DNA from: Krasilnikoviella flava
GTDB taxonomy: Bacteria > Actinomycetota > Actinomycetes > Actinomycetales > Cellulomonadaceae
Length of the DNA stretch: 64,000 bases
Direction: 5' to 3'
NCBI RefSeq assembly: GCF_900167525.1
Contig: NZ_FUZQ01000006.1
Location: 124,001-188,000, forward strand
Under the pieces are notes generated by a model. It searched no databases. It saw only the letters and a program-made list of their open reading frames with translations, and was not told the DNA's origin. Position 1 is the first letter of the stretch, and every line of letters starts with the position of its first letter. Made by a program: the position numbers and the translations under genes. Positions 1-64,000 of the stretch are shown piece by piece.

Positions 1-1984
1 ACGCACCGTCCTCGACGATCTTCTTCGCGTTGTCCCACGCGCCGCCGGAGTTGGCGAGGAAGACGGCCATCAGCACGCCCGCGCCGATCGCGCCGCCGAG
101 GAAGCCGGCCAGCGGACCCACCCCGAGGCCGAAGCCCACGGCGATGGGCGCGAACGCGGCCAGGAGGCCCGGGGTGGCGAGCTCGCGCAGCGAGTCACGG
201 GTGCAGATGTCCACTACCCGGCCGTACTCGGGCCGCTCCTCGTAGGTCATGATCCCGGGGTGCTCGCGGAACTGGCGGCGCACCTCGAAGACGATCGCCC
301 CGGCGGCGCGGGTCACGGCGTCGATGGCGAGGCCGGAGAAGAGGAACACGGTGGCGGCGCCGAGGATCACCCCCACGAGCGTCACGGGCGACACGATCTC
401 GAAGCTGAGCATGGCCGGGACCAGCCCTGCCCCCCGCTCGGCGACCTCGCCCAGGGCGGTCGACACGGCGTCGGCGTACGAGCCGAAGAGCGCGGTCGCG
501 GCGAGCACCGCCGTCGCGATCGCGATGCCCTTGGTGATGGCCTTGGTGGTGTTGCCGACCGCGTCGAGGTCCGTGAGGATCTGCGCGGCCTCCTCGTCGA
601 CCTCGCCCGACATCTCGGCGATGCCCTGCGCGTTGTCGCTCACGGGCCCGAAGGTGTCCATCGCGACGATCACGCCGACCGTGGTGAGCAGGCCACAGCC
701 GGCAAGCGCCACGAGGAAGAGCGAGAGCCAGAGCGACCCGCCCGCGAGCAGGAAGACGCCGCAGATCGCGGCGGCGATCACACCCGCGGTGTAGACGGCG
801 GACTCGAAGCCCACCCCGATGCCGGACAGCACCACGGTGGCCGCGCCGGTGCGCGACGTCGCCGCCACGTGCAGCGTGGGCTTCGATGTCGTGCCCGTGA
901 AGTAGCCGGTGATCCACAGGATGATGCCCGCCAGGACGACGCCGATGACGACGGCCAGCGAGGCGACGACGCGCGGGTCGGCGGTGGCGTCGCCGAGCTC
1001 GGCGGTGCCGGACAGCTCGGCGAAGGAGGACGGCAGGTACACGAAGGCGGCGACCGCGGCCAGCAGGGCGCCGACGACCGCGGAGATGTAGAACCCGCGG
1101 TTGATCGCGGCGAGCCCGTTCTCGCTGCCGCGCACCCGGGTCACGAGCACGCCCAGCAGCGCGACGAAGGCGCCGACGGCGGTGACGATCAGCGGGAAGA
1201 CGAGGCCCTGCTCCCCCATCACGGCCTTGCCGAGGATGAGCGCCGCGACCAGCGTCACCGCGTAGGACTCGAAAAGGTCGGCGGCCATGCCGGCGCAGTC
1301 GCCGACGTTGTCGCCCACGTTGTCGGCGATGGTGGCGGCGTTGCGCGGGTCGTCCTCCGGGATGCCCTGCTCGACCTTGCCGACCAGGTCGGCGCCGACG
1401 TCGGCCGCCTTGGTGAAGATGCCCCCGCCGACGCGCATGAACATGGCCAGCAGCGCGGCGCCGAAGCCGAAGCCCTCCAGCACGGCGGGCGCGTCCGTGC
1501 GGTAGACCAGCACGACGAGCGCAGCCCCCAGCAGGCCCAGCCCCACCACGGACATGCCCACGACGCCGCCGGTGCGGAACGCGATCCGCGCGCCGTCGGC
1601 GCGCCCGTCGGGCCGGGTCGCGGCCGCGGCGACGCGCACGTTGGCACGCACCGCGAGCCACATGCCGAGGTATCCGATGGCGGCGGAGAAGCCTGCACCG
1701 ACGAGGAACGCGATGGACCGCCCCACCCGCACCCCGCCGTCTCCCGGCAGGAGGAACAGCAGCGCGAACACCACGACGGCGAAGAGCGCGAGGGTCCGGA
1801 ACTGGCGGCTCAGGTACGCCGAGGCGCCCTCCTGGACGCCCTGGGCGATCTCCTGCATGCCCGGCGTGCCCTCGGGGGCGGCCAGCACCTGTCTGCGCAG
1901 GGCCGCCGCGCACACGAGGGCGGCCAGCCCGATGACCGCGATGACCGCGACGATCGTGATGCTGCTGGATCCGAACGTGAGCAT
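1..1984 (-). CDS. hppA: K+-independent H+-translocating pyrophosphatase (3' end cut by window edge)
   Basis: Membrane-bound proton pump that hydrolyses cytoplasmic pyrophosphate and moves H+ across the membrane. The frame runs out of the left window edge, so 661 codons are present and the C-terminus is missing. Many hydrophobic segments are visible, the first from about residue 8. Diagnostic motifs: GGGIFTKAADVGADLVGK near residue 185, DNVGDNVGDCAGMAADL near residue 220 and GNTTKA near residue 475. In this family a Lys in GNTTK marks K+-independent enzymes. The ATG is preceded by AAGGAGG at 4-nt spacing. It is transcribed divergently from the sigma factor gene. Identity is certain; the K+ class rests on one residue. 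Confidence 0.97.
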   Translation of the reverse strand, partial: MLTFGSSSITIVAVIAVIGLAALVCAAALRRQVLAAPEGTPGMQEIAQGVQEGASAYLSRQFRTLALFAVVVFALLFLLPGDGGVRVGRSIAFLVGAGFSAAIGYLGMWLAVRANVRVAAAATRPDGRADGARIAFRTGGVVGMSVVGLGLLGAALVVLVYRTDAPAVLEGFGFGAALLAMFMRVGGGIFTKAADVGADLVGKVEQGIPEDDPRNAATIADNVGDNVGDCAGMAADLFESYAVTLVAALILGKAVMGEQGLVFPLIVTAVGAFVALLGVLVTRVRGSENGLAAINRGFYISAVVGALLAAVAAFVYLPSSFAELSGTAELGDATADPRVVASLAVVIGVVLAGIILWITGYFTGTTSKPTLHVAATSRTGAATVVLSGIGVGFESAVYTAGVIAAAICGVFLLAGGSLWLSLFLVALAGCGLLTTVGVIVAMDTFGPVSDNAQGIAEMSGEVDEEAAQILTDLDAVGNTTKAITKGIAIATAVLAATALFGSYADAVSTALGEVAERGAGLVPAMLSFEIVSPVTLVGVILGAATVFLFSGLAIDAVTRAAGAIVFEVRRQFREHPGIMTYEERPEYGRVVDICTRDSLRELATPGLLAAFAPIAVGFGLGVGPLAGFLGGAIGAGVLMAVFLANSGGAWDNAKKIVEDGA

Positions 1985-2079
1985 CCGTCCTCCTTGACGT
2001 GCTTCCTCGACCCGGCGGGGACGGCGGTGACCGCCCGTCGGTAAGGTCCCGCCGTCGCCGTTGACGGCGGGATGCGGGG

Positions 2080-2106
2080 AGTCTACCCACATGTGACGGC
2101 CGTCAC
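2080..2106 (-). promoter_or_regulatory. hppA promoter -10 and CRP/GlxR-like palindrome
   Basis: On the minus strand TAGACT (2085-2080) is a good -10 hexamer for hppA. Just upstream lies the perfect 14-bp palindrome GTGACGGCCGTCAC (2093-2106), which fits the TGTGA-N6-TCAC form of CRP/GlxR-family sites. A similar palindrome precedes acs. Binding by a CRP-type regulator is inferred. Confidence 0.45.
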
Positions 2107-2186
2107 GAACCGCCGTGGAATCCTGTCCCCAACGTTTCCCGTCGCCCGACCGTCCGAGTGGGTGAGGACGACACGGGAGGGGACCC

Positions 2187-2807
2187 ATGAGTCGCTGGGA
2201 GGACCAGCTCGCCGAGCTCGCACGGGCACGAGGGCGTGCGCTGGTCGGGTACGCCTACGTGCTCTGCGGGGACCAACGGCTCGCGGAGGACCTGGTGCAG
2301 GACGCGCTGGTCAAGGTGTTCGCGCGGCTGCGTCGTGGCGCGACCGGTGACGCGCGGGGCGGACCGGGCGTGCATCCGCTCGACGGGGGCGGGACGAGCG
2401 AGGCGTACGTGCGACGCGCGATCCTCACGCTCTTCCTCGACGAGCACCGGCGCACGAAGCGCTGGGCGGCGGCGCGCCCGCTCGTGGCCATCGATGACCG
2501 GGTGCGCGGCGCGGCCTCGGGCGCGACGGCGCGGGCGGACGTCGCCGCCGCGCTCGGGCGCCTGGCCCCGCGCGAGCGGGCGTGCGTCGTCCTGCGGTAC
2601 TTCGAGGACCTCACCGTGCCGCAGGTGGCCGACGCGCTCGGTCTCGCGCAGGGCACCGTCAAGCGCTACCTCGCCGACGCGACGACGACGTTGCGCGACG
2701 TGCTGCGGGTGCCCGACGACGGCGCCGTGCGAGCCACGGGCCGAGCGGCCGGCGGGGGCACCGACCTCACCACGACCACGACGACAGGACGGAGGGCCGG
2801 ACGATGA
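2187..2807 (+). CDS. SigE-family ECF RNA polymerase sigma factor
   Basis: Extracytoplasmic-function sigma factor of 206 residues. Region 2 lies at about residues 10-90, with YAYVLCGDQRLAEDLVQDAL matching the core-binding helix. Region 4 lies at about 115-170: LAPRERACVVLRYFEDLTVP followed by the HTH VADALGLAQGTVKRYLADAT. The region between them is enlarged by a Gly/Asp-rich loop. The ATG at 2187 has GGGAGGGG upstream. Its stop codon overlaps the next gene by ATGA, so the two are translationally coupled, as expected for a sigma factor and its membrane regulator. Target promoters cannot be read from this window. Confidence 0.9.
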   Translation: MSRWEDQLAELARARGRALVGYAYVLCGDQRLAEDLVQDALVKVFARLRRGATGDARGGPGVHPLDGGGTSEAYVRRAILTLFLDEHRRTKRWAAARPLVAIDDRVRGAASGATARADVAAALGRLAPRERACVVLRYFEDLTVPQVADALGLAQGTVKRYLADATTTLRDVLRVPDDGAVRATGRAAGGGTDLTTTTTTGRRAGR

Positions 2808-4216
2808 GCACGAACCACGCGCGGGACGACTGGGCGGACGCCCGCACCGACGAGGCGCTGCGCCGCGAGCTGGACACCCTGGCCGGACTGGGGGCGTCGG
2901 CGTCGACCCTCGACGACGCGCTGGGATCCGTGGGGCGGCGGGTCCGACGCCGGCGCACCGTCAAGCAGGCCGGGATCGGCGCCACGACGCTCGCCGTCGC
3001 CGCGGGGCTGGTGCTGGGGGGTGCCGCGCTGCTGCCCGACGCGCCGCAGCCCCTGCCCGGCCCGGCGAACAGCCCGACGCCGTCGCCGTCCGACGACACG
3101 CCGAGGGACGGCGCGCGCGCCGCCGACCTGATCCGGCCGGGGTACCAGCCGGGCTGGCTCGAGGGAACCGGGCTGACGTGCGGCATGCCCGCCGAGGACG
3201 TGCCCACCACCCGCGCCCAGGGCTACAAGATCCTCGTCGCCGGGGACGACCCGCACCTCGGCGGCCCCGCCACCGACGAGCCGGCGATCCTCCGCCTCGA
3301 CACCTGGACCGTCGTCGGCGAGACGCCGCCCGAGGACGGCGTGCTCACCGGCCCCACCCTCCTGTGGGCGCAGGACGGACAGGTGGTCGACCTCGGGATC
3401 AACATGACCGAGGACCCGGTCGACGTCCGGCCCGGGCGGATCGACCGGACGGCCGAGGACTCCACCCTCACGACGTGCGCGCCGGACGGCGAGGCCGAGG
3501 GCACCACCTCCTACGCGACGCCCCTGCCCGACGGCGAGTACCAGGTCACGCCCTACGACGTCGTGTGGTCGGACGACTTCCAGGAGCACGTCGTCGTCGC
3601 GGGCCCGTGGCTCGACGTCCGCGTGGATGCCGACGGCGCGACGCTCATCGCCCCGCTCGACACCGCCGGAGAGGCGAGCGACACGGCCTCCGAGGTGGGC
3701 GACTGCTCTGCGGCAGGCCTCGACGTGCCGGAGCCGGACGTCGCCGAGCTCCCCGAGCCCGTGCAGGACACCGCGCGGACTCTCCTCGAGGCGGCCACGA
3801 GCTGCGACGACCAGGCGCTCACCACGCTCGCCGAGGCGGCCGGGCGGCATGACCTGAACTGGGGCGGGCAGCCGCCGCGCGACACTTTCGCGCTCCCCGA
3901 CGCCGAGCAGGACGACGACGTGTACGCGATCCTCGCGCGGCTGCTCGTGGGGACGACGCCCTGTGTGATCGAGTCGCAGGGCGACGACGGCGTCGAGCGG
4001 GCGTACTCGTGGCCGCGCGTGAACCCCGGCGGGTGCGAGGCGACGACCGAGGACTGGCAGGACGCCGTCGACGCGGGCGCGATCACCGCGCGCGAGGCGG
4101 AGGAGATGCGCGACGCGGGACGGTCCGGCTACGAGGGCTGGCGGGTCGTGATCCGCGAGGACGGCGGCTGGATGCAGTTCGTCGACGGGTACCTGGGGCC
4201 GCCGCGCGGCGAGTGA
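2804..4216 (+). CDS. Sigma-factor-linked single-pass membrane protein (putative anti-sigma)
   Basis: Protein of 470 residues with a short cytoplasmic N-terminus, an Arg-rich stretch (about residues 45-52), one TM helix (about 57-77), and a long acidic extracytoplasmic region that begins with a Pro-rich linker. No HxxxCxxC zinc motif is present, so it is not a ZAS-type anti-sigma factor. Translational coupling by ATGA to the ECF sigma gene and the N-in topology suggest that it holds or senses for that sigma factor. The outer domain is not a family I recognise. Cys residues are scattered through the outer part and could form disulfides. Anti-sigma function is inferred from context only. Confidence 0.7.
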   Translation: MSTNHARDDWADARTDEALRRELDTLAGLGASASTLDDALGSVGRRVRRRRTVKQAGIGATTLAVAAGLVLGGAALLPDAPQPLPGPANSPTPSPSDDTPRDGARAADLIRPGYQPGWLEGTGLTCGMPAEDVPTTRAQGYKILVAGDDPHLGGPATDEPAILRLDTWTVVGETPPEDGVLTGPTLLWAQDGQVVDLGINMTEDPVDVRPGRIDRTAEDSTLTTCAPDGEAEGTTSYATPLPDGEYQVTPYDVVWSDDFQEHVVVAGPWLDVRVDADGATLIAPLDTAGEASDTASEVGDCSAAGLDVPEPDVAELPEPVQDTARTLLEAATSCDDQALTTLAEAAGRHDLNWGGQPPRDTFALPDAEQDDDVYAILARLLVGTTPCVIESQGDDGVERAYSWPRVNPGGCEATTEDWQDAVDAGAITAREAEEMRDAGRSGYEGWRVVIREDGGWMQFVDGYLGPPRGE

Positions 4217-4270
4217 CCCGCGCCCCGGTGCCGCACCTGCGGCGCGGGCCGGCGTGGGAAGATGACGGTC

Positions 4271-5587
4271 ATGCCCGACGTCGTCCCCGCAGCAGCCCGT
4301 GCCCACACCGAGGACCTGGGGGCGTTCGTCTCCGCCTCGCCGTCGTCGTACCACGCCGCCGCGGAGGTGGCCCGACGCGCGGAGGCCGCCGGCTTCGCGC
4401 GGCTGGACGAGACGGCCGCGTGGGACGTCGCGCCCGGCGGCCGCTACGTCGTCGTCCGCGACGGCTCGGTCATCGCGTTCGCGGTGCCGCCGACGGCCGG
4501 CGCGACGACGCCGTTCACCATCCTCGGCACGCACACCGACTCCACCGGGTTCAAGCTCAAGCCGAAGCCGACCACCGGTCGCGACGGCTGGGTGCAGGCC
4601 GGCGTCGAGGTGTACGGCGGGCCTCTGCTCAACTCCTGGCTGGACCGCGAGGTGGAGCTCGCCGGCCGGCTGGTGACGTCGGACGGCTCAGGTCGCACGG
4701 TCGAGCACCTGGTGCGCACCGGCCCGATCGCGCGCATCCCGCAGCTCGCCATCCACCTCGACCGGTCGGCCAACGACGGCCTGACGCTCGACAAGCAGCG
4801 GCACACGCAGCCCGTCGTCGGCCTCGGCGACGTGTCGCAGGCCGACGTGCTCGCGGAGCTCGCCGCCGCGGCCGGCGCGGACGGTGAGGGCGTGGACGCC
4901 GCCGACGTGCTCGGCTACGACGTCGTGCTGGCCGAGACGCAGCCGCCGCGCGCCTTCGGCATCGGCGAGGCGCTGTGGGCGTCGCCGCGCCTGGACAACC
5001 AGCTCTCGACGCACGCCGCGATCGTGGCGCTGCTCGCCGTGGCGCCCGAGGACCTCACGGGGATCGGCGTCGTCGCGGCGTTCGACCACGAGGAGATCGG
5101 CTCGGGGTCGCGCTCGGGCGCGGCCGGCCCCTTCCTCGAGGACGTGCTGCGGCGGGTGTCGGCCGGGCTGGGCGCGGCGGAGGACGAGCGGGCCCGCGCG
5201 TTCGCGGCGTCGCTGTGCGTGTCGTCCGACGTCGGGCACGCGGTGCACCCGAACTACCCGGAGCGGCACGACCCGGCGAACCACCCCCACGCGGGCGGCG
5301 GCCCGATCCTCAAGATCAACGCCAACCAGCGCTACGCGACCGACGCGCACGGGGCCGCGCGCTGGCAGGCGGCGTGCGCCGCGGCCGGGGTGCCGAGCCA
5401 GGAGTTCGTCTCGAACAACACGGTGCCCTGCGGCTCCACGACGGGCCCGATCACCGCGACCCGCCTCGGCATCCGCGTGGTCGACGTCGGCGCCGCGATC
5501 CTGTCGATGCACTCCGCGCGCGAGCTCACCGCCGTCGTCGACCCCTGGTACCTGTCCCGCGCCATGCAGGCCGTGCTCGCCGGCTGA
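4271..5587 (+). CDS. M18-family aminopeptidase
   Basis: Cytoplasmic co-catalytic zinc aminopeptidase of 438 residues, close to the usual 430-450 of bacterial M18 enzymes, releasing N-terminal residues from peptides. Motifs: GTHTDST (His/Asp ligands near residues 88 and 90), FDHEEIGSGSRSGA carrying the catalytic and ligand acidic residues, a SSDVGHAVHPNYPERHDP segment, and the C-terminal SMHSARE ligand motif. Two in-frame ATGs exist, at 4262 and 4271. I chose 4271 because GAAGAT, a plausible -10, lies 7 nt before it and GGGAAG sits at 9-nt spacing; the other ATG has neither. It appears to be a single-gene unit. Confidence 0.93.
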   Translation: MPDVVPAAARAHTEDLGAFVSASPSSYHAAAEVARRAEAAGFARLDETAAWDVAPGGRYVVVRDGSVIAFAVPPTAGATTPFTILGTHTDSTGFKLKPKPTTGRDGWVQAGVEVYGGPLLNSWLDREVELAGRLVTSDGSGRTVEHLVRTGPIARIPQLAIHLDRSANDGLTLDKQRHTQPVVGLGDVSQADVLAELAAAAGADGEGVDAADVLGYDVVLAETQPPRAFGIGEALWASPRLDNQLSTHAAIVALLAVAPEDLTGIGVVAAFDHEEIGSGSRSGAAGPFLEDVLRRVSAGLGAAEDERARAFAASLCVSSDVGHAVHPNYPERHDPANHPHAGGGPILKINANQRYATDAHGAARWQAACAAAGVPSQEFVSNNTVPCGSTTGPITATRLGIRVVDVGAAILSMHSARELTAVVDPWYLSRAMQAVLAG

Positions 5588-5612
5588 CGAGACCGACCGG
5601 CGGTCGTCGTGC

Positions 5613-6404
5613 TCAGCGGAGGCCGAGCTTGCGGGTGCAGTGCGGCCACTGCCCCCAGCCGGCGCGGTCCTGCAGGATCTGCGCCCGCTTGGTCTGCTCA
5701 CCCTTGCCGTGGCGGTGCGGCAGGCCCTTGCCGCCGACGGCGTGCCACGTGCGGCCGGTGAACTGGTACATGCCGTAGAACCCGTTGCCCGTGTTGGTAC
5801 GCGGGTTGCCGCCCGACTCGCAGCGCGCGAGCTGTCCCCACACGTTGCGCTTCGTGATGCGGCTCGTCGAGATCCAGCCCGTCCTGCCGCCGGGCGCGCG
5901 CACCTTGACGCGGTTGCTGTCGCGGCCTGTGGTGCGGGCCAGGACTGCGACCTTCGTGCCGAGGCGCACCTTCTTGACGACCTTGGACCCCGAGCCGATG
6001 TCCTTCGTCAGCGCGACCCGGCCCTTGGTGTAGCGGGTGCCGGAGACGTCCTTGAGCTTGACCGGCGTCACGGCCTTCTTGGAGACCCAGCCCACCTTGC
6101 CGGCGGGGGTCCGCACCTGGAGGCGGTACGTGCCGCGGTCCAGGACGCGCAGCTTCGTGCCGTCGTCGGGCCGGGCGACGGTCCGGGACCGGCTGGACGG
6201 CGTCTTCGTGAGGGGCGCCTTGTTCCACTTGACCCAGCGGACGCCGCCGCCAGTGGCAGCGGTGCGCACGGACTGTGTGACGGCGGACACGGGAGCGGCG
6301 GAGGCAGGGGTCGCGGAGGCCACGGCCGGCACCACCATGGCGGAGGTGACGAGCGCGCCGGCGACTGCGGCCACGACGGAACGACGGGCGGTGGATCGAG
6401 GCAT
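5613..6404 (-). CDS. Secreted Rpf-type transglycosylase with SH3-like repeats
   Basis: Resuscitation-promoting-factor-like muralytic enzyme of 263 residues, exported to act on peptidoglycan. A Sec signal peptide ends near residue 37 (AxA). Two SH3-like cell-wall-binding modules follow at about 55-112 and 122-185; both contain the pair VRTPAGKVGWVS / VRAPGGRTGWIS. The C-terminal Rpf fold (about 188-263) has the catalytic Glu196 in CESGG and the paired cysteines Cys195 and Cys256. Order is signal, SH3, SH3, Rpf. It is divergent from the helicase gene, and an unusual inverted repeat lies 44 bp upstream. No c-di-AMP riboswitch, the control often seen for such genes, was found. Confidence 0.93.
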   Translation of the reverse strand: MPRSTARRSVVAAVAGALVTSAMVVPAVASATPASAAPVSAVTQSVRTAATGGGVRWVKWNKAPLTKTPSSRSRTVARPDDGTKLRVLDRGTYRLQVRTPAGKVGWVSKKAVTPVKLKDVSGTRYTKGRVALTKDIGSGSKVVKKVRLGTKVAVLARTTGRDSNRVKVRAPGGRTGWISTSRITKRNVWGQLARCESGGNPRTNTGNGFYGMYQFTGRTWHAVGGKGLPHRHGKGEQTKRAQILQDRAGWGQWPHCTRKLGLR

Positions 6405-6447
6405 GCGTACCAGGGAACGATGTCACGATCGGATAACAAAGCCCGAG

Positions 6448-6492
6448 CGTGAATGCACACACTCCCTTCACCTGAAAGGGGTGTCATTCACG
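6448..6492. promoter_or_regulatory. Imperfect inverted repeat in the rpf/helicase divergent region
   Basis: The outer arms CGTGAATG (6448-6455) and CATTCACG (6485-6492) are perfect complements. Inside them, CACACACTCCCTT and AAAGGGGTGT are partly complementary around a short centre (CACCTG). The element could be an operator or a hairpin in the rpf leader; no regulator was identified. Confidence 0.5.
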
Positions 6493-6620
6493 TTCAAAAC
6501 CCGATAGTGCGGTTGTTCTGCACGGATACCCCTATGGCGGACATGCCCGGCCTGCTCTCCCGGGCGCCCTCGCCCGCCGTCCCGCCGGACAGGTCGCCGC
6601 GCGGTGCGAGACTGTGGCCC

Positions 6621-9167
6621 GTGCCCGCCGACCCCGCCACCGCACCCGGGCAGCACCCGCTGCTCGACGTGCTGACCGCGCACGGGGCCCGGGCCGACCG
6701 CCTCACGCACGTCCGCACCTTCCCGGCGCGCGCCGGCGTGACCGTCGACTGGCCGGCGTGGGCGGAGCCGGGCGTGGTGGACGGCTACCGGTCGCTGGGG
6801 GTCGAGCGTCCGTGGGCGCACCAGGTCGAGGCGGCCGACGCCGCCTGGCGCGGGCGACACGTGGCGCTCGCGACGTCCACCGGCTCGGGCAAGTCGCTCG
6901 CGTTCTGGCTCCCCGCGCTCACCGCGGTGCGCGGCCCCGCGCCCGCGACCGTGCTCTACCTGTCGCCCACCAAGGCGCTCGCGGCCGACCAGCTCGCCGG
7001 GCTCGAGAGGCTCGTCGCGGCCATGCCCGAGCCGGGCCCCGGCCCCGCGGCGCGTCCGCGCGTCGCGACCTGCGACGGCGACACGCCCACCGAGGAGCGG
7101 CGCTGGGTCACGGAGCACGCCGACGTGGTGCTCACCAACCCCGACTTCCTGCACTTCTCCCTGCTGCCCGGCCATCGCCGCTGGGCGCGGCTGCTGCGCG
7201 GGCTGCGGTACGTCGTCGTCGACGAGGGCCACGCCTACCGGGGCGTCTTCGGCGCCCACGTGTCCCTGGTGCTGCGGCGGCTCGCGCGGCTGGCCGCCCA
7301 CTACCGGCCGTCGGACCGGCTCGCGCCGGAGGGCTCGGCGACCCTCGGCAAGATCGTCTTCGTGGTCGCGAGCGCGACGACGGCGGAGCCCGCGGCGAGC
7401 ACCGGGCGACTGGTCGGCGTGCCGCCCGAGGACGTCGTGACGGTCACCGCCGACTCCTCGCCCGCCGGCCGGCGCACGTTCGCGCTGTGGCAGCCGCCGG
7501 AGGTCGCCGGGTTCGAGCGCTCGCGCGCGGCCGCCGGTGAGGCGCCGTCGCACGACGACGACCCGTGGGCGCTGCCCGACCCGCTCGACCCGTCCCACAC
7601 CGAGCACGAGTCCGAGCCGGTGCTCACGACCCGCGGCACCGCCGAGCACCCGCGCCGGTCGGCGACCGCCGAGGCGGCGGACCTGCTCGCCGACCTCACC
7701 GCGCACGGGGCCCGCACCCTCGCGTTCACCCGGTCCCGGCGGGGGGCCGAGTCCGTGGCCCAGCAGGCGCGCGACCACCTGCGCCCCGTGGCCGCGGGGC
7801 TCGAGGCGCGGGTGGCCAGCTACCGGGGCGGCTACCTGCCGGAGGAGCGACGCGCCCTCGAGGAGGCGCTGCGCACCGGCGAGCTGCGCGGGCTCGCCAC
7901 GACCAACGCGCTCGAGCTCGGCGTCGACATCTCCGGTCTGGACGCCGTCCTCGTCGCGGGCTGGCCCGGCACCCGAGTGTCGTTGTGGCAGCAGGCCGGC
8001 CGCGCCGGGCGGGCGGGCGCCGAGGGCCTGGTGACCTTCGTCGCGCGCGAGGATCCCCTCGACACCTACCTCGTGACCCATCCCGAGGCGGTCTTCGACG
8101 CCGCGCTCGAGGCCACCGTCTTCGACCCGGCAAACCCGCACGTCCTGGCCCCGCAGCTGTGCGCCGCGGCGCAGGAGGTGCCGCTGCGCGCCGAGGACCT
8201 CGCCGCCTTCGGCGACCCGCGTGCGGTGCGCGACGTGCTCGACGTCCTCGTAGCACGCGGCGCGCTGCGGCGCCGGCCGTCGGGGTGGTACTGGACACAC
8301 GCGCAGCCCGCATCGGCGATGGCGGACCTGCGTGGCTCCGGCGGGCGACCGGTGCGGGTGGTGGAGGCGACGACGGGTCGCCTGCTCGGCACCGTGGACG
8401 CCGGGTCCGCGGACGGCCAGGTGCACGACGGCGCGGTGTACGTGCACCAGGGGGCGACGTTCGTCGTGGACCACCTGGACCTCACCGACCACGTGGCGTT
8501 CGTCGTGCGCAAGGACGTCGAGCACGGCACCTGGTCGCACGAGGTCATGGAGATCGCGCTCGACGACCAGGGCCAGCGGCCCACCGAGACGCGCGAGTGG
8601 GGCCCGGTGCGGTGGGGCCTCGGCCCCGTCGAGGTCACGAGCCAGGTGGTGAGCTTCCAGCGCCGCCGCCTGCCCGACATGCAGGTGCTCGGCACGGAAG
8701 CTCTCGACCTGCCCTCGCGCACGCTCGCCACGACCGCCGTCTGGTGGTCCGTGCCGGACTTCGTGCTGCGGGCGGCGGGCGTCTCTGCCGACGAGACGCC
8801 GGGCGCCCTGCACGCGGCCGAGCACGCGTCGATCGGGCTGCTGCCGCTGCTCGCCACCTGCGACCGGTGGGACCTGGGCGGCGTGTCCACCGAGGTGCAT
8901 CCCGACACCGGCGAGGCCACCGTCTTCGTGTACGACGCGTACCCGGGTGGCGCGGGATTCGCCGAGCGCGGGTACGAGCTCGGCGCCCGCTGGCTGCGCG
9001 CCACGCGCGACGCGATCGCCGCCTGCGCCTGCGCGGAGGGCTGCCCGGCGTGCGTCCAGTCGCCCAAGTGCGGCAGCGACAACGCGCCTCTCGACAAGTC
9101 CGCAGCCCTGCGCTTGTTGGATGCCGTGCTGAGCCACGCGCCGGCGGAACCTACCATCGTGAGGTGA
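6621..9167 (+). CDS. DEAD/H-box helicase with C-terminal DUF1998 zinc-cysteine domain (Rv3649-like)
   Basis: Large SF2 helicase of 848 residues. Walker A TSTGSGKS near residue 87 and the DEGH box in VVVDEGHAYRG near 198 define the first RecA domain. The second carries TTNALELGVDISGLDAV and QQAGRAGRAG. The C-terminal region (from about 560) ends with a Cys cluster CACAEGCPACVQSPKC near residues 801-816, typical of the MrfA/YprA-Hrq1 group linked to DNA repair. The start GTG was chosen because GAGACT lies 7 nt before it; an in-frame ATG at 6534 lacks a ribosome site. Its stop overlaps the CitE-like gene by GTGA. The M. tuberculosis counterpart also neighbours the Tad locus. Confidence 0.92.
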   Translation: MPADPATAPGQHPLLDVLTAHGARADRLTHVRTFPARAGVTVDWPAWAEPGVVDGYRSLGVERPWAHQVEAADAAWRGRHVALATSTGSGKSLAFWLPALTAVRGPAPATVLYLSPTKALAADQLAGLERLVAAMPEPGPGPAARPRVATCDGDTPTEERRWVTEHADVVLTNPDFLHFSLLPGHRRWARLLRGLRYVVVDEGHAYRGVFGAHVSLVLRRLARLAAHYRPSDRLAPEGSATLGKIVFVVASATTAEPAASTGRLVGVPPEDVVTVTADSSPAGRRTFALWQPPEVAGFERSRAAAGEAPSHDDDPWALPDPLDPSHTEHESEPVLTTRGTAEHPRRSATAEAADLLADLTAHGARTLAFTRSRRGAESVAQQARDHLRPVAAGLEARVASYRGGYLPEERRALEEALRTGELRGLATTNALELGVDISGLDAVLVAGWPGTRVSLWQQAGRAGRAGAEGLVTFVAREDPLDTYLVTHPEAVFDAALEATVFDPANPHVLAPQLCAAAQEVPLRAEDLAAFGDPRAVRDVLDVLVARGALRRRPSGWYWTHAQPASAMADLRGSGGRPVRVVEATTGRLLGTVDAGSADGQVHDGAVYVHQGATFVVDHLDLTDHVAFVVRKDVEHGTWSHEVMEIALDDQGQRPTETREWGPVRWGLGPVEVTSQVVSFQRRRLPDMQVLGTEALDLPSRTLATTAVWWSVPDFVLRAAGVSADETPGALHAAEHASIGLLPLLATCDRWDLGGVSTEVHPDTGEATVFVYDAYPGGAGFAERGYELGARWLRATRDAIAACACAEGCPACVQSPKCGSDNAPLDKSAALRLLDAVLSHAPAEPTIVR

Positions 9168-10033
9168 CTATCGAGATCGACCTCGCCGAACGACGCCGTT
9201 CCCGCGAGGAGACGCGCGTCGACCCCGCCAACTCCCGCTCCTGGCTCCTGCTGTCGGCCCTGCGCGACGACGCGTTCGACGCCGCCCAGCTCTCCCGCGC
9301 CGACCAGGTGATCCTCGACTGCGAGGACGCGGTCGACGACAGCCGCAAGGACGAGGCGCGCGCCAAGGTGCTCGACTGGTTCGCCCAGGGCGGCCGCGCG
9401 TGGGTGCGCATCAACGAGCGCGGATCGCAGGCCTGGGCCGACGACGTGCGCGCGCTGCGCGACACCGACGGGCTGCTCGGCGTCATGCTCGCCAAGACGG
9501 AGTCCCCCGACCAGGTGGTCGACACCGCCCAGCGGCTCGGCGGCAGCGTGCCGGTCATCCCGCTCGTGGAGTCCGCGCTCGGCATCGAGGACGCCGTGAG
9601 CATCGCGCGCGCCCCGGGGGCGTTCCGCCTCGCGTTCGGGTCCGGCGACTACCGTCGTGACACGGGCACGGCCAACGAGTCCCTCGCGATGGCGTACCCG
9701 CGCTCGCGGCTCGTCACGGCCAGCCGCATCGGCGGGCTGCCCGGCCCGATCGACGGCCCCACGGTCGGCACCAGCCACGCGCTGCTGCGCGAGCAGTCGG
9801 CGGACGGCGTGGCCCTCGGACTCACCGGCAAGCTCTGCCTGGACCTCGAGACCCCGGCCGTGATCAACGAGTCGTTCAGCCCGTCGAGCGCCGACGTGGC
9901 ATGGGCGCTCGACTTCCTCGCTGACTTCGAGGCGTCCGGCTCGGTGATCCGTGACGGCTCGGACAAGCCTCGCCTGGCACGCGCCCGCAAGATCAGCGAG
10001 CGCGCCGCACTGTTCCACGTCAACCCCTCCTGA
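9164..10033 (+). CDS. HpcH/HpaI-family CitE-like lyase
   Basis: TIM-barrel C-C lyase of 289 residues related to the citrate lyase beta subunit, a family acting on citramalyl-CoA or malyl-CoA type substrates with Mg2+. Motifs: RSWLLLSA near the N-terminus, ADQVILDCEDAVDDSRKDEAR with the acidic metal region, WVRINERGS (substrate-binding Arg), VIPLVESALGIED with the metal-binding Glu, and FGSGDYRRDTG. No citrate lyase alpha or gamma subunit is nearby, so it is a stand-alone CitE-like enzyme of unknown substrate. The GTG start overlaps the helicase stop, and TACCAT lies 6 nt upstream, so it may also have its own leaderless promoter. It ends convergent with the Tad operon, overlapping by 14 bp. 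Confidence 0.87.
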   Translation: MTIEIDLAERRRSREETRVDPANSRSWLLLSALRDDAFDAAQLSRADQVILDCEDAVDDSRKDEARAKVLDWFAQGGRAWVRINERGSQAWADDVRALRDTDGLLGVMLAKTESPDQVVDTAQRLGGSVPVIPLVESALGIEDAVSIARAPGAFRLAFGSGDYRRDTGTANESLAMAYPRSRLVTASRIGGLPGPIDGPTVGTSHALLREQSADGVALGLTGKLCLDLETPAVINESFSPSSADVAWALDFLADFEASGSVIRDGSDKPRLARARKISERAALFHVNPS

Positions 10034-10448
10034 CGTCGTCGCCGGTCGGGCTGTCGGGGCCCACGCCGGTGGTGCCGGCCGGCCTCGGGCCGGCACGGGC
10101 ACGCGCGGTGGCGTCACCGAGCGAGGCCGCCCACGGCCCCGCCTCCGGGCCCAGCGCCGGCCTCGCGACCCGTACCCCGACGGCGCCGCCGCCCTCCGGG
10201 ACGCACGCCGCCAACCGTCCGTCGTTGCGACGCACCGCCTCGGCCGCGGTGGCGCACGGGTCACCGCCTTGCCGCCACGCGGTCGCGGCGGCAAGGGCAC
10301 CGAGATCCGCGGCCGCCTGTGCCGAGCCGCGCGCACGTTGCGCGGCTCCCAGCGCGCCGACGGCCAGCGCGAGCAGCACGACCACGGCGGCCAGCGCCAG
10401 CACGACGACGGTCCCCGCACCGCGGTCTCCGGCGGTGTCCCTCCTCAC
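10020..10448 (-). CDS. TadE-like pilus-associated protein (Rv3654c family)
   Basis: Protein of 142 residues with a short basic N-terminus (DRGAGT), one TM helix at about residues 13-33 (VVVLALAAVVVLLALAV) and an Ala-rich segment SAQAAADLGALAAATA typical of the Rv3654c/TadG-like family. Two cysteines around residues 65-83 may form a disulfide outside the membrane. Unlike the TadE upstream, it lacks a Glu five residues after the Gly, so it is probably not processed as a classical pseudopilin. It is the last gene of the Tad operon; the GTG start overlaps the tadE stop (GTGA). Confidence 0.8.
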   Translation of the reverse strand: MRRDTAGDRGAGTVVVLALAAVVVLLALAVGALGAAQRARGSAQAAADLGALAAATAWRQGGDPCATAAEAVRRNDGRLAACVPEGGGAVGVRVARPALGPEAGPWAASLGDATARARAGPRPAGTTGVGPDSPTGDDVRRG

Positions 10449-10819
10449 GGCTCGACCCAGGCCGTCGCGTCGCCGGACGCGCGTACGGGCGCCCCGGCGA
10501 ACCAGCCGCCCACCACCGGCCGGGTGACGGTGACCCGTACCCACGTGCCGTCGCGGGCGACGCTCAGCTCCGCGTCGTCGCCGCCGACCTGCGCGACCGC
10601 CTGCCGGGCCGCCGCGTCGTCCTCCCCGATTGCGTAGGCGCGGGCCCCCGCCCGGGCCGCGTCCAGGGCGCGCATCTGCGCCGTGGACGCGGCCGCGAGG
10701 CTGAGCACCGCGACCAGCAGGAGAACCACCACCGGCAGCCCGACGGCGAGCTCGGCCGTCACCGCGCCCCGCTCCCCGTCGGGCCTCGCGCGGAGGCGCC
10801 TGCTGCGGTGCGTCGCCAT
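10445..10819 (-). CDS. TadE-family pseudopilin
   Basis: Minor pilin of 124 residues. A basic leader (HRSRRLRARPDGERG) is followed by AVTAELAVGLPVVVLLLVAVLSL: Gly18 then Glu23 gives the G|xxxxE prepilin peptidase pattern, and the TM helix spans about 22-42. The remainder is a small extracytoplasmic domain. The ATG overlaps the preceding Flp-like stop (TGATG) and its own stop overlaps the next gene, so the three small genes are coupled. No prepilin peptidase gene is in the window; processing must come from elsewhere. Confidence 0.87.
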   Translation of the reverse strand: MATHRSRRLRARPDGERGAVTAELAVGLPVVVLLLVAVLSLAAASTAQMRALDAARAGARAYAIGEDDAAARQAVAQVGGDDAELSVARDGTWVRVTVTRPVVGGWFAGAPVRASGDATAWVEP

Positions 10820-11103
10820 CAGACCGACAGCGCCGAGCTGATGATGCCCTCGAGCAGGCCACGCACGGTGTCGCTCTTCAGCACCGCGATGAGCAGGCCT
10901 GCGAACCCGACCGCGGCCACGGTGGCGACGGCGTACTCCGCGGTCGCGAGCCCCGCCTCCGGGTCCACCCCCTGCGTGCGGGGCGCACGCGCGGGCTCGT
11001 CGGAGCGCACGCCCGGCGAACCCTCGCCCTCCGTCGCGGTCGTCGACGCGCCGCCGCCCTGCTCGACCTCGGCCGCCGAACGGCCCTCGTCCTCGTTCCT
11101 CAT
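10819..11103 (-). CDS. Flp-like pilin, DUF4244 family
   Basis: Probable structural pilin of 94 residues. The first 50 residues are a hydrophilic, Glu/Gly/Ser-rich leader, long for a Flp pilin. Then comes the motif G51|LATAEY with Glu56 at +5 and Tyr57, the Flp signature, followed by a TM helix (about 57-76) and a short C-terminus. This matches the actinobacterial DUF4244 pilins (M. tuberculosis Rv3656c). It lies 167 bp downstream of tadC, the only sizeable gap in the operon, so it may have a separate promoter or processed transcript to give the high dosage needed for a pilin. Confidence 0.87.
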   Translation of the reverse strand: MRNEDEGRSAAEVEQGGGASTTATEGEGSPGVRSDEPARAPRTQGVDPEAGLATAEYAVATVAAVGFAGLLIAVLKSDTVRGLLEGIISSALSV

Positions 11104-11270
11104 GACCCCTCCGTGTTCTCGTCGTTCTCTTCGACGTGCGTCGCGGTCTCCACCGCGATGCCGTCCTGCCGACCGGAGCCGGATGCCCCGGGCCGGTCGT
11201 GACGCATCCACCCGGCCGGGCGGGTGCGTCGGACCCGGGCGGTGCCCGGGTCGTCGTGGGCCGGGCACCG

Positions 11271-11909
11271 TCACCCGGACAGCAGGTCGACGCCCAGCGC
11301 GAGCAGCACGGGCACGAGCCCGACCAGCACGAACGCGGGCAGGAAGCAGGCGCCGAGCGGCAGCACCAGGCGCACCGCGAGGCGGGCCGCGGCGGTGCGG
11401 GCGGTCGCCCGGCGGGCGCGCAGCAGCTCCTCGCCCGCGGCGCGCAGCGCGCCGGACGGCGATGCGCCGTCGGTCCAGGCCCCGCGCAGCGCCCGGTGGG
11501 CCGGCGCGAGCCGCCCGGGGGCGTCGCGCCACGCCCCGTCCCAGTCCGCGCCGAGCCGCAGGGCGTCGGCCGCGGCACGCAGGGCGGCACCGTCCGCGGT
11601 CCCGCGACCGACGGACCCGCTCGCTCCACGGTCAGCCCCCACGGCGGCGCCGGTGGCCTCGAGCGCGCGCGGCACCCCGGCACCGGAGCGCAGCGCCGCC
11701 CCCAGCAGCTCGAGCAGCACGGGCACGTCCACGGGCTCGTCCCCGGCGCGCTCACCGGGCACGACGGGCCGGCGGTCGGACTCGAGGTGCGTCACCCTTC
11801 GGTCGGTAGCCCGTCGCGCGACCCACCACGGCAGGGCCGCGAGCAGGGCGGCCGCCGCCACCGTCCACGCGACACCGGCGGGCGTGCCGCCGGACAGCAG
11901 GGCGATCAC
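11271..11909 (-). CDS. tadC: TadC-like type II secretion F domain protein
   Basis: Inner-membrane platform protein of 212 residues for Tad pilus assembly. It has a TM helix at the N-terminus (about residues 9-25), a cytoplasmic helical T2SS-F domain (about 45-165), and C-terminal TM helices (LAVRLVLPLGACFLPAFVLVGLVPVLLALGV). It is shorter than proteobacterial TadC, as is usual for actinobacterial versions. The GTG start overlaps the tadB stop and is preceded by GGAGGAGG. The exact tadB/tadC naming is by position in the operon; both are GspF-type proteins. Confidence 0.82.
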   Translation of the reverse strand: MIALLSGGTPAGVAWTVAAAALLAALPWWVARRATDRRVTHLESDRRPVVPGERAGDEPVDVPVLLELLGAALRSGAGVPRALEATGAAVGADRGASGSVGRGTADGAALRAAADALRLGADWDGAWRDAPGRLAPAHRALRGAWTDGASPSGALRAAGEELLRARRATARTAAARLAVRLVLPLGACFLPAFVLVGLVPVLLALGVDLLSG

Positions 11910-12580
11910 CGTGCCTCCTCCCCCGCCGTCCGGGCCACGGCGACGAGCCGTCGCGTCCACGCCCACCCGGTCGCGATCAGCAGGAGCCCGAGGCAGACCG
12001 CCACCGTGCCCGCGCCGCCGTCGAGCGCCGTCGCCAGCGGGTCGGCGCCCAGCACGCCGCCCAGGAGCGCGCCCAGCAGCGGCAACCACATCAGGACGCG
12101 CGCGGTGGCCCGCGGGCCCGCCAACGACGCCTCGCGCTCCGCACGTGCCTCGGCCTCGGCCACCAGCGCCCCGGACACGGCGTCGAGCACGGAGGCGAGC
12201 GGGGCGCCGACGTCGCGTGCGAGCACGGCTGCCGCGACCACGGACCGCGCGTGCCCGGCGCCGCCGACGAGAGGGGTCAGGGCCGCCGCGTCGGGCACCC
12301 CGGTGGGGTCGACCGGCACGCCGAGCGCACGCGACCACGCCGCGGCGGGCGGTGCGCCGGCCTGCAGCAGCGCGACGACCTGCGCGACCGCGACGCGCAC
12401 GGCCTCCGCTCCCGAAGCCTCCCGCCGCACCCGTCTCATCCCGGGCCGCGGCCCTGGGCGCGGCACCACGGACGCCCGCGCGATCGCCGCCGCGCGGCGT
12501 CCGCCGCGGGCCAGGACCAACCAGGCGGCGAGCCCCACCCAGAGGCCGACCGACGCGGAGCCCGCGACGAACCCCGTCAC
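11906..12580 (-). CDS. tadB: TadB-like type II secretion F domain protein
   Basis: Second GspF-type platform protein, 224 residues. It begins with a TM helix (about residues 3-24), then a T2SS-F helical domain containing VAVAQVVALLQAGAPPAAAWSRAL and VLARDVGAPLASVLDAVSGAL, followed by two TM helices near the C-terminus (VLMWLPLLGALLGGVLG and AGTVAVCLGLLLIATGWAW). Together with TadC it should anchor the TadA ATPase at the membrane. GTGA overlaps on both sides show tight coupling with tadA and tadC. Confidence 0.83.
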   Translation of the reverse strand: MTGFVAGSASVGLWVGLAAWLVLARGGRRAAAIARASVVPRPGPRPGMRRVRREASGAEAVRVAVAQVVALLQAGAPPAAAWSRALGVPVDPTGVPDAAALTPLVGGAGHARSVVAAAVLARDVGAPLASVLDAVSGALVAEAEARAEREASLAGPRATARVLMWLPLLGALLGGVLGADPLATALDGGAGTVAVCLGLLLIATGWAWTRRLVAVARTAGEEAR

Positions 12581-13737
12581 GCGGCCCACCGCCCGATCAG
12601 CTCGTCCCACGCGTCGTCCGGCCGGGGCGTCGACCCCGGCGCCCACCCGGCAGCGCGACGCACCACCAGCCGCCCGTCGCCGTCCCGCCCGACCAGGCCG
12701 ATCTCGGCGAGGTGACGCCGCCCGCCGTGCCGCCGCAGGTGCAGCACCACGTCGAGGGCTGCGGCGGCCTGCGCCGCGACGGCGTCCCGAGGCATCCCGG
12801 CCAGGGCCGCGAGCGCCTCCAGCCGCGCGGGCACGTGCTCGACGGCATTGGCGTGCACGGTCGCCATCCCGCCGTCGTGCCCCGTGTTCATCGCCAGGAG
12901 GAGCTCGCGCACCTCGGCGCCCCGGCACTCCCCCACGACGATCCGGTCGGGCCGCATCCGCAGCGCACCGCGCACCAGCTCGGTGAGCGTCACCTCGCCG
13001 ACACCCTCGACGTTGGGCCGGCGGGCGGCGAGGGACACCACGTGCCGGTGCCGGGGCGCGAGCTCGCGGGCCTCCTCGACCACGAGCACCCGCTCCCCCG
13101 GCGGCACCAGTGACAGCAGCGCGGCGAGCAGGGTCGTCTTGCCGGTGCCCGTGCCTCCGGTGACGAGCAGGTTGGCCCGGCCGGTCACCAGCCCGTGCAG
13201 CACGGCCTCCCACTGCGGAGGCAGCCCGCCACCAGCGACGAGCGACTCCACGGAGTGCGCCGCCTGGCGCAGCACCCTCAGCGCGATGACCGCCCCGGCC
13301 GGCGCGACGGGCTCCACGACGGCATGCAGGCGCGTGCCGTCGGGCATGCGGGCGTCCACGGTCGGGGCGGCGTCGTCGAGCCGCTGACCGGCGACGGCGG
13401 CCATCCGCACCGCCAGCGCCCGCACGGCGTCGGGGGTGCCGAGATCGAGGTCCACGCGCCGCAGCCCGTCGCCGCGGTCCACCCACACGTCGCGCGGACC
13501 GTTGACCAGCACGTCGGTGACGTCGGGCTCGTCGAGCAGACCCTGCAGCGGACCCGCGCCCGTGAGCTCGGCGCGTGCCGCCCGGGTGAGGTCGGCGAGC
13601 GCGGCCGAGCCGAACACCCGCCCGGTGGCCCGCAACGCGTCGCGCACTGCGGCGTCGTCGAGCGCCGAGCCGGACGCGCCGACGCGGGCCCGCACGTCGT
13701 CCAGCAGGTCACGGTCGACCAGCGCGCGGCCGGTCAC
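12577..13737 (-). CDS. tadA: TadA/CpaF secretion ATPase
   Basis: Hexameric GspE/VirB11-type ATPase powering Flp pilus assembly, 386 residues. N-terminal domain about 1-150; Walker A GGTGTGKTT with Lys200; acidic box VLVVEEARE at 218-226; Walker B RIVVGECRG at 265-273; His box GHDGGMATVHAN at about 287-298. All catalytic elements are intact. The GTG start overlaps the tadZ stop (GTGA). It is the motor of the seven-gene operon. Confidence 0.95.
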   Translation of the reverse strand: MTGRALVDRDLLDDVRARVGASGSALDDAAVRDALRATGRVFGSAALADLTRAARAELTGAGPLQGLLDEPDVTDVLVNGPRDVWVDRGDGLRRVDLDLGTPDAVRALAVRMAAVAGQRLDDAAPTVDARMPDGTRLHAVVEPVAPAGAVIALRVLRQAAHSVESLVAGGGLPPQWEAVLHGLVTGRANLLVTGGTGTGKTTLLAALLSLVPPGERVLVVEEARELAPRHRHVVSLAARRPNVEGVGEVTLTELVRGALRMRPDRIVVGECRGAEVRELLLAMNTGHDGGMATVHANAVEHVPARLEALAALAGMPRDAVAAQAAAALDVVLHLRRHGGRRHLAEIGLVGRDGDGRLVVRRAAGWAPGSTPRPDDAWDELIGRWAA

Positions 13738-14603
13738 GCCGCACCCGCAAGCGCCGTCACGAGCGGGTCCACGGCTCGGCCGAGCGGGGACCGCCGGCCG
13801 ACGGGAGGCCCGTCGCCACGGTCGACGGCGGCCGCGAGCCGCGTGTCCGCGCGCACGGTCGTGACCACCCGCAGGCCGACGACGTCCTCCAGAGCGGCCG
13901 CGTCGATGCGACCGGGCGCAGGCCGCCGGGCGACGAGCCACGGGTCGCGCACCCCCAGCTCGACGAGCTCGGCACGCGCGGCGAGCGCCCCCGCGACCCC
14001 GGTCGCGGTGCACGGCACCACGAGCAGCACGACGTCCGCGGCCGACACGAGCATCCGCACGGCCGCGGTCCAGGCGGCGGGCCGGGGCAGGTCGAGCACC
14101 ACGGACTCACCGCCGCGCAACAGGCCGGTGGCGACGTCCACGACCACGGCGTCGTCGGGGCGCTCCGGGCGCAGGCGCGCCCCGGAGAGCACGGGTACCG
14201 AACGCCAGCGGGGCAGCGCCGCGACCAGCCCGACGCCGTCCACGTCGCCGCGGGCGGCGGCGAGCTCGGGCCATCGGGCGCCGGGCTCGTCCTCGATGCC
14301 GAGCAGCACGTCGGCGCCTGGGCCGGGCAGGTCGAGGTCGACGAGGACCGCGCCCTCCCCGGCGCGCCGCAGCCCCTGCGCGACGGCAGCGGCGAGGATG
14401 CTCACCCCCGCCCCGCCGCAGGCGCCGACGAGGGCGATCGTGCGTCTCCCCCGGGCGGACGCCCATGGCGCCCGCCCAGCCGGGCGCCACGGCGCGGCGT
14501 CGCGCTCCGGGGGGCCGGCCCCTGCGGGCAGGTCGGCGACGGTCGTGGCCCCGAGGGCCGGTGCCGTCGGCCGGGGCAAGATGCGGGTGAGTGCGTCGTC
14601 CAT
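13734..14603 (-). CDS. TadZ/CpaE-like (Ssd-type) MinD-family protein
   Basis: First gene of the Tad operon, 289 residues. A ParA/MinD-like fold begins near residue 54; the P-loop region VGACGGAGVSIL (59-70) lacks the usual signature Lys and Thr, as expected for CpaE/TadZ proteins that localise the secretion machine and often do not hydrolyse ATP strongly. LVDLDLPGPG and VLDLPRPAAW correspond to switch regions. The counterpart in M. tuberculosis (Rv3660c, Ssd) has been linked to septum-site regulation. The N-terminal 50 residues are Pro/Ala-rich linker. No clear ribosome site precedes the ATG. Confidence 0.85.
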   Translation of the reverse strand: MDDALTRILPRPTAPALGATTVADLPAGAGPPERDAAPWRPAGRAPWASARGRRTIALVGACGGAGVSILAAAVAQGLRRAGEGAVLVDLDLPGPGADVLLGIEDEPGARWPELAAARGDVDGVGLVAALPRWRSVPVLSGARLRPERPDDAVVVDVATGLLRGGESVVLDLPRPAAWTAAVRMLVSAADVVLLVVPCTATGVAGALAARAELVELGVRDPWLVARRPAPGRIDAAALEDVVGLRVVTTVRADTRLAAAVDRGDGPPVGRRSPLGRAVDPLVTALAGAA

Positions 14604-14693
14604 GCGCCCAGGCTGGGCCGCGGCGACGTGCCGGAGCGGCGGCGCGACGAGATCTGTGGACGGACGCCGCCTGGGGGCGGGCTCCCGGCGGTG

Positions 14694-16004
14694 TCAGGCC
14701 GCGGCGGCGTCCTCGGGAACCGGCGCGACCGGGGCCTGCCGCGCCCGCTGCCGTTCCGCGCGCAGCGCCGGCACGAAGCACAGCACGCCGAGCACGCTGA
14801 ACCCGCCGCCGAGCACCATGGCGAGCGTGGTGGACGTCGTCTGGGCCACCCAGCCCAGCGCGGGCGACGCGACGGCGTACGACGCGAACCCCACCATCGA
14901 CGCCATGGACAGCACGGTGGAGCGGTTGTCCCGACGCGCCTCGCGGTGCAGCAGCGCGTTGTAGCTCGGTCCGGAGCTGCCGTGCAGCCCGTACGTGACG
15001 AGGTAGGCGACCACCAGCATCACCGGGCCGCCGGTGAGCCCCATCCACACGGCGCCGAGGCCGTTCAGGACGCGGGCCGCCATCGCGGTGCGCGCGACAC
15101 CGAACCGGCGCGACGCGACGCCGCAGAGGGCGGCGCCGAGCGCGAACACGCCCCAGCCCACCGAGGCCACCGGCCCCATGACCGCGCCCGCCTGGGCTTC
15201 GCCCCCGAGCAGCTCGGCCAGCCGTACCGGCTGCAGCGACTCGAAGACGACCATCGCCGCGGCGGCGAAGATCTCCACGAGCAGCAGGCCGCGCAGCACG
15301 CGGTTGTCGCGGGCCAGCCGCAGCCCGGACGCGATGCTCGCGGGAGCCTGGCGGGCGGCGTCGGCGGTGGCTCGCCATCCCGCGCGCCACCGCCGAAGGC
15401 CCCGGGTCTCGACGGCCTCGACCTGCGTGGGCCGGGGCTCGCTCACCAGCAGCACGACCATCACCAGGTGCGCGACGGCGAGCACGCAGTACGCGGCGTA
15501 CGGGAGCGCGAGCGCCGACCACGCCGGGAAGGGGTGCCACCAGACGAGCCCGCCGGAGACGAGCGCGCCCAGCGCGATCGACGCGCCGAGCACGGTGCCC
15601 TGGTGGGCGAGGGTGCGGTCCACGTCGGCACCCGGGTGCTCGGCGTGCACGGCGTCGACGAACCACGCCTCGAGCGGGCCGGAGTCGAGCGCCCGGAACA
15701 GCCCCGTGAGCGCGGCCGCGACGACGAACGCCCACACGGTCTGCGCGAGCAGGAAGGTCGTGGCGGCCAGCACCTGCGCCACTGCGGCCGCGACGAGCAT
15801 GGGCCGGCGCCCGACGGCGTCCGCGGTGCCGCCGGTGGGCAGCTCGAGCGCGAACACCACGAGCCCCATGACGGACGCGAGCGTGAGCGTCTGCCCCACG
15901 GACAGCCCGCGCTCGATCGGCAGCAGCGTGGTGACCGACACGACCAGCCCGACCGGGAACCACCGTGTGGCGGTGAGCAGGAGGAAGACGCGCTGCGGTG
16001 TCAC
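14694..16004 (-). CDS. MFS exporter
   Basis: Major facilitator of 436 residues with about 12 predicted TM helices. The MFS motif A region reads GTADAVGRRPM after TM2. Long cytoplasmic loop at about 195-230 separates the two halves. Family-level similarity is to drug or small-molecule exporters; no substrate can be assigned. Its GTG start overlaps the ArsR-family stop (GTGA), so repressor and transporter are one operon, presumably induced by the compound exported. It follows the Tad operon leader region but is transcribed separately toward it. Confidence 0.85.
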   Translation of the reverse strand: MTPQRVFLLLTATRWFPVGLVVSVTTLLPIERGLSVGQTLTLASVMGLVVFALELPTGGTADAVGRRPMLVAAAVAQVLAATTFLLAQTVWAFVVAAALTGLFRALDSGPLEAWFVDAVHAEHPGADVDRTLAHQGTVLGASIALGALVSGGLVWWHPFPAWSALALPYAAYCVLAVAHLVMVVLLVSEPRPTQVEAVETRGLRRWRAGWRATADAARQAPASIASGLRLARDNRVLRGLLLVEIFAAAAMVVFESLQPVRLAELLGGEAQAGAVMGPVASVGWGVFALGAALCGVASRRFGVARTAMAARVLNGLGAVWMGLTGGPVMLVVAYLVTYGLHGSSGPSYNALLHREARRDNRSTVLSMASMVGFASYAVASPALGWVAQTTSTTLAMVLGGGFSVLGVLCFVPALRAERQRARQAPVAPVPEDAAAA

Positions 16005-16627
16005 GACTCGTCCTCCCCCGGAGATGCCTCGGTCTCCGCCTCGGGAACGTCGTCGGCGTCGAGCGGGAACAGGAACCGCCACAGGTGCAGGCGTCGCGCC
16101 CGGGGGTCGCCGGTGCCGACGCGCAGGTACTTGTTGACGACGGCCTCGAGCTCGGCCTCCATGGCCCGCGCCTGCTCGGGCGTGACGTCCACCCAGGTGT
16201 CGGTCATCCCGGAGACGTCGGTCCACTCCGTGGGCCAGCTGTCCTGCACGTCGAGCCAGTGCGCGTAGTGCGTGTCGAACTGCCGGTGGTAGTCCCGCAC
16301 CAGCCAGCCGAGCGCCGTCTGCGCGTCCTCGTCCCCGCCGAAGTCCGAGTCGCGCCACCCGTGGCTCTGCGTCGCGGCCTCCCAGAGCCGCTCCTTGCCG
16401 CGCCCGTCGCCGGTGTCGCTGACGAGCCCGACCGATTCCAGCTTGCGCAGGTGGTAGCTGGTGGCGCCGGTGTTGGTGGACAGCTCGGCCGCGAGCGCTG
16501 TCGCCGACGCCGGACCACCTCGACGCAGCGCGCCGAGCAGCCGGGACCGCAGCGGGTGCGCGAGCACCTTGGCCGCCTCGGCAGTGAGCTCGAGGTGGGT
16601 GTACGGGCGCTCGGGCGTCGGTTCCAT
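16001..16627 (-). CDS. ArsR-family winged-helix transcriptional regulator
   Basis: Regulator of 208 residues. Winged HTH at about residues 12-80: AKVLAHPLRSRLLGALRRGGPASATALAAELSTNTGATSYHLRKLESVGLV is a canonical ArsR/HTH_20 pattern (shown as consecutive blocks: AKVLAHPLRSRLLGAL, then TALAAELSTNTGATSYHLRKL). No vicinal Cys metal site is visible, so a non-metal ligand is likely. The C-terminal half contains many Trp and acidic residues (ligand domain). TACTGT lies 6 nt before the ATG without a ribosome site, suggesting a leaderless start. A large palindrome just upstream is the probable autoregulatory operator. Confidence 0.88.
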   Translation of the reverse strand: MEPTPERPYTHLELTAEAAKVLAHPLRSRLLGALRRGGPASATALAAELSTNTGATSYHLRKLESVGLVSDTGDGRGKERLWEAATQSHGWRDSDFGGDEDAQTALGWLVRDYHRQFDTHYAHWLDVQDSWPTEWTDVSGMTDTWVDVTPEQARAMEAELEAVVNKYLRVGTGDPRARRLHLWRFLFPLDADDVPEAETEASPGEDES

Positions 16628-16641
16628 GCCTGCACAGTAAC

Positions 16642-16675
16642 CATGCACAATTCTTGTGCACAAGAGTTGTGCATG
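16642..16675. promoter_or_regulatory. 34-bp near-perfect palindrome, probable ArsR operator
   Basis: Arms TGCACAA (16644-16650) and TTGTGCA (16668-16674) flank a central TTGTGCACAA (16654-16663); the 34 bp read the same on both strands except for one base pair (T16651 against G16666). It lies 14 bp upstream of the ArsR-family start and 44 bp upstream of the divergent HAD gene, so it could control both. Confidence 0.75.
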
Positions 16676-16719
16676 AAGTCCCAGGCGGCGGGTCGGCGCG
16701 CACGACTAGGCTCTCGCCC

Positions 16720-17553
16720 GTGACCGACCAGGGACCGCGCGAGACGTCACCGCCCGCGGCGGCGAGCCCCCGGGTGCGCGTGGCCGCGTTCTTCGACCTC
16801 GACAAGACGATCATCGCGACGAGCTCGTCGGCCGCCTTCTCCAAGCCTTTCTACGCCGGGGGCCTCATCACCCGCGGCGACGTGCTGCGCAGCGCGTACG
16901 CGCACCTCCTCTTCTACGCCGGCAACGCGGACGCCGACCAGACCGAACGGATGCGCAAGCACCTGTCCGAGCTCGCCACCGGCTGGGAGGTGAGCAAGGT
17001 GCAGCAGATCGTGGCCGAGACGGTGCACGAGCTCATCGACCCCTACGTCTACGCCGAGGCCGTGGAGCTCATCGCCGAGCACCACGAGCTCGGGCACGAC
17101 GTCGTCATCGTGTCCGCCTCCGGGGCCGAGCTCGTCGAGCCGATCGCCACCGTGCTCGGCGCCGACCACGTCGTCGCCACCCGCATGGCGGTCGAGGACG
17201 GCCGGTACACCGGGGAGATCGAGTTCTACGCGTACGGCGCGCAGAAGGCCGAGGCGGTGCGGCAGCTCGCCGCCGAGCGCGACTACGACCTCGAGCGCAG
17301 CTACGCCTACTCCGACTCCGTGACGGACGCGCCGATGCTGGGCGCCGTCGGCCACGCCTTCGCCGTCAACCCCGACAAGACGCTGCGCCGCGTCGCCGCC
17401 GAGAACGGCTGGGGGGTGCTCACCTTCTCCCGCCCCGTGGCCCTGCGCTCCGCCATCCGCCCGCCCGCGGTCGCCCTCGCCGCGGGGGGCGTCGTGGCCG
17501 CCGGGATCGCCGCCTGGCTGCTCCGCCGCTGGTGGGTGCGCCGTCGCGCCTGA
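16720..17553 (+). CDS. HAD-IB family phosphatase with C-terminal membrane anchor (SerB1-like)
   Basis: HAD phosphatase of 277 residues. Motif I FFDLDKT has nucleophile Asp26 and Asp28; motif II VIVSASG near residue 127; motif III Lys in YGAQKAEAV near 172; motif IV YSDSVTDAPML near 197. This matches HAD-IB enzymes such as SerB-like phosphatases. A C-terminal TM helix (about 247-267) is followed by Arg-rich residues, which would hold the enzyme at the inner membrane face. TAGGCT lies 7 nt before the GTG with no ribosome site, indicating a leaderless start. In M. tuberculosis the related Rv3661 also sits beside the Tad locus. Substrate unknown. Confidence 0.87.
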   Translation: MTDQGPRETSPPAAASPRVRVAAFFDLDKTIIATSSSAAFSKPFYAGGLITRGDVLRSAYAHLLFYAGNADADQTERMRKHLSELATGWEVSKVQQIVAETVHELIDPYVYAEAVELIAEHHELGHDVVIVSASGAELVEPIATVLGADHVVATRMAVEDGRYTGEIEFYAYGAQKAEAVRQLAAERDYDLERSYAYSDSVTDAPMLGAVGHAFAVNPDKTLRRVAAENGWGVLTFSRPVALRSAIRPPAVALAAGGVVAAGIAAWLLRRWWVRRRA

Positions 17554-17598
17554 GCGCTTGCACACCGGCACGGGCGGGCGTTCCATGGGTGAAGACAG

Positions 17599-17700
17599 CC
17601 GGACGCGGGACCCACGCACAGGAAGTCCCCGGTTGAGGACCCACTCGGTGGGAACGGCCCCACCCAGTGATCGGATTCAGCGCCTGATACCCGCGTCCGG
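17599..17700. ncRNA. Candidate structured RNA of unknown class
   Basis: An 11-bp perfect closing stem, CCGGACGCGGG (17599-17609) with CCCGCGTCCGG (17690-17700), encloses 80 nt that can form further hairpins, for example CCCAC/GTGGG around 17641-17652. It lies between two convergent genes and encodes no plausible protein. It does not match tRNA, SRP RNA, tmRNA or riboswitch patterns I know, so class and strand are open. It may instead be only a large imperfect terminator. Confidence 0.35.
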
Positions 17701-17704
17701 GCTG

Positions 17705-17755
17705 GCGGGCACGGCGCTCGGTCGATCGAATCCCGGGCGCCGTCTTCGTGCCCGC
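17705..17755 (-). terminator. Hairpin downstream of the GNAT gene
   Basis: GCGGGCAC (17705-17712) pairs with GTGCCCGC (17748-17755) and GGCGC (17713-17717) with GCGCC (17737-17741); a 6-nt bulge separates the two stems. It begins 5 bp after the GNAT stop codon. No T-tract is present. Confidence 0.35.
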
Positions 17756-17759
17756 TCCC

Positions 17760-18338
17760 TCAGCGCTCCGGCCGGGCCCGCCACTCCGCCGCGAGGATCC
17801 CGTACGTGTAGCCGTCGACCCAGCCCAGCTCGTCGTGCCACGAGTCCTGGACGCCGTGCTGCTCGCGCCGCATCCCGACCTTCTCCATGACGCGCCACGA
17901 CGCCGCGTTGGCGGCGAAGCAGCCGGCGGTGACGCGGTGCAGCCCCAGCTCCGCGAACGCCAGCTCGAGCAGCCCGCCCGCGATCGCGGTGGCGACGCCC
18001 CGACCGGCGTACGCCGGGTCGACCAGATAGCCCAGGGACCCCTCGACGCCCCGCCACACGTCGCCCTGCGACTGTCCCATCCCGTCGCCCACCGACAGCG
18101 TGCCCGTCCCGACGACGACGCCGTCCAGGTCGGCGACGACGGCGTGGTCGCGCGGGTCGTCGACGGACGCGAGCCACGTCGCGCGGTACGCCTCCGGGTC
18201 CACCTCCGTGCGCAGCAGCCAGCGGGTCACGTCCGGCCGGTTGCGCCAGGTGAGCACCTGGTCCAGGTCCGCGGGCGTCGGCGGTCGCAGCACGACGGGG
18301 TCGGACCGGCGCGGCCAGCTCACCTCGAGGGTCGTCAT
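17760..18338 (-). CDS. GNAT-family N-acetyltransferase (RimJ/RimL type)
   Basis: Acetyl-CoA-dependent acetyltransferase of 192 residues, a complete Acetyltransf_3 domain. Visible: VVLRPPTPADLDQVLTWRN at the N-terminus, central strand with EGSLGYLVDPAYAGRGVATAI as the acetyl-CoA pyrophosphate-binding segment (AGRGVA near residue 112), then LHRVTAGCFAANAASWRVMEKVGM, the usual RimJ/L C-terminal motif. TAGACC lies 6 nt before the ATG, consistent with a leaderless start. It is monocistronic and convergent with the HAD gene. Substrate (protein N-terminus or small molecule) cannot be told. Confidence 0.88.
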   Translation of the reverse strand: MTTLEVSWPRRSDPVVLRPPTPADLDQVLTWRNRPDVTRWLLRTEVDPEAYRATWLASVDDPRDHAVVADLDGVVVGTGTLSVGDGMGQSQGDVWRGVEGSLGYLVDPAYAGRGVATAIAGGLLELAFAELGLHRVTAGCFAANAASWRVMEKVGMRREQHGVQDSWHDELGWVDGYTYGILAAEWRARPER

Positions 18339-18436
18339 GGTCGAGGTCTACCAGGCCGCCCCGCCCGCTCCCAGCGGAATTCGTCGCACCGCGGCCGGGG
18401 CGGTTTGTGAGGAGTACGGCCGAACGATGGGACGGC

Positions 18437-18466
18437 GTGACCCCGGTCACGCACGCGGTCTAGACT
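18437..18466 (+). promoter_or_regulatory. acs promoter with CRP/GlxR-like palindrome
   Basis: GTGACCCCGGTCAC (18437-18450) has perfect 6-bp arms around a CC centre and fits the TGTGA-N6-TCACA class. TAGACT (18461-18466) is the likely -10. A CRP-type regulator of acs is known in other actinobacteria (GlxR, mycobacterial Crp); here it is inferred from sequence only. Confidence 0.5.
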
Positions 18467-18563
18467 CCCGACGGCGGGTCCCAGCGTGGCCCCGCCGTCC
18501 CCGGGCGCGACGTGTCGCGCGCCGGCGGGACCGCACCAGTGACGATGCGCACCGGAGGTAAGC

Positions 18564-20579
18564 GTGCCAGAGAACGAGACCACCGCCCCCAGCCTCGAGA
18601 ACCTGCTGCACGAGACGCGAGCGTTCCCCCCGAGCCCCGCGTTCGCGGCGCAGGCGAACGCCCAGGCGTCCCTGTACGAGGAGGCGAAGGCCGACCGCCT
18701 CGGGTTCTGGGCCGACCAGGCGCGGGAGCTCGTCACCTGGTCCACGCCGTTCACCCAGACGCTCGACTGGTCCGGGGCGCCGGTGGCGAAGTGGTTCGCC
18801 GACGGGAAGCTCAACGCCGCCTACAACGCGGTGGACCGGCACGTCGAGGCCGGGCTCGGCGACCGGGTCGCCATCCACTTCGAGGGCGAGCCGGGCGACA
18901 CCCGCACCGTCACCTACGCCGACCTGCAGCGCGAGGTCTCCCGGGCCGCGAACGCGCTGACGGCGCTCGGCGTCACCCAGGGCGACCGCGTCGTCATCTA
19001 CCTGCCGATGCTCGTCGAGTCGGTCGTCGCGATGCTCGCGTGCGCGCGCATCGGCGCCCCGCACTCGGTGGTCTTCGGCGGCTTCTCGGCCGACGCGCTG
19101 CGCAGCCGCATCGCGGATGCCGAGGCGAAGCTCGTCATCACGGCCGACGGCGGCTACCGGCGCGGCGCGCCCTCCGCCCTCAAGCCCGCCGTCGACGAAG
19201 CGGTCGGTCCCAAGGACGGCGAGCCCGCGAGCACCGTCGAGCACGTGCTCGTCGTGCGCCGCACCGGGCAGGACGTCGCATGGACCGAGGGCCGCGACGT
19301 GTGGTGGCACGACGCCCTGGAGCACGCCGACACGTTCCACGAGCCGGTCGCGGTGGACGCGGAGCACCCGCTGTTCATCCTGTACACGTCGGGCACCACG
19401 GGGAAGCCGAAGGGCATCCTGCACACCACGGGCGGCTACCTGACCCAGGCCGCGTACACCCACAAGAACGTCTTCGACCTCAAGGCCGAGTCCGACGTCT
19501 ACTGGTGCACGGCGGACATCGGCTGGGTCACCGGGCACACGTACGTCGTGTACGGGCCGCTGGCCAACGGCGCCACCCAGGTGATCTACGAGGGCACGCC
19601 GGACACCCCGCACCGCGGCCGCTGGTGGGAGCTCGTCGAGAAGTACCAGGTCTCGATCCTGTACACCGCCCCGACGGCGATCCGTACCTGCATGAAGTGG
19701 GGCGAGGACATCCCCGCCGGCTTCGACCTCTCGAGCCTGCGCGTGCTCGGCTCGGTGGGCGAGCCCATCAACCCCGAGGCGTGGATGTGGTACCGCCGCG
19801 TCATCGGCGGCGACACCGCCCCCATCGTGGACACCTGGTGGCAGACCGAGACCGGCGGGATCATGATCAGCCCGCTGCCCGGCGTCACGGCTACCAAGCC
19901 CGGCTCCGCGCAGGTCGCGCTGCCCGGCATCGTGGCCGACGTCGTGGACGACGAGGCGCACTCGGTGCCGGACGGCGGCGGCGGGTACCTCGTGCTGTCC
20001 GAGCCGTGGCCCTCCATGCTGCGCGGCATCTGGGGTGACCTGCAGCGCTTCAAGGACACGTACTGGTCGCGGTTCGAGGGCCTGTACTTCGCCGGCGACG
20101 GCGCCAAGAAGGACGAGGACGGCGACATCTGGCTGCTCGGCCGCGTGGACGACGTCATGAACGTGTCCGGCCACCGCCTGTCGACCACGGAGATCGAGTC
20201 CGCCCTCGTCTCGCACGACGTCGTGGCCGAGGCCGCCGTCGTCGGCGCCAACGACGAGACCACCGGCCAGGCCGTCGTGGCGTTCGTGATCCTGCGCGGC
20301 GAGCACGCCGACCGCGCCTCGACGCCGGAGGGGGCCGAGGAGGTGCAGGCCGAGCTGCGCAACCACGTCGCCAAGGAGATCGGCCCGATCGCCAAGCCGC
20401 GCCGCATCCTCGTCGTGCCGGAGCTGCCCAAGACGCGGTCCGGCAAGATCATGCGCCGCCTGCTGCGCGACGTCGCCGAGAACCGCACCGTGGGCGACGC
20501 GACCACGCTCGCCGACTCCTCGGTGATGGACCTCATCTCCGCGGGCCTGGCCAAGCCTTCGGCGTCCAGCGAGGACTGA
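18564..20579 (+). CDS. acs: Acetyl-CoA synthetase (AMP-forming)
   Basis: Activates acetate to acetyl-CoA via acetyl-AMP; 671 residues, the usual length. AMP-binding core: [19 protein letters not shown] near residue 273; [20 protein letters not shown] written in parts as [10 protein letters not shown] near 427; [20 protein letters not shown] region near 530; C-terminal [11 protein letters not shown] near 625, whose Lys is the regulatory acetylation site in the family. The GTG start has GGAGG at 7-nt spacing. A strong hairpin terminator follows. It is monocistronic with its own CRP-like site and -10 upstream, so carbon-source control is likely. Confidence 0.97.
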
Positions 20580-20603
20580 CGCCGAGAACTGATCGCACCG
20601 CCG

Positions 20604-20636
20604 AGGGCGGCCGCCTCCCCGGGAGGCGGCCGCCCT
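20604..20636. terminator. Terminator between convergent acs and binding-protein genes
   Basis: Perfect GC-rich stem: AGGGCGGCCGCCTCCC followed by CGGGAGGCGGCCGCCCT, with almost no loop. A short T-rich stretch (GCTTCTTCC) follows on the plus strand. It can serve both convergent genes. Confidence 0.75.
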
Positions 20637-20658
20637 GTGCTTCTTCCGTCGTCCCGGC

Positions 20659-21828
20659 TCAGTCCATCGTCACGTCGTGATCGGTGAACCGGTCCGTGAA
20701 CAGCGTGTCGGCCGCGGGGTCGCCGAGGTCCGTCCCCTCGCCCTCGAGCACGTCCACCAGGTCCGCGACGAACGACTCCACCCGGCTCATGTCGTAGGTG
20801 CTGACGGAACCGTCCTCCTCGGGGCCGATCAGCCCCTCCGCGGCGAGCGTCTCGGCGCTGTACGCCGCCTCCCCCGCCGAGTACGGCGAGTACGAGGGGT
20901 CCTGCGCGACGACGTCGACGATCAGGTCGTTCACCGCCTGCGGCGCCGCGACGTAGTCCGCGTTGGCCTGCTGGATCATCGGCACGAGCAGCTCCAGGCA
21001 CGGGGCGAGCTCCTCGAGGCGGTCCGCGCGGACCGAGACGTTCGAGGCGTAGACGTCGTAGCCAACGTCCTTGACGTAGCCGAACCCGACGGACCGGCCC
21101 CACTCGGGCACCTCGTTCTCGTACGTGTACGGCTCGGAGTTGCCGAACCCCTGCTGCACCACGGTCGGGTCGCCGACGAACCGCGCGGGATTGCCGTCGT
21201 AGGTCGTGTCGATCTGGTCGGCGTCGAGGAGGTCGTGCGCCACCATCCAGGCCGGGTAGATCTGGTCGGCGGACACCACGACCGGGGCGCCCGAGGCACG
21301 CACGTCGTCGACGCCCGTGATCTCGGGGTGCGACTCCGGGTCCCACATGAGGATCGCCGGGCTGTGCTTGAGCAGCGGCGCGACGCCGACGACGGGGGCC
21401 TCCGCCGCCGCGGCCACGAGCTGGTCGCCGTGCACCAGGCCCACCGTCACCGTGTCGTCGACGTACATCTGCGACGGCACCGACTGGAACCCGATCGCCG
21501 GCCCGCCGGCCCGCAGGGTGAGGTCGACGCCGGTGTCCTCTCCGTCCGCCACGAGCGCTCCGGTGACCGAGTGCTGCTCCGCGTCGAGCGTCCAGCCCTC
21601 CCCGAGCAGGCCGAACACGGCGCCCTGGTCGGACTGCGGCTGCCACTGCAGCTGGACCACCACCTCGTCCGGGCAGGTGCCGGCGAGGACGCCGCCGCCG
21701 TCGGCGGCCGGCGCCGCGGACGCGCCCGACGACGCGGTGTCCGCGGTGGCCCCGGCGCCGCACCCCGAGAGGGTGAGGAGGCCGAGGACCGCGGCCAGGG
21801 GGACGAGGTGGGTGCGGGACAGGGCCAT
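20659..21828 (-). CDS. NMT1/THI5-like substrate-binding lipoprotein (paralog 1)
   Basis: Extracytoplasmic solute-binding lipoprotein of 389 residues. Signal peptide with lipobox LSGC (Cys23), then a disordered Ala/Gly linker, then a periplasmic-binding fold starting CPDEVVVQLQWQPQSDQG. WQPQ and the following GAVFGL resemble NMT1-like proteins that bind pyrimidine, sulfonate or related ligands. It is clearly a paralog of the second binding protein at 33.4-34.6 kb, sharing the blocks VDAE/LDAE, SVTG(S/A)LVA, (V/L)MWDP and QQGF, but here no permease or ATPase is adjacent. It probably feeds the ABC system of the second operon or acts as a sensor. Divergent from the oxygenase gene. Confidence 0.85.
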   Translation of the reverse strand: MALSRTHLVPLAAVLGLLTLSGCGAGATADTASSGASAAPAADGGGVLAGTCPDEVVVQLQWQPQSDQGAVFGLLGEGWTLDAEQHSVTGALVADGEDTGVDLTLRAGGPAIGFQSVPSQMYVDDTVTVGLVHGDQLVAAAAEAPVVGVAPLLKHSPAILMWDPESHPEITGVDDVRASGAPVVVSADQIYPAWMVAHDLLDADQIDTTYDGNPARFVGDPTVVQQGFGNSEPYTYENEVPEWGRSVGFGYVKDVGYDVYASNVSVRADRLEELAPCLELLVPMIQQANADYVAAPQAVNDLIVDVVAQDPSYSPYSAGEAAYSAETLAAEGLIGPEEDGSVSTYDMSRVESFVADLVDVLEGEGTDLGDPAADTLFTDRFTDHDVTMD

Positions 21829-21881
21829 GGGGGGGCTCGCTCTCTGGGAGGGGTGCTGGCGCCACCACTCTCCCGACGGGC

Positions 21882-21977
21882 GGTATTACATGCAATACCC
21901 CGGTGTTGCGGCCTCGTAAACTCTCGATCGAACGCGATGAGCGACGTTGACAGGGATCAACGCCAGGTAATTACATG
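21882..21977. promoter_or_regulatory. Divergent control region with palindromes
   Basis: GGTATTACATGCAATACC (21882-21899) is a palindrome with perfect 6-bp arms. CGTTGACAGGGATCAACG (21945-21962) has 6-bp arms and resembles the GTTGA/TCAAC operators elsewhere in this cluster. A further TTACATG occurs at 21971-21977. The region separates the binding-protein gene from the oxygenase gene and is a likely target for the GntR regulator nearby. Confidence 0.5.
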
Positions 21978-22030
21978 ACATCACTGTCCAGCGACATCGC
22001 CAGGGACCGTACCCTCCGAGGGAGAACACC

Positions 22031-23017
22031 ATGACGGACACCTACGCACTCGCCGAGCTCCAGAAGGAGTCGCGGATGGGGGGCGTCGGCACCGAGAACG
22101 CCGGCCGCACCATCCCCCGCATCGACCTGTCGGACTTCGAGGAGCGCCGGGCCGAGATCACCGAGCAGCTGTGGACGGCCGCCACCGAGATCGGCTTCTT
22201 CCAGCTGGTCGGGCACGGCATCCCCCAGGACCAGGTGGACCGCGCGTTCGCCGAGTCGGCGCGGTTCTTCTCGCTGCCCGACGACGTCAAGGGCCGCTAC
22301 CCGCTGGTGTCCGGCACCAACGCCGGGTGGGAGAAGCTCTCCCAGACCCGCCCGTCCGTGGGCACCCCCGACCAGAAGGAGTCGTACCAGGTCACCCGCC
22401 CGCGGATGGACGACCTGTGGCCGGACGACGAGCTGCCCGGGTTCCGGGACTTCGTGCTCGGCTTCGAGGCGCAGTGCTGGGACCTCGCCATGCGCGTGCT
22501 GTCCTGCTTCGCCGACAAGCTGGGCCTCGACCGCGACTTCTTCGCCCGCGCGCACGACCCGGCCTCCGCCGAGTACCAGTCGACGCTCCGCCTCATCCAC
22601 TACCTGCCCCTCCCCGCGGACCAGAAGGAGCGCCCCGGGGTGTGGCGGGCGGGTGCGCACACCGACTTCGACTGCCTCACCCTGCTGTTCCAGCGGGACG
22701 GCCAGGGAGGACTGCAGGTGTGCCCGGGCCGCGACGCCGACGCGCAGGAGTGGACACCCGTCACGCCGTCCGACGAGGCGATCACCTGCAACATCGGTGA
22801 CATGCTCATGCGGTGGAGCGACGACCAGCTCCTGTCGAACTTCCACCGCGTGAAGCTTCCCGGCCTGGGCGACTACACGGGCTCCCGCTTCTCCATCCCG
22901 TTCTTCGCGCAAGCGAACCGGGACGTCGCCATCGAGACGCCGCAGGGCACCTACCCGCCGATCACGGCGCACGACTACCTGCAGGAGCGGGTGCGCGCCA
23001 ACTACCGCAAGGGCTGA
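22031..23017 (+). CDS. 2-oxoglutarate/Fe(II)-dependent oxygenase, isopenicillin N synthase family
   Basis: Soluble non-haem iron oxygenase of 328 residues. The N-terminal DIOX_N segment (about 28-150) contains EIGFFQLVGHGIP. The jelly-roll domain has His210 and Asp212 in GAHTDFDCLTLLF, His272 in SNFHRVKLP and Arg286-Phe-Ser288 in SRFSIPFF, giving the complete HxD...H iron triad and RxS 2-oxoglutarate/carboxylate motif. AGGGAG precedes the ATG. It is followed by a GntR regulator gene, and divergent to a solute-binding lipoprotein, so it likely oxidises the imported compound. No antibiotic synthetase genes are present, so penicillin synthesis is not implied. Confidence 0.92.
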   Translation: MTDTYALAELQKESRMGGVGTENAGRTIPRIDLSDFEERRAEITEQLWTAATEIGFFQLVGHGIPQDQVDRAFAESARFFSLPDDVKGRYPLVSGTNAGWEKLSQTRPSVGTPDQKESYQVTRPRMDDLWPDDELPGFRDFVLGFEAQCWDLAMRVLSCFADKLGLDRDFFARAHDPASAEYQSTLRLIHYLPLPADQKERPGVWRAGAHTDFDCLTLLFQRDGQGGLQVCPGRDADAQEWTPVTPSDEAITCNIGDMLMRWSDDQLLSNFHRVKLPGLGDYTGSRFSIPFFAQANRDVAIETPQGTYPPITAHDYLQERVRANYRKG

Positions 23018-23050
23018 GCCGGTGGGTACCGGGCCCGGTTACAGTGCCGC

Positions 23051-23710
23051 ATGACCACCGCCGAGTCCGGCTCCCTGCTCGCCGAGTCCGTCTACCGCAC
23101 GCTCGTCGACCAGATCTTCGAGGGGGCGCTCCCACCGGGCGCCCCCTTGAGCGTCCCCGCCCTCGCCGCCCGGCTCGACGTGAGCCGCAGCCCCGTGCGC
23201 GAGTCGGTCCAGCGGCTCATCCACGAGGGCCTCGCCGTGCACGTCCCGCACGCGGGCGCGCGGGTGCTCCAGCTCGACGAGGACGCCGTGCGTGACGTGC
23301 TCGCCGTGCGGGAGGCCCTCGACGGGCTCGCCGCCCAGGAGGCGGCACGCCGGGCCTCGGCCGACGACGTCGCCGGGCTCCTGGAGCTCGTGGAGCGCCA
23401 GGCGGACCTGCTCGAGGAACCCACGGACCCGCTGCGCGACGCCCGGCTCGACGTCGAGCTGCACACCCGGGTGCGCGAGGTCTCCGGGAACCGGCCGCTC
23501 GCCGACGCGCTGCGGCGGCTCGACGCCCAGGCGCACCTGTACACGTCAGGCATGTGGGCCGAGGAGTCCAACCGGCGTATCGCCGTGGTCGAGCACCGCC
23601 GCATCGCCGACGCCGTGGCCGCCGGTGACGCCGACGGCGCGCGCCGGGCCGCGAGCGCCCACGTCGCCGCGATCTCGGTGCGGATGCGCCGGTGGCGGAT
23701 GTCGCACTGA
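23051..23710 (+). CDS. GntR-family regulator, FCD subgroup
   Basis: FadR-type regulator of 219 residues. Winged HTH at about residues 8-72 with LDVSRSPVRESVQRLIHEGLA; FCD ligand domain from about 78 with a helical bundle and conserved acidic/His residues (DVELHTRVREVSGNRPLA; EHRRIADAVAAGDADGARR). TACAGT lies 5 nt before the ATG and there is no ribosome site, suggesting a leaderless transcript of its own. Likely local repressor of the oxygenase and binding-protein genes; the palindrome at 21882 is a candidate site. Confidence 0.9.
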   Translation: MTTAESGSLLAESVYRTLVDQIFEGALPPGAPLSVPALAARLDVSRSPVRESVQRLIHEGLAVHVPHAGARVLQLDEDAVRDVLAVREALDGLAAQEAARRASADDVAGLLELVERQADLLEEPTDPLRDARLDVELHTRVREVSGNRPLADALRRLDAQAHLYTSGMWAEESNRRIAVVEHRRIADAVAAGDADGARRAASAHVAAISVRMRRWRMSH

Positions 23711-23870
23711 CCTTTCGCCCGGCCGCCGCGTTGCCGCGCCGGGTCGCGCAGGTTGCCCCGAGATTTCCGTGTTGCCCGAGTGTGCGTCCTCTGGGAGCGT
23801 CCTGGACGAAGGGCTGACGGCGGCTGGACCGCGCGTCGGCCCGCGTGTCCGCAGCCAGGGAGGAAGCCCC

Positions 23871-25625
23871 GTGAACAGCACCCTCAGGCACCACGAGAAG
23901 CACGAGAACAGCACCCGGCGCCGCCGGGCCGGTCGCCTCGCCGCCACCGCCGTCGCGACGTCGACCCTGACCGCCCTCGCGCTCGCGGCATCCGCCGCGT
24001 CGGAGCAGCCGGCAGCACCCGACGCTGCCTCCGCCCCGGTCGCCGGGCTCCAGATCGCGACGGTGAGCGCGGCGACCCCGGCCCAGAAGCAACGGCTCCT
24101 GTCGACCGGTCTCGACGTCCTGGACGTCGAGACCCCGCGGGCCGAGGTGCTGCTGTACGGCGAGGCGGACCGTCAGCGTCTGGAGCGCGGCGGCTGGCGG
24201 TTCGACGTCGAGCCGGCCGCCGCCCAGCTGGAGGACCTGCGGGAGGCCCGCGCCACGGAGGACCGGGCTCAGGCCGCCGTGACCGACGACCCCTCGAAGG
24301 CCTCCTCGCTGCCGACCGGCCGGGTCTCCTACCGCGACCTGGAGACGGTCAACGCCGAGCTGCACGACCTGGCCGAGGAGCACCCCGAGCAGGTACGGCT
24401 GTTCGAGATGCCCCGGACGTCCCTGGTCGGACGTCCGATCTACGGCGTCGAGATCGCCGGCGACGTCGCCGCGGAGGACGGGGACCCGGTCTTCCTCCTG
24501 ACCGGGGTGCACCACGCCCGGGAGTGGCCGACGCTCGAGCTCACCACCGAGTTCGCCACCGAGGCCGTGACGAGCTACGGGTCGGACCCGGAGATCACCG
24601 CACTCATGGACTCCGCGCGGATGATCGTGGTCCCGGTGGTCAACCCGGACGGATACGTGATCTCTCGCGAGCTGATCAACGAGATGAAGCGCAAGAACTG
24701 TCGCGTCCGGCCGGGGGTCGTCCCGACGTGGGAGGAGTGCGTCGCCACGACCGGCGACCTCGGCGTGGACCCGAACCGCAACTACGGGCCGTTCTGGGGC
24801 GGCCCCGGGTCGAGCGTGGAGACGAGCGCCGGCAACCACCACGGAGCCCACCCGTACTCCGAGCCCGAGATCGCGAACATGCGCGACCTCATCGACTCCC
24901 ACCAGGTGACCGTCGCGGTCAACGCACACACGCCCGACGCCCGCCTGCTGCGGGCGCCGTCGTCGCCCCTCGAGCCGGTGCCGGCGGACGTCGATCTGTA
25001 CGACGGTCTGGCGCAGGAGCTCGGTTCGCTGCTCGGATGGAAGGCCGGCCCGTGGCCGGAGGTGTACTACGACGCGTCGGGCACCGCGGAGGAGCACGGC
25101 CTGTACGTCAACGGCACGTTCGGCTTCACCCCGGAGCTGATGCCGGGCTTCAGCGGCCTGCAGCGGTTCCACCCGCCGTACGAGTACGTGCCGCAGCAGT
25201 ACTGGGGCACCGGGGAGTACGAGGGCTCCAGCGCCCGCGCGGCCTTCCTCCGGGCGTGGCAGGCGGCGGCCGACCCGGCGCTGCACTCGGTCGTCACGGG
25301 GACCGCGCCCCGGGGCATCGAGCTGACCGTCCGCAAGGACGTCACGGTCGAGTCCTCCGCCACGCCGGTGGCGGACGGCGGGACGCTGGAGTCCGACCAC
25401 GAGCTGGTCTCCACCCTCGAGGTGCCGACGAGCGGCCGGTTCGAGTGGCACCTGCTGCCGTCGCTGCGGCAGTCCCAGGAGTCGTCGACGCTGCTCGAGG
25501 AGTCGTGGACGATCTCGTGCCGCAACCCCGCGGGCAAGCCCGTCCGGTCGGTCGAGGTGACCCTCGCGCGCGGCGACACAGCCGAGGTCGACCTGTCCCG
25601 CTGCCCGAAGGGCCCCCGCCGCTAG
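23871..25625 (+). CDS. Secreted M14 zinc carboxypeptidase
   Basis: Exported metallocarboxypeptidase of 584 residues. A long signal region (basic start, hydrophobic core, AxA near residue 45), a propeptide-like N-terminal part (about 55-145), then the M14 domain. Zinc ligands: His215 and Glu218 in HHAREW; the third His is probably His353 in NAHTPD. DPNRNYGPFWGG carries the substrate-binding Arg; catalytic Glu422 lies in TPELMPGF. A C-terminal beta-type domain (about 475-584) follows. The GTG has AGGGAGGAAG upstream. It may be unrelated in function to the heterocycle genes around it. Its TAG stop shares the CTAG tetranucleotide with the stop of the convergent amidohydrolase. Confidence 0.88.
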   Translation: MNSTLRHHEKHENSTRRRRAGRLAATAVATSTLTALALAASAASEQPAAPDAASAPVAGLQIATVSAATPAQKQRLLSTGLDVLDVETPRAEVLLYGEADRQRLERGGWRFDVEPAAAQLEDLREARATEDRAQAAVTDDPSKASSLPTGRVSYRDLETVNAELHDLAEEHPEQVRLFEMPRTSLVGRPIYGVEIAGDVAAEDGDPVFLLTGVHHAREWPTLELTTEFATEAVTSYGSDPEITALMDSARMIVVPVVNPDGYVISRELINEMKRKNCRVRPGVVPTWEECVATTGDLGVDPNRNYGPFWGGPGSSVETSAGNHHGAHPYSEPEIANMRDLIDSHQVTVAVNAHTPDARLLRAPSSPLEPVPADVDLYDGLAQELGSLLGWKAGPWPEVYYDASGTAEEHGLYVNGTFGFTPELMPGFSGLQRFHPPYEYVPQQYWGTGEYEGSSARAAFLRAWQAAADPALHSVVTGTAPRGIELTVRKDVTVESSATPVADGGTLESDHELVSTLEVPTSGRFEWHLLPSLRQSQESSTLLEESWTISCRNPAGKPVRSVEVTLARGDTAEVDLSRCPKGPRR

Positions 25626-27105
25626 CTCCGCGTGAGGGCACGGGTGTCGCGCGCGTCGTGCGACGGGTGCGGCACCCGTGCCCGGGGGGACACGAGCTGC
25701 TCCGCGGTGACCGCCAGCCTGCGCCCGTCGGCGTGGGCGGCGCGCTCGATCCGCTCGGCCAGCTCGCCGTCGGCACGCTCGGCCAGCGGCGTCGTGGCGC
25801 GCCCGTCGCGGGCGACGCACCGACCGCCCACGTAGGTGGCGCGCAGGTTGCGCAGGCCGCACGCCAGGACGTAGGTCGCGACGACGTCCCAGACCGGCCC
25901 GGTGCTCGGCGCGCGGTGGTCGACGAGCACGAAGTCGGCGTGCTTGCCGACCTCGAGGCTGCCCACCCGGTCGGCGACCCCGAGCACCTCCGCGGACCCG
26001 AGGGTGTGCAGGCGCAGCACGTCGCGCGCGGACAGCACGGCGGCGTCGCGGTGCAGCGCCCGCTGGGAGTAGAGGCCGAGGCGCATGTTCGACCAGGGGT
26101 CGGAGATGTCGGTGCACGACTGGTCGTCCAGCCCGACACCGACGGCGATGCCGGCGTCGCGGTAGCGCACCACGTCGGCCACGCCCGACCCGAGCCGTCC
26201 GTTGGACGTCGGCTGCCAGACCACCGGGCTGCCCGCCGCCGCGACCCGGTCGACCATCGCGTCGGTCGGGTGCACGAAGTGCCCCAGAGGAGGTCCGGCC
26301 CGAGCGCGCCGGCCTCCTCGTACCAGGCGAACTTGGCGCGCTGGGTGTCCAGGCCCTCGGCCGTCTCCACGAGGTGCGCCTGGTCGGTGATGCCGTGCTC
26401 GCGCATCACGTGGGCCTCGAGCTCCGCGGTACGCGGCCCCGCCGCCCACTGCACCGCACCCATGACGGAGACCCCGAGGTGCTGGTCGCAGCCCGATCGC
26501 TCGGGGGCGCGCGCGGCGTCGACCATGCGGGCGAAGCGCGTCAGCACCTGGTCCTCCGGGCCGGACTCGTCGTCCAGCCGGATCGCGTGGATCGCCCGCA
26601 GGCCCGCGTCGACGGTGCCGTCCATCTGCCGGGTCGTGTAGTCGTCGGGGTGCACCCGGCCGAGCACGTTTCGGGCGGTACCCGGGTCGTACAGCCAGGT
26701 GACGCCCGACTGCATGAAGTTGTAGGCGCTGGTCACGCCGTTGGCCAGGAAGTCGAGCGACCCGTGCAGCGTCGCCCAGTACATGTCCTCCGCCTCGGTG
26801 TGACGGAAGAGCTCCATCATGGAGCGCACCCACGGGTACAGGGTCGCGTCGGGGGCGATCCCCCGCAGGCCCGAGGTGAACAGGTGCGAGTGCGCCGAGA
26901 CGAACCCGGGGGCGACGATCGCGCCGCCGGCGTCCAGCACCGGTGCGCCCTGGTCGTCGGGCGGCGGCTCCCCGGGCCCCAGGGCGACGATGCGGCCGTC
27001 GGAGCCGACCTGCAGCCAGCCGAAGAACCATTCCGGGCCGGAGTCCGCGCCCGGCAGGAGCAGGGCGTCGACGACGGTGAGGGCGAGCGGGGCGGTGCGG
27101 GTCAC
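25622..27105 (-). pseudogene. TRZ/ATZ-type amidohydrolase with a +1/-1 frameshift
   Basis: Amidohydrolase related to triazine hydrolases and purine/pyrimidine deaminases, about 494 residues if the frame is repaired. The first part (from GTG 27105, with GAAGGG upstream) contains the metal motif VSAHSHLFTSG and QAHLVETAEG. The second part, in another frame, contains GHFVHPTDAMV and GVGLDDQSCTD, the remaining ligands. The break falls at a run of four G/C bases, 26282-26285; one extra G would restore TGG-GGG-CAC. Both halves look well conserved, so this is either a very recent mutation or a sequencing error. Last gene of the flavin reductase operon. Confidence 0.8.
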
Positions 27106-27160
27106 GGGGGTCCCTTCGACGTGCGCGGGTGGGCGGCGCGGGGTCGGCGGCACGGCGGTC

Positions 27161-28576
27161 TCAGGCCAGCCCGGGTGGCGGGTGGAAGACGCCGGCGGGG
27201 TCGAGCCGGGCGCGCACGGCCTGCACGCGCTCGATCCCGCCGGCCTCCCAGCAGCGCGCGAGCCGGTCGGGAGTGCGGCGCAGGTCGGCCTCGCCGACGT
27301 AGTGGCCGGTGGTCCCGCCGGCGAGCGCCGCGAGGGTCGTGGTGGGCCAGGCCAGGTTCGCGTCGTCGTCCTCGCCCGGCGACCAGACCGCGTACGCGGC
27401 GACGGTGAGCGTGCCCAGCGGCCGGTGCAGGGGGTCCGGGGAGGGTGGTGCCGACCGCCGGTACGAGGCGGAGCTCACGAGCACGCTCGACGCGGCCGAC
27501 GGCGCGCCGGCGAGGTGCGGGGCGAGCCGGGGCAGGACCTCGGCGTAGCCGGCGCGGCTCCACGCCTGCTGCGCCACGCACCCCGCGCCGGGCCGTGCGG
27601 GCTCGTCGAGCAGCAGCCCCGGCATGGTCGTGGCGCTGGACACCACGGCGCTCGTCGTGGCCGGCAGCGCACGAGAGACGGGCTCGAGGAGCTCGTCGGC
27701 GTGCGCGTGGTCCCGGCCGAACGCCGTGACCGACGCGACGACCCCGCCGGCGGGCGCGAGCACCAGCGTGAGCTCGACCTCGGGGGCCACCACGGCGGCG
27801 AGCGCGTCGGCCCACGTCCCGATCGCCGTGAGCCCGTCCCGGCCGGCGGCCCGCATCCGCACCGAGCGTCGCCGTACCACGGGCTCCGGCCACAGCTGCA
27901 GCCCGAAGGACGTGACCACCCCCGGGAAGGCGGGGCCGGCCCCGCGCAGCACGGCGAACGCCTCGGGATCTGACGCGTCGTCGAGCACGGTGCGCCGACC
28001 GTCGGCCAGCACCACCTCGGCGTCGCGGACCGACTCGCACGCGCTGCCCCACGCGCCCTGGTTCCAGCCGTTGCCGCCGGCGAGCAGGAAGCCGCCGAGC
28101 CCCACGCTCGCCTTGTGTCCCACCGGGAAGGCCAGCCCTGAGCCGTCCAGCGACTGCGCGAGCGCGAGCGACGTCGCGCCCGGTCCGACGCGTGCCGTGC
28201 GCGCTGCGCGGTCGACGCGCACGTCGTCGAGCGCCGAGACGTCCAGCGCGAGGGCGCCCTGCGCCAGGGCCGTGAACGCGGTGCCGTGCCCGCCGGAGCG
28301 CACGGTCACGGGCCGGCCCGCCCGGAAGGCGTGCCGGACGGCGGACGCGACGTCCGCGGCGTCGCGCGCCGCGACCACGAGCGCGGGACGGTCGTCGGGC
28401 ACCACGCCCGAGACGGCGAGCGCCCGACGCGACCGCTCGTACGCCGCGTCCCCCGGCCGCACCGCTCGGGTCAGGACGTCGGCCCGGTCGGCACGGTCGG
28501 CACCGTCGGCACCGTCGGCACCGTCGGCACGGTCGGCACGGTCGGCACCGAGTGCCGCGACGGACCGGTCGGTCAC
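27161..28576 (-). CDS. FAD-linked oxidoreductase, berberine-bridge/6-HDNO type
   Basis: Oxidase of 471 residues with a PCMH FAD-binding domain at about 45-215 and a C-terminal BBE-like domain. PVTVRSGGHGTAF near residue 93 contains the His that binds FAD covalently in this family. The second covalent Cys site is not seen (HKASVGLGGF instead), so attachment is probably single. The N-terminus carries an Ala-Asp-Arg/Gly tripeptide repeated eight times, encoded by a 9-bp minisatellite. Of two GTGs I chose 28576: AGGAG lies at 5-nt spacing and it overlaps the flavin reductase stop by GTGA. Probably oxidises a C-N or C-O bond of the pathway intermediate with O2. Confidence 0.86.
   Translation of the reverse strand: MTDRSVAALGADRADRADGADGADGADRADRADVLTRAVRPGDAAYERSRRALAVSGVVPDDRPALVVAARDAADVASAVRHAFRAGRPVTVRSGGHGTAFTALAQGALALDVSALDDVRVDRAARTARVGPGATSLALAQSLDGSGLAFPVGHKASVGLGGFLLAGGNGWNQGAWGSACESVRDAEVVLADGRRTVLDDASDPEAFAVLRGAGPAFPGVVTSFGLQLWPEPVVRRRSVRMRAAGRDGLTAIGTWADALAAVVAPEVELTLVLAPAGGVVASVTAFGRDHAHADELLEPVSRALPATTSAVVSSATTMPGLLLDEPARPGAGCVAQQAWSRAGYAEVLPRLAPHLAGAPSAASSVLVSSASYRRSAPPSPDPLHRPLGTLTVAAYAVWSPGEDDDANLAWPTTTLAALAGGTTGHYVGEADLRRTPDRLARCWEAGGIERVQAVRARLDPAGVFHPPPGLA
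28478..28549. repeat. 9-bp minisatellite, eight units
   Basis: Eight consecutive 9-bp units of GTCGGCAC[C/G] type (first unit GTCGGCCCG). Being a multiple of three, it encodes an in-frame Ala-Asp-Gly/Arg repeat near the N-terminus of the FAD oxidoreductase. Copy number could vary without frameshift. Confidence 0.9.
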
Positions 28577-29106
28577 GCGCACTCCTGCTCGGACCGGGCA
28601 GCGCCGACCGGGTGGAACGCCCGGTCGAAGTGCACCAGCGCGCGCCCGTCCGCGGCCGCCGCCCCGTGCACCCGCACGACCCGGCCCACGAGCAGCACGT
28701 GGTCGCCCGCCTCGACCTCAGCCCAGGTCTCGCACTCCACGACGTGCCGCGCGACGTCGGCCAGCACGGGGACGCCACCCTCGCCCGGCCGGACGGCGAG
28801 CCCGGCGAACTTGTCCGTGGCCTTGGAGGCGAACACGGCCGCCACGTCCTCACGGTCGTGCGGCAGCACGTGGACGGCGAACCTGCGGGCCGCGCGCAGC
28901 GGCTCGAGCGTGCGGCTGGTGCGCCCCACCCCGACGGCGACGAGCGGCGGGTCGAGGCTCACGCTCATCACCGCGGTGGTGGTCAGCCCGGCCGGGACGC
29001 CCCCCGCCGTCGTCGTGACCACGCACACCCCGCTCGCCAGCCCGGCCATCGCGTCGCGGAACCCGTCGGCGACGGACCCGCGAGGCGATGTTGATGTCAT
29101 CAACAT
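28573..29106 (-). CDS. Flavin reductase domain protein
   Basis: FMN-binding split-barrel flavin reductase of 177 residues, of the HpaC/DIM6 type that supplies reduced flavin to a partner monooxygenase. Motifs: ASGVCVVTTTAGGVPAGLT at the N-terminus, SVSLDPPLVAVGVGRTSRTL, FAVHVLPHDRED, and HVLLVGRVVRV with the terminal HFDRAFHPV. No classical FMNH2-dependent monooxygenase is in the operon, so the partner is either the FAD oxidoreductase or encoded elsewhere. The ATG at 29106 has AGGA at 8-nt spacing; the start codon is embedded in a 19-bp palindrome, which suggests repression at this site. First gene of a three-gene operon. Confidence 0.87.
   Translation of the reverse strand: MLMTSTSPRGSVADGFRDAMAGLASGVCVVTTTAGGVPAGLTTTAVMSVSLDPPLVAVGVGRTSRTLEPLRAARRFAVHVLPHDREDVAAVFASKATDKFAGLAVRPGEGGVPVLADVARHVVECETWAEVEAGDHVLLVGRVVRVHGAAAADGRALVHFDRAFHPVGAARSEQECA
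29088..29106. promoter_or_regulatory. 19-bp operator-like palindrome over the flavin reductase start
   Basis: ATGTTGATGTCATCAACAT has perfect 9-bp arms around one central base. It overlaps the first codons of the flavin reductase gene and lies 132 bp from the divergent XRE-cupin regulator. A related 19-mer precedes the second operon at 37898. Confidence 0.7.
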
Positions 29107-29238
29107 GTCATCATCCTGGGCGTTCGATGTTTCGCCGGGATCACCCCCGCGCGCGGGTTCTGTTACGGCCGCGCCCAGGCCCGTCGACCCGCCCCCGGCG
29201 GCGGGTCGACGGGCGTGACGCTCCCCTAGCATCGAGCC

Positions 29239-29835
29239 ATGGACGTGCGCGCCGACGAGGCCTCCGACCCCCTCGACCGCTCGGTCACCCGCCTGGGGCA
29301 GCGGATCCGCGCGCTGCGGCACGCCGCGGGCCTGACCCTCGTCCAGCTCGCCGCGGCCACCGACCTCTCGCACTCGTTCCTCAGCCAGGTCGAGCGGGGC
29401 CGGGCGCGACTGAGCATGTCGTCGCTGTTCCGCGTCGCGACCACGCTCGGCACCACGCAGCAGATCCTGCTCGCGGAGGCGACCGCGCCGCCCGCCGGCA
29501 GCACACCGGTGCTGCGCCGGACGGACGACGCCTCGGCCTCGGCGGGCGGCGGCACGGTCCGCGCCCTCGCTCCCGCCGGGGAGCGGCCGTTCGACCCGCT
29601 CGAGTACACGGGCACGTCGCGCGACCTCGGCCCCTACTGGGCCCACGACGAGGACGAGTTCGCGTACGTCGTGGAGGGGCGCGTGCTGCTCGACCTCGAC
29701 GGCAGCCTGGACCAGGTGGCTGCCGGCGACTCGGCCTTCTACCGCGGCGGCACCCGCCACCGGTGGGCCAGCGCCGACGGCGGGCCGTACAGGCTGCTGG
29801 TGGTCAAGCAGCGACTCGCGCCAGACGCCGGCTGA
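29239..29835 (+). CDS. XRE-family regulator with C-terminal cupin sensor domain
   Basis: Regulator of 198 residues. HTH_3 at about residues 18-75: LGQRIRALRHAAGLTLVQLA, then TDLSHSFLSQVERGRARLSM. A cupin_2 domain at about 120-190 contains HDEDEFAYVVEGRVLLDLDG and a GDSAFYRGGTRHRW metal/ligand box. This architecture is typical of local regulators of amine and nucleobase catabolism. TAGCAT lies 6 nt before the ATG without a ribosome site, so a leaderless start is likely. It sits between the two catabolic operons and is the best candidate for the protein that binds the two ATGTT...AACAT sites. Its 3' end overlaps the convergent amidohydrolase gene by 32 bp. Confidence 0.92.
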   Translation: MDVRADEASDPLDRSVTRLGQRIRALRHAAGLTLVQLAAATDLSHSFLSQVERGRARLSMSSLFRVATTLGTTQQILLAEATAPPAGSTPVLRRTDDASASAGGGTVRALAPAGERPFDPLEYTGTSRDLGPYWAHDEDEFAYVVEGRVLLDLDGSLDQVAAGDSAFYRGGTRHRWASADGGPYRLLVVKQRLAPDAG

Positions 29836-31207
29836 GGCCGCGCGCGAGGTCGCGCTCGTCGGCCGTCACCAGACGGCCGTCACGCACCACGACCCGCCCG
29901 CCGACCACGACGTGGCGCGGTCGCCGCCCCGGCGAGGCCCAGAGCAGGCCGGCGACCGGGTCCGCGACCCCCGCGTCGGCAGCGCCGCCGACGTCCCAGA
30001 CGCACAGGTCCGCCGCGGAGCCGGGCTCGAGCCGGCCGAGCTCGGGCCGCCCGAGCCCGCCCGCCGACCCGGCGGTGGCGGCGTCCAGGAGCTCCCGCGC
30101 CGTGAGCTGGCGGCCCACCAGCGCCGACACCTGCATCGCGAGGCGCGCGTCGGCGAGCAGGTGCCCGGCGTCGTTCGACCCGCCGCCGCTCGTGCCGAGC
30201 CCCACCCCGATCCCGGCGGCGAGCAGCCGGGCCACGGGCGCGACGCCCCAGCCCATCGGCACGTCGCAGCCGGGCGCGTGGGTCGCGTGCGCGCCCGACG
30301 CCGCGAGCCGGTCGATCTCCGCGTCGGTGACGTCGCACAGGTGCGCGACGGTGACGTCGGGTGCGAGCCAGCCCCACTCGTCGAGCAGGTCCAGCGGGCG
30401 CCGGCCGTACCGCTCGAGCGCGGCGGCGACGTCGACCTGCTCGTTGGCCTGGGTGCGGCGCCGCAGGCCACGGCGCGCCGCCACCTCTCCCAGCAGCCGG
30501 AAGGTCGCCTCCCGGTCGCTGTGCACCCCGGCAGGCCCGACGGCCACCTGCACGCCACCGTCCGCGCGCACCCCGCCGCGCCCGTGACCATCCAGCCCAT
30601 CACCATCCGGCGCGTCGCCGACCAGCGCGGCCGCGATCGCGTCGGCGCTCAGCGCCGCGGCCTCCGGGTCGTCCCCGGCGGTGCCGCGCACGAGGACGAG
30701 GCGCGCCCCGAGCTCGTCGGCCGCGCCGGCCGCCGCCACCGCCAGGTCCACCGTGTCCGCGGGGCCGAGCGACGCCGGCCACGTCAGGTGGTGGTCGGCG
30801 ACCGTCGTGACCCCGCTGAGCAGGGCCTCGGCGAGGCCCGCCCGCGCCGCCGCGCCGACCAGCTCCGCGTCGACCCCGGCACGCCGGTACGCCGCGCCCA
30901 TGAGGTCCAGCCACCGACGCATCGGGACGCCACGGGTGCCGGGCAGCGTGCGGAACGCCGTCTGCAGGAGGTGGTGGTGGGCGTTCACGAGGCCAGGCGT
31001 CACGACGCAGCCCGTCGCGTCGAGCAGCTCCGCCCCGGCGACGGCGGCAGCGGGCGCGGCCCCGACGGCCCGCACCCGCCCGTCGCGGCCGACGACGACG
31101 TCCCCACCCGCCTCGCCCTCGGTCGCGCCCGGCCCGGTCCGCACGGCGAGCGCGCCGCGCACGACGAGGGCAGCGGTCGCCCCCGGTGCCGTCCCCGGCG
31201 CGCTCAC
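29804..31207 (-). CDS. 8-oxoguanine deaminase-like amidohydrolase with altered metal site
   Basis: Amidohydrolase-fold protein of 467 residues. NAHHHLLQTAFRTLPGTRGV matches the 8-oxoguanine/isocytosine deaminase group at the first His pair, and VAHLCDVTDAE supplies another His. However, where relatives have a His in HxHLAE this protein reads RTQANEQ, and the usual catalytic Asp of GxDG is a Ser in GVGLGTSGGGSND. Both changes are clear in the DNA. It may bind no metal, use a different one, or have another role. The GTG overlaps the creatininase-family stop, so it is translated with that amidase. Last gene of the seven-gene operon. Confidence 0.85.
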   Translation of the reverse strand: MSAPGTAPGATAALVVRGALAVRTGPGATEGEAGGDVVVGRDGRVRAVGAAPAAAVAGAELLDATGCVVTPGLVNAHHHLLQTAFRTLPGTRGVPMRRWLDLMGAAYRRAGVDAELVGAAARAGLAEALLSGVTTVADHHLTWPASLGPADTVDLAVAAAGAADELGARLVLVRGTAGDDPEAAALSADAIAAALVGDAPDGDGLDGHGRGGVRADGGVQVAVGPAGVHSDREATFRLLGEVAARRGLRRRTQANEQVDVAAALERYGRRPLDLLDEWGWLAPDVTVAHLCDVTDAEIDRLAASGAHATHAPGCDVPMGWGVAPVARLLAAGIGVGLGTSGGGSNDAGHLLADARLAMQVSALVGRQLTARELLDAATAGSAGGLGRPELGRLEPGSAADLCVWDVGGAADAGVADPVAGLLWASPGRRPRHVVVGGRVVVRDGRLVTADERDLARGLSRRLARVAA

Positions 31208-32019
31208 GCCCGGTCCCGCGCGGCGAGTGCGGCTGCGCCGTCGTCGGGGGTCGTGAAGCGCGCCGCCTCGACGAGGGTGCGCGCCAGCTGCTCGACGGCA
31301 TGCTCGAACGCCTCCTTGCCCGCCTCGGCGGTCGCCGTCGTCGGGTCGCCCACGTGACCGTCGGGGCCGAAGTCGCTCGACAGCCAGCCGAACGACGTGG
31401 CGCGGCCGAACCCGATCTGCTCGTACGCGAGCAGACCCTCGGGCACGCGGCGCTCCGCGAGGTCCATGTGCACCAGCTCGGGGCGCAGGTGCAGCATGAG
31501 CGACGTCTCGCCGTGCCCGCCGTGCACGCCGAGGCCGTGCTCGTCGCCGGACGCCGGGACGCCGCCCTGGTCGCGCGGCGTCGCGACGTGCGCGAAGAAC
31601 GTGCGCAGCCCGAACCGGCGGCGCAGCTCACGGTTCGCCACCTGCCCGAGGGCGGAGTTGCCGCCGTGCCCGTTGACGAACACCAGGCGGGTGATCCCCG
31701 ACGCGGCCAGCGACCGGCCGACGTCCGTCAGCACCCGCATGAGCGTGTCCCACGACAGCCAGATCGTGCCCGGGAACCCCGCGTGCTCGTCCGACTTCGT
31801 GTACGCGAGGGGCTCCAGCAGCACCACCGAGGCCGCGCCGGAGCGGGCCACCGTCTCGACCGCCGCGGCCGCCGTCTCCGACGCGGTGACGAGGTCCGTG
31901 GACACGGGCAGGTGCGGGCCGTGCTGCTCGATGGCACCGAGCGGCAGCACCGCGACCGTGTCGGCGGGCAGCGCCTCGACCTGCCGCCAGGTGAGGTCCG
32001 CGAGACGCGGGGCGGGCAT
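31204..32019 (-). CDS. Creatininase-family amidohydrolase
   Basis: Metal-dependent amidase of 271 residues, the normal length. Motifs: PLGAIEQHGPHLPVSTD with Glu31, His33 and Asp42 as metal ligands; VNGHGGNSALG near residue 118; HGGHGETSLML with the last Glu ligand near 178. Members open cyclic amides (creatinine) or remove formyl or peptide groups from ring compounds. Here the neighbours suggest hydrolysis of a cyclic amide formed during heterocycle breakdown. The ATG overlaps the FAD oxidase stop (TGATG) and its own stop overlaps the next gene. Confidence 0.9.
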   Translation of the reverse strand: MPAPRLADLTWRQVEALPADTVAVLPLGAIEQHGPHLPVSTDLVTASETAAAAVETVARSGAASVVLLEPLAYTKSDEHAGFPGTIWLSWDTLMRVLTDVGRSLAASGITRLVFVNGHGGNSALGQVANRELRRRFGLRTFFAHVATPRDQGGVPASGDEHGLGVHGGHGETSLMLHLRPELVHMDLAERRVPEGLLAYEQIGFGRATSFGWLSSDFGPDGHVGDPTTATAEAGKEAFEHAVEQLARTLVEAARFTTPDDGAAALAARDRA

Positions 32020-33395
32020 CAGCGCACCCCGATGTTGACGCGGGTGTCGACCGGCGGGGAGTCCACGAGCTTGCCCGGGTTGAGCAGGCCCTTGGGGTCC
32101 GTGGTCCGGGCGACCTCGCGCGCGAGGTCCACGTGGCGGTCGACGTACCACTGGTGCGGCGAGTGCACGCCGAGGCCGAGCGCCTCGAGGCGCGGGATCC
32201 CGGCGAGCACCTCCTCCTCGGACACGTAGTCCGCGACCACCATCGCGAGCGGCGCGGAGCCCATGAGCTCGAGGTGCAGGTGCACGTCCCCGTCGTAGAC
32301 CGCGCGCACCTCCTCCGGGCGGTCCCAGTGCGCGGGGCCGCCGGTCTCCATGTGGAACCACGTGCGGTCCGGGTGCGCCTTCTGCAGGAAGTACACGGGG
32401 TGGTTGTACGACATCGACGACAGCTTGTCCGTCTCCGCGTAGTCCGCGAGGCTCGCGACGACGGCGCCGCCCGCGGCGACCACCCGCGCCTCGACCTCCG
32501 CCACCGTGGAGGCCTCCGCGATCACCCGCAGGCTGTGCCGCGCCGGGTCGAGCGGCACCTCGGCCGGCAGGCTCGGCACCAGCGCGGGCGGGTCGGCCGA
32601 CGCGAGCCGCGGCAGCACGGGCAGGTCGAGCAGCGAGCGGTGCACGCCCGTCATCGACCCCCAGTCGTCGAACGCCGCGTAGATCGCGACCCAGTCCCGC
32701 GCCGGGTCGGTGGCGATCTCCAGCTCCACGACCACCCCGGTCACCCCGTACACGTGCACGTACGGCGTGACGTCGGGGCCCGTGACGGTGAACGTGGTGC
32801 CGCTGCCGTCCATGGGCGCCACCGTGAGGGAGAGCACGAAGCCGTCGGACGTCGAGCCGCGCTCGATCGTCCCGGTGCCGGCCGAGCCGCCGCCCACGAA
32901 CCCGCCGATCGTGGACCCCTTCGTCGACGGGTAGATCCAGATGTCCCGGCCGGCGGCCCGCGCCGCGGCGTCGACGGCGGTGATCTTCGCGCCGGCGCCC
33001 GCCGTCACCGTGCCGGAGTCGTTGACGCGGATCGCGTCGAGCCCGCGCAGGTCCAGCACGAGACCGCCGTCGAAGGGCGTCGCCTGCCCGTAGTTCCCGG
33101 TGCCCGACCCCCGGGGGGTCACGGGGACGCCGTGCTCGTAGGCGATCCTCAGCACCTCGGCGACCTCCGTCCCCGAGCGCGGGCGGACGACGGCGTCCGG
33201 CAGGTACCGGCCCGCGGGGACCTTCTCCTGCAGGACCGGCGACATCCGCGACCAGTCGGCGGAGGTCTTGAGCAGCAGCTCGGCGTCCGTGGAGACGGCC
33301 TCCGGCCCCAGCAGGTCCGCGATCTCGGCCGCGGCCAGCGCCGCCCGTCCGGAGGTGGCCGTGCTGCTGCGCGGGGTGGTGTGCGAGGTGGTCAT
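32019..33395 (-). CDS. FAD-binding oxidase, GlcD/VAO type
   Basis: Flavin oxidase of 458 residues. PCMH-type FAD-binding domain at about 60-240: YLPDAVVRPRSGTEVAEVLR, VTPRGSGTGNYGQATP, GAGAKITAVDAAARAAGRD and GGFVGGGSAGTGTIERGS. C-terminal FAD-oxidase_C domain ends with TTDPKGLLNPGKLV, the usual closing motif. No covalent His is seen in the RGSGTG loop. It probably oxidises an alpha-hydroxy acid or amine-type intermediate. Located between the binding-protein gene and the creatininase gene in the same operon; AGAGGA precedes the ATG. Confidence 0.9.
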   Translation of the reverse strand: MTTSHTTPRSSTATSGRAALAAAEIADLLGPEAVSTDAELLLKTSADWSRMSPVLQEKVPAGRYLPDAVVRPRSGTEVAEVLRIAYEHGVPVTPRGSGTGNYGQATPFDGGLVLDLRGLDAIRVNDSGTVTAGAGAKITAVDAAARAAGRDIWIYPSTKGSTIGGFVGGGSAGTGTIERGSTSDGFVLSLTVAPMDGSGTTFTVTGPDVTPYVHVYGVTGVVVELEIATDPARDWVAIYAAFDDWGSMTGVHRSLLDLPVLPRLASADPPALVPSLPAEVPLDPARHSLRVIAEASTVAEVEARVVAAGGAVVASLADYAETDKLSSMSYNHPVYFLQKAHPDRTWFHMETGGPAHWDRPEEVRAVYDGDVHLHLELMGSAPLAMVVADYVSEEEVLAGIPRLEALGLGVHSPHQWYVDRHVDLAREVARTTDPKGLLNPGKLVDSPPVDTRVNIGVR

Positions 33396-33411
33396 GTCGT
33401 CGGTCCTCTCC

Positions 33412-34602
33412 TCAGCTGCCCATCGAGATCGCGTCGTCGATGAACTCGTTGGTGTACAGCGTCTCGGGGTCGATGTCGGCCGAGCCGATCTGGCCCGCGT
33501 CGACGAGGATCGGCGCGAAGGTGCCGACGATCTCCGTCATCCGCTCGGGGTCGATCCGGCCGAACACCCCGGACTCCGGGTCGTCGGTCACGAGGTCGAG
33601 GTCCTGCATGGTCCGGACGGAGAAGTCCGCCACGCCCTGCGAGTACGTCCACCCGGTCTGGTAGGCGTCGACGAGGTCGACGATCAGGTCGTTCGTGGCC
33701 TGGGGTTCCTCGAGGTAGTCGATCTGCGCCTGCTGCATGATCGGCACGAGCCTGGCGAGGCAGTCCGCGTTCTCCTCGACCTTGTCGGCCCGCACCGTGA
33801 GGGCCTCCGGGTACACCGAGTAGCCGACGTCCGCGAGCAGCTGGTAGCCGACCGCCTTGCCCCACTGCGGGATCTCGTTCTCGTAGATGTACGGCTCGGC
33901 CGTCGCGAACCCCTGCTGCAGGGTGCTCGGGTCGGAGACGAAACGCTGCGGCGTGCCCTCGTAGGAGAGGTCGATCTGCGTGTCGTCGATGATGCCCTGG
34001 GAGACGAGCAGCCGCGGGAACACGTCGCCGGAGGACACGACTGGATCGCCGGCCGCCGCGGCGTCCTCGATCGTCGTCGCGCCGTCGTGGCTCGCCGGGT
34101 CCCACATGACGATCTGCGGGCTGGTGGTGAGCTGGGACGCCACCGTGACCACGGGGTTGTCGGCCAGCGCGGTGATCTGCGCGTCGGTCGTCACGGCGCC
34201 GAGCAGGATCGAGTCGTCGAGGTACATGAGCGACGGCACGGGCTGAAAGTTGACGTTCGGCCCGCCGGGCCGCACCTCGACGTCCACCCCCGTGTCGACG
34301 CCCTGGGCCACGAGGGATCCGGTGACCGACTTGGCCTCGGCATCCACCGTGTGGTCGGTGCCGACCAGCGAGTACATCGCGCCGTGCTCCGCCTCGGGCT
34401 GCCAGTCCTGCTGCATGACGACGGTCTCCGGGCAGACGCCGGACAGGTCCAGCGGACCGTCCGCCTCGGCCGCCGGGGCGTCGAGGGGGGTCGCGCCGCC
34501 CTGCTCGCCGGCGGCGTCCGCGCCGGCGCACGCGGTCAGGGCGAGCAGCGGGACCACGAACAGCGCGGCGACGGCGATCCTTCGGGGTCGGGAGAGTGCC
34601 AT
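33412..34602 (-). CDS. NMT1/THI5-like substrate-binding lipoprotein (paralog 2)
   Basis: Solute-binding lipoprotein of 396 residues, signal peptide with lipobox LTAC (Cys25). The mature part starts after an Ala/Glu linker with CPETVVMQQDWQPEAEHGAMY and includes VNFQPVPSLMYLDDS and IVMWDPASHDG. It is the ligand-recognition subunit of the ABC importer encoded just upstream (permease and ATPase). AGGAG lies 5 nt before the ATG. A 128-bp gap separates it from the permease gene. It is a paralog of the lipoprotein at 20.7-21.8 kb; both may share the one permease/ATPase pair. Confidence 0.9.
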   Translation of the reverse strand: MALSRPRRIAVAALFVVPLLALTACAGADAAGEQGGATPLDAPAAEADGPLDLSGVCPETVVMQQDWQPEAEHGAMYSLVGTDHTVDAEAKSVTGSLVAQGVDTGVDVEVRPGGPNVNFQPVPSLMYLDDSILLGAVTTDAQITALADNPVVTVASQLTTSPQIVMWDPASHDGATTIEDAAAAGDPVVSSGDVFPRLLVSQGIIDDTQIDLSYEGTPQRFVSDPSTLQQGFATAEPYIYENEIPQWGKAVGYQLLADVGYSVYPEALTVRADKVEENADCLARLVPIMQQAQIDYLEEPQATNDLIVDLVDAYQTGWTYSQGVADFSVRTMQDLDLVTDDPESGVFGRIDPERMTEIVGTFAPILVDAGQIGSADIDPETLYTNEFIDDAISMGS

Positions 34603-34730
34603 GGTGACTCCTGGGGTGGCTCGGGCGGATGGGGAGGATGGCGTGGCTGGGAGACGGCACGGAGGCGTGCGGGGACGCCCCACGGACGTGGTTCGGCCGT
34701 CGGGGGGCGGGCGCCGCCGTCGACGCGCGG

Positions 34731-35714
34731 TCAGGCGCCGCTGCGGCCGTACCAGCGGCCGATGACCGCACGGTCGAGCGCGGCGAAGACGGAGAACATC
34801 GCGACCCCGAACAGGGCGGTGAGGATGATGGCCATGAACAGGGAGTCCATGTTGAGCCGCAGCGTGTAGGTGCGCAGCAGCCCGCCGATCCCCGGCGAGC
34901 CCTGCTGGAAGAAGAAGTCGCCGACGATGGCGCCGATGACGCTGAGGCCGGCGGCGTTGCGCAAGCCCGTGAAGATCGACGGCAGCGCCGCCGGGAACTG
35001 GAGCTTGAAGAGCCGCTGCGCGCGGGTGGCGCGGTTCAGGGTGAACAGGTCGTGCGCGGCGGGGCTCGCGGACTGGAGCCCGAACAGGGTGTTCGCGATC
35101 ATCGGGAAGAGGGCGATGATGACGCACACCACGATGCGGGCGCTGAACCCGTAGCCCATCCAGATCCCGATGAGCGGCGTGAGCGCGAGGATCGGGATGG
35201 TCTGCAGGATCACCGCGTACGGGTAGAGGATCCTCTCGGCCCAGCCCGACTGCACCATGACCACGGCGTACCCGATGCCGAGCACGACGGCGATCGCCAG
35301 GCCGCACAGGGCGACGCCGACGGTCTGCCACAGCGCGTCGAGCATCGGGCCCATGACGAGCGGGTTGCCGAGCGTCGTGCCGAGGACCTGGTGCAGCGGC
35401 GGCAGCAGGAAGCGGCGCTCCGGGCTGAGGACGAGGTAGGTGACGACGTACCAGACGGCGACGATGCCCGCGACGGCCGCGAGCAGCGGTCCGACCTTGG
35501 CGACGGCGCCGGCCAGGCGACGCCGTCCGGCGGCCCGGCCGGACCCCGCTCGCGGCGTGGGCCCCGAGGGCGGGACGGACCCGGCGGCGGGGGTCTCGGC
35601 CGAGGCCACGGTGGAGCTCGCGGCCGGGGTCGCGGTCGACGTCACGTGGGCCTCCTGGGGAGCGGTCCGGTTCTCGGGGTGTGCGGTGGGCTGGTGGACG
35701 GCGGCGGTGCTCAC
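34731..35714 (-). CDS. ABC transporter permease, BPD (SsuC/TauC-type)
   Basis: Integral membrane subunit of 327 residues. An unusually long Pro/Ala/Thr-rich N-terminal tail (about 85 residues) precedes six or so TM helices. The EAA-type loop reads RATRAQRLFKLQFPAALPSIFTGLRNAAGLSVIGAIVGDFF (blocks: LFKLQFPAALPSIFTGLR, then SVIGAIVGDFFF), the ATPase contact typical of nitrate/sulfonate/bicarbonate-type importers. The GTG at 35714 overlaps the ATPase stop (GTGA). A later GTG (VTSTATP, about 20 codons in) is an alternative start. Confidence 0.9.
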   Translation of the reverse strand: MSTAAVHQPTAHPENRTAPQEAHVTSTATPAASSTVASAETPAAGSVPPSGPTPRAGSGRAAGRRRLAGAVAKVGPLLAAVAGIVAVWYVVTYLVLSPERRFLLPPLHQVLGTTLGNPLVMGPMLDALWQTVGVALCGLAIAVVLGIGYAVVMVQSGWAERILYPYAVILQTIPILALTPLIGIWMGYGFSARIVVCVIIALFPMIANTLFGLQSASPAAHDLFTLNRATRAQRLFKLQFPAALPSIFTGLRNAAGLSVIGAIVGDFFFQQGSPGIGGLLRTYTLRLNMDSLFMAIILTALFGVAMFSVFAALDRAVIGRWYGRSGA

Positions 35715-36505
35715 GAGTGCTCCCCCAGTGCGGCGGAGACCTCGCCGACGAGCGCACCGAACTCGGGCTCGTAGCGCAGCTCGGGCGTGCGCGGGTACCC
35801 CCACGGCACCGGGATGTCGGCGACCACGCGCCCGGGCCGGCCGCTCATGACGACCACCCGCGTGGACAGGTAGACCGCCTCGGACACCGAGTGGGTGATG
35901 AACAGGCCCGCGAAGCTCTTGAGCGCGAAGAGGCTCTGCAGCTCCGTCTGCATGCGCAGCCGGGTGATCTCGTCGAGTGCCCCGAACGGCTCGTCGAACA
36001 GGGCCAGGTCGGGTTCCGCGACCAGGGCCCGCGCGATCGAGACCCGCATCCGCATCCCGCCGGAGAGCTGGCGCGGGTGCTGCTTCTCGAACCCGGACAG
36101 CCCCACGAGGTCGAGCGCCTCGCGTGCCCGGCGGCGCCGCTCGAGCTTGGGCACGCCCCGCAGCTCGCCGACGAGCTCGACGTTGCGCAGCGCGCTGCGC
36201 CACTCCAGGAGCGTCGGCTCCTGGAACACGTAGGAGGTCGACGTGGCGTTCACCTCGACGTCCCCGCCGGACACCTCGTCGAGCCCCGACGCGAGCCGCA
36301 GCAGGGTGGATTTGCCGCACCCCGAGGGCCCCACGACCGACACGAACTCGCCGGCGGAAACGGAGAGGCTCACCTCCTCGAGGGCGACGGTGCCGGTGGG
36401 GAAGGCCTTGGTCACGTCGTCGAGCACGAGCGTGCGCGTCATGGACGCGGGTCGCGGGGTCGTGCTGGTCGTGCTCGTGCTTGTCGTCGTGGTCGCTGCG
36501 CTCAT
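35711..36505 (-). CDS. ABC transporter ATP-binding protein (SsuB/TauB-type)
   Basis: Nucleotide-binding subunit of 264 residues. Walker A GPSGCGKST with Lys65, Q-loop VFQEPTLLEW, signature LSGGM, Walker B LALFDEPFGALDE, H-loop FITHSVSEA. All catalytic motifs are intact. The first 20 residues are a Thr/Ser-rich tail; Met22 (MTRTLVLDD) could be the true start, but GAGGTG precedes the first ATG. Partner of the adjacent permease; 4 bp after the cytosine-deaminase-like gene. Confidence 0.93.
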   Translation of the reverse strand: MSAATTTTSTSTTSTTPRPASMTRTLVLDDVTKAFPTGTVALEEVSLSVSAGEFVSVVGPSGCGKSTLLRLASGLDEVSGGDVEVNATSTSYVFQEPTLLEWRSALRNVELVGELRGVPKLERRRRAREALDLVGLSGFEKQHPRQLSGGMRMRVSIARALVAEPDLALFDEPFGALDEITRLRMQTELQSLFALKSFAGLFITHSVSEAVYLSTRVVVMSGRPGRVVADIPVPWGYPRTPELRYEPEFGALVGEVSAALGEHS

Positions 36506-36509
36506 CGGG

Positions 36510-37862
36510 TCACCTCACGAGCTGGTCGGGTACAGGGGCCGGGACGACGGCCGGCCGGCGCGGCGTCACGAGGGAGAGGTCGCGGCGGACACGGGTGTCC
36601 GCGACGACGCGGTTGCCGGCGAGGACGACGCGCGCCTGCTCCGCGCCGGCCAGCACGTCGCCCAGCGGCACGTCGGGCACGAGGACCAGGTCGGCGCGGT
36701 CCCCGAGGGACAGGCCGGCCGGCGGCAGGCCGAGCACGGTGCGGGGCGTCGTCGTGACCGCGGCGAGCGCCTCGCGCTCCGTGAGGTGGGCCGCGGTCAT
36801 CAGGAGCGCGGTCGTCTCGAACGGGTCGCAGCTGCCGACGGGGTTGAACGGGTCGCGCACGTTGTCCGCCCCGGCGGCGACGGGCACCCCGGCGTCGAGC
36901 AGCGCGCGCACGGCGGTGAGGCCGCGGGGGGCGAGGTGGGTGGCGTCGCGACCCTGCAGGTAGAGGTTGGTGATCGGCAGAGTCACGACGCCGATGCCGG
37001 CGCGCGCCACGAGGTCGACGACGGGGGCGAGCCGGTCGGGCGGGAGGGAGCCCAGCCGGACGGCGTGGCTCGCGGTGACCCGCTGGGTCAGGCCCCGGGC
37101 GATGACCTGCCGGGCGAGGTCCTCGACGTCGAGCGTCCCGTCCGCCGGCAGCGCCGTCTGCTCGTCGACGTGCAGGTCCACGGGCAGGCCCGTGCGCTCC
37201 GCGACGTCGAGCACGCGCGTCACTTCGCCGTGCGGGTCGGGTGCGAGGTGCGGGCACCCGCCCAGCACGTCCACACCGCGGGCGGCGGCCTCGAGGAGCA
37301 CGGCGGTCGGCGTGTGCCACCCGCCCAGCAGGCAGACCTGCACGGTCACCGACCCCGCGAGCTCCTCCCGGAGCGCGAGGAGCGCGTCGAGCATGCGCAG
37401 CGGGTCTCCCTCGGCGGGGGCGTCGACGTGGGTGCGGATCGTGGTGATGCCGCGGCTCGCGTACCGCTCGACGGCGGACCGTGCCCGGTCCAGCACGTCG
37501 GAGCGGTCGATCCGCGGTGCGAGCGCGCGCCATCGGGCGACGGCGCCCTCGAGGTCCGCCCCGCGTCCCGCCGGGACCCGCGCGGCGGTGAACGCCTTGT
37601 CGAGGTGGGCGTGCGGCTCGCAGGCCGCGGGCAGCGCGAGCCAGCCGCGGGCGTCCAGGCCGGGGCCGGGGAGGTCGGACGACGGTCGCGGCCCGCTCGG
37701 GGCCAGCGAGACGACCCGGCCGCCGGAGAGCCCGACGTCGACGAGCGTCCCGTCGAGCTGCCGCACGCCCCACAGGGCGGCGACCTCAGCCCCGGCCAGG
37801 GTCGCGGCTCCGTCGGGTGGCCCGACCGGGAGCGGGGCGACGGTTGTGGCGTCGTGCTGCAC
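36510..37862 (-). CDS. Cytosine deaminase-like (CodA/AtzC-type) amidohydrolase
   Basis: Amidohydrolase of 450 residues. Metal ligands: EPHAHLDKAF near residue 83, DLHVDEQ near 228, ASHAVRLGSL near 263, and GADNVRDPFNPVG near 339, the full set of the cytosine deaminase/isopropylammelide hydrolase group. So it likely removes an amino group from, or opens, a pyrimidine- or triazine-like ring. Of the GTGs at 37877 and 37862, I chose 37862 because AGGAG lies 5 nt before it. First gene of the seven-gene import/catabolism operon; a 19-bp palindrome lies 36 bp upstream. Confidence 0.9.
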   Translation of the reverse strand: MQHDATTVAPLPVGPPDGAATLAGAEVAALWGVRQLDGTLVDVGLSGGRVVSLAPSGPRPSSDLPGPGLDARGWLALPAACEPHAHLDKAFTAARVPAGRGADLEGAVARWRALAPRIDRSDVLDRARSAVERYASRGITTIRTHVDAPAEGDPLRMLDALLALREELAGSVTVQVCLLGGWHTPTAVLLEAAARGVDVLGGCPHLAPDPHGEVTRVLDVAERTGLPVDLHVDEQTALPADGTLDVEDLARQVIARGLTQRVTASHAVRLGSLPPDRLAPVVDLVARAGIGVVTLPITNLYLQGRDATHLAPRGLTAVRALLDAGVPVAAGADNVRDPFNPVGSCDPFETTALLMTAAHLTEREALAAVTTTPRTVLGLPPAGLSLGDRADLVLVPDVPLGDVLAGAEQARVVLAGNRVVADTRVRRDLSLVTPRRPAVVPAPVPDQLVR

Positions 37863-37897
37863 GACGTCTCCTCTCACCGAGCGTCGACCGAGCGTGA

Positions 37898-37916
37898 ATG
37901 TTGATCAGAGGAACAT
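37898..37916. promoter_or_regulatory. 19-bp operator-like element upstream of the import/catabolism operon
   Basis: ATGTTGATCAGAGGAACAT: the outer ATGTT/AACAT arms are perfect, and the left half ATGTTGAT is identical to the palindrome at 29088. The length is also the same (19 bp). Likely site for a common regulator. Confidence 0.6.
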
Positions 37917-38044
37917 CCCGAACGCTAGGGGCGGGCTGTTTCCGCCGCGTGACAGGGGCGGCGCGGGCGTGTGAACGTCGCCGCCGGCCGGGGCCCAGGC
38001 GCCGTGGTCGACGCGGAGCGCCGCCCCTCGGGGAGAATGGGCGT

Positions 38045-39019
38045 GTGCGCACCCCTCCCCCGCTCCGGTTCGATCCCCTCGACCCCGCCGCGCAGGACGC
38101 CGTCCGCGCCCTCGCCGCGGCCGCGGCCGCCCACGACGACGTGCCGCCCCTGTCCGAGCAGCCGCTGCTGCGCCTCGGCACGGACGCCGACTGGCTGACG
38201 CACGTGGCGGCCCACGACGACGACGGCACCCTCGTCGGCTACCTGCAGGTGGACCGCGGGGGCGAGGAGGCGAGCGCCGAGCTGGTGGTGCACCCGCAGC
38301 ACCGGCGCCGAGGCGTCGGCGGCGTGCTGCTGCGGACGGCGGAGCGCGACGCACGCCTGCCGATGTTCTCCGGCGCGCCGGGCCAGCGTGGCAAGCCGCT
38401 CCGGGTGTGGGCGCACGGCGACCTGCCGGCGGCACGCTCCTTCGCCGCGGCGCACGGCTACGAGGTGGCGCGCGAGCTGCTGGTCCTGGCCCGCCCGCTC
38501 GGGGCCGGCGACGCGGCGGCCGAAGCCCCTGAGACCCCGGGGCTGCGGCTCCGCACGTTCCGCCCGGGCGAGGACGACGAGGCGTGGGTGCGCCTCAACG
38601 CCCGCACCTTCGCCGACCACCCGGAACAGGGCCGCCTCACGACCGGCGACCTCCGCGACCGGCAGCGCGAGCCGTGGTTCGACGCCGAAGGGTTCTTCCT
38701 CGTGGAGCCCGACGGCGGCGGCGAGCCCCTCGGGTACCTGTGGACCAAGGTCGAGCCGGGTCAGGACGGCGGGGCCCGCGACGACGGGGGCAGGACCGGG
38801 GAGATCTACGCCGTCGGCGTCTCCCCCGACGCCCAGGGACGCGGCCTCGGCCGCTCGCTCGCCGCCGTGGGGCTGCGCCACCTGGCGCGGGTGGGCTGCG
38901 ACCGCGCGGTGCTGTACGTGGACGGCGACAACGCGGCGGCCCTGGCCACGTACGCGAGCGCCGGCTTCGAGCGCGCCGCCGTGGACGTCCAGTACGCACG
39001 GCCCGCCGCCGCGGCGTAG
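38045..39019 (+). CDS. mshD: Mycothiol synthase
   Basis: Acetyl-CoA:Cys-GlcN-Ins acetyltransferase, last step of mycothiol synthesis; 324 residues with two GNAT domains (about 1-155 and 160-324). Acetyl-CoA loops: [14 protein letters not shown] in the N-domain and [16 protein letters not shown] in the C-domain; [20 protein letters not shown] closes the second. [13 protein letters not shown] and [10 protein letters not shown] are typical of MshD. The GTG start has GAGAAT 6 nt upstream and no ribosome site. It sits next to the phosphate genes, as mshD does in mycobacteria. Confidence 0.93.
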
Positions 39020-39030
39020 AGGCCGGGCTT

Positions 39031-39052
39031 CGTCACCCGCCGTTCACCCATC
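39031..39052 (+). promoter_or_regulatory. PHO-box-like direct repeat upstream of ppk
   Basis: Two 11-bp units, CGTCACCCGCC (39031-39041) and GTTCACCCATC (39042-39052), share TCACCC at 11-bp period; the actinobacterial PhoP unit is GTTCACC with that period. CACGAT (39058-39063), a possible -10, lies 7 nt before the ppk start, placing the repeats over the -35 region. Confidence 0.6.
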
Positions 39053-39070
39053 GGTGCCACGATGGGGGGC

Positions 39071-41443
39071 ATGACAGCGTCGCGCCCCCGAACGACCAGG
39101 ACCCGCGACGGACGCGGCCGGTACTCCCCCGCCGCAGCGGACGCCGACGTCGCGGCCGCCGAGGTGACGGACAGCCGGCCGCGCTCCACGGCCGTCGCGC
39201 CGTCACGCCACCTGGACCCGCAGCTCGCGGCCCACATCGCGGAGCACATCGCGGAGGAGCCGGAGGTCGAGGACGGCACCGTCCGGACCGGGCTCGAGCC
39301 CCTGCCCGACGACCGGTTCGCGGAGCGGGAGCTCAGCTGGCTGGCGTTCAACGAACGGGTGCTGGAGCTCGCGGAGGACCCGACGCTGCCGCTGCTGGAG
39401 CGCACCCGTTTCCTCGCGATCTTCGCGTCCAACCTGGACGAGTTCTTCATGGTCCGGGTGGCGGGCCTGAAGCGGCGCATCGCCACCGGCATCGCGGTCA
39501 CCGCGGCGTCGGGCATGAGCCCGCGCCAGGTGCTGGAGGCGATCGGCGACGGCGCGCACCGTCTCATGACGCGGCACGCGGAAGTGTTCCGCTCCGACGT
39601 GCAGCCCGCGCTCGACGCCGAGGGAATCACGATCGTGCACTGGGACCAGCTCGAGGTGCGCGAGCAGGAGCGCCTGCACAAGTTCTTCCGCAAGCAGATC
39701 TTCCCCGTGCTCACGCCGCTGGCGGTCGACCCGGCGCACCCGTTCCCGTACATCTCGGGGCTGTCGCTCAACCTCGCGGTCGTCGTCGCGAACCCGCTGA
39801 CGGGCAAGGAGCACTTCGCCCGCGTCAAGGTGCCGCCGCTGCTGCCGCGATTCATCGCGGTCGACGACCGCGGCCGCCCGTCGGCGCCGACCCCCACGCA
39901 GGGCGGTGGCACCCAGACCTCGTTCGTGCCGCTGGAGGAGGTCATCGCCCAGCACCTCGACCACCTGTTCCCGGGCATGGAGGTGCGGGAGAGCCACACG
40001 TTCCGCGTCACGCGCAACGAGGACGTGGAGGTCGAGGAGGACGACGCCGAGAACCTCCTGCAGGCGATGGAGAAGGAGCTGCTGCGCCGCCGCTTCGGCC
40101 CGCCCGTGCGGCTCGAGCTGGCGCACGGCATCTCCCCGCGCATCCGCGACCTGCTGGTGCGCGAGCTCGGGGTGGCCGACGAGGAGGTGTACGAGCTGCC
40201 GGCGCCGCTCGACCTCACGGGCCTCAACGTCATCGCCGACATCGAGCGCGCGTCGCTGCACTACCCGCCGTTCGTCCCCACGACGCACCGCCAGCTCGCC
40301 GAGGTGGAGTCCGCGACGGCGCGCGACGTGTTCGGCGCGATCCGCGAGCGCGACGTCCTGCTGCACCACCCGTACGACTCCTTCTCGACGTCCGTGCAGA
40401 CGTTCCTCGAGCAGGCGGCCGCCGACCCGGCCGTGCTCGCGATCAAGCAGACGCTGTACCGCACGTCGGGCGACTCCCCCATCGTCGACGCGCTCATCGA
40501 CGCGGCCGAGGCCGGCAAGCAGGTGCTCGCGCTGGTCGAGATCAAGGCGCGGTTCGACGAGCAGGCCAACATCTCCTGGGCACGCAAGCTCGAGGAGGCG
40601 GGCGTGCACGTGGTGTACGGGATCGTGGGCCTCAAGACGCACAGCAAGCTCTCCCTCGTCGTGCGGCAGGAGTCCGACGGGCTGCGCCGCTACTGCCACA
40701 TCGGCACCGGCAACTACCACCCCAAGACGGCCCGGATGTACACCGACCACGGGCTGCTCACGTGCGACCGCGACGTCGGCCAGGACCTCACGCGCCTGTT
40801 CAACCAGCTCTCCGGCTACGCCCCGCAGTCGCGGTTCCACCGCCTGCTGGTGGCTCCGCGCACCGTGCGCTCGGGCCTCATCGAGCGCATCGAGCGCGAG
40901 GCGGACGCCGCCCGGGCCGGGCACGAGGCCTGGGTGCGCATCAAGGTGAACTCCGCGGTGGACGAGGCCACGATCGACGCCCTGTACCGCGCCTCCCAGG
41001 CCGGGGTGCAGGTCGACCTGGTGGTGCGCGGCATCTGCGCGCTGCGCCCGGGCGTGCCCGGGCTGAGCGAGAACGTCCGGGTCCGTTCCATCCTCGGCCG
41101 CTTCCTGGAGCACTCGCGGATCTACGCGTTCGCCAACGCGGCCGGCCCGGCGATCGGCGAGGGCCCGGAGTCCGGCCCCGAGGTGTACATCGGCTCGGCC
41201 GACCTCATGCACCGCAACCTCGACCGGCGCGTCGAGGCGCTCGTGCGCATCGCCGACGCGGGCCAGGTCGCCGAGCTGCTCGAGCTCATGGACACGTCGA
41301 TGTCCGACCGCACCTCGACGTGGCACCTGCAGCCGGACGACACGTGGGTGCGGCACAGCGTCGGCCCGGACGGCGAGCCGCTCACCGACCTGCAGGCGCG
41401 GCTCGTCGACCGCCACCGCCGCCGGCCCGAGCGGGCCCGGTGA
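39071..41443 (+). CDS. ppk: Polyphosphate kinase 1
   Basis: Makes inorganic polyphosphate from ATP, reversibly; 790 residues including an approximately 75-residue disordered N-terminal extension. PPK core starts at [21 protein letters not shown]. The autophosphorylated His is His524 in [10 protein letters not shown]; a second conserved motif [17 protein letters not shown] follows at about 546. [16 protein letters not shown] and the C-terminal [18 protein letters not shown] are family hallmarks. I chose the second ATG (39071) because a GGGGGG stretch and the -10-like CACGAT fit it. The stop overlaps the next gene by GTGA, coupling it to the Nudix protein. Confidence 0.97.
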
Positions 41444-42486
41444 GGGCGGCGCCGGTGCGCCGGGCGGCGGGCGCGACGGCGGCCCCGCTCGTGGACAGGC
41501 TGGGGGCGACGTCGGTGGAGCACGCCCCCGTGATCGAGTCGGCGGGCGGCCTCGTGTGGCGCGAGCGGGAGGGGCGGCTGCAGGTGCAGCTCGTGCACCG
41601 GCCGCGCTACGACGACTGGTCCTGGCCGAAGGGCAAGCTCGAGCCGGGCGAGTCGCTGAACACGGCCGCCGCGCGGGAGGTCGCGGAGGAGACGGGCAAG
41701 CCCGTGGTCCTCGGCGTCCCGCTGCCGGGCCTGCAGTACCTGACGCCCGAGGGCCGGGTGAAGCGCGTGCACTACTGGGCGGCCCGGCGCGCGTCCCGCA
41801 CCGGCGACGACGCGGCCCTGGCCGCGCGCTTCCCCGTGCAGCCGCCGTCGAAGGACGAGGTCGACAGGAAGGCATGGCTCGACGTCGACGACGCCGCGGC
41901 GCGGCTGACGCGGACGGCCGACCAGGGCCCGCTCGAGGCCCTCGTCCAGGCGCACTCCCAGAGCCGCCTCACGACGCACGCCGTGGTGATCGTGCGGCAC
42001 GGGAAGGCGGTGACGAGGGCCGCCTGGCACGGTACGGAGCACGACCGGCCGCTCACCCCGGTGGGGCACGCCCAGGGCACGGCGCTCGTCCCGGTCCTCG
42101 CGGCCTACGGCGTCTCGTCCGTGGTGTCGAGCCGCTGGGAGCGCTGCGCGGCGACGATCGAGCCGTACGTGCAGGCGTCGCGCGCCCGGCCGGAGCTCAG
42201 CGACCAGCTGGGCGAGGCGGAGCACGAGCGCCTGCCGTCCCGCGTCGCCGCGACCGTGCGGGAGCTGCTCGAGTCGGGCCGGTCGTCCGTGCTGTGCACG
42301 CACCGGCCGGTGCTGCCGACGGTGCTGGACGTGCTGGGACGGCACTCGCGCCGCGCCGTCGCGAACGTGCTCCCCTCGCGCGACCCGTTCCTCGAGCCCG
42401 GCGACCTGCTCGTGGCGCACGTGTCCACGACGGGCAAGGGCCCGCGCGTCGTCGCCGTCGAGAAGGTCACGCCCCCCGTCTACTGA
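41440..42486 (+). CDS. Nudix hydrolase fused to histidine phosphatase domain (MutT1-like)
   Basis: Two-domain enzyme of 348 residues. Nudix domain about 25-165 with box [20 protein letters not shown] starting at Gly65 and continuing TG; histidine phosphatase domain from about 180 with [10 protein letters not shown] (His187) and a second His in [11 protein letters not shown]. Mycobacterial MutT1, with the same architecture and the same position after ppk, cleans oxidised or dinucleotide nucleotides such as 8-oxo-dGTP and diadenosine polyphosphates. The GTG overlaps the ppk stop, so it is co-translated; the link to polyphosphate is inferred. Confidence 0.9.
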
Positions 42487-42507
42487 TGACGGGCTCGGTC
42501 ACGGGCG

Positions 42508-43512
42508 TCAGGTGAGCCAGGGGTGCAGGATCCACGTCGTGATGGCGGCCACGAGCGCCGCGGCCGGGATCGTCAGCACCCAGGCCGCGCCGATGTTCTT
42601 GGCCACACCCCAGCGCACGGCCGAGAGCCGGCGCGTGGCGCCGACGCCCATGATCGCCGACGTGATCGTGTGCGTCGTGGAGACGGGCGCGTGCAGGATG
42701 AACGCGTTGGCGTACAGCACCAGCGCCGAGACGGACTCGGCGACGAAGCCGCGGGCCGGGTCGAGCTCGATGATGCGCCGGCCCAGCGTCCGCATGATCC
42801 GCCAGCCGCCCGAGTACGTGCCGAGGGAGATCGCGGCGGCCGCGGCGAGCTTGACCCACAGCGGGATGCCGGCGTTCGGGTCGGCCCAGCCGACCGTGAG
42901 GAGGGCCATGAAGATGACGCCCATCGTCTTCTGCGCGTCCTGCAGGCCGTGGCCGAGAGCCATCGCGGCGGCCGACGCGGTCTGCGCCAGCCGGAACCGG
43001 CGGGTGACGCGGGACGGGGCGGCGTTCCGGAAGATCCACAGCACCGCGACCATGACGAAGTACGCGCCGATGAAGCCGATGAGGGGCGAGAAGATCATCG
43101 GCAGCACGACCTTGTCGATGATCGACTGGCCGTAGATCGGCAGCCCCGCCGCGAGCCCGGCGCCCACGAGCCCGCCGATGAGCGAGTGCGTGGACGACGA
43201 GGGCAGGCCGAACCACCAGGTGATGAGGTTCCAGGCGATGGCGCCGATGAGCGCGCACAGCACGACGATGAGCGCCGTGTGGTTGGAGGCGTCCTGCAGG
43301 TCGACGATCGAGGTCGCGATGGTCTCCGCGACCTCGGTGCCGAGCAGGGCCCCGACGAAGTTCATGACGGCCGCCATGCCCAGCGCGACCCGCGGGGTCA
43401 GGGCCCGGGTCGACACCGAGGTGGCGATGGCGTTGGCCGCGTCGTGGAAGCCGTTCGTGTAGTCGAAGCCGAGGGCGATCGCCACGACGAGGACGACGAG
43501 AGCCGCCTCCAC
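42508..43512 (-). CDS. pit: Low-affinity inorganic phosphate transporter (PiT family)
   Basis: Phosphate symporter of 334 residues with about 10 TM helices. Both PiT repeats are visible: GFDYTNGFHDAANAIATSVSTRAL near the N-terminus (block GFHDAANAIATSV) and, in the C-half, SALVLYANAFILHAPVSTTHTI (block APVSTTHTITSAIMGVG). GLPSSSTHSLIGGLVGAG marks the end of the first half. The GTG at 43512 has AAGGAG at 8-nt spacing, located inside the 3' end of the DUF47 gene. Second gene of the DUF47-pit operon; the pairing is typical, DUF47 being a regulator of Pit. Confidence 0.95.
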   Translation of the reverse strand: MEAALVVLVVAIALGFDYTNGFHDAANAIATSVSTRALTPRVALGMAAVMNFVGALLGTEVAETIATSIVDLQDASNHTALIVVLCALIGAIAWNLITWWFGLPSSSTHSLIGGLVGAGLAAGLPIYGQSIIDKVVLPMIFSPLIGFIGAYFVMVAVLWIFRNAAPSRVTRRFRLAQTASAAAMALGHGLQDAQKTMGVIFMALLTVGWADPNAGIPLWVKLAAAAAISLGTYSGGWRIMRTLGRRIIELDPARGFVAESVSALVLYANAFILHAPVSTTHTITSAIMGVGATRRLSAVRWGVAKNIGAAWVLTIPAAALVAAITTWILHPWLT

Positions 43513-43514
43513 CG

Positions 43515-44135
43515 TCAGGACTCCTTGAGGGCGATGGCCTCGACCATGTTCGCGACGCGCTCGAAGGCGTCCGCGCCCTCCTCGAGCATGTCGACGATCT
43601 CCTTGAGCTTCATGAGCAGGATCGGGTCCGTGAGCTCGTCGAAGAGCTGTGCGATGAGCTCGCGGTGCAGCTTGTCGCCCTGGTTCTCGAGCCGGTTGAT
43701 CTCGACCCAGTAGTCGGACAGCTGGTCCATCGAGCGCAGGCGGGGCATGGCCTCCGCCGTGAGCTCGGCGCAGCGCTGCAGCACCTGCACCTGCTCGGAG
43801 ACCCGCAGCGGGAGCTCGTCGACCTTGTAGAGGACGATGAGGTCGCCGGCCTCCTCCATGGCGTCCATGCAGTCGTCGAGCGCCGAGGCGAGCCCATAGA
43901 TGTCGTCCCGGTCGAACGGGGTGACGAACGTCTGGTTCAGGCGCCGCATGATCGAGTGGGTCGCGTCGTCCGCGACGTGCTCCGCCTCGGAGAGCCGGTG
44001 GGCGATCTTGTCCCTCTCCTGCCGGGACGCCCCGAGCAGCTCCGCCAGGAGCGAGGCCCCGGTGACGTTGTGCTGCGCGAGCGTCGCCAGCATGTCGAAG
44101 TAGGTCGTGTCGCGCGGTGTCAGGCGCAGGCGCAC
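43515..44135 (-). CDS. DUF47/PhoU-like phosphate transport regulator
   Basis: Helical-bundle protein of 206 residues. PhoU-like acidic metal motifs: SEAEHVADDATHSIMRRLNQ, DRDDIYGLASALDDCMDAMEE and INRLENQGDKLHRE. It is thought to modulate the adjacent Pit carrier. The GTG at 44135 (VRLRLTPRDTTYFDML) has GGGAG 6 nt upstream; an upstream in-frame start at 44171 is not supported. Upstream lie a -10 and a PHO-box-like repeat, so phosphate starvation control is likely. Confidence 0.92.
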   Translation of the reverse strand: MRLRLTPRDTTYFDMLATLAQHNVTGASLLAELLGASRQERDKIAHRLSEAEHVADDATHSIMRRLNQTFVTPFDRDDIYGLASALDDCMDAMEEAGDLIVLYKVDELPLRVSEQVQVLQRCAELTAEAMPRLRSMDQLSDYWVEINRLENQGDKLHRELIAQLFDELTDPILLMKLKEIVDMLEEGADAFERVANMVEAIALKES

Positions 44136-44171
44136 GTGTGGCTCCCGGATCGAGGACGCTGAGACTCTCAC

Positions 44172-44219
44172 AGACTAGAGGTGGCCATCCTGGCGCGACC
44201 AGTTGAACGCGCGCTGAAC
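44172..44219 (-). promoter_or_regulatory. DUF47-pit promoter with PHO-box-like repeat
   Basis: On the minus strand GTTCA occurs at 44219-44215 and again at 44208-44204, exactly 11 bp apart, matching the PhoP direct-repeat period. TAGTCT (44177-44172) is a good -10 hexamer 26 bp further on. Confidence 0.6.
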
Positions 44220-44413
44220 GATTCCACCTGACGGCTGCGGGAAACTCGGGGTGAGGTGCGACGCCGGACCGGGAGCGCCTCTCGGCGCGTGGCCGCTCGT
44301 AGCGGCTGAAGATGGAGCCCGGGGCTACCGCGGCCCGACGTCGCCCGAACATCGTAAGCCCGGGGGTCGGCGTGCTCCGAACACGCAGGTCAGCCCCGCC
44401 GGGAGGCCGTCGC

Positions 44414-44460
44414 TGGTCGAGCTCGTCGAGACCACGCCCTGGTGCCGACGGGCTCGACCG
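44414..44460. repeat. REP-like hairpin repeat, copy 1
   Basis: GGTCGAGC-TCGTC followed by GAGACCACG, then GGCTCGACC at 44451-44459 closes a hairpin with the start. Similar GGTCGAG...CTCGACC elements occur at 49588 and 61821. Short dispersed repeats of this kind are common in Micrococcales genomes (general knowledge). Confidence 0.55.
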
Positions 44461-44474
44461 ACGGACCGATGTGG

Positions 44475-45116
44475 TCAGTCGAGCGTCCCCGCCCGCCACC
44501 CCGTCGCGGCCCGCTCCAGCTCTTCCGCCGTGCGCACGAGGTCGGCCGCCCCGCGGGTCATCCGGGTGGCGCCGTCGGGGTCCGCGACCTCGCGGGCGTC
44601 GGCGTCGAACGCGGCGCCGGTGGCGAGGATCCGGCAGAACGACGCGGCCCGCTCCAGGGCCACGGCCAGGTCGCCGGCGTAGACGCCGGACAGGACGTCG
44701 TCGGCCAGCGCCCGCAGGTCCTCGGGGGCGGGCGGGCGGGGCACGCCGGCGACCACCTCGTGCACGGGCGCCGCGTCGACGCCGAGCCGGTAGCGCAGCC
44801 CCACCGTGCGCGGGTCGCGGCGCACCCACTCGCGCAGCACGTACAGCCGCCACAGGGCGCCGGGCAGGGAGGCGGGCATCGCGTCCGACCACAGGGCGGC
44901 GACGACGTCGAGCCCCTCCCGCTCGACGAGGCGCACCAGCCGGTCCACCACCTCGGGGTCCTCGGCGGCCCGCGCCCGGTGCACGACGGCGCGGGCTGTG
45001 GTGTGCGCCACCTCGTCGCGCAGCGCGGGGTCCAGGGAGCCGGGGATCTGCTCCGCGGTCTGCGGGTCGAGCATGGCGGGACGGCGGGGCCGGCGCGGGT
45101 CGGGTACGTCGCTCAC
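44475..45116 (-). CDS. Conserved hypothetical actinobacterial protein
   Basis: Soluble, helical, acidic protein of 213 residues; no signal peptide or TM segment. Recognisable blocks are MLDPQTAEQIPGSLDPALRD, VALWSDAMPASLPGALWRLY and LREWVRRDPRTVGLRYRLG, seen in uncharacterised proteins of related actinobacteria. I do not recognise a catalytic motif. The GTG start (VSDVPDPRRPRRPAML) is uncertain; the ATG 14 codons later (MLDPQTA) is an alternative, since strong conservation appears to begin there. Divergent from the sugar symporter gene. Confidence 0.6.
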   Translation of the reverse strand: MSDVPDPRRPRRPAMLDPQTAEQIPGSLDPALRDEVAHTTARAVVHRARAAEDPEVVDRLVRLVEREGLDVVAALWSDAMPASLPGALWRLYVLREWVRRDPRTVGLRYRLGVDAAPVHEVVAGVPRPPAPEDLRALADDVLSGVYAGDLAVALERAASFCRILATGAAFDADAREVADPDGATRMTRGAADLVRTAEELERAATGWRAGTLD

Positions 45117-45232
45117 CGGTACAGTCTCCCGCGGTCCGCGTCCGGGCGGCACCGGACGGCCCGCCGCTCGCTCCCCGAGCCGAGACACGATCGCGGATCT
45201 AGCATCGAAGCAATCCCGGACTTAGGAGACTC

Positions 45233-46672
45233 ATGTCCACCTCCACACCAGGTCAGGCGGCCGCGCACAGCGCCCACCGGAAGGCCACCGCACTCGCGAC
45301 CGCGGCGGCGGTCGGAGGATTCCTCTTCGGTTTCGACTCGTCGGTCATCAACGGCGCCGTCGACGCGATCGAGGGGCAGTTCGACCTCAACTCCACCGTC
45401 ACGGGCCTCGTGGTGGCCATCGCCCTGCTGGGGTGCGCGCTCGGCGCGTGGTCCGGCGGCAAGCTGGCCGACCGGTGGGGCCGCACGCACGTGATGGTGC
45501 TGGGCGCCGTGCTCTTCTTCGCCTCGTCGATCCTGTCGGCGATCGCGTGGAGCGCCTGGGACCTCGCCCTCTGGCGCTTCATGGCGGGCGTCGGGATCGG
45601 CATCGCGTCGGTGATCGCCCCCGCCTACATCGCGGAGATCGCGCCGGCCGTCATGCGCGGCCGGCTGGGGTCCCTGCAGCAGCTCGCCATCACGGTCGGT
45701 ATCTTCGCCGCCCTGCTGTCCGACCAGATCCTGGCGACGGCCGCGGGCGGCGCGGCGAACGAGCTCTGGTTCGGCTGGGAGGCCTGGCGCTGGATGTTCC
45801 TCGTGGCCGTGGTTCCCGCGGCGGTGTACGGGATCCTCGCGCTGCGGATGCCGGAGTCGCCACGCTATCTGGTCACGAAGGGCCAGGACGACGACGCACG
45901 GCGCGTGCTGTCGAGCGTGCTCGGGCCCGAGGAGGACGTCGACGCCCGGATCTCGGAGATCCGTCACTCGATCAGCAAGGACGAGCAGAACGCCGACCTC
46001 GGCAGCCTCAAGGGCGACCGGTTCGGGCTGAAGCCGATCGTGTGGGTCGGCATCGTGATGGCGATCTTCCAGCAGTTCGTCGGGATCAACGTGATCTTCT
46101 ACTACTCGACGACCCTGTGGCAGGCGGTGGGCTTCGACGAGTCGCAGGCGTTCCTCGTCTCGACGATCACGGCCGTGACGAACGTGGCCGTGACGTTCAT
46201 CGCCATCGCCCTCATCGACAAGGTGGGGCGGCGCCCGCTCCTGCTCATCGGCTCGGCGGGCATGGCGGTCTCCCTGGGCCTGATGGCGGTGTGCTTCACG
46301 CAGGCCACCGGTTCGGGCGACACCATCAGCCTCCCGGATCCGTGGAGCATCGTCGCGCTGGTCGCCGCGAACGCCTTCGTGGTCTTCTTCGGCGCCACGT
46401 GGGGCCCGTTGATGTGGGTGCTGCTGGGCGAGATGTTCCCGAACCGGATCCGTGCGGCAGCCCTCGGCGTCGGCGCGGCGGCCAACTGGATCGCCAACTT
46501 CGTCATCACGCTCACCTTCCCGCCGATGCTCGACACGTTCGGCCCGGCCATCCCGTACCTCATGTACGCGGTGTTCGCCGCGCTGTCGTTCTTCTTCGTG
46601 CTGGGCAAGATCCCGGAGACGAAGGGCGTCGAGCTCGAGGACATGGCGGGCGAGGCCTACAAGCGCACCTGA
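45233..46672 (+). CDS. Sugar:H+ symporter (MFS sugar porter family)
   Basis: Twelve-TM sugar porter of 479 residues, the size of bacterial XylE/GlcP carriers. Signatures: GGFLFGFDSSVINGA in TM1, GGKLADRWGRTHVM (motif A), RFMAGVGIGIASVIAPAYIAE, RMPESPRYLV between the halves, QQFVGINVIFYYSTTLW in TM7 (sugar-contact QQxxGxNxxxYY), and IPETKGVELEDM at the C-terminus. The ATG has TAGGAG 5 nt upstream; TAGCAT near 45200 may be the -10. Most likely glucose, xylose or another hexose/pentose. A strong terminator follows. Confidence 0.93.
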   Translation: MSTSTPGQAAAHSAHRKATALATAAAVGGFLFGFDSSVINGAVDAIEGQFDLNSTVTGLVVAIALLGCALGAWSGGKLADRWGRTHVMVLGAVLFFASSILSAIAWSAWDLALWRFMAGVGIGIASVIAPAYIAEIAPAVMRGRLGSLQQLAITVGIFAALLSDQILATAAGGAANELWFGWEAWRWMFLVAVVPAAVYGILALRMPESPRYLVTKGQDDDARRVLSSVLGPEEDVDARISEIRHSISKDEQNADLGSLKGDRFGLKPIVWVGIVMAIFQQFVGINVIFYYSTTLWQAVGFDESQAFLVSTITAVTNVAVTFIAIALIDKVGRRPLLLIGSAGMAVSLGLMAVCFTQATGSGDTISLPDPWSIVALVAANAFVVFFGATWGPLMWVLLGEMFPNRIRAAALGVGAAANWIANFVITLTFPPMLDTFGPAIPYLMYAVFAALSFFFVLGKIPETKGVELEDMAGEAYKRT

Positions 46673-46693
46673 CCCGCGCCGACGGCGTCCCGC

Positions 46694-46736
46694 GACGACG
46701 GCCCGCGACCCCTCCGGGGCGTCGCGGGCCGTCGTC
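46694..46736. terminator. Strong hairpin terminator after the sugar symporter
   Basis: GACGACGGCCCGCGAC (46694-46709) pairs perfectly with GTCGCGGGCCGTCGTC (46721-46736); the loop is CCCTCCGGGGC-like and itself can pair. No T-tract, as often in high-GC genomes. Confidence 0.8.
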
Positions 46737-46769
46737 GTGCACGGGAGGGTGAGGTCCCGACCAGGACAC

Positions 46770-46814
46770 TTGCTTGCTGCAAGCACCAGGCGTATGTTTG
46801 CTCTCTGCAAGCAA
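46770..46814. promoter_or_regulatory. Twin MarR operators
   Basis: TTGC-N5-GCAA occurs at 46770-46782 and 46798-46810, 28 bp apart, each followed by GCA. The first copy is also part of the perfect 15-bp palindrome TGCTTGCTGCAAGCA (46771-46785). They lie 73-117 bp before the marR start and are the likely autoregulatory sites. Confidence 0.7.
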
Positions 46815-46886
46815 CCGGCCGTTCCGGCCGCACGGCTCGCCGCCCTCCGGCCCCGAGCCCCCTCCACTTTCAGCAAAGGCCCTGGC

Positions 46887-47363
46887 ATGCCCGTTCCCCG
46901 CTCCGCGGCCCGCGAGCTCCTGGAGACGCTCGAGGACCTGGCCCGCGCCCAGCGCGAGGCCGCCATGCGCGTCGCGCGCGACCTCGACCTGCCGCGCGCC
47001 GGCCTCGGCGCCCTCCACCTGCTCACGCGGTGCGGGCGCGTCCAGCTCAGCGACGTCGCCGCCAAGCTCCGCGTCGACATGTCCGTCGCGAGCCGCCAGG
47101 TCAGCGCCCTCGTCGACGCCGGCTTCGTGCAGCGCACCGTGGACGACGACGACCGGCGCGCCCGCTACCTCGCCCTGACGGACACCGGCCGCGAGTTCGC
47201 GGAGGCGTCCTTCGAGCGCATCGACGACCTCGTCTCCGAGGCCTTCTCCGACTGGTCGGAGCAGGACCTCGCCGACGCCACCTCCCGGATCCGCAGCGTC
47301 GCGGCCGCCCTCACCACGACCCACGACCGCGCCCAGGCGCAGGAGGAGATCCCCGCCCGATGA
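46887..47363 (+). CDS. MarR-family regulator of the efflux operon
   Basis: Winged-helix repressor of 158 residues. HTH: VQLSDVAAKLRVDMSVASRQVSALVDAGFV; wing: DDDDRRARYLALTDTGREF (blocks given within that order). AAAGG precedes the ATG at 7-nt spacing. The stop overlaps the MFS transporter start by ATGA, the classic repressor-pump pair. Ligands are probably lipophilic compounds exported by the pump. Twin palindromic operators lie upstream. Confidence 0.92.
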   Translation: MPVPRSAARELLETLEDLARAQREAAMRVARDLDLPRAGLGALHLLTRCGRVQLSDVAAKLRVDMSVASRQVSALVDAGFVQRTVDDDDRRARYLALTDTGREFAEASFERIDDLVSEAFSDWSEQDLADATSRIRSVAAALTTTHDRAQAQEEIPAR

Positions 47364-48973
47364 GTCAGTCCCCCACCCCGGCGCCCCTGGCACCGGACCT
47401 CTCCGCCCCGCCGGCCCCGGCGATGTCGCGCCGCGAGGTGCTCGAGGCACTCTCGGGCATCCTGCTGGGCGTCTTCGTCTCGCTGCTGGCCACCACCATC
47501 GTCTCGACGTCGCTGCCCAAGATCGTCAGCGAGCTCGGCGGCTCCCAGCACTCCTACACCTGGGTCGTCACCGCGATGCTGCTGACGATGACGATCTCGA
47601 CCCCGCTGTGGGGCAAGCTCGCCGACCTCACGAACCGCAAGGTCCTCATGCAGGTCGCCCTCGCCATCACGGTGGTCTCCGCCGCCGCGGCCGGCCTGTC
47701 GCAGAACATCGAGATGCTCATCGGCTTCCGCGCGCTGCAGGGCATCGGCGCGGGTGGTCTCACCGCCCTCGCGACCGTGCTCATGGCCGACATCATCAGC
47801 CCCCGCGAGCGCGGCAAGTACATGGGCCTCATGGGCGGTGTGATGGCCGTCGCCCAGATCGGCGGACCGCTGCTCGGCGGCGTCCTCACCGACTCGATCG
47901 GCTGGCGCTGGACGTTCTTCGTCGGCGTGCCGTTCGCCGTCGCCGCGTTCATCGTGCTGCAGAAGACGCTGCACCTGCCCGCGCTGGCCAAGCGCGAGGT
48001 GAAGATCGACTACGCGGGCGCCGGCCTCATCGCCGTCGCGGTCGCGCTGCTGCTCCTGTGGGTCACCTTCGCGGGCGACCAGTTCGCGTGGGCCTCGTGG
48101 CAGACCGCCGCGATGGTCGGCGGTGCCGTGCTCGCGCTCGTCGTCGTCGGCTTCGTCGAGCGGGCCGCCGCCGAGCCGATCATCCCGCTGCACCTGTTCA
48201 AGAACCGCACCTTCGTGCTCGCCGTGATCGCCTCGGCGTCCGTCGGCGTCGCGATGTTCGGCACCGCGGTCTTCCTCAGCCAGTACTTCCAGCTCGCCCG
48301 CGGCAAGACGCCCACCGAGTCGGGCCTGCTCACCATCCCGATGGTGGTCGGCACGATGCTCGCGGGCATCGTCCTCGGCCGCATCATCTCGAACACCGGC
48401 CGCTACAAGGCGATCATGGTGGGCGGCGCCGTCGTCCTGACCGCCTCCCTGTTCGGCCTGTCGACCATCGAGGTCGACACGAGCTTCGTGGTCATCTCGG
48501 TCTTCCTCTTCGGCCTGGGCCTCTCGGTCGGCGCCCTGATGCAGAACCTGGTGCTGGCCACCCAGAACACGCTCGACGTGCACGAGATGGGCGCCGGCAC
48601 CTCCGGCGTCGCGTTCTTCCGCTCCTTGGGCGGCGCGATCGGTGTGTCCGCGCTCGGCGCCGTGATGGCGGCCCAGATCAAGACAGACCTCTCCACCGGC
48701 CTCGCGAAGCTCGGCATCGCCTCCGACGCGATGGGCGCGGGCTCGGGCGCGGTCCCGGACCTGGCCTCGCTGCCGGCCCCCGTGCAGACCGTGGTCGAGG
48801 GCGCCTATGCCGACGGGATCACGACGATCTTCCTGTACGCCGTGCCGATGGCCGTGATCTCGCTCATCGCCGTGCTGTTCATGAAGGAGATCCCGCTGGG
48901 TCAGCGCTCCGGCATCGAGCAGGTGCTCGACGAGGAGAAGACCGCCGAGCAGACCGTCGCCGACCGGGCCTGA
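47360..48973 (+). CDS. DHA2-family MFS drug efflux transporter
   Basis: Fourteen-TM multidrug exporter (EmrB/QacA type) of 537 residues. Motifs: TTIVSTSLPKIVSELGG in TM1 (usually D/T..IVNVALP), GKLADLTNRKVLM (motif A), GFRALQGIGAGGLTALATV (motif B with the conserved Arg), GPLLGGVLTDSIGWRWTFFV (motif C, antiporter signature). A hydrophilic C-terminal tail is Glu-rich. Translationally coupled to marR. Substrate unknown; hydrophobic drugs or toxins are typical. Confidence 0.93.
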   Translation: MSQSPTPAPLAPDLSAPPAPAMSRREVLEALSGILLGVFVSLLATTIVSTSLPKIVSELGGSQHSYTWVVTAMLLTMTISTPLWGKLADLTNRKVLMQVALAITVVSAAAAGLSQNIEMLIGFRALQGIGAGGLTALATVLMADIISPRERGKYMGLMGGVMAVAQIGGPLLGGVLTDSIGWRWTFFVGVPFAVAAFIVLQKTLHLPALAKREVKIDYAGAGLIAVAVALLLLWVTFAGDQFAWASWQTAAMVGGAVLALVVVGFVERAAAEPIIPLHLFKNRTFVLAVIASASVGVAMFGTAVFLSQYFQLARGKTPTESGLLTIPMVVGTMLAGIVLGRIISNTGRYKAIMVGGAVVLTASLFGLSTIEVDTSFVVISVFLFGLGLSVGALMQNLVLATQNTLDVHEMGAGTSGVAFFRSLGGAIGVSALGAVMAAQIKTDLSTGLAKLGIASDAMGAGSGAVPDLASLPAPVQTVVEGAYADGITTIFLYAVPMAVISLIAVLFMKEIPLGQRSGIEQVLDEEKTAEQTVADRA

Positions 48974-48985
48974 CACCGGCGAGAC

Positions 48986-49028
48986 GCCCGGACAGGGCGG
49001 ATTTCACCCGCTCACGCCCCGTCCGGGC
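48986..49028. terminator. Hairpin after the efflux operon
   Basis: GCCCGGACAGGGCG (48986-48999) pairs with CGCCCCGTCCGGGC (49015-49028) with one A/C mismatch; 15-nt loop. Lies 12 bp after the transporter stop. Confidence 0.65.
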
Positions 49029-49086
49029 GCAACTTCCCCCAGCCGGGGCGTTCCCGTTTGCCTCGGCGAAGCCTCATGATGGGCCC

Positions 49087-49572
49087 ATGCACGACGCAGC
49101 CGATCAGCCACTGCCCGACCCGGCCACCGACCCCTTCGGTGCTCTCGAACGCGAGATCCGGGTCCTGATTCGTCGCGCCCAGTCGTCGGCGGCCCAGACC
49201 GCCCGGCGGGTGCACCCTGAGCTCGAGGCGTCGGCCTACCCGATCCTCGCGCACATCGACTCCCACCCCGGGATCCGGGGCTCCGACCTCGCGGCGCACT
49301 TCGGCGTCGGTCGTGCCACGGTGTCGCGCCAGCTGAGCCGGCTCGTGGACCTGGGCCTCGTGCACCGCGAGGTCGACCCGGAGGACACGCGCGGCCAGCG
49401 GATCACCCTCACCGCCGACGGCGCCCAGCGCTTCGCCCGGGCGCGCGACCGCCGCATCGAGATGTACAAGGACGCGTTCGGCGACTGGGACGAGACCGAC
49501 GTCTCGCAGCTCGCCACGCTGCTGCACCGCTACTCCGAGGACTTCGTGCGCTGGCGGGACACGCGCTCCTGA
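49087..49572 (+). CDS. MarR-family transcriptional regulator
   Basis: Regulator of 161 residues, distinct from the one upstream. HTH about 60-95: GSDLAAHFGVGRATVSRQLSRLVDLGLV; wing with REVDPEDTRGQRITLTADG. C-terminal helix YKDAFGDWDETDVSQLATLL is usual for the dimer interface. CATGAT lies 6 nt before the ATG and there is no ribosome site, so a leaderless start is likely. No adjacent co-directional target; it may regulate itself or a distant gene. Confidence 0.9.
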   Translation: MHDAADQPLPDPATDPFGALEREIRVLIRRAQSSAAQTARRVHPELEASAYPILAHIDSHPGIRGSDLAAHFGVGRATVSRQLSRLVDLGLVHREVDPEDTRGQRITLTADGAQRFARARDRRIEMYKDAFGDWDETDVSQLATLLHRYSEDFVRWRDTRS

Positions 49573-49587
49573 GCTCCGGTTCGCCGA

Positions 49588-49633
49588 TCGAGCCTGTCGA
49601 GCCTGTCGAGACCACGGTCCCGGCAGGCTCGAC
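49588..49633. repeat. REP-like hairpin repeat, copy 2
   Basis: TCGAGCCTG is tandemly duplicated (49589-49605), and GTCGAGCCTG (49596-49605) pairs with CAGGCTCGAC (49624-49633) across a GAGACCACG-containing loop. It lies between convergent MarR and phosphatase genes and may also terminate both. Confidence 0.6.
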
Positions 49634-49650
49634 GTGTATCCGGGACCGGG

Positions 49651-50391
49651 TCAGGCCTCGACGAGGCGGGCCCGCAGCGCGTCCAGCGTCTCCGTGCTCC
49701 CGCCGTGCGCGCGGAACCAGCCCGGGGCGCCGTCGTCGTGCTGGTCGAACCGGTCGAGCACCGTCTCGATCGCCCAGCCGGGCGCGGTGACGAGCTCGGG
49801 CGGCAGCTTCGCCAGCAGGTGCGCGTCCGGCACCGCCAGGTTGGCCGTGACGGCCGCGCGCGCCAGCACCTCGCGCATGTGGGGACCGGTCCGCTCGTAG
49901 TCGGCGACGATCGCCGGCCGGTCGACGCCCAGCAGGGACAGCACCAGCGCGACGGTGACCCCGGTCCGGTCCTTGCCGGCGGTGCAGTGCACGAGCACCG
50001 GCGCGTCGTCGGCGGCGATCAGCCGCACCGCCTCGACGAGGTGCCCCGCACCCGCGCCGACGAGCATCTGCAGGTACAGGTCGCCCAGGCCCGGGACCGG
50101 CGCCGGCGCGGTCGCGCCCTGCATCGCGGTGCCGTCGAGCAGCGGCAGCGGCACCACCTGCGCCGTGCCCGCCAGCGGGTGCGGCTCCCCGTTCTCCCCC
50201 GGGTCGCGCAGGTCGAGCACCGTGCGCGGCGGCCACGCCACGTCGTCGGGGGCGACGTCGCCCGAGCGGGGGGCGTCGGAACGCAGCAACGCCCCGGGCG
50301 TGAGGCCCGGGGCGGCTGTCGCGACGTCGCGCAGGTTGACGAGGTGGTCGGGCACGGGGCCGGACCGGATGCCGGGCTCGAAGGTGGTCAC
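49651..50391 (-). CDS. Tyrosine-protein phosphatase, PTP-like (Y_phosphatase3)
   Basis: Dual-specificity-like phosphatase of 246 residues, homologous in layout to mycobacterial PtpB. The P-loop VHCTAGKDRTG holds catalytic Cys136 and Arg142 with Lys140 and Asp141 (the CxxGKDR variant seen in PtpB-like enzymes acting on phosphotyrosine, phosphoserine and phosphoinositides). TVLDLRDPGE near residue 58 is the conserved N-terminal motif. TAGTGT 7 nt before the GTG start suggests leaderless translation. No signal peptide. Physiological target unknown. Confidence 0.9.
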   Translation of the reverse strand: MTTFEPGIRSGPVPDHLVNLRDVATAAPGLTPGALLRSDAPRSGDVAPDDVAWPPRTVLDLRDPGENGEPHPLAGTAQVVPLPLLDGTAMQGATAPAPVPGLGDLYLQMLVGAGAGHLVEAVRLIAADDAPVLVHCTAGKDRTGVTVALVLSLLGVDRPAIVADYERTGPHMREVLARAAVTANLAVPDAHLLAKLPPELVTAPGWAIETVLDRFDQHDDGAPGWFRAHGGSTETLDALRARLVEA

Positions 50392-50431
50392 CTGCCCGAC
50401 ACTAGCCGCGCTCGTCGCGGCGCGCGGGCGG

Positions 50432-50836
50432 TCAGGCCTCGGCGGGCTCGAACGTCAGGCTGAGCGAGTTCATGCAGAACCGGTCGCCCGTCGGGGTCTG
50501 CGGCGCGTCGTCGAAGACGTGCCCCAGGTGCGAGCCGCACCGGGCACAGCGCACCTCGGTGCGGACCATGCCGTGCGACCGGTCCTCGAGCAGCTCCACG
50601 CTGTCGCCTGCGAGCGGCGTGTAGAACGACGGCCAGCCGCAGTGCGAGTCGAACTTGGACTCGCTACGGAACAGCTCGTGCCCGCACGCGCGACAGCGGT
50701 ACACGCCGACGCCCTTCTCGTCGAGCAGCTCGCCGGTCCAGGGCCGCTCCGTGCCCGCCTGCCGCAGGACGGCGAACTCCTGCGGGGAGAGCTCCACCTG
50801 CCACTGCTCGTCGGACTTCGTGACTTCGTACGTCAT
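50432..50836 (-). CDS. msrB: Peptide-methionine (R)-S-oxide reductase
   Basis: Repairs methionine-R-sulfoxide in proteins; 134 residues. Zinc Cys pairs Cys48/Cys51 and Cys97/Cys100; catalytic Cys121 in RFCMNSLSL; Cys66 in HCGWPSF is the likely resolving Cys. GGAGGTG precedes the ATG. A SigR-type promoter lies directly upstream, in line with oxidative (thiol) stress induction. Complete stand-alone MsrB; no msrA nearby. Confidence 0.97.
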   Translation of the reverse strand: MTYEVTKSDEQWQVELSPQEFAVLRQAGTERPWTGELLDEKGVGVYRCRACGHELFRSESKFDSHCGWPSFYTPLAGDSVELLEDRSHGMVRTEVRCARCGSHLGHVFDDAPQTPTGDRFCMNSLSLTFEPAEA

Positions 50837-50855
50837 CTGACACCTCCGTCGTGCT

Positions 50856-50882
50856 CAACCGTGGCGGGGTCGCGGCTGTTCC
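50856..50882 (-). promoter_or_regulatory. SigR/SigH-type promoter of msrB
   Basis: On the minus strand GGAAC (50882-50878), an 18-nt spacer, then GTTG (50859-50856): exactly the GGAAY-N18-GTT consensus of thiol-stress sigma factors of the SigR/SigH group. It ends 20 bp before the msrB start. Confidence 0.65.
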
Positions 50883-50900
50883 GTCGGGCGCCGGGGTGGT

Positions 50901-52394
50901 TCACGCCGTCGGCGCGCCGCCCTGACCGCGGCCGCGGCCGCCACGACGGCGGCGACGAGCCGGCGCGGAGCCGTCCCCGCGGACCGCCTGCGGGGCGTGG
51001 CCGGACGACGCCGGCTGGCCCTGCGAGCGCTGGCCCTGGCCGCCCTGCGAACGGCCACCCTGGCCGCCCTGCGACCGACCGCTCTGAGCGCCCTGGGGTC
51101 GGCCGCCCGGCGACCGGCCACCGCCCTGGTTCCGACCGCCCTGCGGCTGGCCGGCACCCTTGCGCCGCTGCGGCGCCTGCGCCACCGGGGCCGCGGGCGT
51201 GACGTACGCGGCGACCTCGCCCACCAGGGCGGTGACGGTCGCGTCGCCCGGGGCCACCTGCTGCGGGCGCGCGTCGATCTTCGCCTTGCGGGTGAGGTCG
51301 CGGACGTCGCCGCGCTGCTCGGGCAGCATCACGGTGACGACGTCGCCGCCGGAGCCGGCGCGGGCCGTACGGCCCGACCGGTGCAGGTACGCCTTGTGCT
51401 CTGCCGGCGGGTCGACGTGCACCACGAGCTCGACGTCGTCGACGTGGATGCCGCGCGCCGCGATGTCCGTCGCGACCAGTACCTTCACGTCCCCGGAGGA
51501 GAAGGCGGCAAGGTTGCGCTCGCGGGCGCCCTGGCCGAGGTTGCCGTGCAGGTCGACGGCGGGCACGCCCTCGCCGGTGAGCTGCTTGGCGAGCTTCTTC
51601 GCCTGGTGCTTGGTCCGCGTGAACAGCACGCGGCGGCCCGTGCCGGAGGCGAGCGCGTGCACGACGTCCTTCTTCGCGTCGGCGTCGGCCACCGCGAGGA
51701 TGTGGTGCGTCATCTGGGGCGGCGGGGCCGCGGCCTCGTCCACCGAGTGGGTCACGGGGTGCTTGAGGTAGCGCCGGACGACCACGTCGACGCCGTTGTC
51801 CAGCGTGGCGGAGAACAGCAGGCGCTGCCCGACGACGGGCGTGCGGTCCATGATCCGCTTCACGCCGGGCAGGAAGCCGAGGTCGGCCATGTGGTCGGCC
51901 TCGTCCAGCACGGTGATCTCGACGTCGTCGAGCGTGAGGTGCTTCTGGCCGAGCAGGTCCTCGAGGCGGCCGGGGCACGCGATGAGGACGTCGACGCCGG
52001 CGTTCAGCGCGGTCACCTGGCGGGACTGCGCGACGCCGCCGAAGACGGTCGTCGTCACGAGGCCGAGGGACTTCGCGAGCGGCTCCATCGTGGCGTTGAT
52101 CTGGTTGGCGAGCTCGCGCGTCGGGCACAGCACGAGGGCGCGCGGGCGGCCGGGACGACGGCGCGGGCGCCCGGCGGAGACCGCCTGGGCGGCCGACGTC
52201 GCGAGCCGGGTCACGACCGGCAGCGAGAACGCGAGGGTCTTGCCGGAGCCGGTGCGGCCACGGCCGAGCACGTCCTTGCCGGCGAGCGTGTCCGACAGCG
52301 ACGCCGTCTGGATGGGGAACGGGGTGGTGATGCCCTGCTCCGTGAGCTCACGGACGACAGGGGTGGGCAGGCCGAAATCGGCAAAGGTAGTCAA
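50901..52394 (-). CDS. DEAD-box ATP-dependent RNA helicase
   Basis: RNA helicase of 497 residues. Q motif FADFGLPTPVVRELTEQG and PFPIQ at the N-terminus; Walker A GRTGSGKT with Lys52; DEADHMADLGF near residue 164; LFSATLD; ATDIAARGIHVDDVELVVH; HRSGRTARAG. The tail from about residue 400 is low-complexity Gly/Gln/Ser/Arg repeats (GGR, GRSQGGQG) ending in a basic patch, likely an RNA-binding tail. The start is a TTG at 52394: the Q-motif Phe is residue 4 and no ATG/GTG fits, so weak initiation is probable. A 228-bp leader region lies upstream. Probably involved in ribosome or RNA handling under cold stress. Confidence 0.93.
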   Translation of the reverse strand: MTTFADFGLPTPVVRELTEQGITTPFPIQTASLSDTLAGKDVLGRGRTGSGKTLAFSLPVVTRLATSAAQAVSAGRPRRRPGRPRALVLCPTRELANQINATMEPLAKSLGLVTTTVFGGVAQSRQVTALNAGVDVLIACPGRLEDLLGQKHLTLDDVEITVLDEADHMADLGFLPGVKRIMDRTPVVGQRLLFSATLDNGVDVVVRRYLKHPVTHSVDEAAAPPPQMTHHILAVADADAKKDVVHALASGTGRRVLFTRTKHQAKKLAKQLTGEGVPAVDLHGNLGQGARERNLAAFSSGDVKVLVATDIAARGIHVDDVELVVHVDPPAEHKAYLHRSGRTARAGSGGDVVTVMLPEQRGDVRDLTRKAKIDARPQQVAPGDATVTALVGEVAAYVTPAAPVAQAPQRRKGAGQPQGGRNQGGGRSPGGRPQGAQSGRSQGGQGGRSQGGQGQRSQGQPASSGHAPQAVRGDGSAPARRRRRGGRGRGQGGAPTA

Positions 52395-52622
52395 GAAAGA
52401 GGGCCTCTCGGGCTGGGACGTCCGAGGACGTCAGGGGTCGGGGTCCGCCGCACGCAATCCGGGGGGATCTCCACGACGTGGGGCGCGCGGACGCGCAGCC
52501 ACCTCCAGCATTGTCGCACGTCCGGCGGCACCACCCCAGGCCGCGGGGCGCGTCGTTCGTCACCCCAGGCGACGACCGGGCCACGCCAGGCGCTCGGCCG
52601 GCGCACAGGCCGGCATGGTGGA

Positions 52623-53372
52623 ATGGCCGCCGTGGACGACTTCCTCACGACCGCCGGCGACGTGCTGACGCAGATCTGGACCGCCGCCACCACCCCCGTG
52701 CCGGCGCCGGCGCAGCCCGTGGTGCTGGCCGCGGGCCTCGCCGCGCTCGCCGTCGTGCTCGTGACCCCTGTGTGGCGGGTCGCGCGGCACGTCGTGACGA
52801 TCGCGCACGAGGGGGCGCACGCCGTCGCCGCGATGGTGACCGGGCGACGGCTGGACGCCATCCGGCTGCACTCCGACACGTCGGGGCTCACCGTCTCCGC
52901 GGGGCGGCCGCGCGGCTTCGGGATGATCGTCACCGCGTTCGCCGGGTACGTCGGCCCCGGGCTGACGGGGCTGGGCGCCGCGTGGCTGCTGCGCCACGGC
53001 TACGCGGTGGGGCTGCTGTGGCTGCTGGTGCTGCTGCTCGCCCTCCTGCTGCTGAAGATCCGCAACTGGTTCGGGCTGTGGTCGATCCTCGTGAGCGGCG
53101 CCGCGCTCGTCGCCGTCTCGTGGTGGCTGGAGCCCGCCGCCCAGGCCACGGTCGCGTACGCCGTCACCTGGTTCCTGCTGCTCGGATCCGTCCGCCCGGT
53201 GCTCGAGCTCCAGGCCCAGCGCACCCGGGGGCGTGCGCGGAGGTCCGACGCCGACCAGCTCGCGGCGCTGACGCGCACCACCGGCATCCTCTGGGTGGTC
53301 GTCTTCCTGCTCGTCACCGTCGGCTGCCTGCTGCTCGGTGCGACGTGGATCGTGGAGCCCGCGGCGGGCTGA
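52623..53372 (+). CDS. M50B-like membrane metalloprotease-fold protein
   Basis: Polytopic membrane protein of 249 residues with about six TM helices. IAHEGAHAVAAMVTGRR gives the HExxH zinc motif (His62, Glu63, His66) at the end of TM2, as in the M50B/peptidase family of spore- and cell-envelope site-2-like proteases. AFAGYVGPGLTGLGAAWLL and LVSGAALVAVSWWL follow. The third ligand is not obvious. The ATG at 52623 is chosen; a GTG three codons later is possible. Divergent from the RNA helicase gene. Substrate unknown. Confidence 0.8.
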   Translation: MAAVDDFLTTAGDVLTQIWTAATTPVPAPAQPVVLAAGLAALAVVLVTPVWRVARHVVTIAHEGAHAVAAMVTGRRLDAIRLHSDTSGLTVSAGRPRGFGMIVTAFAGYVGPGLTGLGAAWLLRHGYAVGLLWLLVLLLALLLLKIRNWFGLWSILVSGAALVAVSWWLEPAAQATVAYAVTWFLLLGSVRPVLELQAQRTRGRARRSDADQLAALTRTTGILWVVVFLLVTVGCLLLGATWIVEPAAG

Positions 53373-53414
53373 TCCCGCCGCCGCGGACCTGACGGCCGGG
53401 TCCGGAAGGCCGGG

Positions 53415-54230
53415 TCAGAGGCGCGCGTACCGCGCCCGGGCGAAGGAGTAGACGCCGTACGCCGCGATGCCCAGACCGGTCGCGACGAGCAGCACCACCC
53501 CGAACGGCTGGTCCCGGATCGTGTGCAGCGCGTCGTCCAGCCCGCCCGCCTTGTCGGGGTCGGCGGTGACCGCGGCGGTCACGAACAGGCCGCCGAGCAC
53601 CGCGAGGGCGATCCCCTTCGCGACGTAGCCGACCTGGCCGAGCCGGACGACGGCCTGCCCCACGCCGCCGGCCCCCGTCCGGCGGAGGTCGTCGCGGAAC
53701 GACCGGCGCCAGCCCTTGACGACATGGAAGACGCCGACCCCGACGATCACCAGGCCGGCCAGCGCGACGAGCCAGCGTCCCGCGGACGCGCGCATGAGGT
53801 CCGCGGTGAGCCCTTCCTCCGACCCTCCGCCCGACGCACCGGTGGCGACACGCACCGTGGTGCCGGCCAGCACCCCGTACAGGACGGCCTTCGCGCCGGC
53901 CTTCGCGCGGGCCCCGACCTGCTTCGCCGTGTCCGTCCCCGGCACGCCCGCCACCGCCTCGGTCAGCTGCCAGAGCGCGAGGCCGGCGAAGCCCGCCGCC
54001 GTCAGCCACAGCAGCAGCGCGCCGCCGGGGGCGTCGGCGAGCTCGCGCAGCGCGCCCTGCTGGTCGGCGCTGCCCGCCGTCGACCCGAACGCCAGGCGGA
54101 CGGCCAGCCAGCCGAGCAGCAGGTGCAGCACGCCGGACGCGACGTAGCCACCGCGGGCGAGGCCCCGCAGGGCGGTGCTGTCGTTCGCGCTCCGGGAGGA
54201 GCGGCGGACGGCTCGAGCAGCTTCGGACAT
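53415..54230 (-). CDS. DUF1206 membrane protein
   Basis: Polytopic protein of 271 residues made of three related two-helix DUF1206 units (about 28-100, 115-195, 200-270); each starts with a Gly-Tyr-Val-Ala-like motif (ARGGYVASGVLHLLLGWLAV; LGQVGYVAKGIALAVLGGLF). The unit repeat suggests internal duplication. The ATG at 54230 has GAGGTGACTCGC upstream, a good ribosome site; a longer ORF to 54398 is not supported. Function unknown; family is common in actinobacteria and cyanobacteria. Confidence 0.88.
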   Translation of the reverse strand: MSEAARAVRRSSRSANDSTALRGLARGGYVASGVLHLLLGWLAVRLAFGSTAGSADQQGALRELADAPGGALLLWLTAAGFAGLALWQLTEAVAGVPGTDTAKQVGARAKAGAKAVLYGVLAGTTVRVATGASGGGSEEGLTADLMRASAGRWLVALAGLVIVGVGVFHVVKGWRRSFRDDLRRTGAGGVGQAVVRLGQVGYVAKGIALAVLGGLFVTAAVTADPDKAGGLDDALHTIRDQPFGVVLLVATGLGIAAYGVYSFARARYARL

Positions 54231-54432
54231 GCGAGTCACCTCCGTCAGGGCCGCGGGGTCGCGGCGGCACCACACGATGACGTATCCGCGCCCTGGTTGC
54301 ACACCGCCCGGCGACGACCCTCCCGGCACGACGGCGGCCGGGCACGGAGCATCTCCGTACCCGGCCGTCGTGGGACCGGTCAGACGAGGACGGCGCACCC
54401 TCGCGAGGGTGCCTTCCGGACCCGCCCGGACG

Positions 54433-54717
54433 TCACGCCTGCGGCGTGAGGACGAACCCCGGACCCTGCGCGGCGGGGTCGGTGTCGAGGGTCAGGGTGT
54501 CGAGCGCGGGCGCCGCCTGCGCCTCGACGAAGACGTGCGTGCCCCCCTCCTCGTCGACGACCTGGTCGTCGGGCTGCGGGGCGGGGACGAGCGCCAGCTC
54601 GAAGTTGCCGGGCTGGCCGGCGGACTGCGCGATCCGCAGCCCGCCCTCGTCGGGCACACCTGCCTGCTGGGCGAGATCCTCGACGGCGGTACGGGCGGTG
54701 TCGGTCACGGTGAGCAT
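54433..54717 (-). CDS. HesB/IscA-fold protein lacking cysteines
   Basis: Small protein of 94 residues with the IscA-like beta fold order: MLTVTDTARTAVEDLAQQAG, GLRIAQSAGQPGNFELALV, then VVDEEGGTHVFVEAQAAPALD and a GPGFVL tail. True A-type Fe-S carriers have three Cys; this one has none, so it cannot ligate a cluster in the usual way. It is a member of a known actinobacterial Cys-less group, function unknown. AGGAG precedes the ATG. Confidence 0.82.
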   Translation of the reverse strand: MLTVTDTARTAVEDLAQQAGVPDEGGLRIAQSAGQPGNFELALVPAPQPDDQVVDEEGGTHVFVEAQAAPALDTLTLDTDPAAQGPGFVLTPQA

Positions 54718-54968
54718 GGGCGCTCCTCTCGTCGGTCCTTGCGAACCCGTCCACCGAAACAGTCCGAGGGGGCCCAGCGCAACGCTGAGACACGATCGGG
54801 ACGAGATCTCCCGATGGGTGAGACCCCGCGTGACACGCCCGTCGCGGCGCGGATAGGTTGCCCTCCGTGACCGGATCGTGACCTCTCCGGCCCTTCGCGC
54901 ACGGCCCGCCCGTGTGCCCGCGTACGCTGTGCGGCAGCCGACGACCGACCTCCGGGGCGGACGGCGGC

Positions 54969-55041
54969 GGGCCTCTAGCTCAACTGGCAGAGCAGCGGAC
55001 TTTTAATCCGCGGGTTCAGGGTTCGAGCCCCTGGGGGCCCA
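54969..55041 (+). tRNA. tRNA-Lys (anticodon UUU)
   Basis: 73-nt cloverleaf: acceptor GGGCCTC with GGGGCCC, D-arm GCTC/GAGC, anticodon arm GCGGA-CTTTTAA-TCCGC, T-arm CAGGG-TTCGAGC-CCCTG, discriminator A. CCA is not encoded. TACGCT (54923-54928) upstream is a possible -10. Confidence 0.97.
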
Positions 55042-55067
55042 CCCGAAGCCACGCCCGAAGGAGCCTC

Positions 55068-55826
55068 GTGCCCGCACACACCACCGTCGTCGTCGCCCAC
55101 CGCGGCGCCTCCGCCGACGCCCCCCAGAACACGCTGGCCGCCTTCGACGCCGCCGGTCGCGCCGGGGCGGCGATGATCGAGATCGACGTCCACCTCAGCG
55201 CCGACGGCGTCCCGGTCGTGATCCACGACGGCACGGTGGACGCCACGACCGACGGCACCGGCGAGGTCCGCGGGCACACCCGGGCCGAGCTGCAGGCCCT
55301 CGACGCCGGCAGCTGGTTCGGCCCGGAGTTCACCGGGCAGCGCGTCCCCACCCTCGCCGAGGTGCTGGAGCTCGTCGCGCGGCACCAGGGGCTCGGCGTC
55401 CTGTGCGAGTACAAGGGCGCGTGGGCCGCCGCCGACGTCGCCGTCACGATGCGCGTGATGACCGGTTCCGGGCTCGAGGACCGGATCATGGTGCAGGGCT
55501 TCGACCCGACCACCGTCGCCGCCCTGCGCGACGTCGCCCCGCAGGTGCCGCGCTCCCTGCTGGTGGAGCACCCGCGCGACGACCTGCCCGCCCTCCTCGC
55601 CGAGCTCGACGCCGTCGCCGTCAGCCCCGGGGCCGGGCTGATCGCCGACGACCCGCGCCTCGTCCCGGCGGCGCACGCCGCGGGCCTGCAGGTGTTCGGC
55701 TGGACCGCGAACGACGAGCCCGCCTGGCGGCTGCTCGTGGACGCCGGCGTGGACGGCATCATCACCGACCGCCCGGCCGCGCTGCGCGACTGGCTCGACA
55801 CGGCAGCCGTCCCCGCCCGCGGCTGA
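55068..55826 (+). CDS. Glycerophosphodiester phosphodiesterase family protein
   Basis: GDPD-fold enzyme of 252 residues hydrolysing glycerophosphodiesters to glycerol-3-phosphate and alcohol. Catalytic elements: AHRGASADAPQNT with His11 and Arg12; MIEIDVHLSADGVPVVIHD with Glu38, Asp40 and His53. The barrel completes with TDRPAALRDWL. No signal peptide, so cytoplasmic. The GTG has GAAGGAG at 4-nt spacing, 26 bp downstream of tRNA-Lys. Convergent with the following gene, 11 bp apart. Confidence 0.93.
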   Translation: MPAHTTVVVAHRGASADAPQNTLAAFDAAGRAGAAMIEIDVHLSADGVPVVIHDGTVDATTDGTGEVRGHTRAELQALDAGSWFGPEFTGQRVPTLAEVLELVARHQGLGVLCEYKGAWAAADVAVTMRVMTGSGLEDRIMVQGFDPTTVAALRDVAPQVPRSLLVEHPRDDLPALLAELDAVAVSPGAGLIADDPRLVPAAHAAGLQVFGWTANDEPAWRLLVDAGVDGIITDRPAALRDWLDTAAVPARG

Positions 55827-55837
55827 GTCCCCTCCGC

Positions 55838-56413
55838 TCAGCGCCGGGGCGCGTGCAGCCACCCGGAGAGCCGGCCGGTCACCCAGGGCAGCACCCAGAA
55901 CGACATGATCGGGGTGAGCACCAGGGTCGTGACGAGCACCCGGAGCACCACGTGCAGGTCGGCGAACGACGGCACGAGCCACCCGATCAGCGCGGTGAAC
56001 GCGAGATTCACGGGGAAGAAGCCGAGCCAGATGGCCACCGACTGCTTCCAGCGGGGCGGGGCGGCCAGCAGCGGTGGCCCGGTCGGCTCGTCCTGCCGCA
56101 TCGGCGGGTCGAACCAGCCCTCGATGCCGGTGCGCTTCTCCACCCGCCGCTCCTCGACCAGTCCCTCGCCGGCGGCGAGCCAGCGTCGACGCTCTCGCGA
56201 CTCCTCCCATGCCTCGAGCCGGGCGGCGTCGGCGAACCGGTAGAGCATGATCCAGTCCGCGGCCCCCTCCGAGGCGCGGATCCAGCCGGAACCGAGGAAG
56301 CCGTCCCACCGGTTCGCCAGACGGACGCCGGACTGCACCCAGGCGGTGACCTCGGGGACGCGGTCGGGGCTGACGGCGCGATGGATCGCGACGGTCACGG
56401 GTGCGGAGCTCAT
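55838..56413 (-). CDS. Antibiotic-biosynthesis-monooxygenase-fold protein with membrane anchor
   Basis: 191 residues. The N-terminal part (about 5-105) is a dimeric alpha/beta barrel of ABM type: VTVAIHRAVSPDRVPEVTAW, then WDGFLGSGWIRASEGAADWI and MLYRFADAARLEAWEESRER. The C-terminal part has two TM helices (about 128-148 and 155-182: VAIWLGFFPVNLAFTALIGWL; VLVTTLVLTPIMSFWVLPWV). This ABM plus transmembrane layout recurs in uncharacterised proteins; function unknown. ATG at 56413 has AGGA upstream. Confidence 0.8.
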   Translation of the reverse strand: MSSAPVTVAIHRAVSPDRVPEVTAWVQSGVRLANRWDGFLGSGWIRASEGAADWIMLYRFADAARLEAWEESRERRRWLAAGEGLVEERRVEKRTGIEGWFDPPMRQDEPTGPPLLAAPPRWKQSVAIWLGFFPVNLAFTALIGWLVPSFADLHVVLRVLVTTLVLTPIMSFWVLPWVTGRLSGWLHAPRR

Positions 56414-56677
56414 CCGAGCATCCTGGGGCGCGGCACGACGTCGCGCCCTCTCCCGCGTCCGGGGCGGGACAGCGCGTCCCAGCATCCGGGCGAGCCGCGA
56501 GCCGTCTCCGGGATGTCCCGGCCTTCACATCTCGTCCTCGCGGCCCGCACGGGATTCGTGTCGTCTGGTCCCCTCGTTGGCCCGGAGCACTCGTCGAAAC
56601 GGTTGAAGATGGAATGAGCTTCCGTCCGGTGCGAGCTCCCGACAGGTTCGAGCTCCCGACCCCCGAGGACCTTCTTC

Positions 56678-57925
56678 ATGACCGAGCACACCCCTGCGCC
56701 ACTGCCCCGGCGGCGCGACATCCACCACCCGACGCGGACGCCCCGCGTCGACGGCCCCACCGGCACCGACCGTGCCGTCGACGCCGTCAAGGCCGGTGCG
56801 CCGCGTCCTCGACGTCGCGCCCTGCGCGCCGGCGCCCCCGTGGCGCTCGCCGTGATGGCGTTGACGACCGGCGTCGTGACCGGCCTCTCCCCGGCGTCCG
56901 GTGAGACGCGGGCCGCGTCGTCGACCGACTCCGGTTCGAGCACGGTGGGCACCATCAGCACCGGCACCTTCGGGACCGCCGCGGCGACGGGCTCCGCTAC
57001 GACGGCCATCGTGCGCCCCGCCCTGTCGGGCGCCGCCTCGGCGACGTCGGGCGCGGTCGGCTCGGGCACGGCGGGCGCCGGCACCGAGCAGCAGTCCGCC
57101 GCGAAGGGCACCGGGAAGGGCGCGGCCAAGGACGCCGTCGCCTCGTCAGGCGACGAGGCCCTCACGGCCGCGCAGGAGGCCCTGGCCCGCGCCGACCAGG
57201 TGACCACGGAGTCACGGGCGGTGCCGCGCGTCCAGCGCAAGGAGGTCGCGAAGAGCGCCGCGCACCTGCGCGAGGTCGTCTCCGAGGGTTCCGGCTCCCG
57301 GGCGGCGTCCCGCGCCGGCGAACGCACCGCGCTCGCCGTCCGCGGCGAGGGTGCGGCCGACGTCGCCGCGGCGACGAAGGACCTCACCACCCTGATCGAG
57401 AAGACCGAGCCGAGCGCGGTCAGCATCGACCCCGCTCCGGCGACGCCCGCCGAGGTGCTGGACGCACAGGCCGCACAGGCCCGGAAGGCGTCCGCGTCGC
57501 TCAAGAAGTTCGCGGACGACACCGAGGGCTACGAGAACGGCCGCCTCGCCTCTGCCGACCTGCACGGGCTGTCGTTCGCGTCGGGCGAGTCCCTGCGCCG
57601 CGACGCGGCCGAGCAGCTCGAGCGCCTCGACGCCGCCTACCGGGCACGCTTCGGCACGCACCTGGAGATCCGCGACTCCTACCGCTCGTACGAGTCGCAG
57701 GTGTCGGTGAAGGCGAGCCGCGGCTACCTCGCCGCCGTGCCCGGCTACTCGGACCACGGTTGGGGCATCGCCGTCGACCTCAACGGCGGCGTGGAGGAGC
57801 GCTCCAGCGCCCAGCACCAGTGGCTGGTCGAGAACGCCGCGAAGTTCGGCTGGCACAACCCCGCCTGGGCCCAGGCCGACGGCCGCAAGCCCGAGGCGTG
57901 GCACTGGGAGTACAGCCCGCTCTGA
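56678..57925 (+). CDS. M15-family D-alanyl-D-alanine carboxypeptidase (VanY-like)
   Basis: Cell-wall peptidase of 415 residues. Basic N-terminus, signal/anchor helix at about 48-70, then an Ala/Gly/Thr-rich linker and a helical, possibly coiled-coil, region (about 150-290). The VanY domain occupies about 300-415: RDSYRSYESQ, GYSDHGWGIAVDLN with zinc ligands His and Asp, and PEAWHWEYSPL with the catalytic Glu/His pair at the C-terminus. It removes terminal D-Ala from peptidoglycan stems outside the membrane. GAGG lies 9 nt before the ATG; a terminator follows. Confidence 0.92.
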   Translation: MTEHTPAPLPRRRDIHHPTRTPRVDGPTGTDRAVDAVKAGAPRPRRRALRAGAPVALAVMALTTGVVTGLSPASGETRAASSTDSGSSTVGTISTGTFGTAAATGSATTAIVRPALSGAASATSGAVGSGTAGAGTEQQSAAKGTGKGAAKDAVASSGDEALTAAQEALARADQVTTESRAVPRVQRKEVAKSAAHLREVVSEGSGSRAASRAGERTALAVRGEGAADVAAATKDLTTLIEKTEPSAVSIDPAPATPAEVLDAQAAQARKASASLKKFADDTEGYENGRLASADLHGLSFASGESLRRDAAEQLERLDAAYRARFGTHLEIRDSYRSYESQVSVKASRGYLAAVPGYSDHGWGIAVDLNGGVEERSSAQHQWLVENAAKFGWHNPAWAQADGRKPEAWHWEYSPL

Positions 57926-57955
57926 GCCTCGCTCCTGACGACGGCACGGCCCCCC

Positions 57956-57993
57956 ACGGACCCGCGACGCACCCCGGTGCGCCGCGGGTCCGT
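57956..57993. terminator. Terminator between the M15 peptidase and zincin genes
   Basis: ACGGACCCGCGACGCAC (57956-57972) pairs with GTGCGCCGCGGGTCCGT (57977-57993) with minor mismatch and a CCCG loop. Serves both convergent genes. Confidence 0.8.
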
Positions 57994-58010
57994 CGTCGTC
58001 GGGTCGGGGG

Positions 58011-58373
58011 TCAGGCCCAGCCGAGCTGGTGCAGCCGCTCGTCGTCGATGCCGAAGTGGTGGGCGATCTCGTGCACCACGGTGACGGCGACCTCCTCGAC
58101 GACGTCGTCGCGCGTGTCGCAGATGGCGAGGGTCGGGTTGCGGTAGACGGTGATCCGGTCCGGCAGCGACCCGGCCGCCCAGTGCAGGTCCCGCTCCGTG
58201 AGGGGCACACCCTCGTACAGCCCGAGAAGCTCCGGGTCGTCGGCCGGGGCGTCGTCCTCGACGAGGACGACGACGTTGTCCATCATCGCCGCCAGGTCAG
58301 CCGGCACCTGGTCCAGGCCGTCCCGGACGGCGTCCTCGAACTCCTCGCGCGTCATCTCCACCACAGGTCCCAT
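58011..58373 (-). CDS. Small zincin-like metallopeptidase (DUF1025 type)
   Basis: Minigluzincin-like protein of 120 residues, full length for the family. TVVHEIAHHFGIDDERLHQLGW gives HExxH plus the extended Glu/His (HEIAHHFGIDD block near residue 100). The front half contains EFEDAVRDGLDQVPADLAAMMDNVVVLVED (blocks EFEDAVRDGLDQVP and NVVVLVED), typical of the group. The ATG at 58373 was chosen; Met at 58355 is an alternative. Cytoplasmic, function unknown. Confidence 0.88.
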   Translation of the reverse strand: MGPVVEMTREEFEDAVRDGLDQVPADLAAMMDNVVVLVEDDAPADDPELLGLYEGVPLTERDLHWAAGSLPDRITVYRNPTLAICDTRDDVVEEVAVTVVHEIAHHFGIDDERLHQLGWA

Positions 58374-58434
58374 CCTCGCCCACCGGCGGGCGCGGACCCG
58401 CCCTGCCGGGCTGGGTATGCTTGCCGGGTTCCCG

Positions 58435-58507
58435 GCCCCCATCGTCTAGCGGCCTAGGACCCCGCCCTTTCACGGCGGTAGCACGGGTTCGAATCCCGTT
58501 GGGGGTA
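58435..58507 (+). tRNA. tRNA-Glu (anticodon UUC)
   Basis: 73 nt: acceptor GCCCCCA with TGGGGGT (one G-U), anticodon arm CCGCC-CTTTCAC-GGCGG, T-arm ACGGG-TTCGAAT-CCCGT, discriminator A, no encoded CCA. TATGCT at 58416-58421 is a likely -10. Confidence 0.97.
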
Positions 58508-58656
58508 CGTCCGCGGGGCGCCGGACCCGTCCGGCGGCCACGTGAAACGGTACGTCCTTGCTGGTCAGGATCCGATTTCAAGATCCCGGCGAGCATGGGG
58601 TACGCTTCTTCTCGGCTCGAAACGAGCCTCCTCGGTGGGAGCCCACTCCCCACCTT

Positions 58657-58730
58657 GGCCCTGTAGCGCAGTTGGTTAGCGCGCCGCCCTGTCACGGCGG
58701 AGGTCGCGGGTTCAAGTCCCGTCAGGGTCG
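58657..58730 (+). tRNA. tRNA-Asp (anticodon GUC)
   Basis: 74 nt: acceptor GGCCCTG with CAGGGTC, anticodon arm CCGCC-CTGTCAC-GGCGG, T-arm with TTCAAGT loop, discriminator G as required for Asp. CCA not encoded. 149 bp after tRNA-Glu. Confidence 0.97.
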
Positions 58731-58781
58731 CGCATGATGCGCCCGGTTCGTCGGAAACGGCGCCCGGGCGTTCGTGTCCAA

Positions 58782-58857
58782 GGCTCTGTAGCTCAGTTGG
58801 TAGAGCGTTCGACTGAAAATCGAAAGGTCACCGGATCGACGCCGGTCGGAGCCACCA
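58782..58857 (+). tRNA. tRNA-Phe (anticodon GAA), CCA encoded
   Basis: Acceptor GGCTCTG with CGGAGCC, anticodon arm TTCGA-CTGAAAA-TCGAA, T-arm ACCGG-ATCGACG-CCGGT, discriminator A followed by encoded CCA. The T-loop starts with A (58835) instead of the near-invariant T54. Confidence 0.96.
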
Positions 58858-58861
58858 CCCG

Positions 58862-58893
58862 AAGACCCCCGCGCCCCACGGCGCGGGGGTCTT
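58862..58893 (+). terminator. Terminator of the tRNA cluster
   Basis: AAGACCCCCGCGCC (58862-58875), loop CCAC, GGCGCGGGGGTCTT (58880-58893): perfect 14-bp stem followed by GTCGTTC. Strong. Confidence 0.92.
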
Positions 58894-59010
58894 GTCGTTC
58901 CCAGCGCGACCTGCGCCGTCGTCGGGCACCCTAGGAATTGCCTGGACCAGCAGGGACGGGTTGAGTGGGACCCGCACGGACGATCACCTCACGCAGGATC
59001 GGAGCAGCCG

Positions 59011-59427
59011 ATGACGGACTGGGACGACGGACGCACACCGCCCGCCGAGCAGCCACCCTCCATGGGGCGGCTCGTGGAGCAGCTGTCGGAACAGACCACG
59101 CGGCTCGTGCGCGCGGAGGTCGCGCTCGCCAAGGCCGAGATGACCGAGAAGGCGAAGCGGTCCGGCATCGGGATCGGCTTGGTCGGCGCAGCGCTCGTCA
59201 TCGTGCTCTACGCGGTGGGAGTGCTCATCTGGGCCGGGATCATCGGTCTCGCGGAGGCCTGGCCCCTTTGGCTGTCGGCGCTCGTCGTCGGGGTCGCCAT
59301 GCTGCTGGTCGCCGGCATCGCCGTGGCGATCGCCGTGGGCCAGCTCAAGAAGGCGGCCCGCCGGCCCGAGACGATCGACCGGGTCAAGGAGGACGTGGAG
59401 ACGATCAAGAAGGGGGTGCGCCGGTGA
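59011..59427 (+). CDS. Phage-holin-superfamily membrane protein (DUF1469/holin-X type)
   Basis: 138 residues. An N-terminal amphipathic helix (SMGRLVEQLSEQTTRLVRAE followed by VALAKAEMTEKAKRSG), two TM helices (about 55-80 and 90-112), and a charged C-terminal helix. Widespread actinobacterial envelope protein, not evidence for phage. GGAGCAG precedes the ATG. The stop overlaps the next gene by GTGA, a common pairing (holin-X followed by DUF3618). Confidence 0.85.
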   Translation: MTDWDDGRTPPAEQPPSMGRLVEQLSEQTTRLVRAEVALAKAEMTEKAKRSGIGIGLVGAALVIVLYAVGVLIWAGIIGLAEAWPLWLSALVVGVAMLLVAGIAVAIAVGQLKKAARRPETIDRVKEDVETIKKGVRR

Positions 59428-59741
59428 CCGAGCCCACGACGCCCGAGAACAGGGCCCCGGTCCCCACGGCCCGCGAGCTCGAGGACGAGGTGGCCCGCAC
59501 CCGTGCGGAGCTGGGCGCGACCCTCGACCAGCTCGCGACGCGACTCTCGCCGAAGTACCAGGCGAACCAGTTCGCACGGGCGACCACGCAAGCTGCCAGC
59601 GACGCCGGCGCCTTCGTCACGGGCGGAGGCCTGCCGGACACCGACGCGCGGCGCAAGCGGAACGCGCAGGTCCTGCTCGGGGCCGCCGCGGCGGGCCTGG
59701 CGCTGGTCGTGATCACCGTCGTCCGCGCCCGGCGCCGCTGA
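59424..59741 (+). CDS. DUF3618 protein
   Basis: 105 residues. The DUF3618 core is TARELEDEVARTRAELGATLDQLATRLSP (blocks ELEDEVARTRAELGATL and LDQLATRLSP), followed by an amphipathic stretch and one C-terminal TM helix (LLGAAAAGLALVVITVV) ending in Arg residues. Thus membrane-anchored, cytoplasmic N-terminus. Coupled to the holin-like gene by GTGA. Function unknown; probably envelope-associated. Confidence 0.87.
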   Translation: MTEPTTPENRAPVPTARELEDEVARTRAELGATLDQLATRLSPKYQANQFARATTQAASDAGAFVTGGGLPDTDARRKRNAQVLLGAAAAGLALVVITVVRARRR

Positions 59742-59769
59742 GCGTCGACGCTCAGCGGCGAGGGCCGCG

Positions 59770-59976
59770 TTACTTGTCCGGCGTCGCCTCCTCGGAGGCG
59801 GCGCCGAGCAGCGCGCGCACCTCCGACTCCTTGTAGCGGCGGTGACCGCCGAGCGTGCGGATGGACGAGAGCTTCCCCGCCTTCGCCCAGCGGGTCACGG
59901 TCTTGGGGTCGACGCGGAACAAGCTGGCCACCTCGGCAGGCGTCAGCAGAACCTCGGAGTCTCCGTGGAGCGACAT
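59770..59976 (-). CDS. bldC: BldC-family MerR-like DNA-binding protein
   Basis: 68-residue developmental/stress regulator consisting of one winged HTH: LLTPAEVASLFRVDPKTVTR and WAKAGKLSSIRTLGGHRRYKE, nearly the canonical BldC sequence. BldC binds direct repeats cooperatively and controls development in Streptomyces; in Micrococcales its role is unclear. AGGAGGTG lies upstream of the ATG. It is divergent from DUF3073, and bldC-DUF3073-purM-purF is the order also found in Streptomyces. Confidence 0.95.
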   Translation of the reverse strand: MSLHGDSEVLLTPAEVASLFRVDPKTVTRWAKAGKLSSIRTLGGHRRYKESEVRALLGAASEEATPDK

Positions 59977-60373
59977 CCCCTGCACCTCCTGGTGCGGACC
60001 GGCCCGGGCGGCGCCCGGTGTGCGGACACGGTCTCGCTCCTCCATTGTGTGCAGAAAGCGGGATTGAGGCGACTTGGGAGCCGGATGAAATCGTCCGGAT
60101 CGTCCTGGCATGGACGGAGTCGCGGCGTGCGTCCGTTCTGCGGGGCCCGTGGCCCGCTCCGGACCGCCTCGTGCACCGATCGGTCTCGTGACCTGAGACA
60201 CGATCCGAGGACGATCACCCGCTCCCACGTGACTCGATGCGTCCGACGCGCGTCGCGGAGTGGAGGGAATGGCTCGCAAGCATGTACCGTTGTGGTCTGA
60301 ACAGACTACTTACGCACGGGGCCGCCGTCACGGACGGCGCAAGCCCCGCTCCTACGTTGAGGGGGTCTCAGCC
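59977..60373. other. Gene-free region between bldC and the DUF3073 gene
   Basis: 397 bp of regulatory DNA. It contains a SigR-type promoter (60266-60292) and, in the resulting leader, a hairpin with GGGGC (60318-60322) and GCCGT (60324-60328) pairing to ACGGC (60334-60338) and GCCCC (60343-60347). No convincing ORF; short ORFs there lack coding character. Confidence 0.6.
60266..60292 (+). promoter_or_regulatory. SigR/SigH-type promoter upstream of the DUF3073 gene
   Basis: GGAAT (60266-60270), 18-nt spacer, GTTG (60289-60292): matches GGAAT-N18-GTT exactly. Predicted start of transcription about 75-80 bp before the gene. Confidence 0.6.
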
Positions 60374-60577
60374 ATGGGCCGCGGCCGTCAGAAGGCAAAG
60401 CAGACTAAGGTCGCTCGCGAGCTGAAGTACTACAGCCCCGAGACGAACTACCACGCGCTCGAGCAGGAGCTCAAGAGCAGCGAGGGCGGTCGTACGGATG
60501 TCGCGACGGAGGATCGTTTCTCCGCCGACGACGACGAGTACGACAACCGATACAGCACGTGGGGCGACGAGCGCTAG
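60374..60577 (+). CDS. DUF3073 protein
   Basis: 67-residue basic-then-acidic protein: MGRGRQKAKQTKVARELKYY, then SPETNYHALEQEL, and an Asp-rich tail FSADDDEYDNRY. Highly conserved among actinobacteria with unknown function; the basic N-terminus suggests nucleic acid or ribosome contact (inference). GAGGGGG precedes the ATG. A strong bidirectional terminator separates it from purM. Possible thiol-stress induction through the SigR-type promoter. Confidence 0.9.
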   Translation: MGRGRQKAKQTKVARELKYYSPETNYHALEQELKSSEGGRTDVATEDRFSADDDEYDNRYSTWGDER

Positions 60578-60623
60578 GTCGTCAGCGCCAGGTTCTCCTC
60601 TCCTCGGGGATCCTACGGCGCGC

Positions 60624-60661
60624 ACGAAGGGCCGGACGGCAGTCGCCGTCCGGCCCTTCGT
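60624..60661. terminator. Bidirectional terminator, DUF3073/purM
   Basis: ACGAAGGGCCGGACGGC (60624-60640), loop AGTC, GCCGTCCGGCCCTTCGT (60645-60661): perfect 17-bp stem between convergent genes. Confidence 0.9.
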
Positions 60662-60698
60662 CCGTGCGGGAGAGGCTCCCCTCCCCCGCGTCGCGACG

Positions 60699-61805
60699 TC
60701 AGCGGTAGTCGCCGGTCATCCGCACGGCGCCGCCCTGCACACCCTTGGTCCCGGCAACCAGGTCCTCGGCCGGTGCGGCCGGGTCGAGGTCGGCGACCGA
60801 GCCCAGCACCCAGCCCGGCACACCACGTGCCGCGAGCGTCGCCAGCGCAGCGTCCACGCCGTCGGCGCCGACGACCGCCACCATGCCGACACCCAGGTTG
60901 AGGGTGTTCTCCAGGTCACGCCGCGGCACCGAGCCGAGCTCGCGGACGGTGCGGAAGACGGCGGGCACCTCCCATGACGCGCGGTCCACGGTGGCCACCG
61001 TGCCGGCGGGCAGGACGCGCGCGAGGTTCGCCGCGAGCCCGCCGCCCGTCACGTGCGTGACTGCGTGCACCTGTGCGGCCGGGTCCTGGGCGAGCGCGAG
61101 CACGTCGCGCGCGTACACGCGCGTGGGCTCCAGCAGCTCCTCCCCCAGGGTGCGGCCGAACTCCTCGACGTGACGGTCCAGCGACCAGCCGGCGTGCTTC
61201 ACGACGGCACGCACCAACGAGTAGCCGTTGGAGTGCAGGCCGCTCGAGCCCATGGCGACCAGCACGTCGCCCGCCCGCACCCGCTCCGGGCCGAGGACGG
61301 CGTCCGCCTCGACGATGCCCGTGGCCGCGCCGGCGACGTCGTACTCGTCCGGCTCGAGCAGGCCCGGGTGCTCGGCCGTCTCGCCGCCCACGAGGGCCGT
61401 GCCGGCCACCTCGCAGGCCTGGGCGATGCCCCGCACGATGTCGGCCACGCGCTCGGGCACGACCTTGCCGGTGGCGATGTAGTCGGTCATGAACAGCGGC
61501 TCGGCACCGACCACGACGATGTCGTCCACGACCATCCCGACGAGGTCGAAACCGATCGTGTCGTGCTTGTCGAGCGCCTGCGCGATCGCGACCTTGGTGC
61601 CGACTCCGTCCGTCGACGTCGCGAGCAGCGGCTGGCGGTACGCGCGGATCGCCGAGAGGTCGAAGAGCCCGGCGAACCCGCCCACCCCGCCGAGGACGGC
61701 GGGGCCGTGCGTGCGGCGGACCGCGTCCTTCATCAGCTCCACGGCCTTGTCGCCGGCCTCGGTGTCGACGCCGGCCGCGGCGTAGGTCAGGGGTTCGTTC
61801 GTCAC
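60699..61805 (-). CDS. purM: Phosphoribosylformylglycinamidine cyclo-ligase (AIR synthetase)
   Basis: Fifth step of de novo purine synthesis, FGAM + ATP to AIR; 368 residues. Motifs: GGVGGFAGLFDL, LATSTDGVGTKVAIA, GMVVDDIVVVGAEPLFMTDYI, VGGETAEHPG, SSGLHSNGYSLVR, HVTGGGLAANLAR. All typical of PurM. GTG start with GGGAG upstream. Downstream of purF on the same strand, separated by a REP-like hairpin in an 87-bp gap. Confidence 0.98.
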   Translation of the reverse strand: MTNEPLTYAAAGVDTEAGDKAVELMKDAVRRTHGPAVLGGVGGFAGLFDLSAIRAYRQPLLATSTDGVGTKVAIAQALDKHDTIGFDLVGMVVDDIVVVGAEPLFMTDYIATGKVVPERVADIVRGIAQACEVAGTALVGGETAEHPGLLEPDEYDVAGAATGIVEADAVLGPERVRAGDVLVAMGSSGLHSNGYSLVRAVVKHAGWSLDRHVEEFGRTLGEELLEPTRVYARDVLALAQDPAAQVHAVTHVTGGGLAANLARVLPAGTVATVDRASWEVPAVFRTVRELGSVPRRDLENTLNLGVGMVAVVGADGVDAALATLAARGVPGWVLGSVADLDPAAPAEDLVAGTKGVQGGAVRMTGDYR

Positions 61806-61820
61806 AGTGGCTCCCAGGCC

Positions 61821-61883
61821 GGTGGTCGAGCGTGTCGGTCCACCGTCGGTCGTCGGGCGGTGGTCGCGACTGGCTCGACCACC
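61821..61883. repeat. REP-like hairpin between purF and purM (copy 3)
   Basis: GGTGGTCGAGC (61821-61831) pairs with GCTCGACCACC (61873-61883); inner GGTCCACC/GGTGGTC may pair as well. Could act as attenuator or mRNA stabiliser between the two purine genes. Confidence 0.6.
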
Positions 61884-61892
61884 GGGATCTGG

Positions 61893-63440
61893 TCAGGGGT
61901 GGTTGAGCGCGGTGCCGCCGCCGGCACCCACGGAGACCTGCGTGAGCCCGTCCTCGGGGGCGCCGAGCGGCAGCTCGGCCTGCTCCAGGAGGTGCTTGCC
62001 GAGCTGGTCGGCCGTGGGCAGCTCGATCGGGTACTTGCCCGTGAAGCAGGCGGCGCACAGCTGGGACGCCGGCTGCTCGGTGGCGGCGATCATGCCCTCG
62101 GTCGAGATGTAGCCGAGAGAGTCGGCGCCCAGGGACTGTCCGATCTCGTCCGGCGTGAGGCCGTTGGCGATGAGCTCCGCGCGCGACGCGAAGTCGATGC
62201 CGTAGAAGCACGGCCACTTCACGGGCGGCGACGAGATCCGCACGTGCACCTCCGCCGCCCCCGCCTCGCGGAGCATCCGGATGAGGGCACGCTGCGTGTT
62301 GCCGCGCACGATCGAGTCGTCGACGACGACGAGGCGCTTGCCGCGGATCACTTCCCTGAGCGGGTTGAGCTTGAGGCGGATGCCGAGCTGGCGCAGCGTG
62401 TCGGACGGCTGGATGAACGTGCGGCCCACGTAGGCGTTCTTGGTGAGCCCCTGCCCGAACGGGATCCCCGACTCGGCGGCGTACCCGACGGCCGCCGGTG
62501 TGCCGGACTCCGGCGTCGGGATGACGAGGTCCGCGTCCACCGGGTGCTCCCGCGCGAGCGTGCGCCCCATCTCGACGCGCGACGCGTGCACGGAGCGCCC
62601 GTTGATCGTGTTGTCCGGGCGGGCGAGGTACACGTACTCGAAGACGCAGCCCGCACGCTCCGGCTCGGCGAACTTCTCCGAGCGCAGCCCGTCCGCGTCG
62701 ATCGTGAGGAGCTCGCCCGGCTCCACGTCGCGCACGTACGACGCGCCGACGATGTCCAGAGCGGGTGTCTCGGACGCGACCACCCAGCCGCGCTGCAGAC
62801 GGCCCAGCACCAGCGGGCGCACGCCCTGCGGGTCGCGCGCCGCGTAGAGCGTGCCCTCGTCCATGAAGACGAGCGAGAACGCGCCGCGCAGCCGGGGCAG
62901 CACCTCGAGCGCCGTCTGGGCGAGGGTGTGGTCGGCGTCGCCCGCGAGGAGCGCGGTGATGAGCGCTGTGTCGGTGGTGTTGCCGCGCGCGAGCTCGCCG
63001 CGGCGCTGCGCGCCGTAGCGCTCGGCCACGAGGTTCACGAGCTCGGCGGAGTTGGTGAGGTTGCCGTTGTGCCCGAGGGCGACGGTGCCGCCCGCGGTCG
63101 CGCCGAGGGTCGGCTGGGCGTTCTCCCAGGTGACCCCGCCGGTGGTGGAGTAGCGGCAGTGGCCGACCGCGAGGTGGCCGGTGAGGGCGTCGAGCGCCGT
63201 CTCGTCGAAGACCTGGGACACGAGGCCCATGTCCTTGTAGACGAGGATCTGCTCACCGTTGCTGGTGGCGATGCCGGCGGACTCCTGTCCGCGGTGCTGC
63301 AGGGCGTACAGGCCGAAGTAGGCGAGCTTCGCGACCTCCTCGCCGGGGGCCCAGACCCCGAAGACGCCGCAGGCGTCCTGGGGGCCCTTCTCGCCGGGCA
63401 TGAGGTCATGGTTCAGGCTGCCGTCAGGGCGCAAGGGCAT
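61893..63440 (-). CDS. purF: Amidophosphoribosyltransferase
   Basis: First committed step of purine synthesis, PRPP + Gln to phosphoribosylamine; 515 residues. A 23-residue propeptide ends before Cys24 (DACGVFGVW), the N-terminal nucleophile of the glutaminase domain. RYSTTGG, LGHNGNLTNS and the PRPP loop VVVDDSIVRGNTQRALIRML (blocks VVDDSIVRGNT) are present. The C-terminal CAACFTGKYPIELP has cysteines as in Fe-S-containing PurF of the B. subtilis type. GATACT 6 nt before the ATG suggests a leaderless start. Confidence 0.98.
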   Translation of the reverse strand: MPLRPDGSLNHDLMPGEKGPQDACGVFGVWAPGEEVAKLAYFGLYALQHRGQESAGIATSNGEQILVYKDMGLVSQVFDETALDALTGHLAVGHCRYSTTGGVTWENAQPTLGATAGGTVALGHNGNLTNSAELVNLVAERYGAQRRGELARGNTTDTALITALLAGDADHTLAQTALEVLPRLRGAFSLVFMDEGTLYAARDPQGVRPLVLGRLQRGWVVASETPALDIVGASYVRDVEPGELLTIDADGLRSEKFAEPERAGCVFEYVYLARPDNTINGRSVHASRVEMGRTLAREHPVDADLVIPTPESGTPAAVGYAAESGIPFGQGLTKNAYVGRTFIQPSDTLRQLGIRLKLNPLREVIRGKRLVVVDDSIVRGNTQRALIRMLREAGAAEVHVRISSPPVKWPCFYGIDFASRAELIANGLTPDEIGQSLGADSLGYISTEGMIAATEQPASQLCAACFTGKYPIELPTADQLGKHLLEQAELPLGAPEDGLTQVSVGAGGGTALNHP

Positions 63441-63488
63441 GTGCCGAGTATCCCACAGGGCCCCGGTGCCTCGACCGGGGCGGTCACG

Positions 63489-63908
63489 TCAGCGGCGGCG
63501 CAGGCTGCGCCGGTCGGAGATCACCGCGATCAGGCCCGCGACGCCCAGGCCGACGGCGATGCCGCCAAGGATGGTGACCGACACGTACACGCCCGGCTTC
63601 ATCAGGGCCCCGGCCGAGTCGGTCGCGTCGATGAGCCAGGTGGAGAAGATGAGCCCGACGACGGCACCCACCAGCGCTCCCACCCACAGGAAGACCGGGT
63701 ACTTGGGGGCGCGGCGCACGCGGTCGGGGTCGACCAGCAGCGTGACGTCCTGCGGCTCGTCCTCGTCCGCGGCGGCCGCCCGGGGCGCCTCGGGCTTCGA
63801 GCCCGACGCGCCGTCCGGCGCCGGCGTCTCCTGCGGGTCGTCGGCGGGCGCGGTGCCGGGCGTGTCCGGGCCGTCGTTCACGGGGCCGTCGGGGGTCGAG
63901 CTGCTCAC
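63489..63908 (-). CDS. Conserved actinobacterial two-TM membrane protein
   Basis: 139 residues. The first 65 residues are a disordered Pro/Ala/Asp-rich cytoplasmic tail, then DRVRRAPKYPVFLWVGALVG begins the first TM (about 72-92), a short loop with GALMKPG, and a second TM (VSVTILGGIAVGLGVAGLIAV) ending in basic residues. Small membrane proteins of this kind often sit upstream of purF in related genomes; function unknown. TAGGCT lies 6 nt before the GTG, so probably leaderless. Confidence 0.8.
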   Translation of the reverse strand: MSSSTPDGPVNDGPDTPGTAPADDPQETPAPDGASGSKPEAPRAAAADEDEPQDVTLLVDPDRVRRAPKYPVFLWVGALVGAVVGLIFSTWLIDATDSAGALMKPGVYVSVTILGGIAVGLGVAGLIAVISDRRSLRRR

Positions 63909-64000
63909 CCCACGAGCCTAAGTCACGCGGAAGGCCCCGCGGTCATCGGCGTCGGGCCGGCCGGGGCCCACCAGCGGTGGTCCCGACCGGCCCGTCCTCC

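Follow-up and report, generated by a model that had tools for sequence, protein, structure and literature searches.

The interval 20659-37916 of the window, by which we mean the whole 64,000-nucleotide stretch analyzed (contig positions 124001-188000 of a 4.85 Mb host genome), contains a real, widely conserved catabolic operon. On balance, we regard this island as an operon for the catabolism of a pterin-type ring, either free pterin or a breakdown product of folate, with a conserved core and optional modules. It probably serves to import pterin-like compounds, with the ring found in folate (vitamin B9), and to dismantle them as a nitrogen source. The host is a soil actinobacterium, the gene set is widely conserved but little studied, and what happens in soil to folate's pterin ring is poorly understood. 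Operons of this kind are barely described in the literature searched (open-licence PMC), where we found no papers on this cluster; a pterin-type ring is the most likely substrate.

The gene order was established from GC-position analysis, Pfam and NCBIfam scans, and three-frame translation. At the left end, SBP1 (20659..21828, minus strand), a lipoprotein solute-binding protein without an adjoining permease of its own, was followed on the plus strand by DIOX (22031..23017), an isopenicillin-N-synthase-type 2OG/Fe(II) oxygenase, a GntR-FCD regulator (23051..23710), and a zinc carboxypeptidase of the Peptidase_M14 family (about 23871-25625; Pfam E 6.8e-40). On the minus strand came AH3 (25622..27105), a frameshifted TRZ/ATZ-type amidohydrolase, FAD2 (27161..28582), a FAD_binding_4 oxidase nearest to EncM, and FRed (28573..29106), a flavin reductase. 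The XRE-cupin regulator (29239..29835, plus strand) was followed by a minus-strand run of AH2 (29804..31207), an amidohydrolase similar to TrzN and 8-oxoguanine deaminase, CRN (31204..32019), a creatininase-family amidase, FAD1 (32019..33395), a FAD_binding_4 flavoprotein, SBP2 (33412..34602), a lipoprotein solute-binding protein paralogous to SBP1, an ABC permease (34731..35645), an ABC ATPase (35711..36505), and AH1 (36510..37862), a CodA/AtzC-type amidohydrolase and proposed pterin deaminase. A plus-strand mycothiol-synthase gene and then polyphosphate kinase lay beyond AH1. FAD1 and CRN overlap by one base and CRN and AH2 by four bases, so the stretch from AH1 to AH2 appears to be one operon. 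All gene types named in the original prediction were present in the interval: the single permease/ATPase pair, the isopenicillin-N-synthase-type oxygenase, the creatininase-family protein, the two FAD oxidases, the flavin reductase, and the two regulators were found as described, and all three amidohydrolases were located, AH3 in a broken state. That list had omitted the carboxypeptidase. The two minus-strand operons that it proposed correspond to the runs 37862-29804 and 29106-25622, with the plus-strand regulator sitting between them. Elsewhere in the window, ARAGORN placed a tRNA-Cys, whose anticodon (aca) is unusual, at 18784-18877 on the plus strand, within an acetate-CoA ligase gene; this call is probably spurious.

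Conservation of the island among actinobacteria was examined in two surveys. In the first, an SBP2 search of 297 genomes of the order (E <= 1e-20) gave matches in 34 genomes. FAD1 was present in 23 of the 39 SBP2 loci outside the host genome, with CRN in all 23; the remaining 16 loci, of which two were contigs shorter than 6 kb, carried an SBP2-like protein but no FAD1 within the stretch, suggesting that this transporter family is also used elsewhere. The second survey was a pattern scan of named genomes with the FAD1 alignment. Of its 210 loci the best 80 were taken, every one from Actinomycetota according to its title; because they came from a single scan of this kind, they lean to close relatives. 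The two sets seem to share records (L037/L088; L169/L087) and were not summed. Among these best 80 of 210, the numbers of loci with a given gene no more than 10 kb from FAD1 were 76 for CRN, 73 for AH1, 73 for SBP2, 72 for the ATPase, 71 for the permease, 67 for the XRE-cupin gene, 59 for AH2, 20 for AH3, and 11 for FRed. CRN, AH1, SBP2, the ATPase, and the permease were all present in 69 of these 80, and eight of the 11 loci without the full core set were on stretches ended by a contig edge. AH2 (E <= 1e-80) occurred in 17 of the 297 genomes, all of them among the 25 with FAD1 and at a distance of at most 8.6 kb from it. As to scattering of the genes in relatives, the core genes thus stayed together, whereas the left part partly scattered: FAD2 was near FAD1 in five of the 80 loci, SBP1, GntR, and DIOX in two each, and M14 in none. 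The M14 carboxypeptidase query was the best match of no stretch in the 80 or the 39 loci (E <= 1e-8), and the carboxypeptidase was dropped as a pathway member. The FAD1 loci nearest to that of the window, among the best 80 of 210, belonged to Promicromonospora and Cellulosimicrobium, and FAD1 was absent from all five sampled species of the window's own genus.

Relatives carried further genes that are absent from the window island: PNPOx-like proteins (61 of 80 loci), a 2Fe-2S reductase (47), MTHFR-like proteins (28), short-chain dehydrogenases (20, some distant), an AtzH-amidase (12), FmdA, cupin, and MBL-fold proteins (9 each), and RutB-like proteins (5). Such extra reductases and amidases are in keeping with the oxygenation and opening of a ring. 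In the Microbacterium variants L118, L135, L136, L137, L145, and L149, two adjacent MTHFR-like matches stood beside the cluster. On the AH1 side, the cluster of five relatives (L100, L072, L073, L076, and L077) was flanked by members of one family, whose representative is a GNAT-type protein (L100 4179-5279); the mycothiol synthase has the corresponding position in the window, pointing to a stable location.

A pointer to the substrate came from FAD1. In a tree whose 18 FAD1 rows were the window protein and those of 17 of the 80 loci, one clade (91/86) united these rows with six plasmid rows and 6v42, and ten paralogues from the host genome and FAD2, several on long branches, fell outside it. 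The FAD1 motif was present in 80 of 80 FAD1 loci and in 6v42, and in one of 12 loci of the host's own genome. The flavin oxygenase 6v42/6v43 bears the PDB title 'involved in folate catabolism'; since FAD1 is 28% identical to it and belongs to a sister clade, the substrate of FAD1 may differ from that of 6v42. The word 'folate' derives from this one PDB title, and the paper behind 6v42 was not found in the open-licence PMC literature.

When a stretch of 6v42 was compared with plasmids by tblastn, 184 records were obtained, 109 of them from Rhizobium, with a best identity of 67%. Nine plasmid regions were inspected and the homology of the core families was checked; these families were present in six, from Rhizobium johnstonii 3841, Comamonadaceae OTU4NAUVB1, Paroceanicella, Pseudooceanicola, Rahnella, and Pantoea. 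In the stretches inspected, FAD1 was missing both from Rhizobium TP5, which had ABC genes, DIOX, and a gene of the cytosine-deaminase type, and from Shinella, which had ABC genes, RidA, and deaminases. A linked SBP-ATPase-permease set, a creatininase, and a CodA-type deaminase were thus shared by the six plasmid operons and 69 of the 80 actinobacterial loci, and the operon is common to Actinomycetota and Pseudomonadota. The variants differed in that the six Pseudomonadota loci carried RidA and FMN or VanB-type reductases, whereas the actinobacterial loci carried AH2, XRE-cupin, PNPOx, and the 2Fe-2S reductase. Because the operon spans both phyla and its oxygenase clade includes a solved structure, the pterin-ring question is testable gene by gene.

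The transport and amidase genes were characterized by family scores and predicted folds. SBP1 and SBP2 were about 43-47% identical. The original prediction had called both NMT1-like; they are indeed related lipoproteins, but neither reached the Pfam NMT1 cut-off, SBP1 scoring 18.7 bits against 20.5, and SBP2, scanned as part of a longer ORF in the same frame, matching no Pfam family at E <= 1. A genome-wide NMT1 search hit two other places only, neither of them SBP1 nor SBP2. The predicted fold of SBP2 was nevertheless that of the NMT1/THI5 superfamily and ThiY-like, at 20% identity to 3ix1; in the comparisons made for FAD1 and SBP2, with matches as ranked by Foldseek, the best matches of SBP2 among those listed were formylaminopyrimidine- and thiamine-binding proteins. 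CRN passed Pfam PF02633 (237.6 bits; cut-off 31.3) and was the only match to this family in the genome (contig 155276-156001). It scored below the creatininase equivalog TIGR04448 (97.7 bits versus 235) and below the MftE equivalog TIGR03964 (139.5 bits versus 172), and mycofactocin was rejected on the latter score.

AH1 resembled cytosine deaminase, aligning with CodA over 384 residues and matching AtzC more weakly than CodA. Its catalytic set (HxH, His, Glu, His, and Asp) was kept in 67 of 67 aligned copies, namely that of the window and those of the 66 of 73 relatives that passed a length filter. AH1 fell below the NCBIfam cytosine deaminase cut-offs (best 192.4 bits versus 403), and the cytosine-recognition loop of CodA was not conserved in it. 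AH1 was 28-35% identical to the plasmid amidohydrolases. According to one report (PMC9513972), amidohydrolase-type pterin deaminases have been characterized, one of them from a folate-degrading Variovorax, and endoribonuclease genes are conserved downstream of the pterin deaminase. The enzyme of Variovorax sp. F1 and Arad3529 (same source) deaminates a cyclic amidine, as proposed for AH1, and the amidohydrolase-RidA order of Pantoea and Rahnella resembles that of the Variovorax genes. The 6v42 title, this Variovorax gene arrangement, and purine genes are the grounds for the pterin reading.

AH2 is a coherent amidohydrolase clade with a changed metal site. Its closest solved relatives were TrzN, 8-oxoguanine deaminase, and AtzB, with a near full-length alignment (E 7e-58). 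AH2 retained HxH, a Glu, and the beta 6 His. All 51 aligned copies (that of the window and those of the 50 of 59 relatives that passed a length filter) had Gln in place of the beta 5 His and Ser at the beta 8 ligand position. TrzN, in contrast, has His at beta 5 and Thr at beta 8, and deaminases of the 8-oxoguanine deaminase family presumably have Asp at beta 8, in agreement with the deaminases of L166 and L168. Since two metal-ligand positions were changed in every aligned member and the linkage with FAD1 was strict, we raise the rather improbable idea that AH2 is not a deaminase and performs another step on an oxidized pteridine, for example from tetrahydroxypteridine to xanthine-8-carboxylate. 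This ring rearrangement (EC 5.5.1.3) is known from early work on Alcaligenes; if carried out by AH2, it would feed pterins into the xanthine/urate route. In AH3, the frame switched near 26262-26294, with the N- and C-terminal parts in separate frames, whereas 19 of 20 relatives had an open frame of at least 453 aa. The pieces of AH3, read from the three-frame translation, had the canonical catalytic set. With AH3 frameshifted, this strain may lack part of the pathway.

The genes at the left end had a different distribution. DIOX (E <= 1e-40) was found in four of the 297 genomes, the host's own and three of one genus without FAD1; in those three, DIOX was followed by GntR and faced a deaminase of the 8-oxoguanine-deaminase type. 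DIOX, GntR, and SBP1 were near FAD1 in two Cellulosimicrobium genomes. In Paroceanicella, DIOX was inside the operon, and in Rahnella the two parts of the window adjoined each other, the first consisting of DIOX (60% identical), an amidohydrolase, and an SBP, and the next of a VanB-type reductase, an AH1-like protein, RidA, CRN, SBP, ATPase, permease, and a FAD1-like protein. We read the DIOX module as a separate N-heterocycle unit recruited beside the core in the window, the two Cellulosimicrobium genomes, and Rahnella, and within the operon in Paroceanicella.

A predicted ThiY-like ABC importer is co-encoded with AH1, FAD1, CRN, and AH2, and from these gene assignments a pathway can be proposed. 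The ring would be imported by SBP2 with the permease and ATPase, and SBP1 is probably also part of an importer using this one pair. AH1 would strip the exocyclic amino group, converting a pterin to the lumazine type, and FAD1 would oxygenate the deaminated ring, supplied by a flavin reductase that may be FRed here, PNPOx or 2Fe-2S proteins in other actinobacteria, and FMN or VanB-type reductases in Pseudomonadota. CRN would hydrolyze the resulting cyclic amide, and AH2 and AH3 might complete ring opening with release of ammonia, to which relatives would add FmdA, AtzE-like, and RutB-like amidases. DIOX-GntR-SBP1 would be an add-on importing or oxidizing a related ring, and the XRE-cupin protein a putative local regulator. 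The import, oxidation, deamination, and amide hydrolysis of one N-heterocycle, as originally predicted, is thus well supported for the core, while the left part is weakly tied to it (2-5 of 80 loci). The accompanying statement that no characterized pathway has this set needs a qualifier in view of the 6v42 title and of the pterin deaminases described in PMC9513972. In a neighbor census (25 families listed of 125; 111 of 212 ORFs scanned, one, L116:15519-16907, added), no carboxypeptidase-G/M20 or aminobenzoate family was among the 25 listed, so handling of the folate side chain was not seen, and degradation of whole folate including the glutamate side was rejected.

The ring might instead be a purine (8-oxopurine, methylated, or isoguanine-like), with the operon feeding the xanthine/urate route, a reading that we consider unlikely but deserving of attention. 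In NCBIfam, both AH2 and AH3 scored highest against 8-oxoguanine deaminase, below the cut-off in each case; yet AH2 departs from that family at the two ligand positions. The DIOX-GntR pair facing an 8-oxoguanine-deaminase-type gene in three genomes also suits a purine, as do the XdhC, uricase, and TPP enzyme families adjoining the cluster in some loci. XdhC stood beside 15 and uricase beside 11 of the best 80 of 210 loci, in overlapping sets counted from single-linkage families typed by one representative. Uricase was present in 18 of the 24 searched genomes with FAD1 and in none of the eight without it, but was near the cluster in only three of the 18 having both, two of the three from one genus. 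XdhC occurred in 20 of 24 genomes with FAD1 and in five of eight without, and was discarded as a marker, having no clear tie to FAD1. The clade assignment of FAD1 points to folate rather than to a purine.

A pyrimidine ring, for instance the hydroxymethylpyrimidine moiety of thiamine, might be suggested by the ligands of the best-matching folds of SBP2 among those listed, the resemblance of AH1 to cytosine deaminase, and acetamidase/formamidase genes in nine of the best 80 of 210 loci, but we think it doubtful; no thiamine-synthesis or thiaminase family was among the 25 listed of 125 neighbor families, and three deaminase-type enzymes with a 6v42-type oxygenase would exceed the needs of such a ring. 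Equally improbable, in our estimation, is a chance neighborhood of two or more independent catabolic units without a common substrate. The rarity of DIOX, GntR, SBP1, and FAD2 near FAD1 and the occurrence of DIOX-GntR without FAD1 in three genomes would agree with it, but the core and AH2 are tied, Rahnella has DIOX, a deaminase, and a second SBP beside the core, and Paroceanicella has DIOX inside the operon. Riboflavin/lumichrome catabolism was rejected: with the published cluster (PMC12746152), an actinobacterium likewise opens a fused pyrimidine ring by hydrolysis, but that cluster relies on a P450, a TPP-dependent decarboxylase, and a catechol dioxygenase, none of which is among the island genes. 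Triazine degradation was also rejected; AH2 is TrzN-like, but AH1 is closer to CodA than to AtzC, and the pADP-1 region has a single amidohydrolase in common with the island, 32% identical to AH1. This pADP-1 amidohydrolase (L170), which lies beside cyanuric acid genes, was 52% identical to the amidohydrolase of the Comamonadaceae operon.
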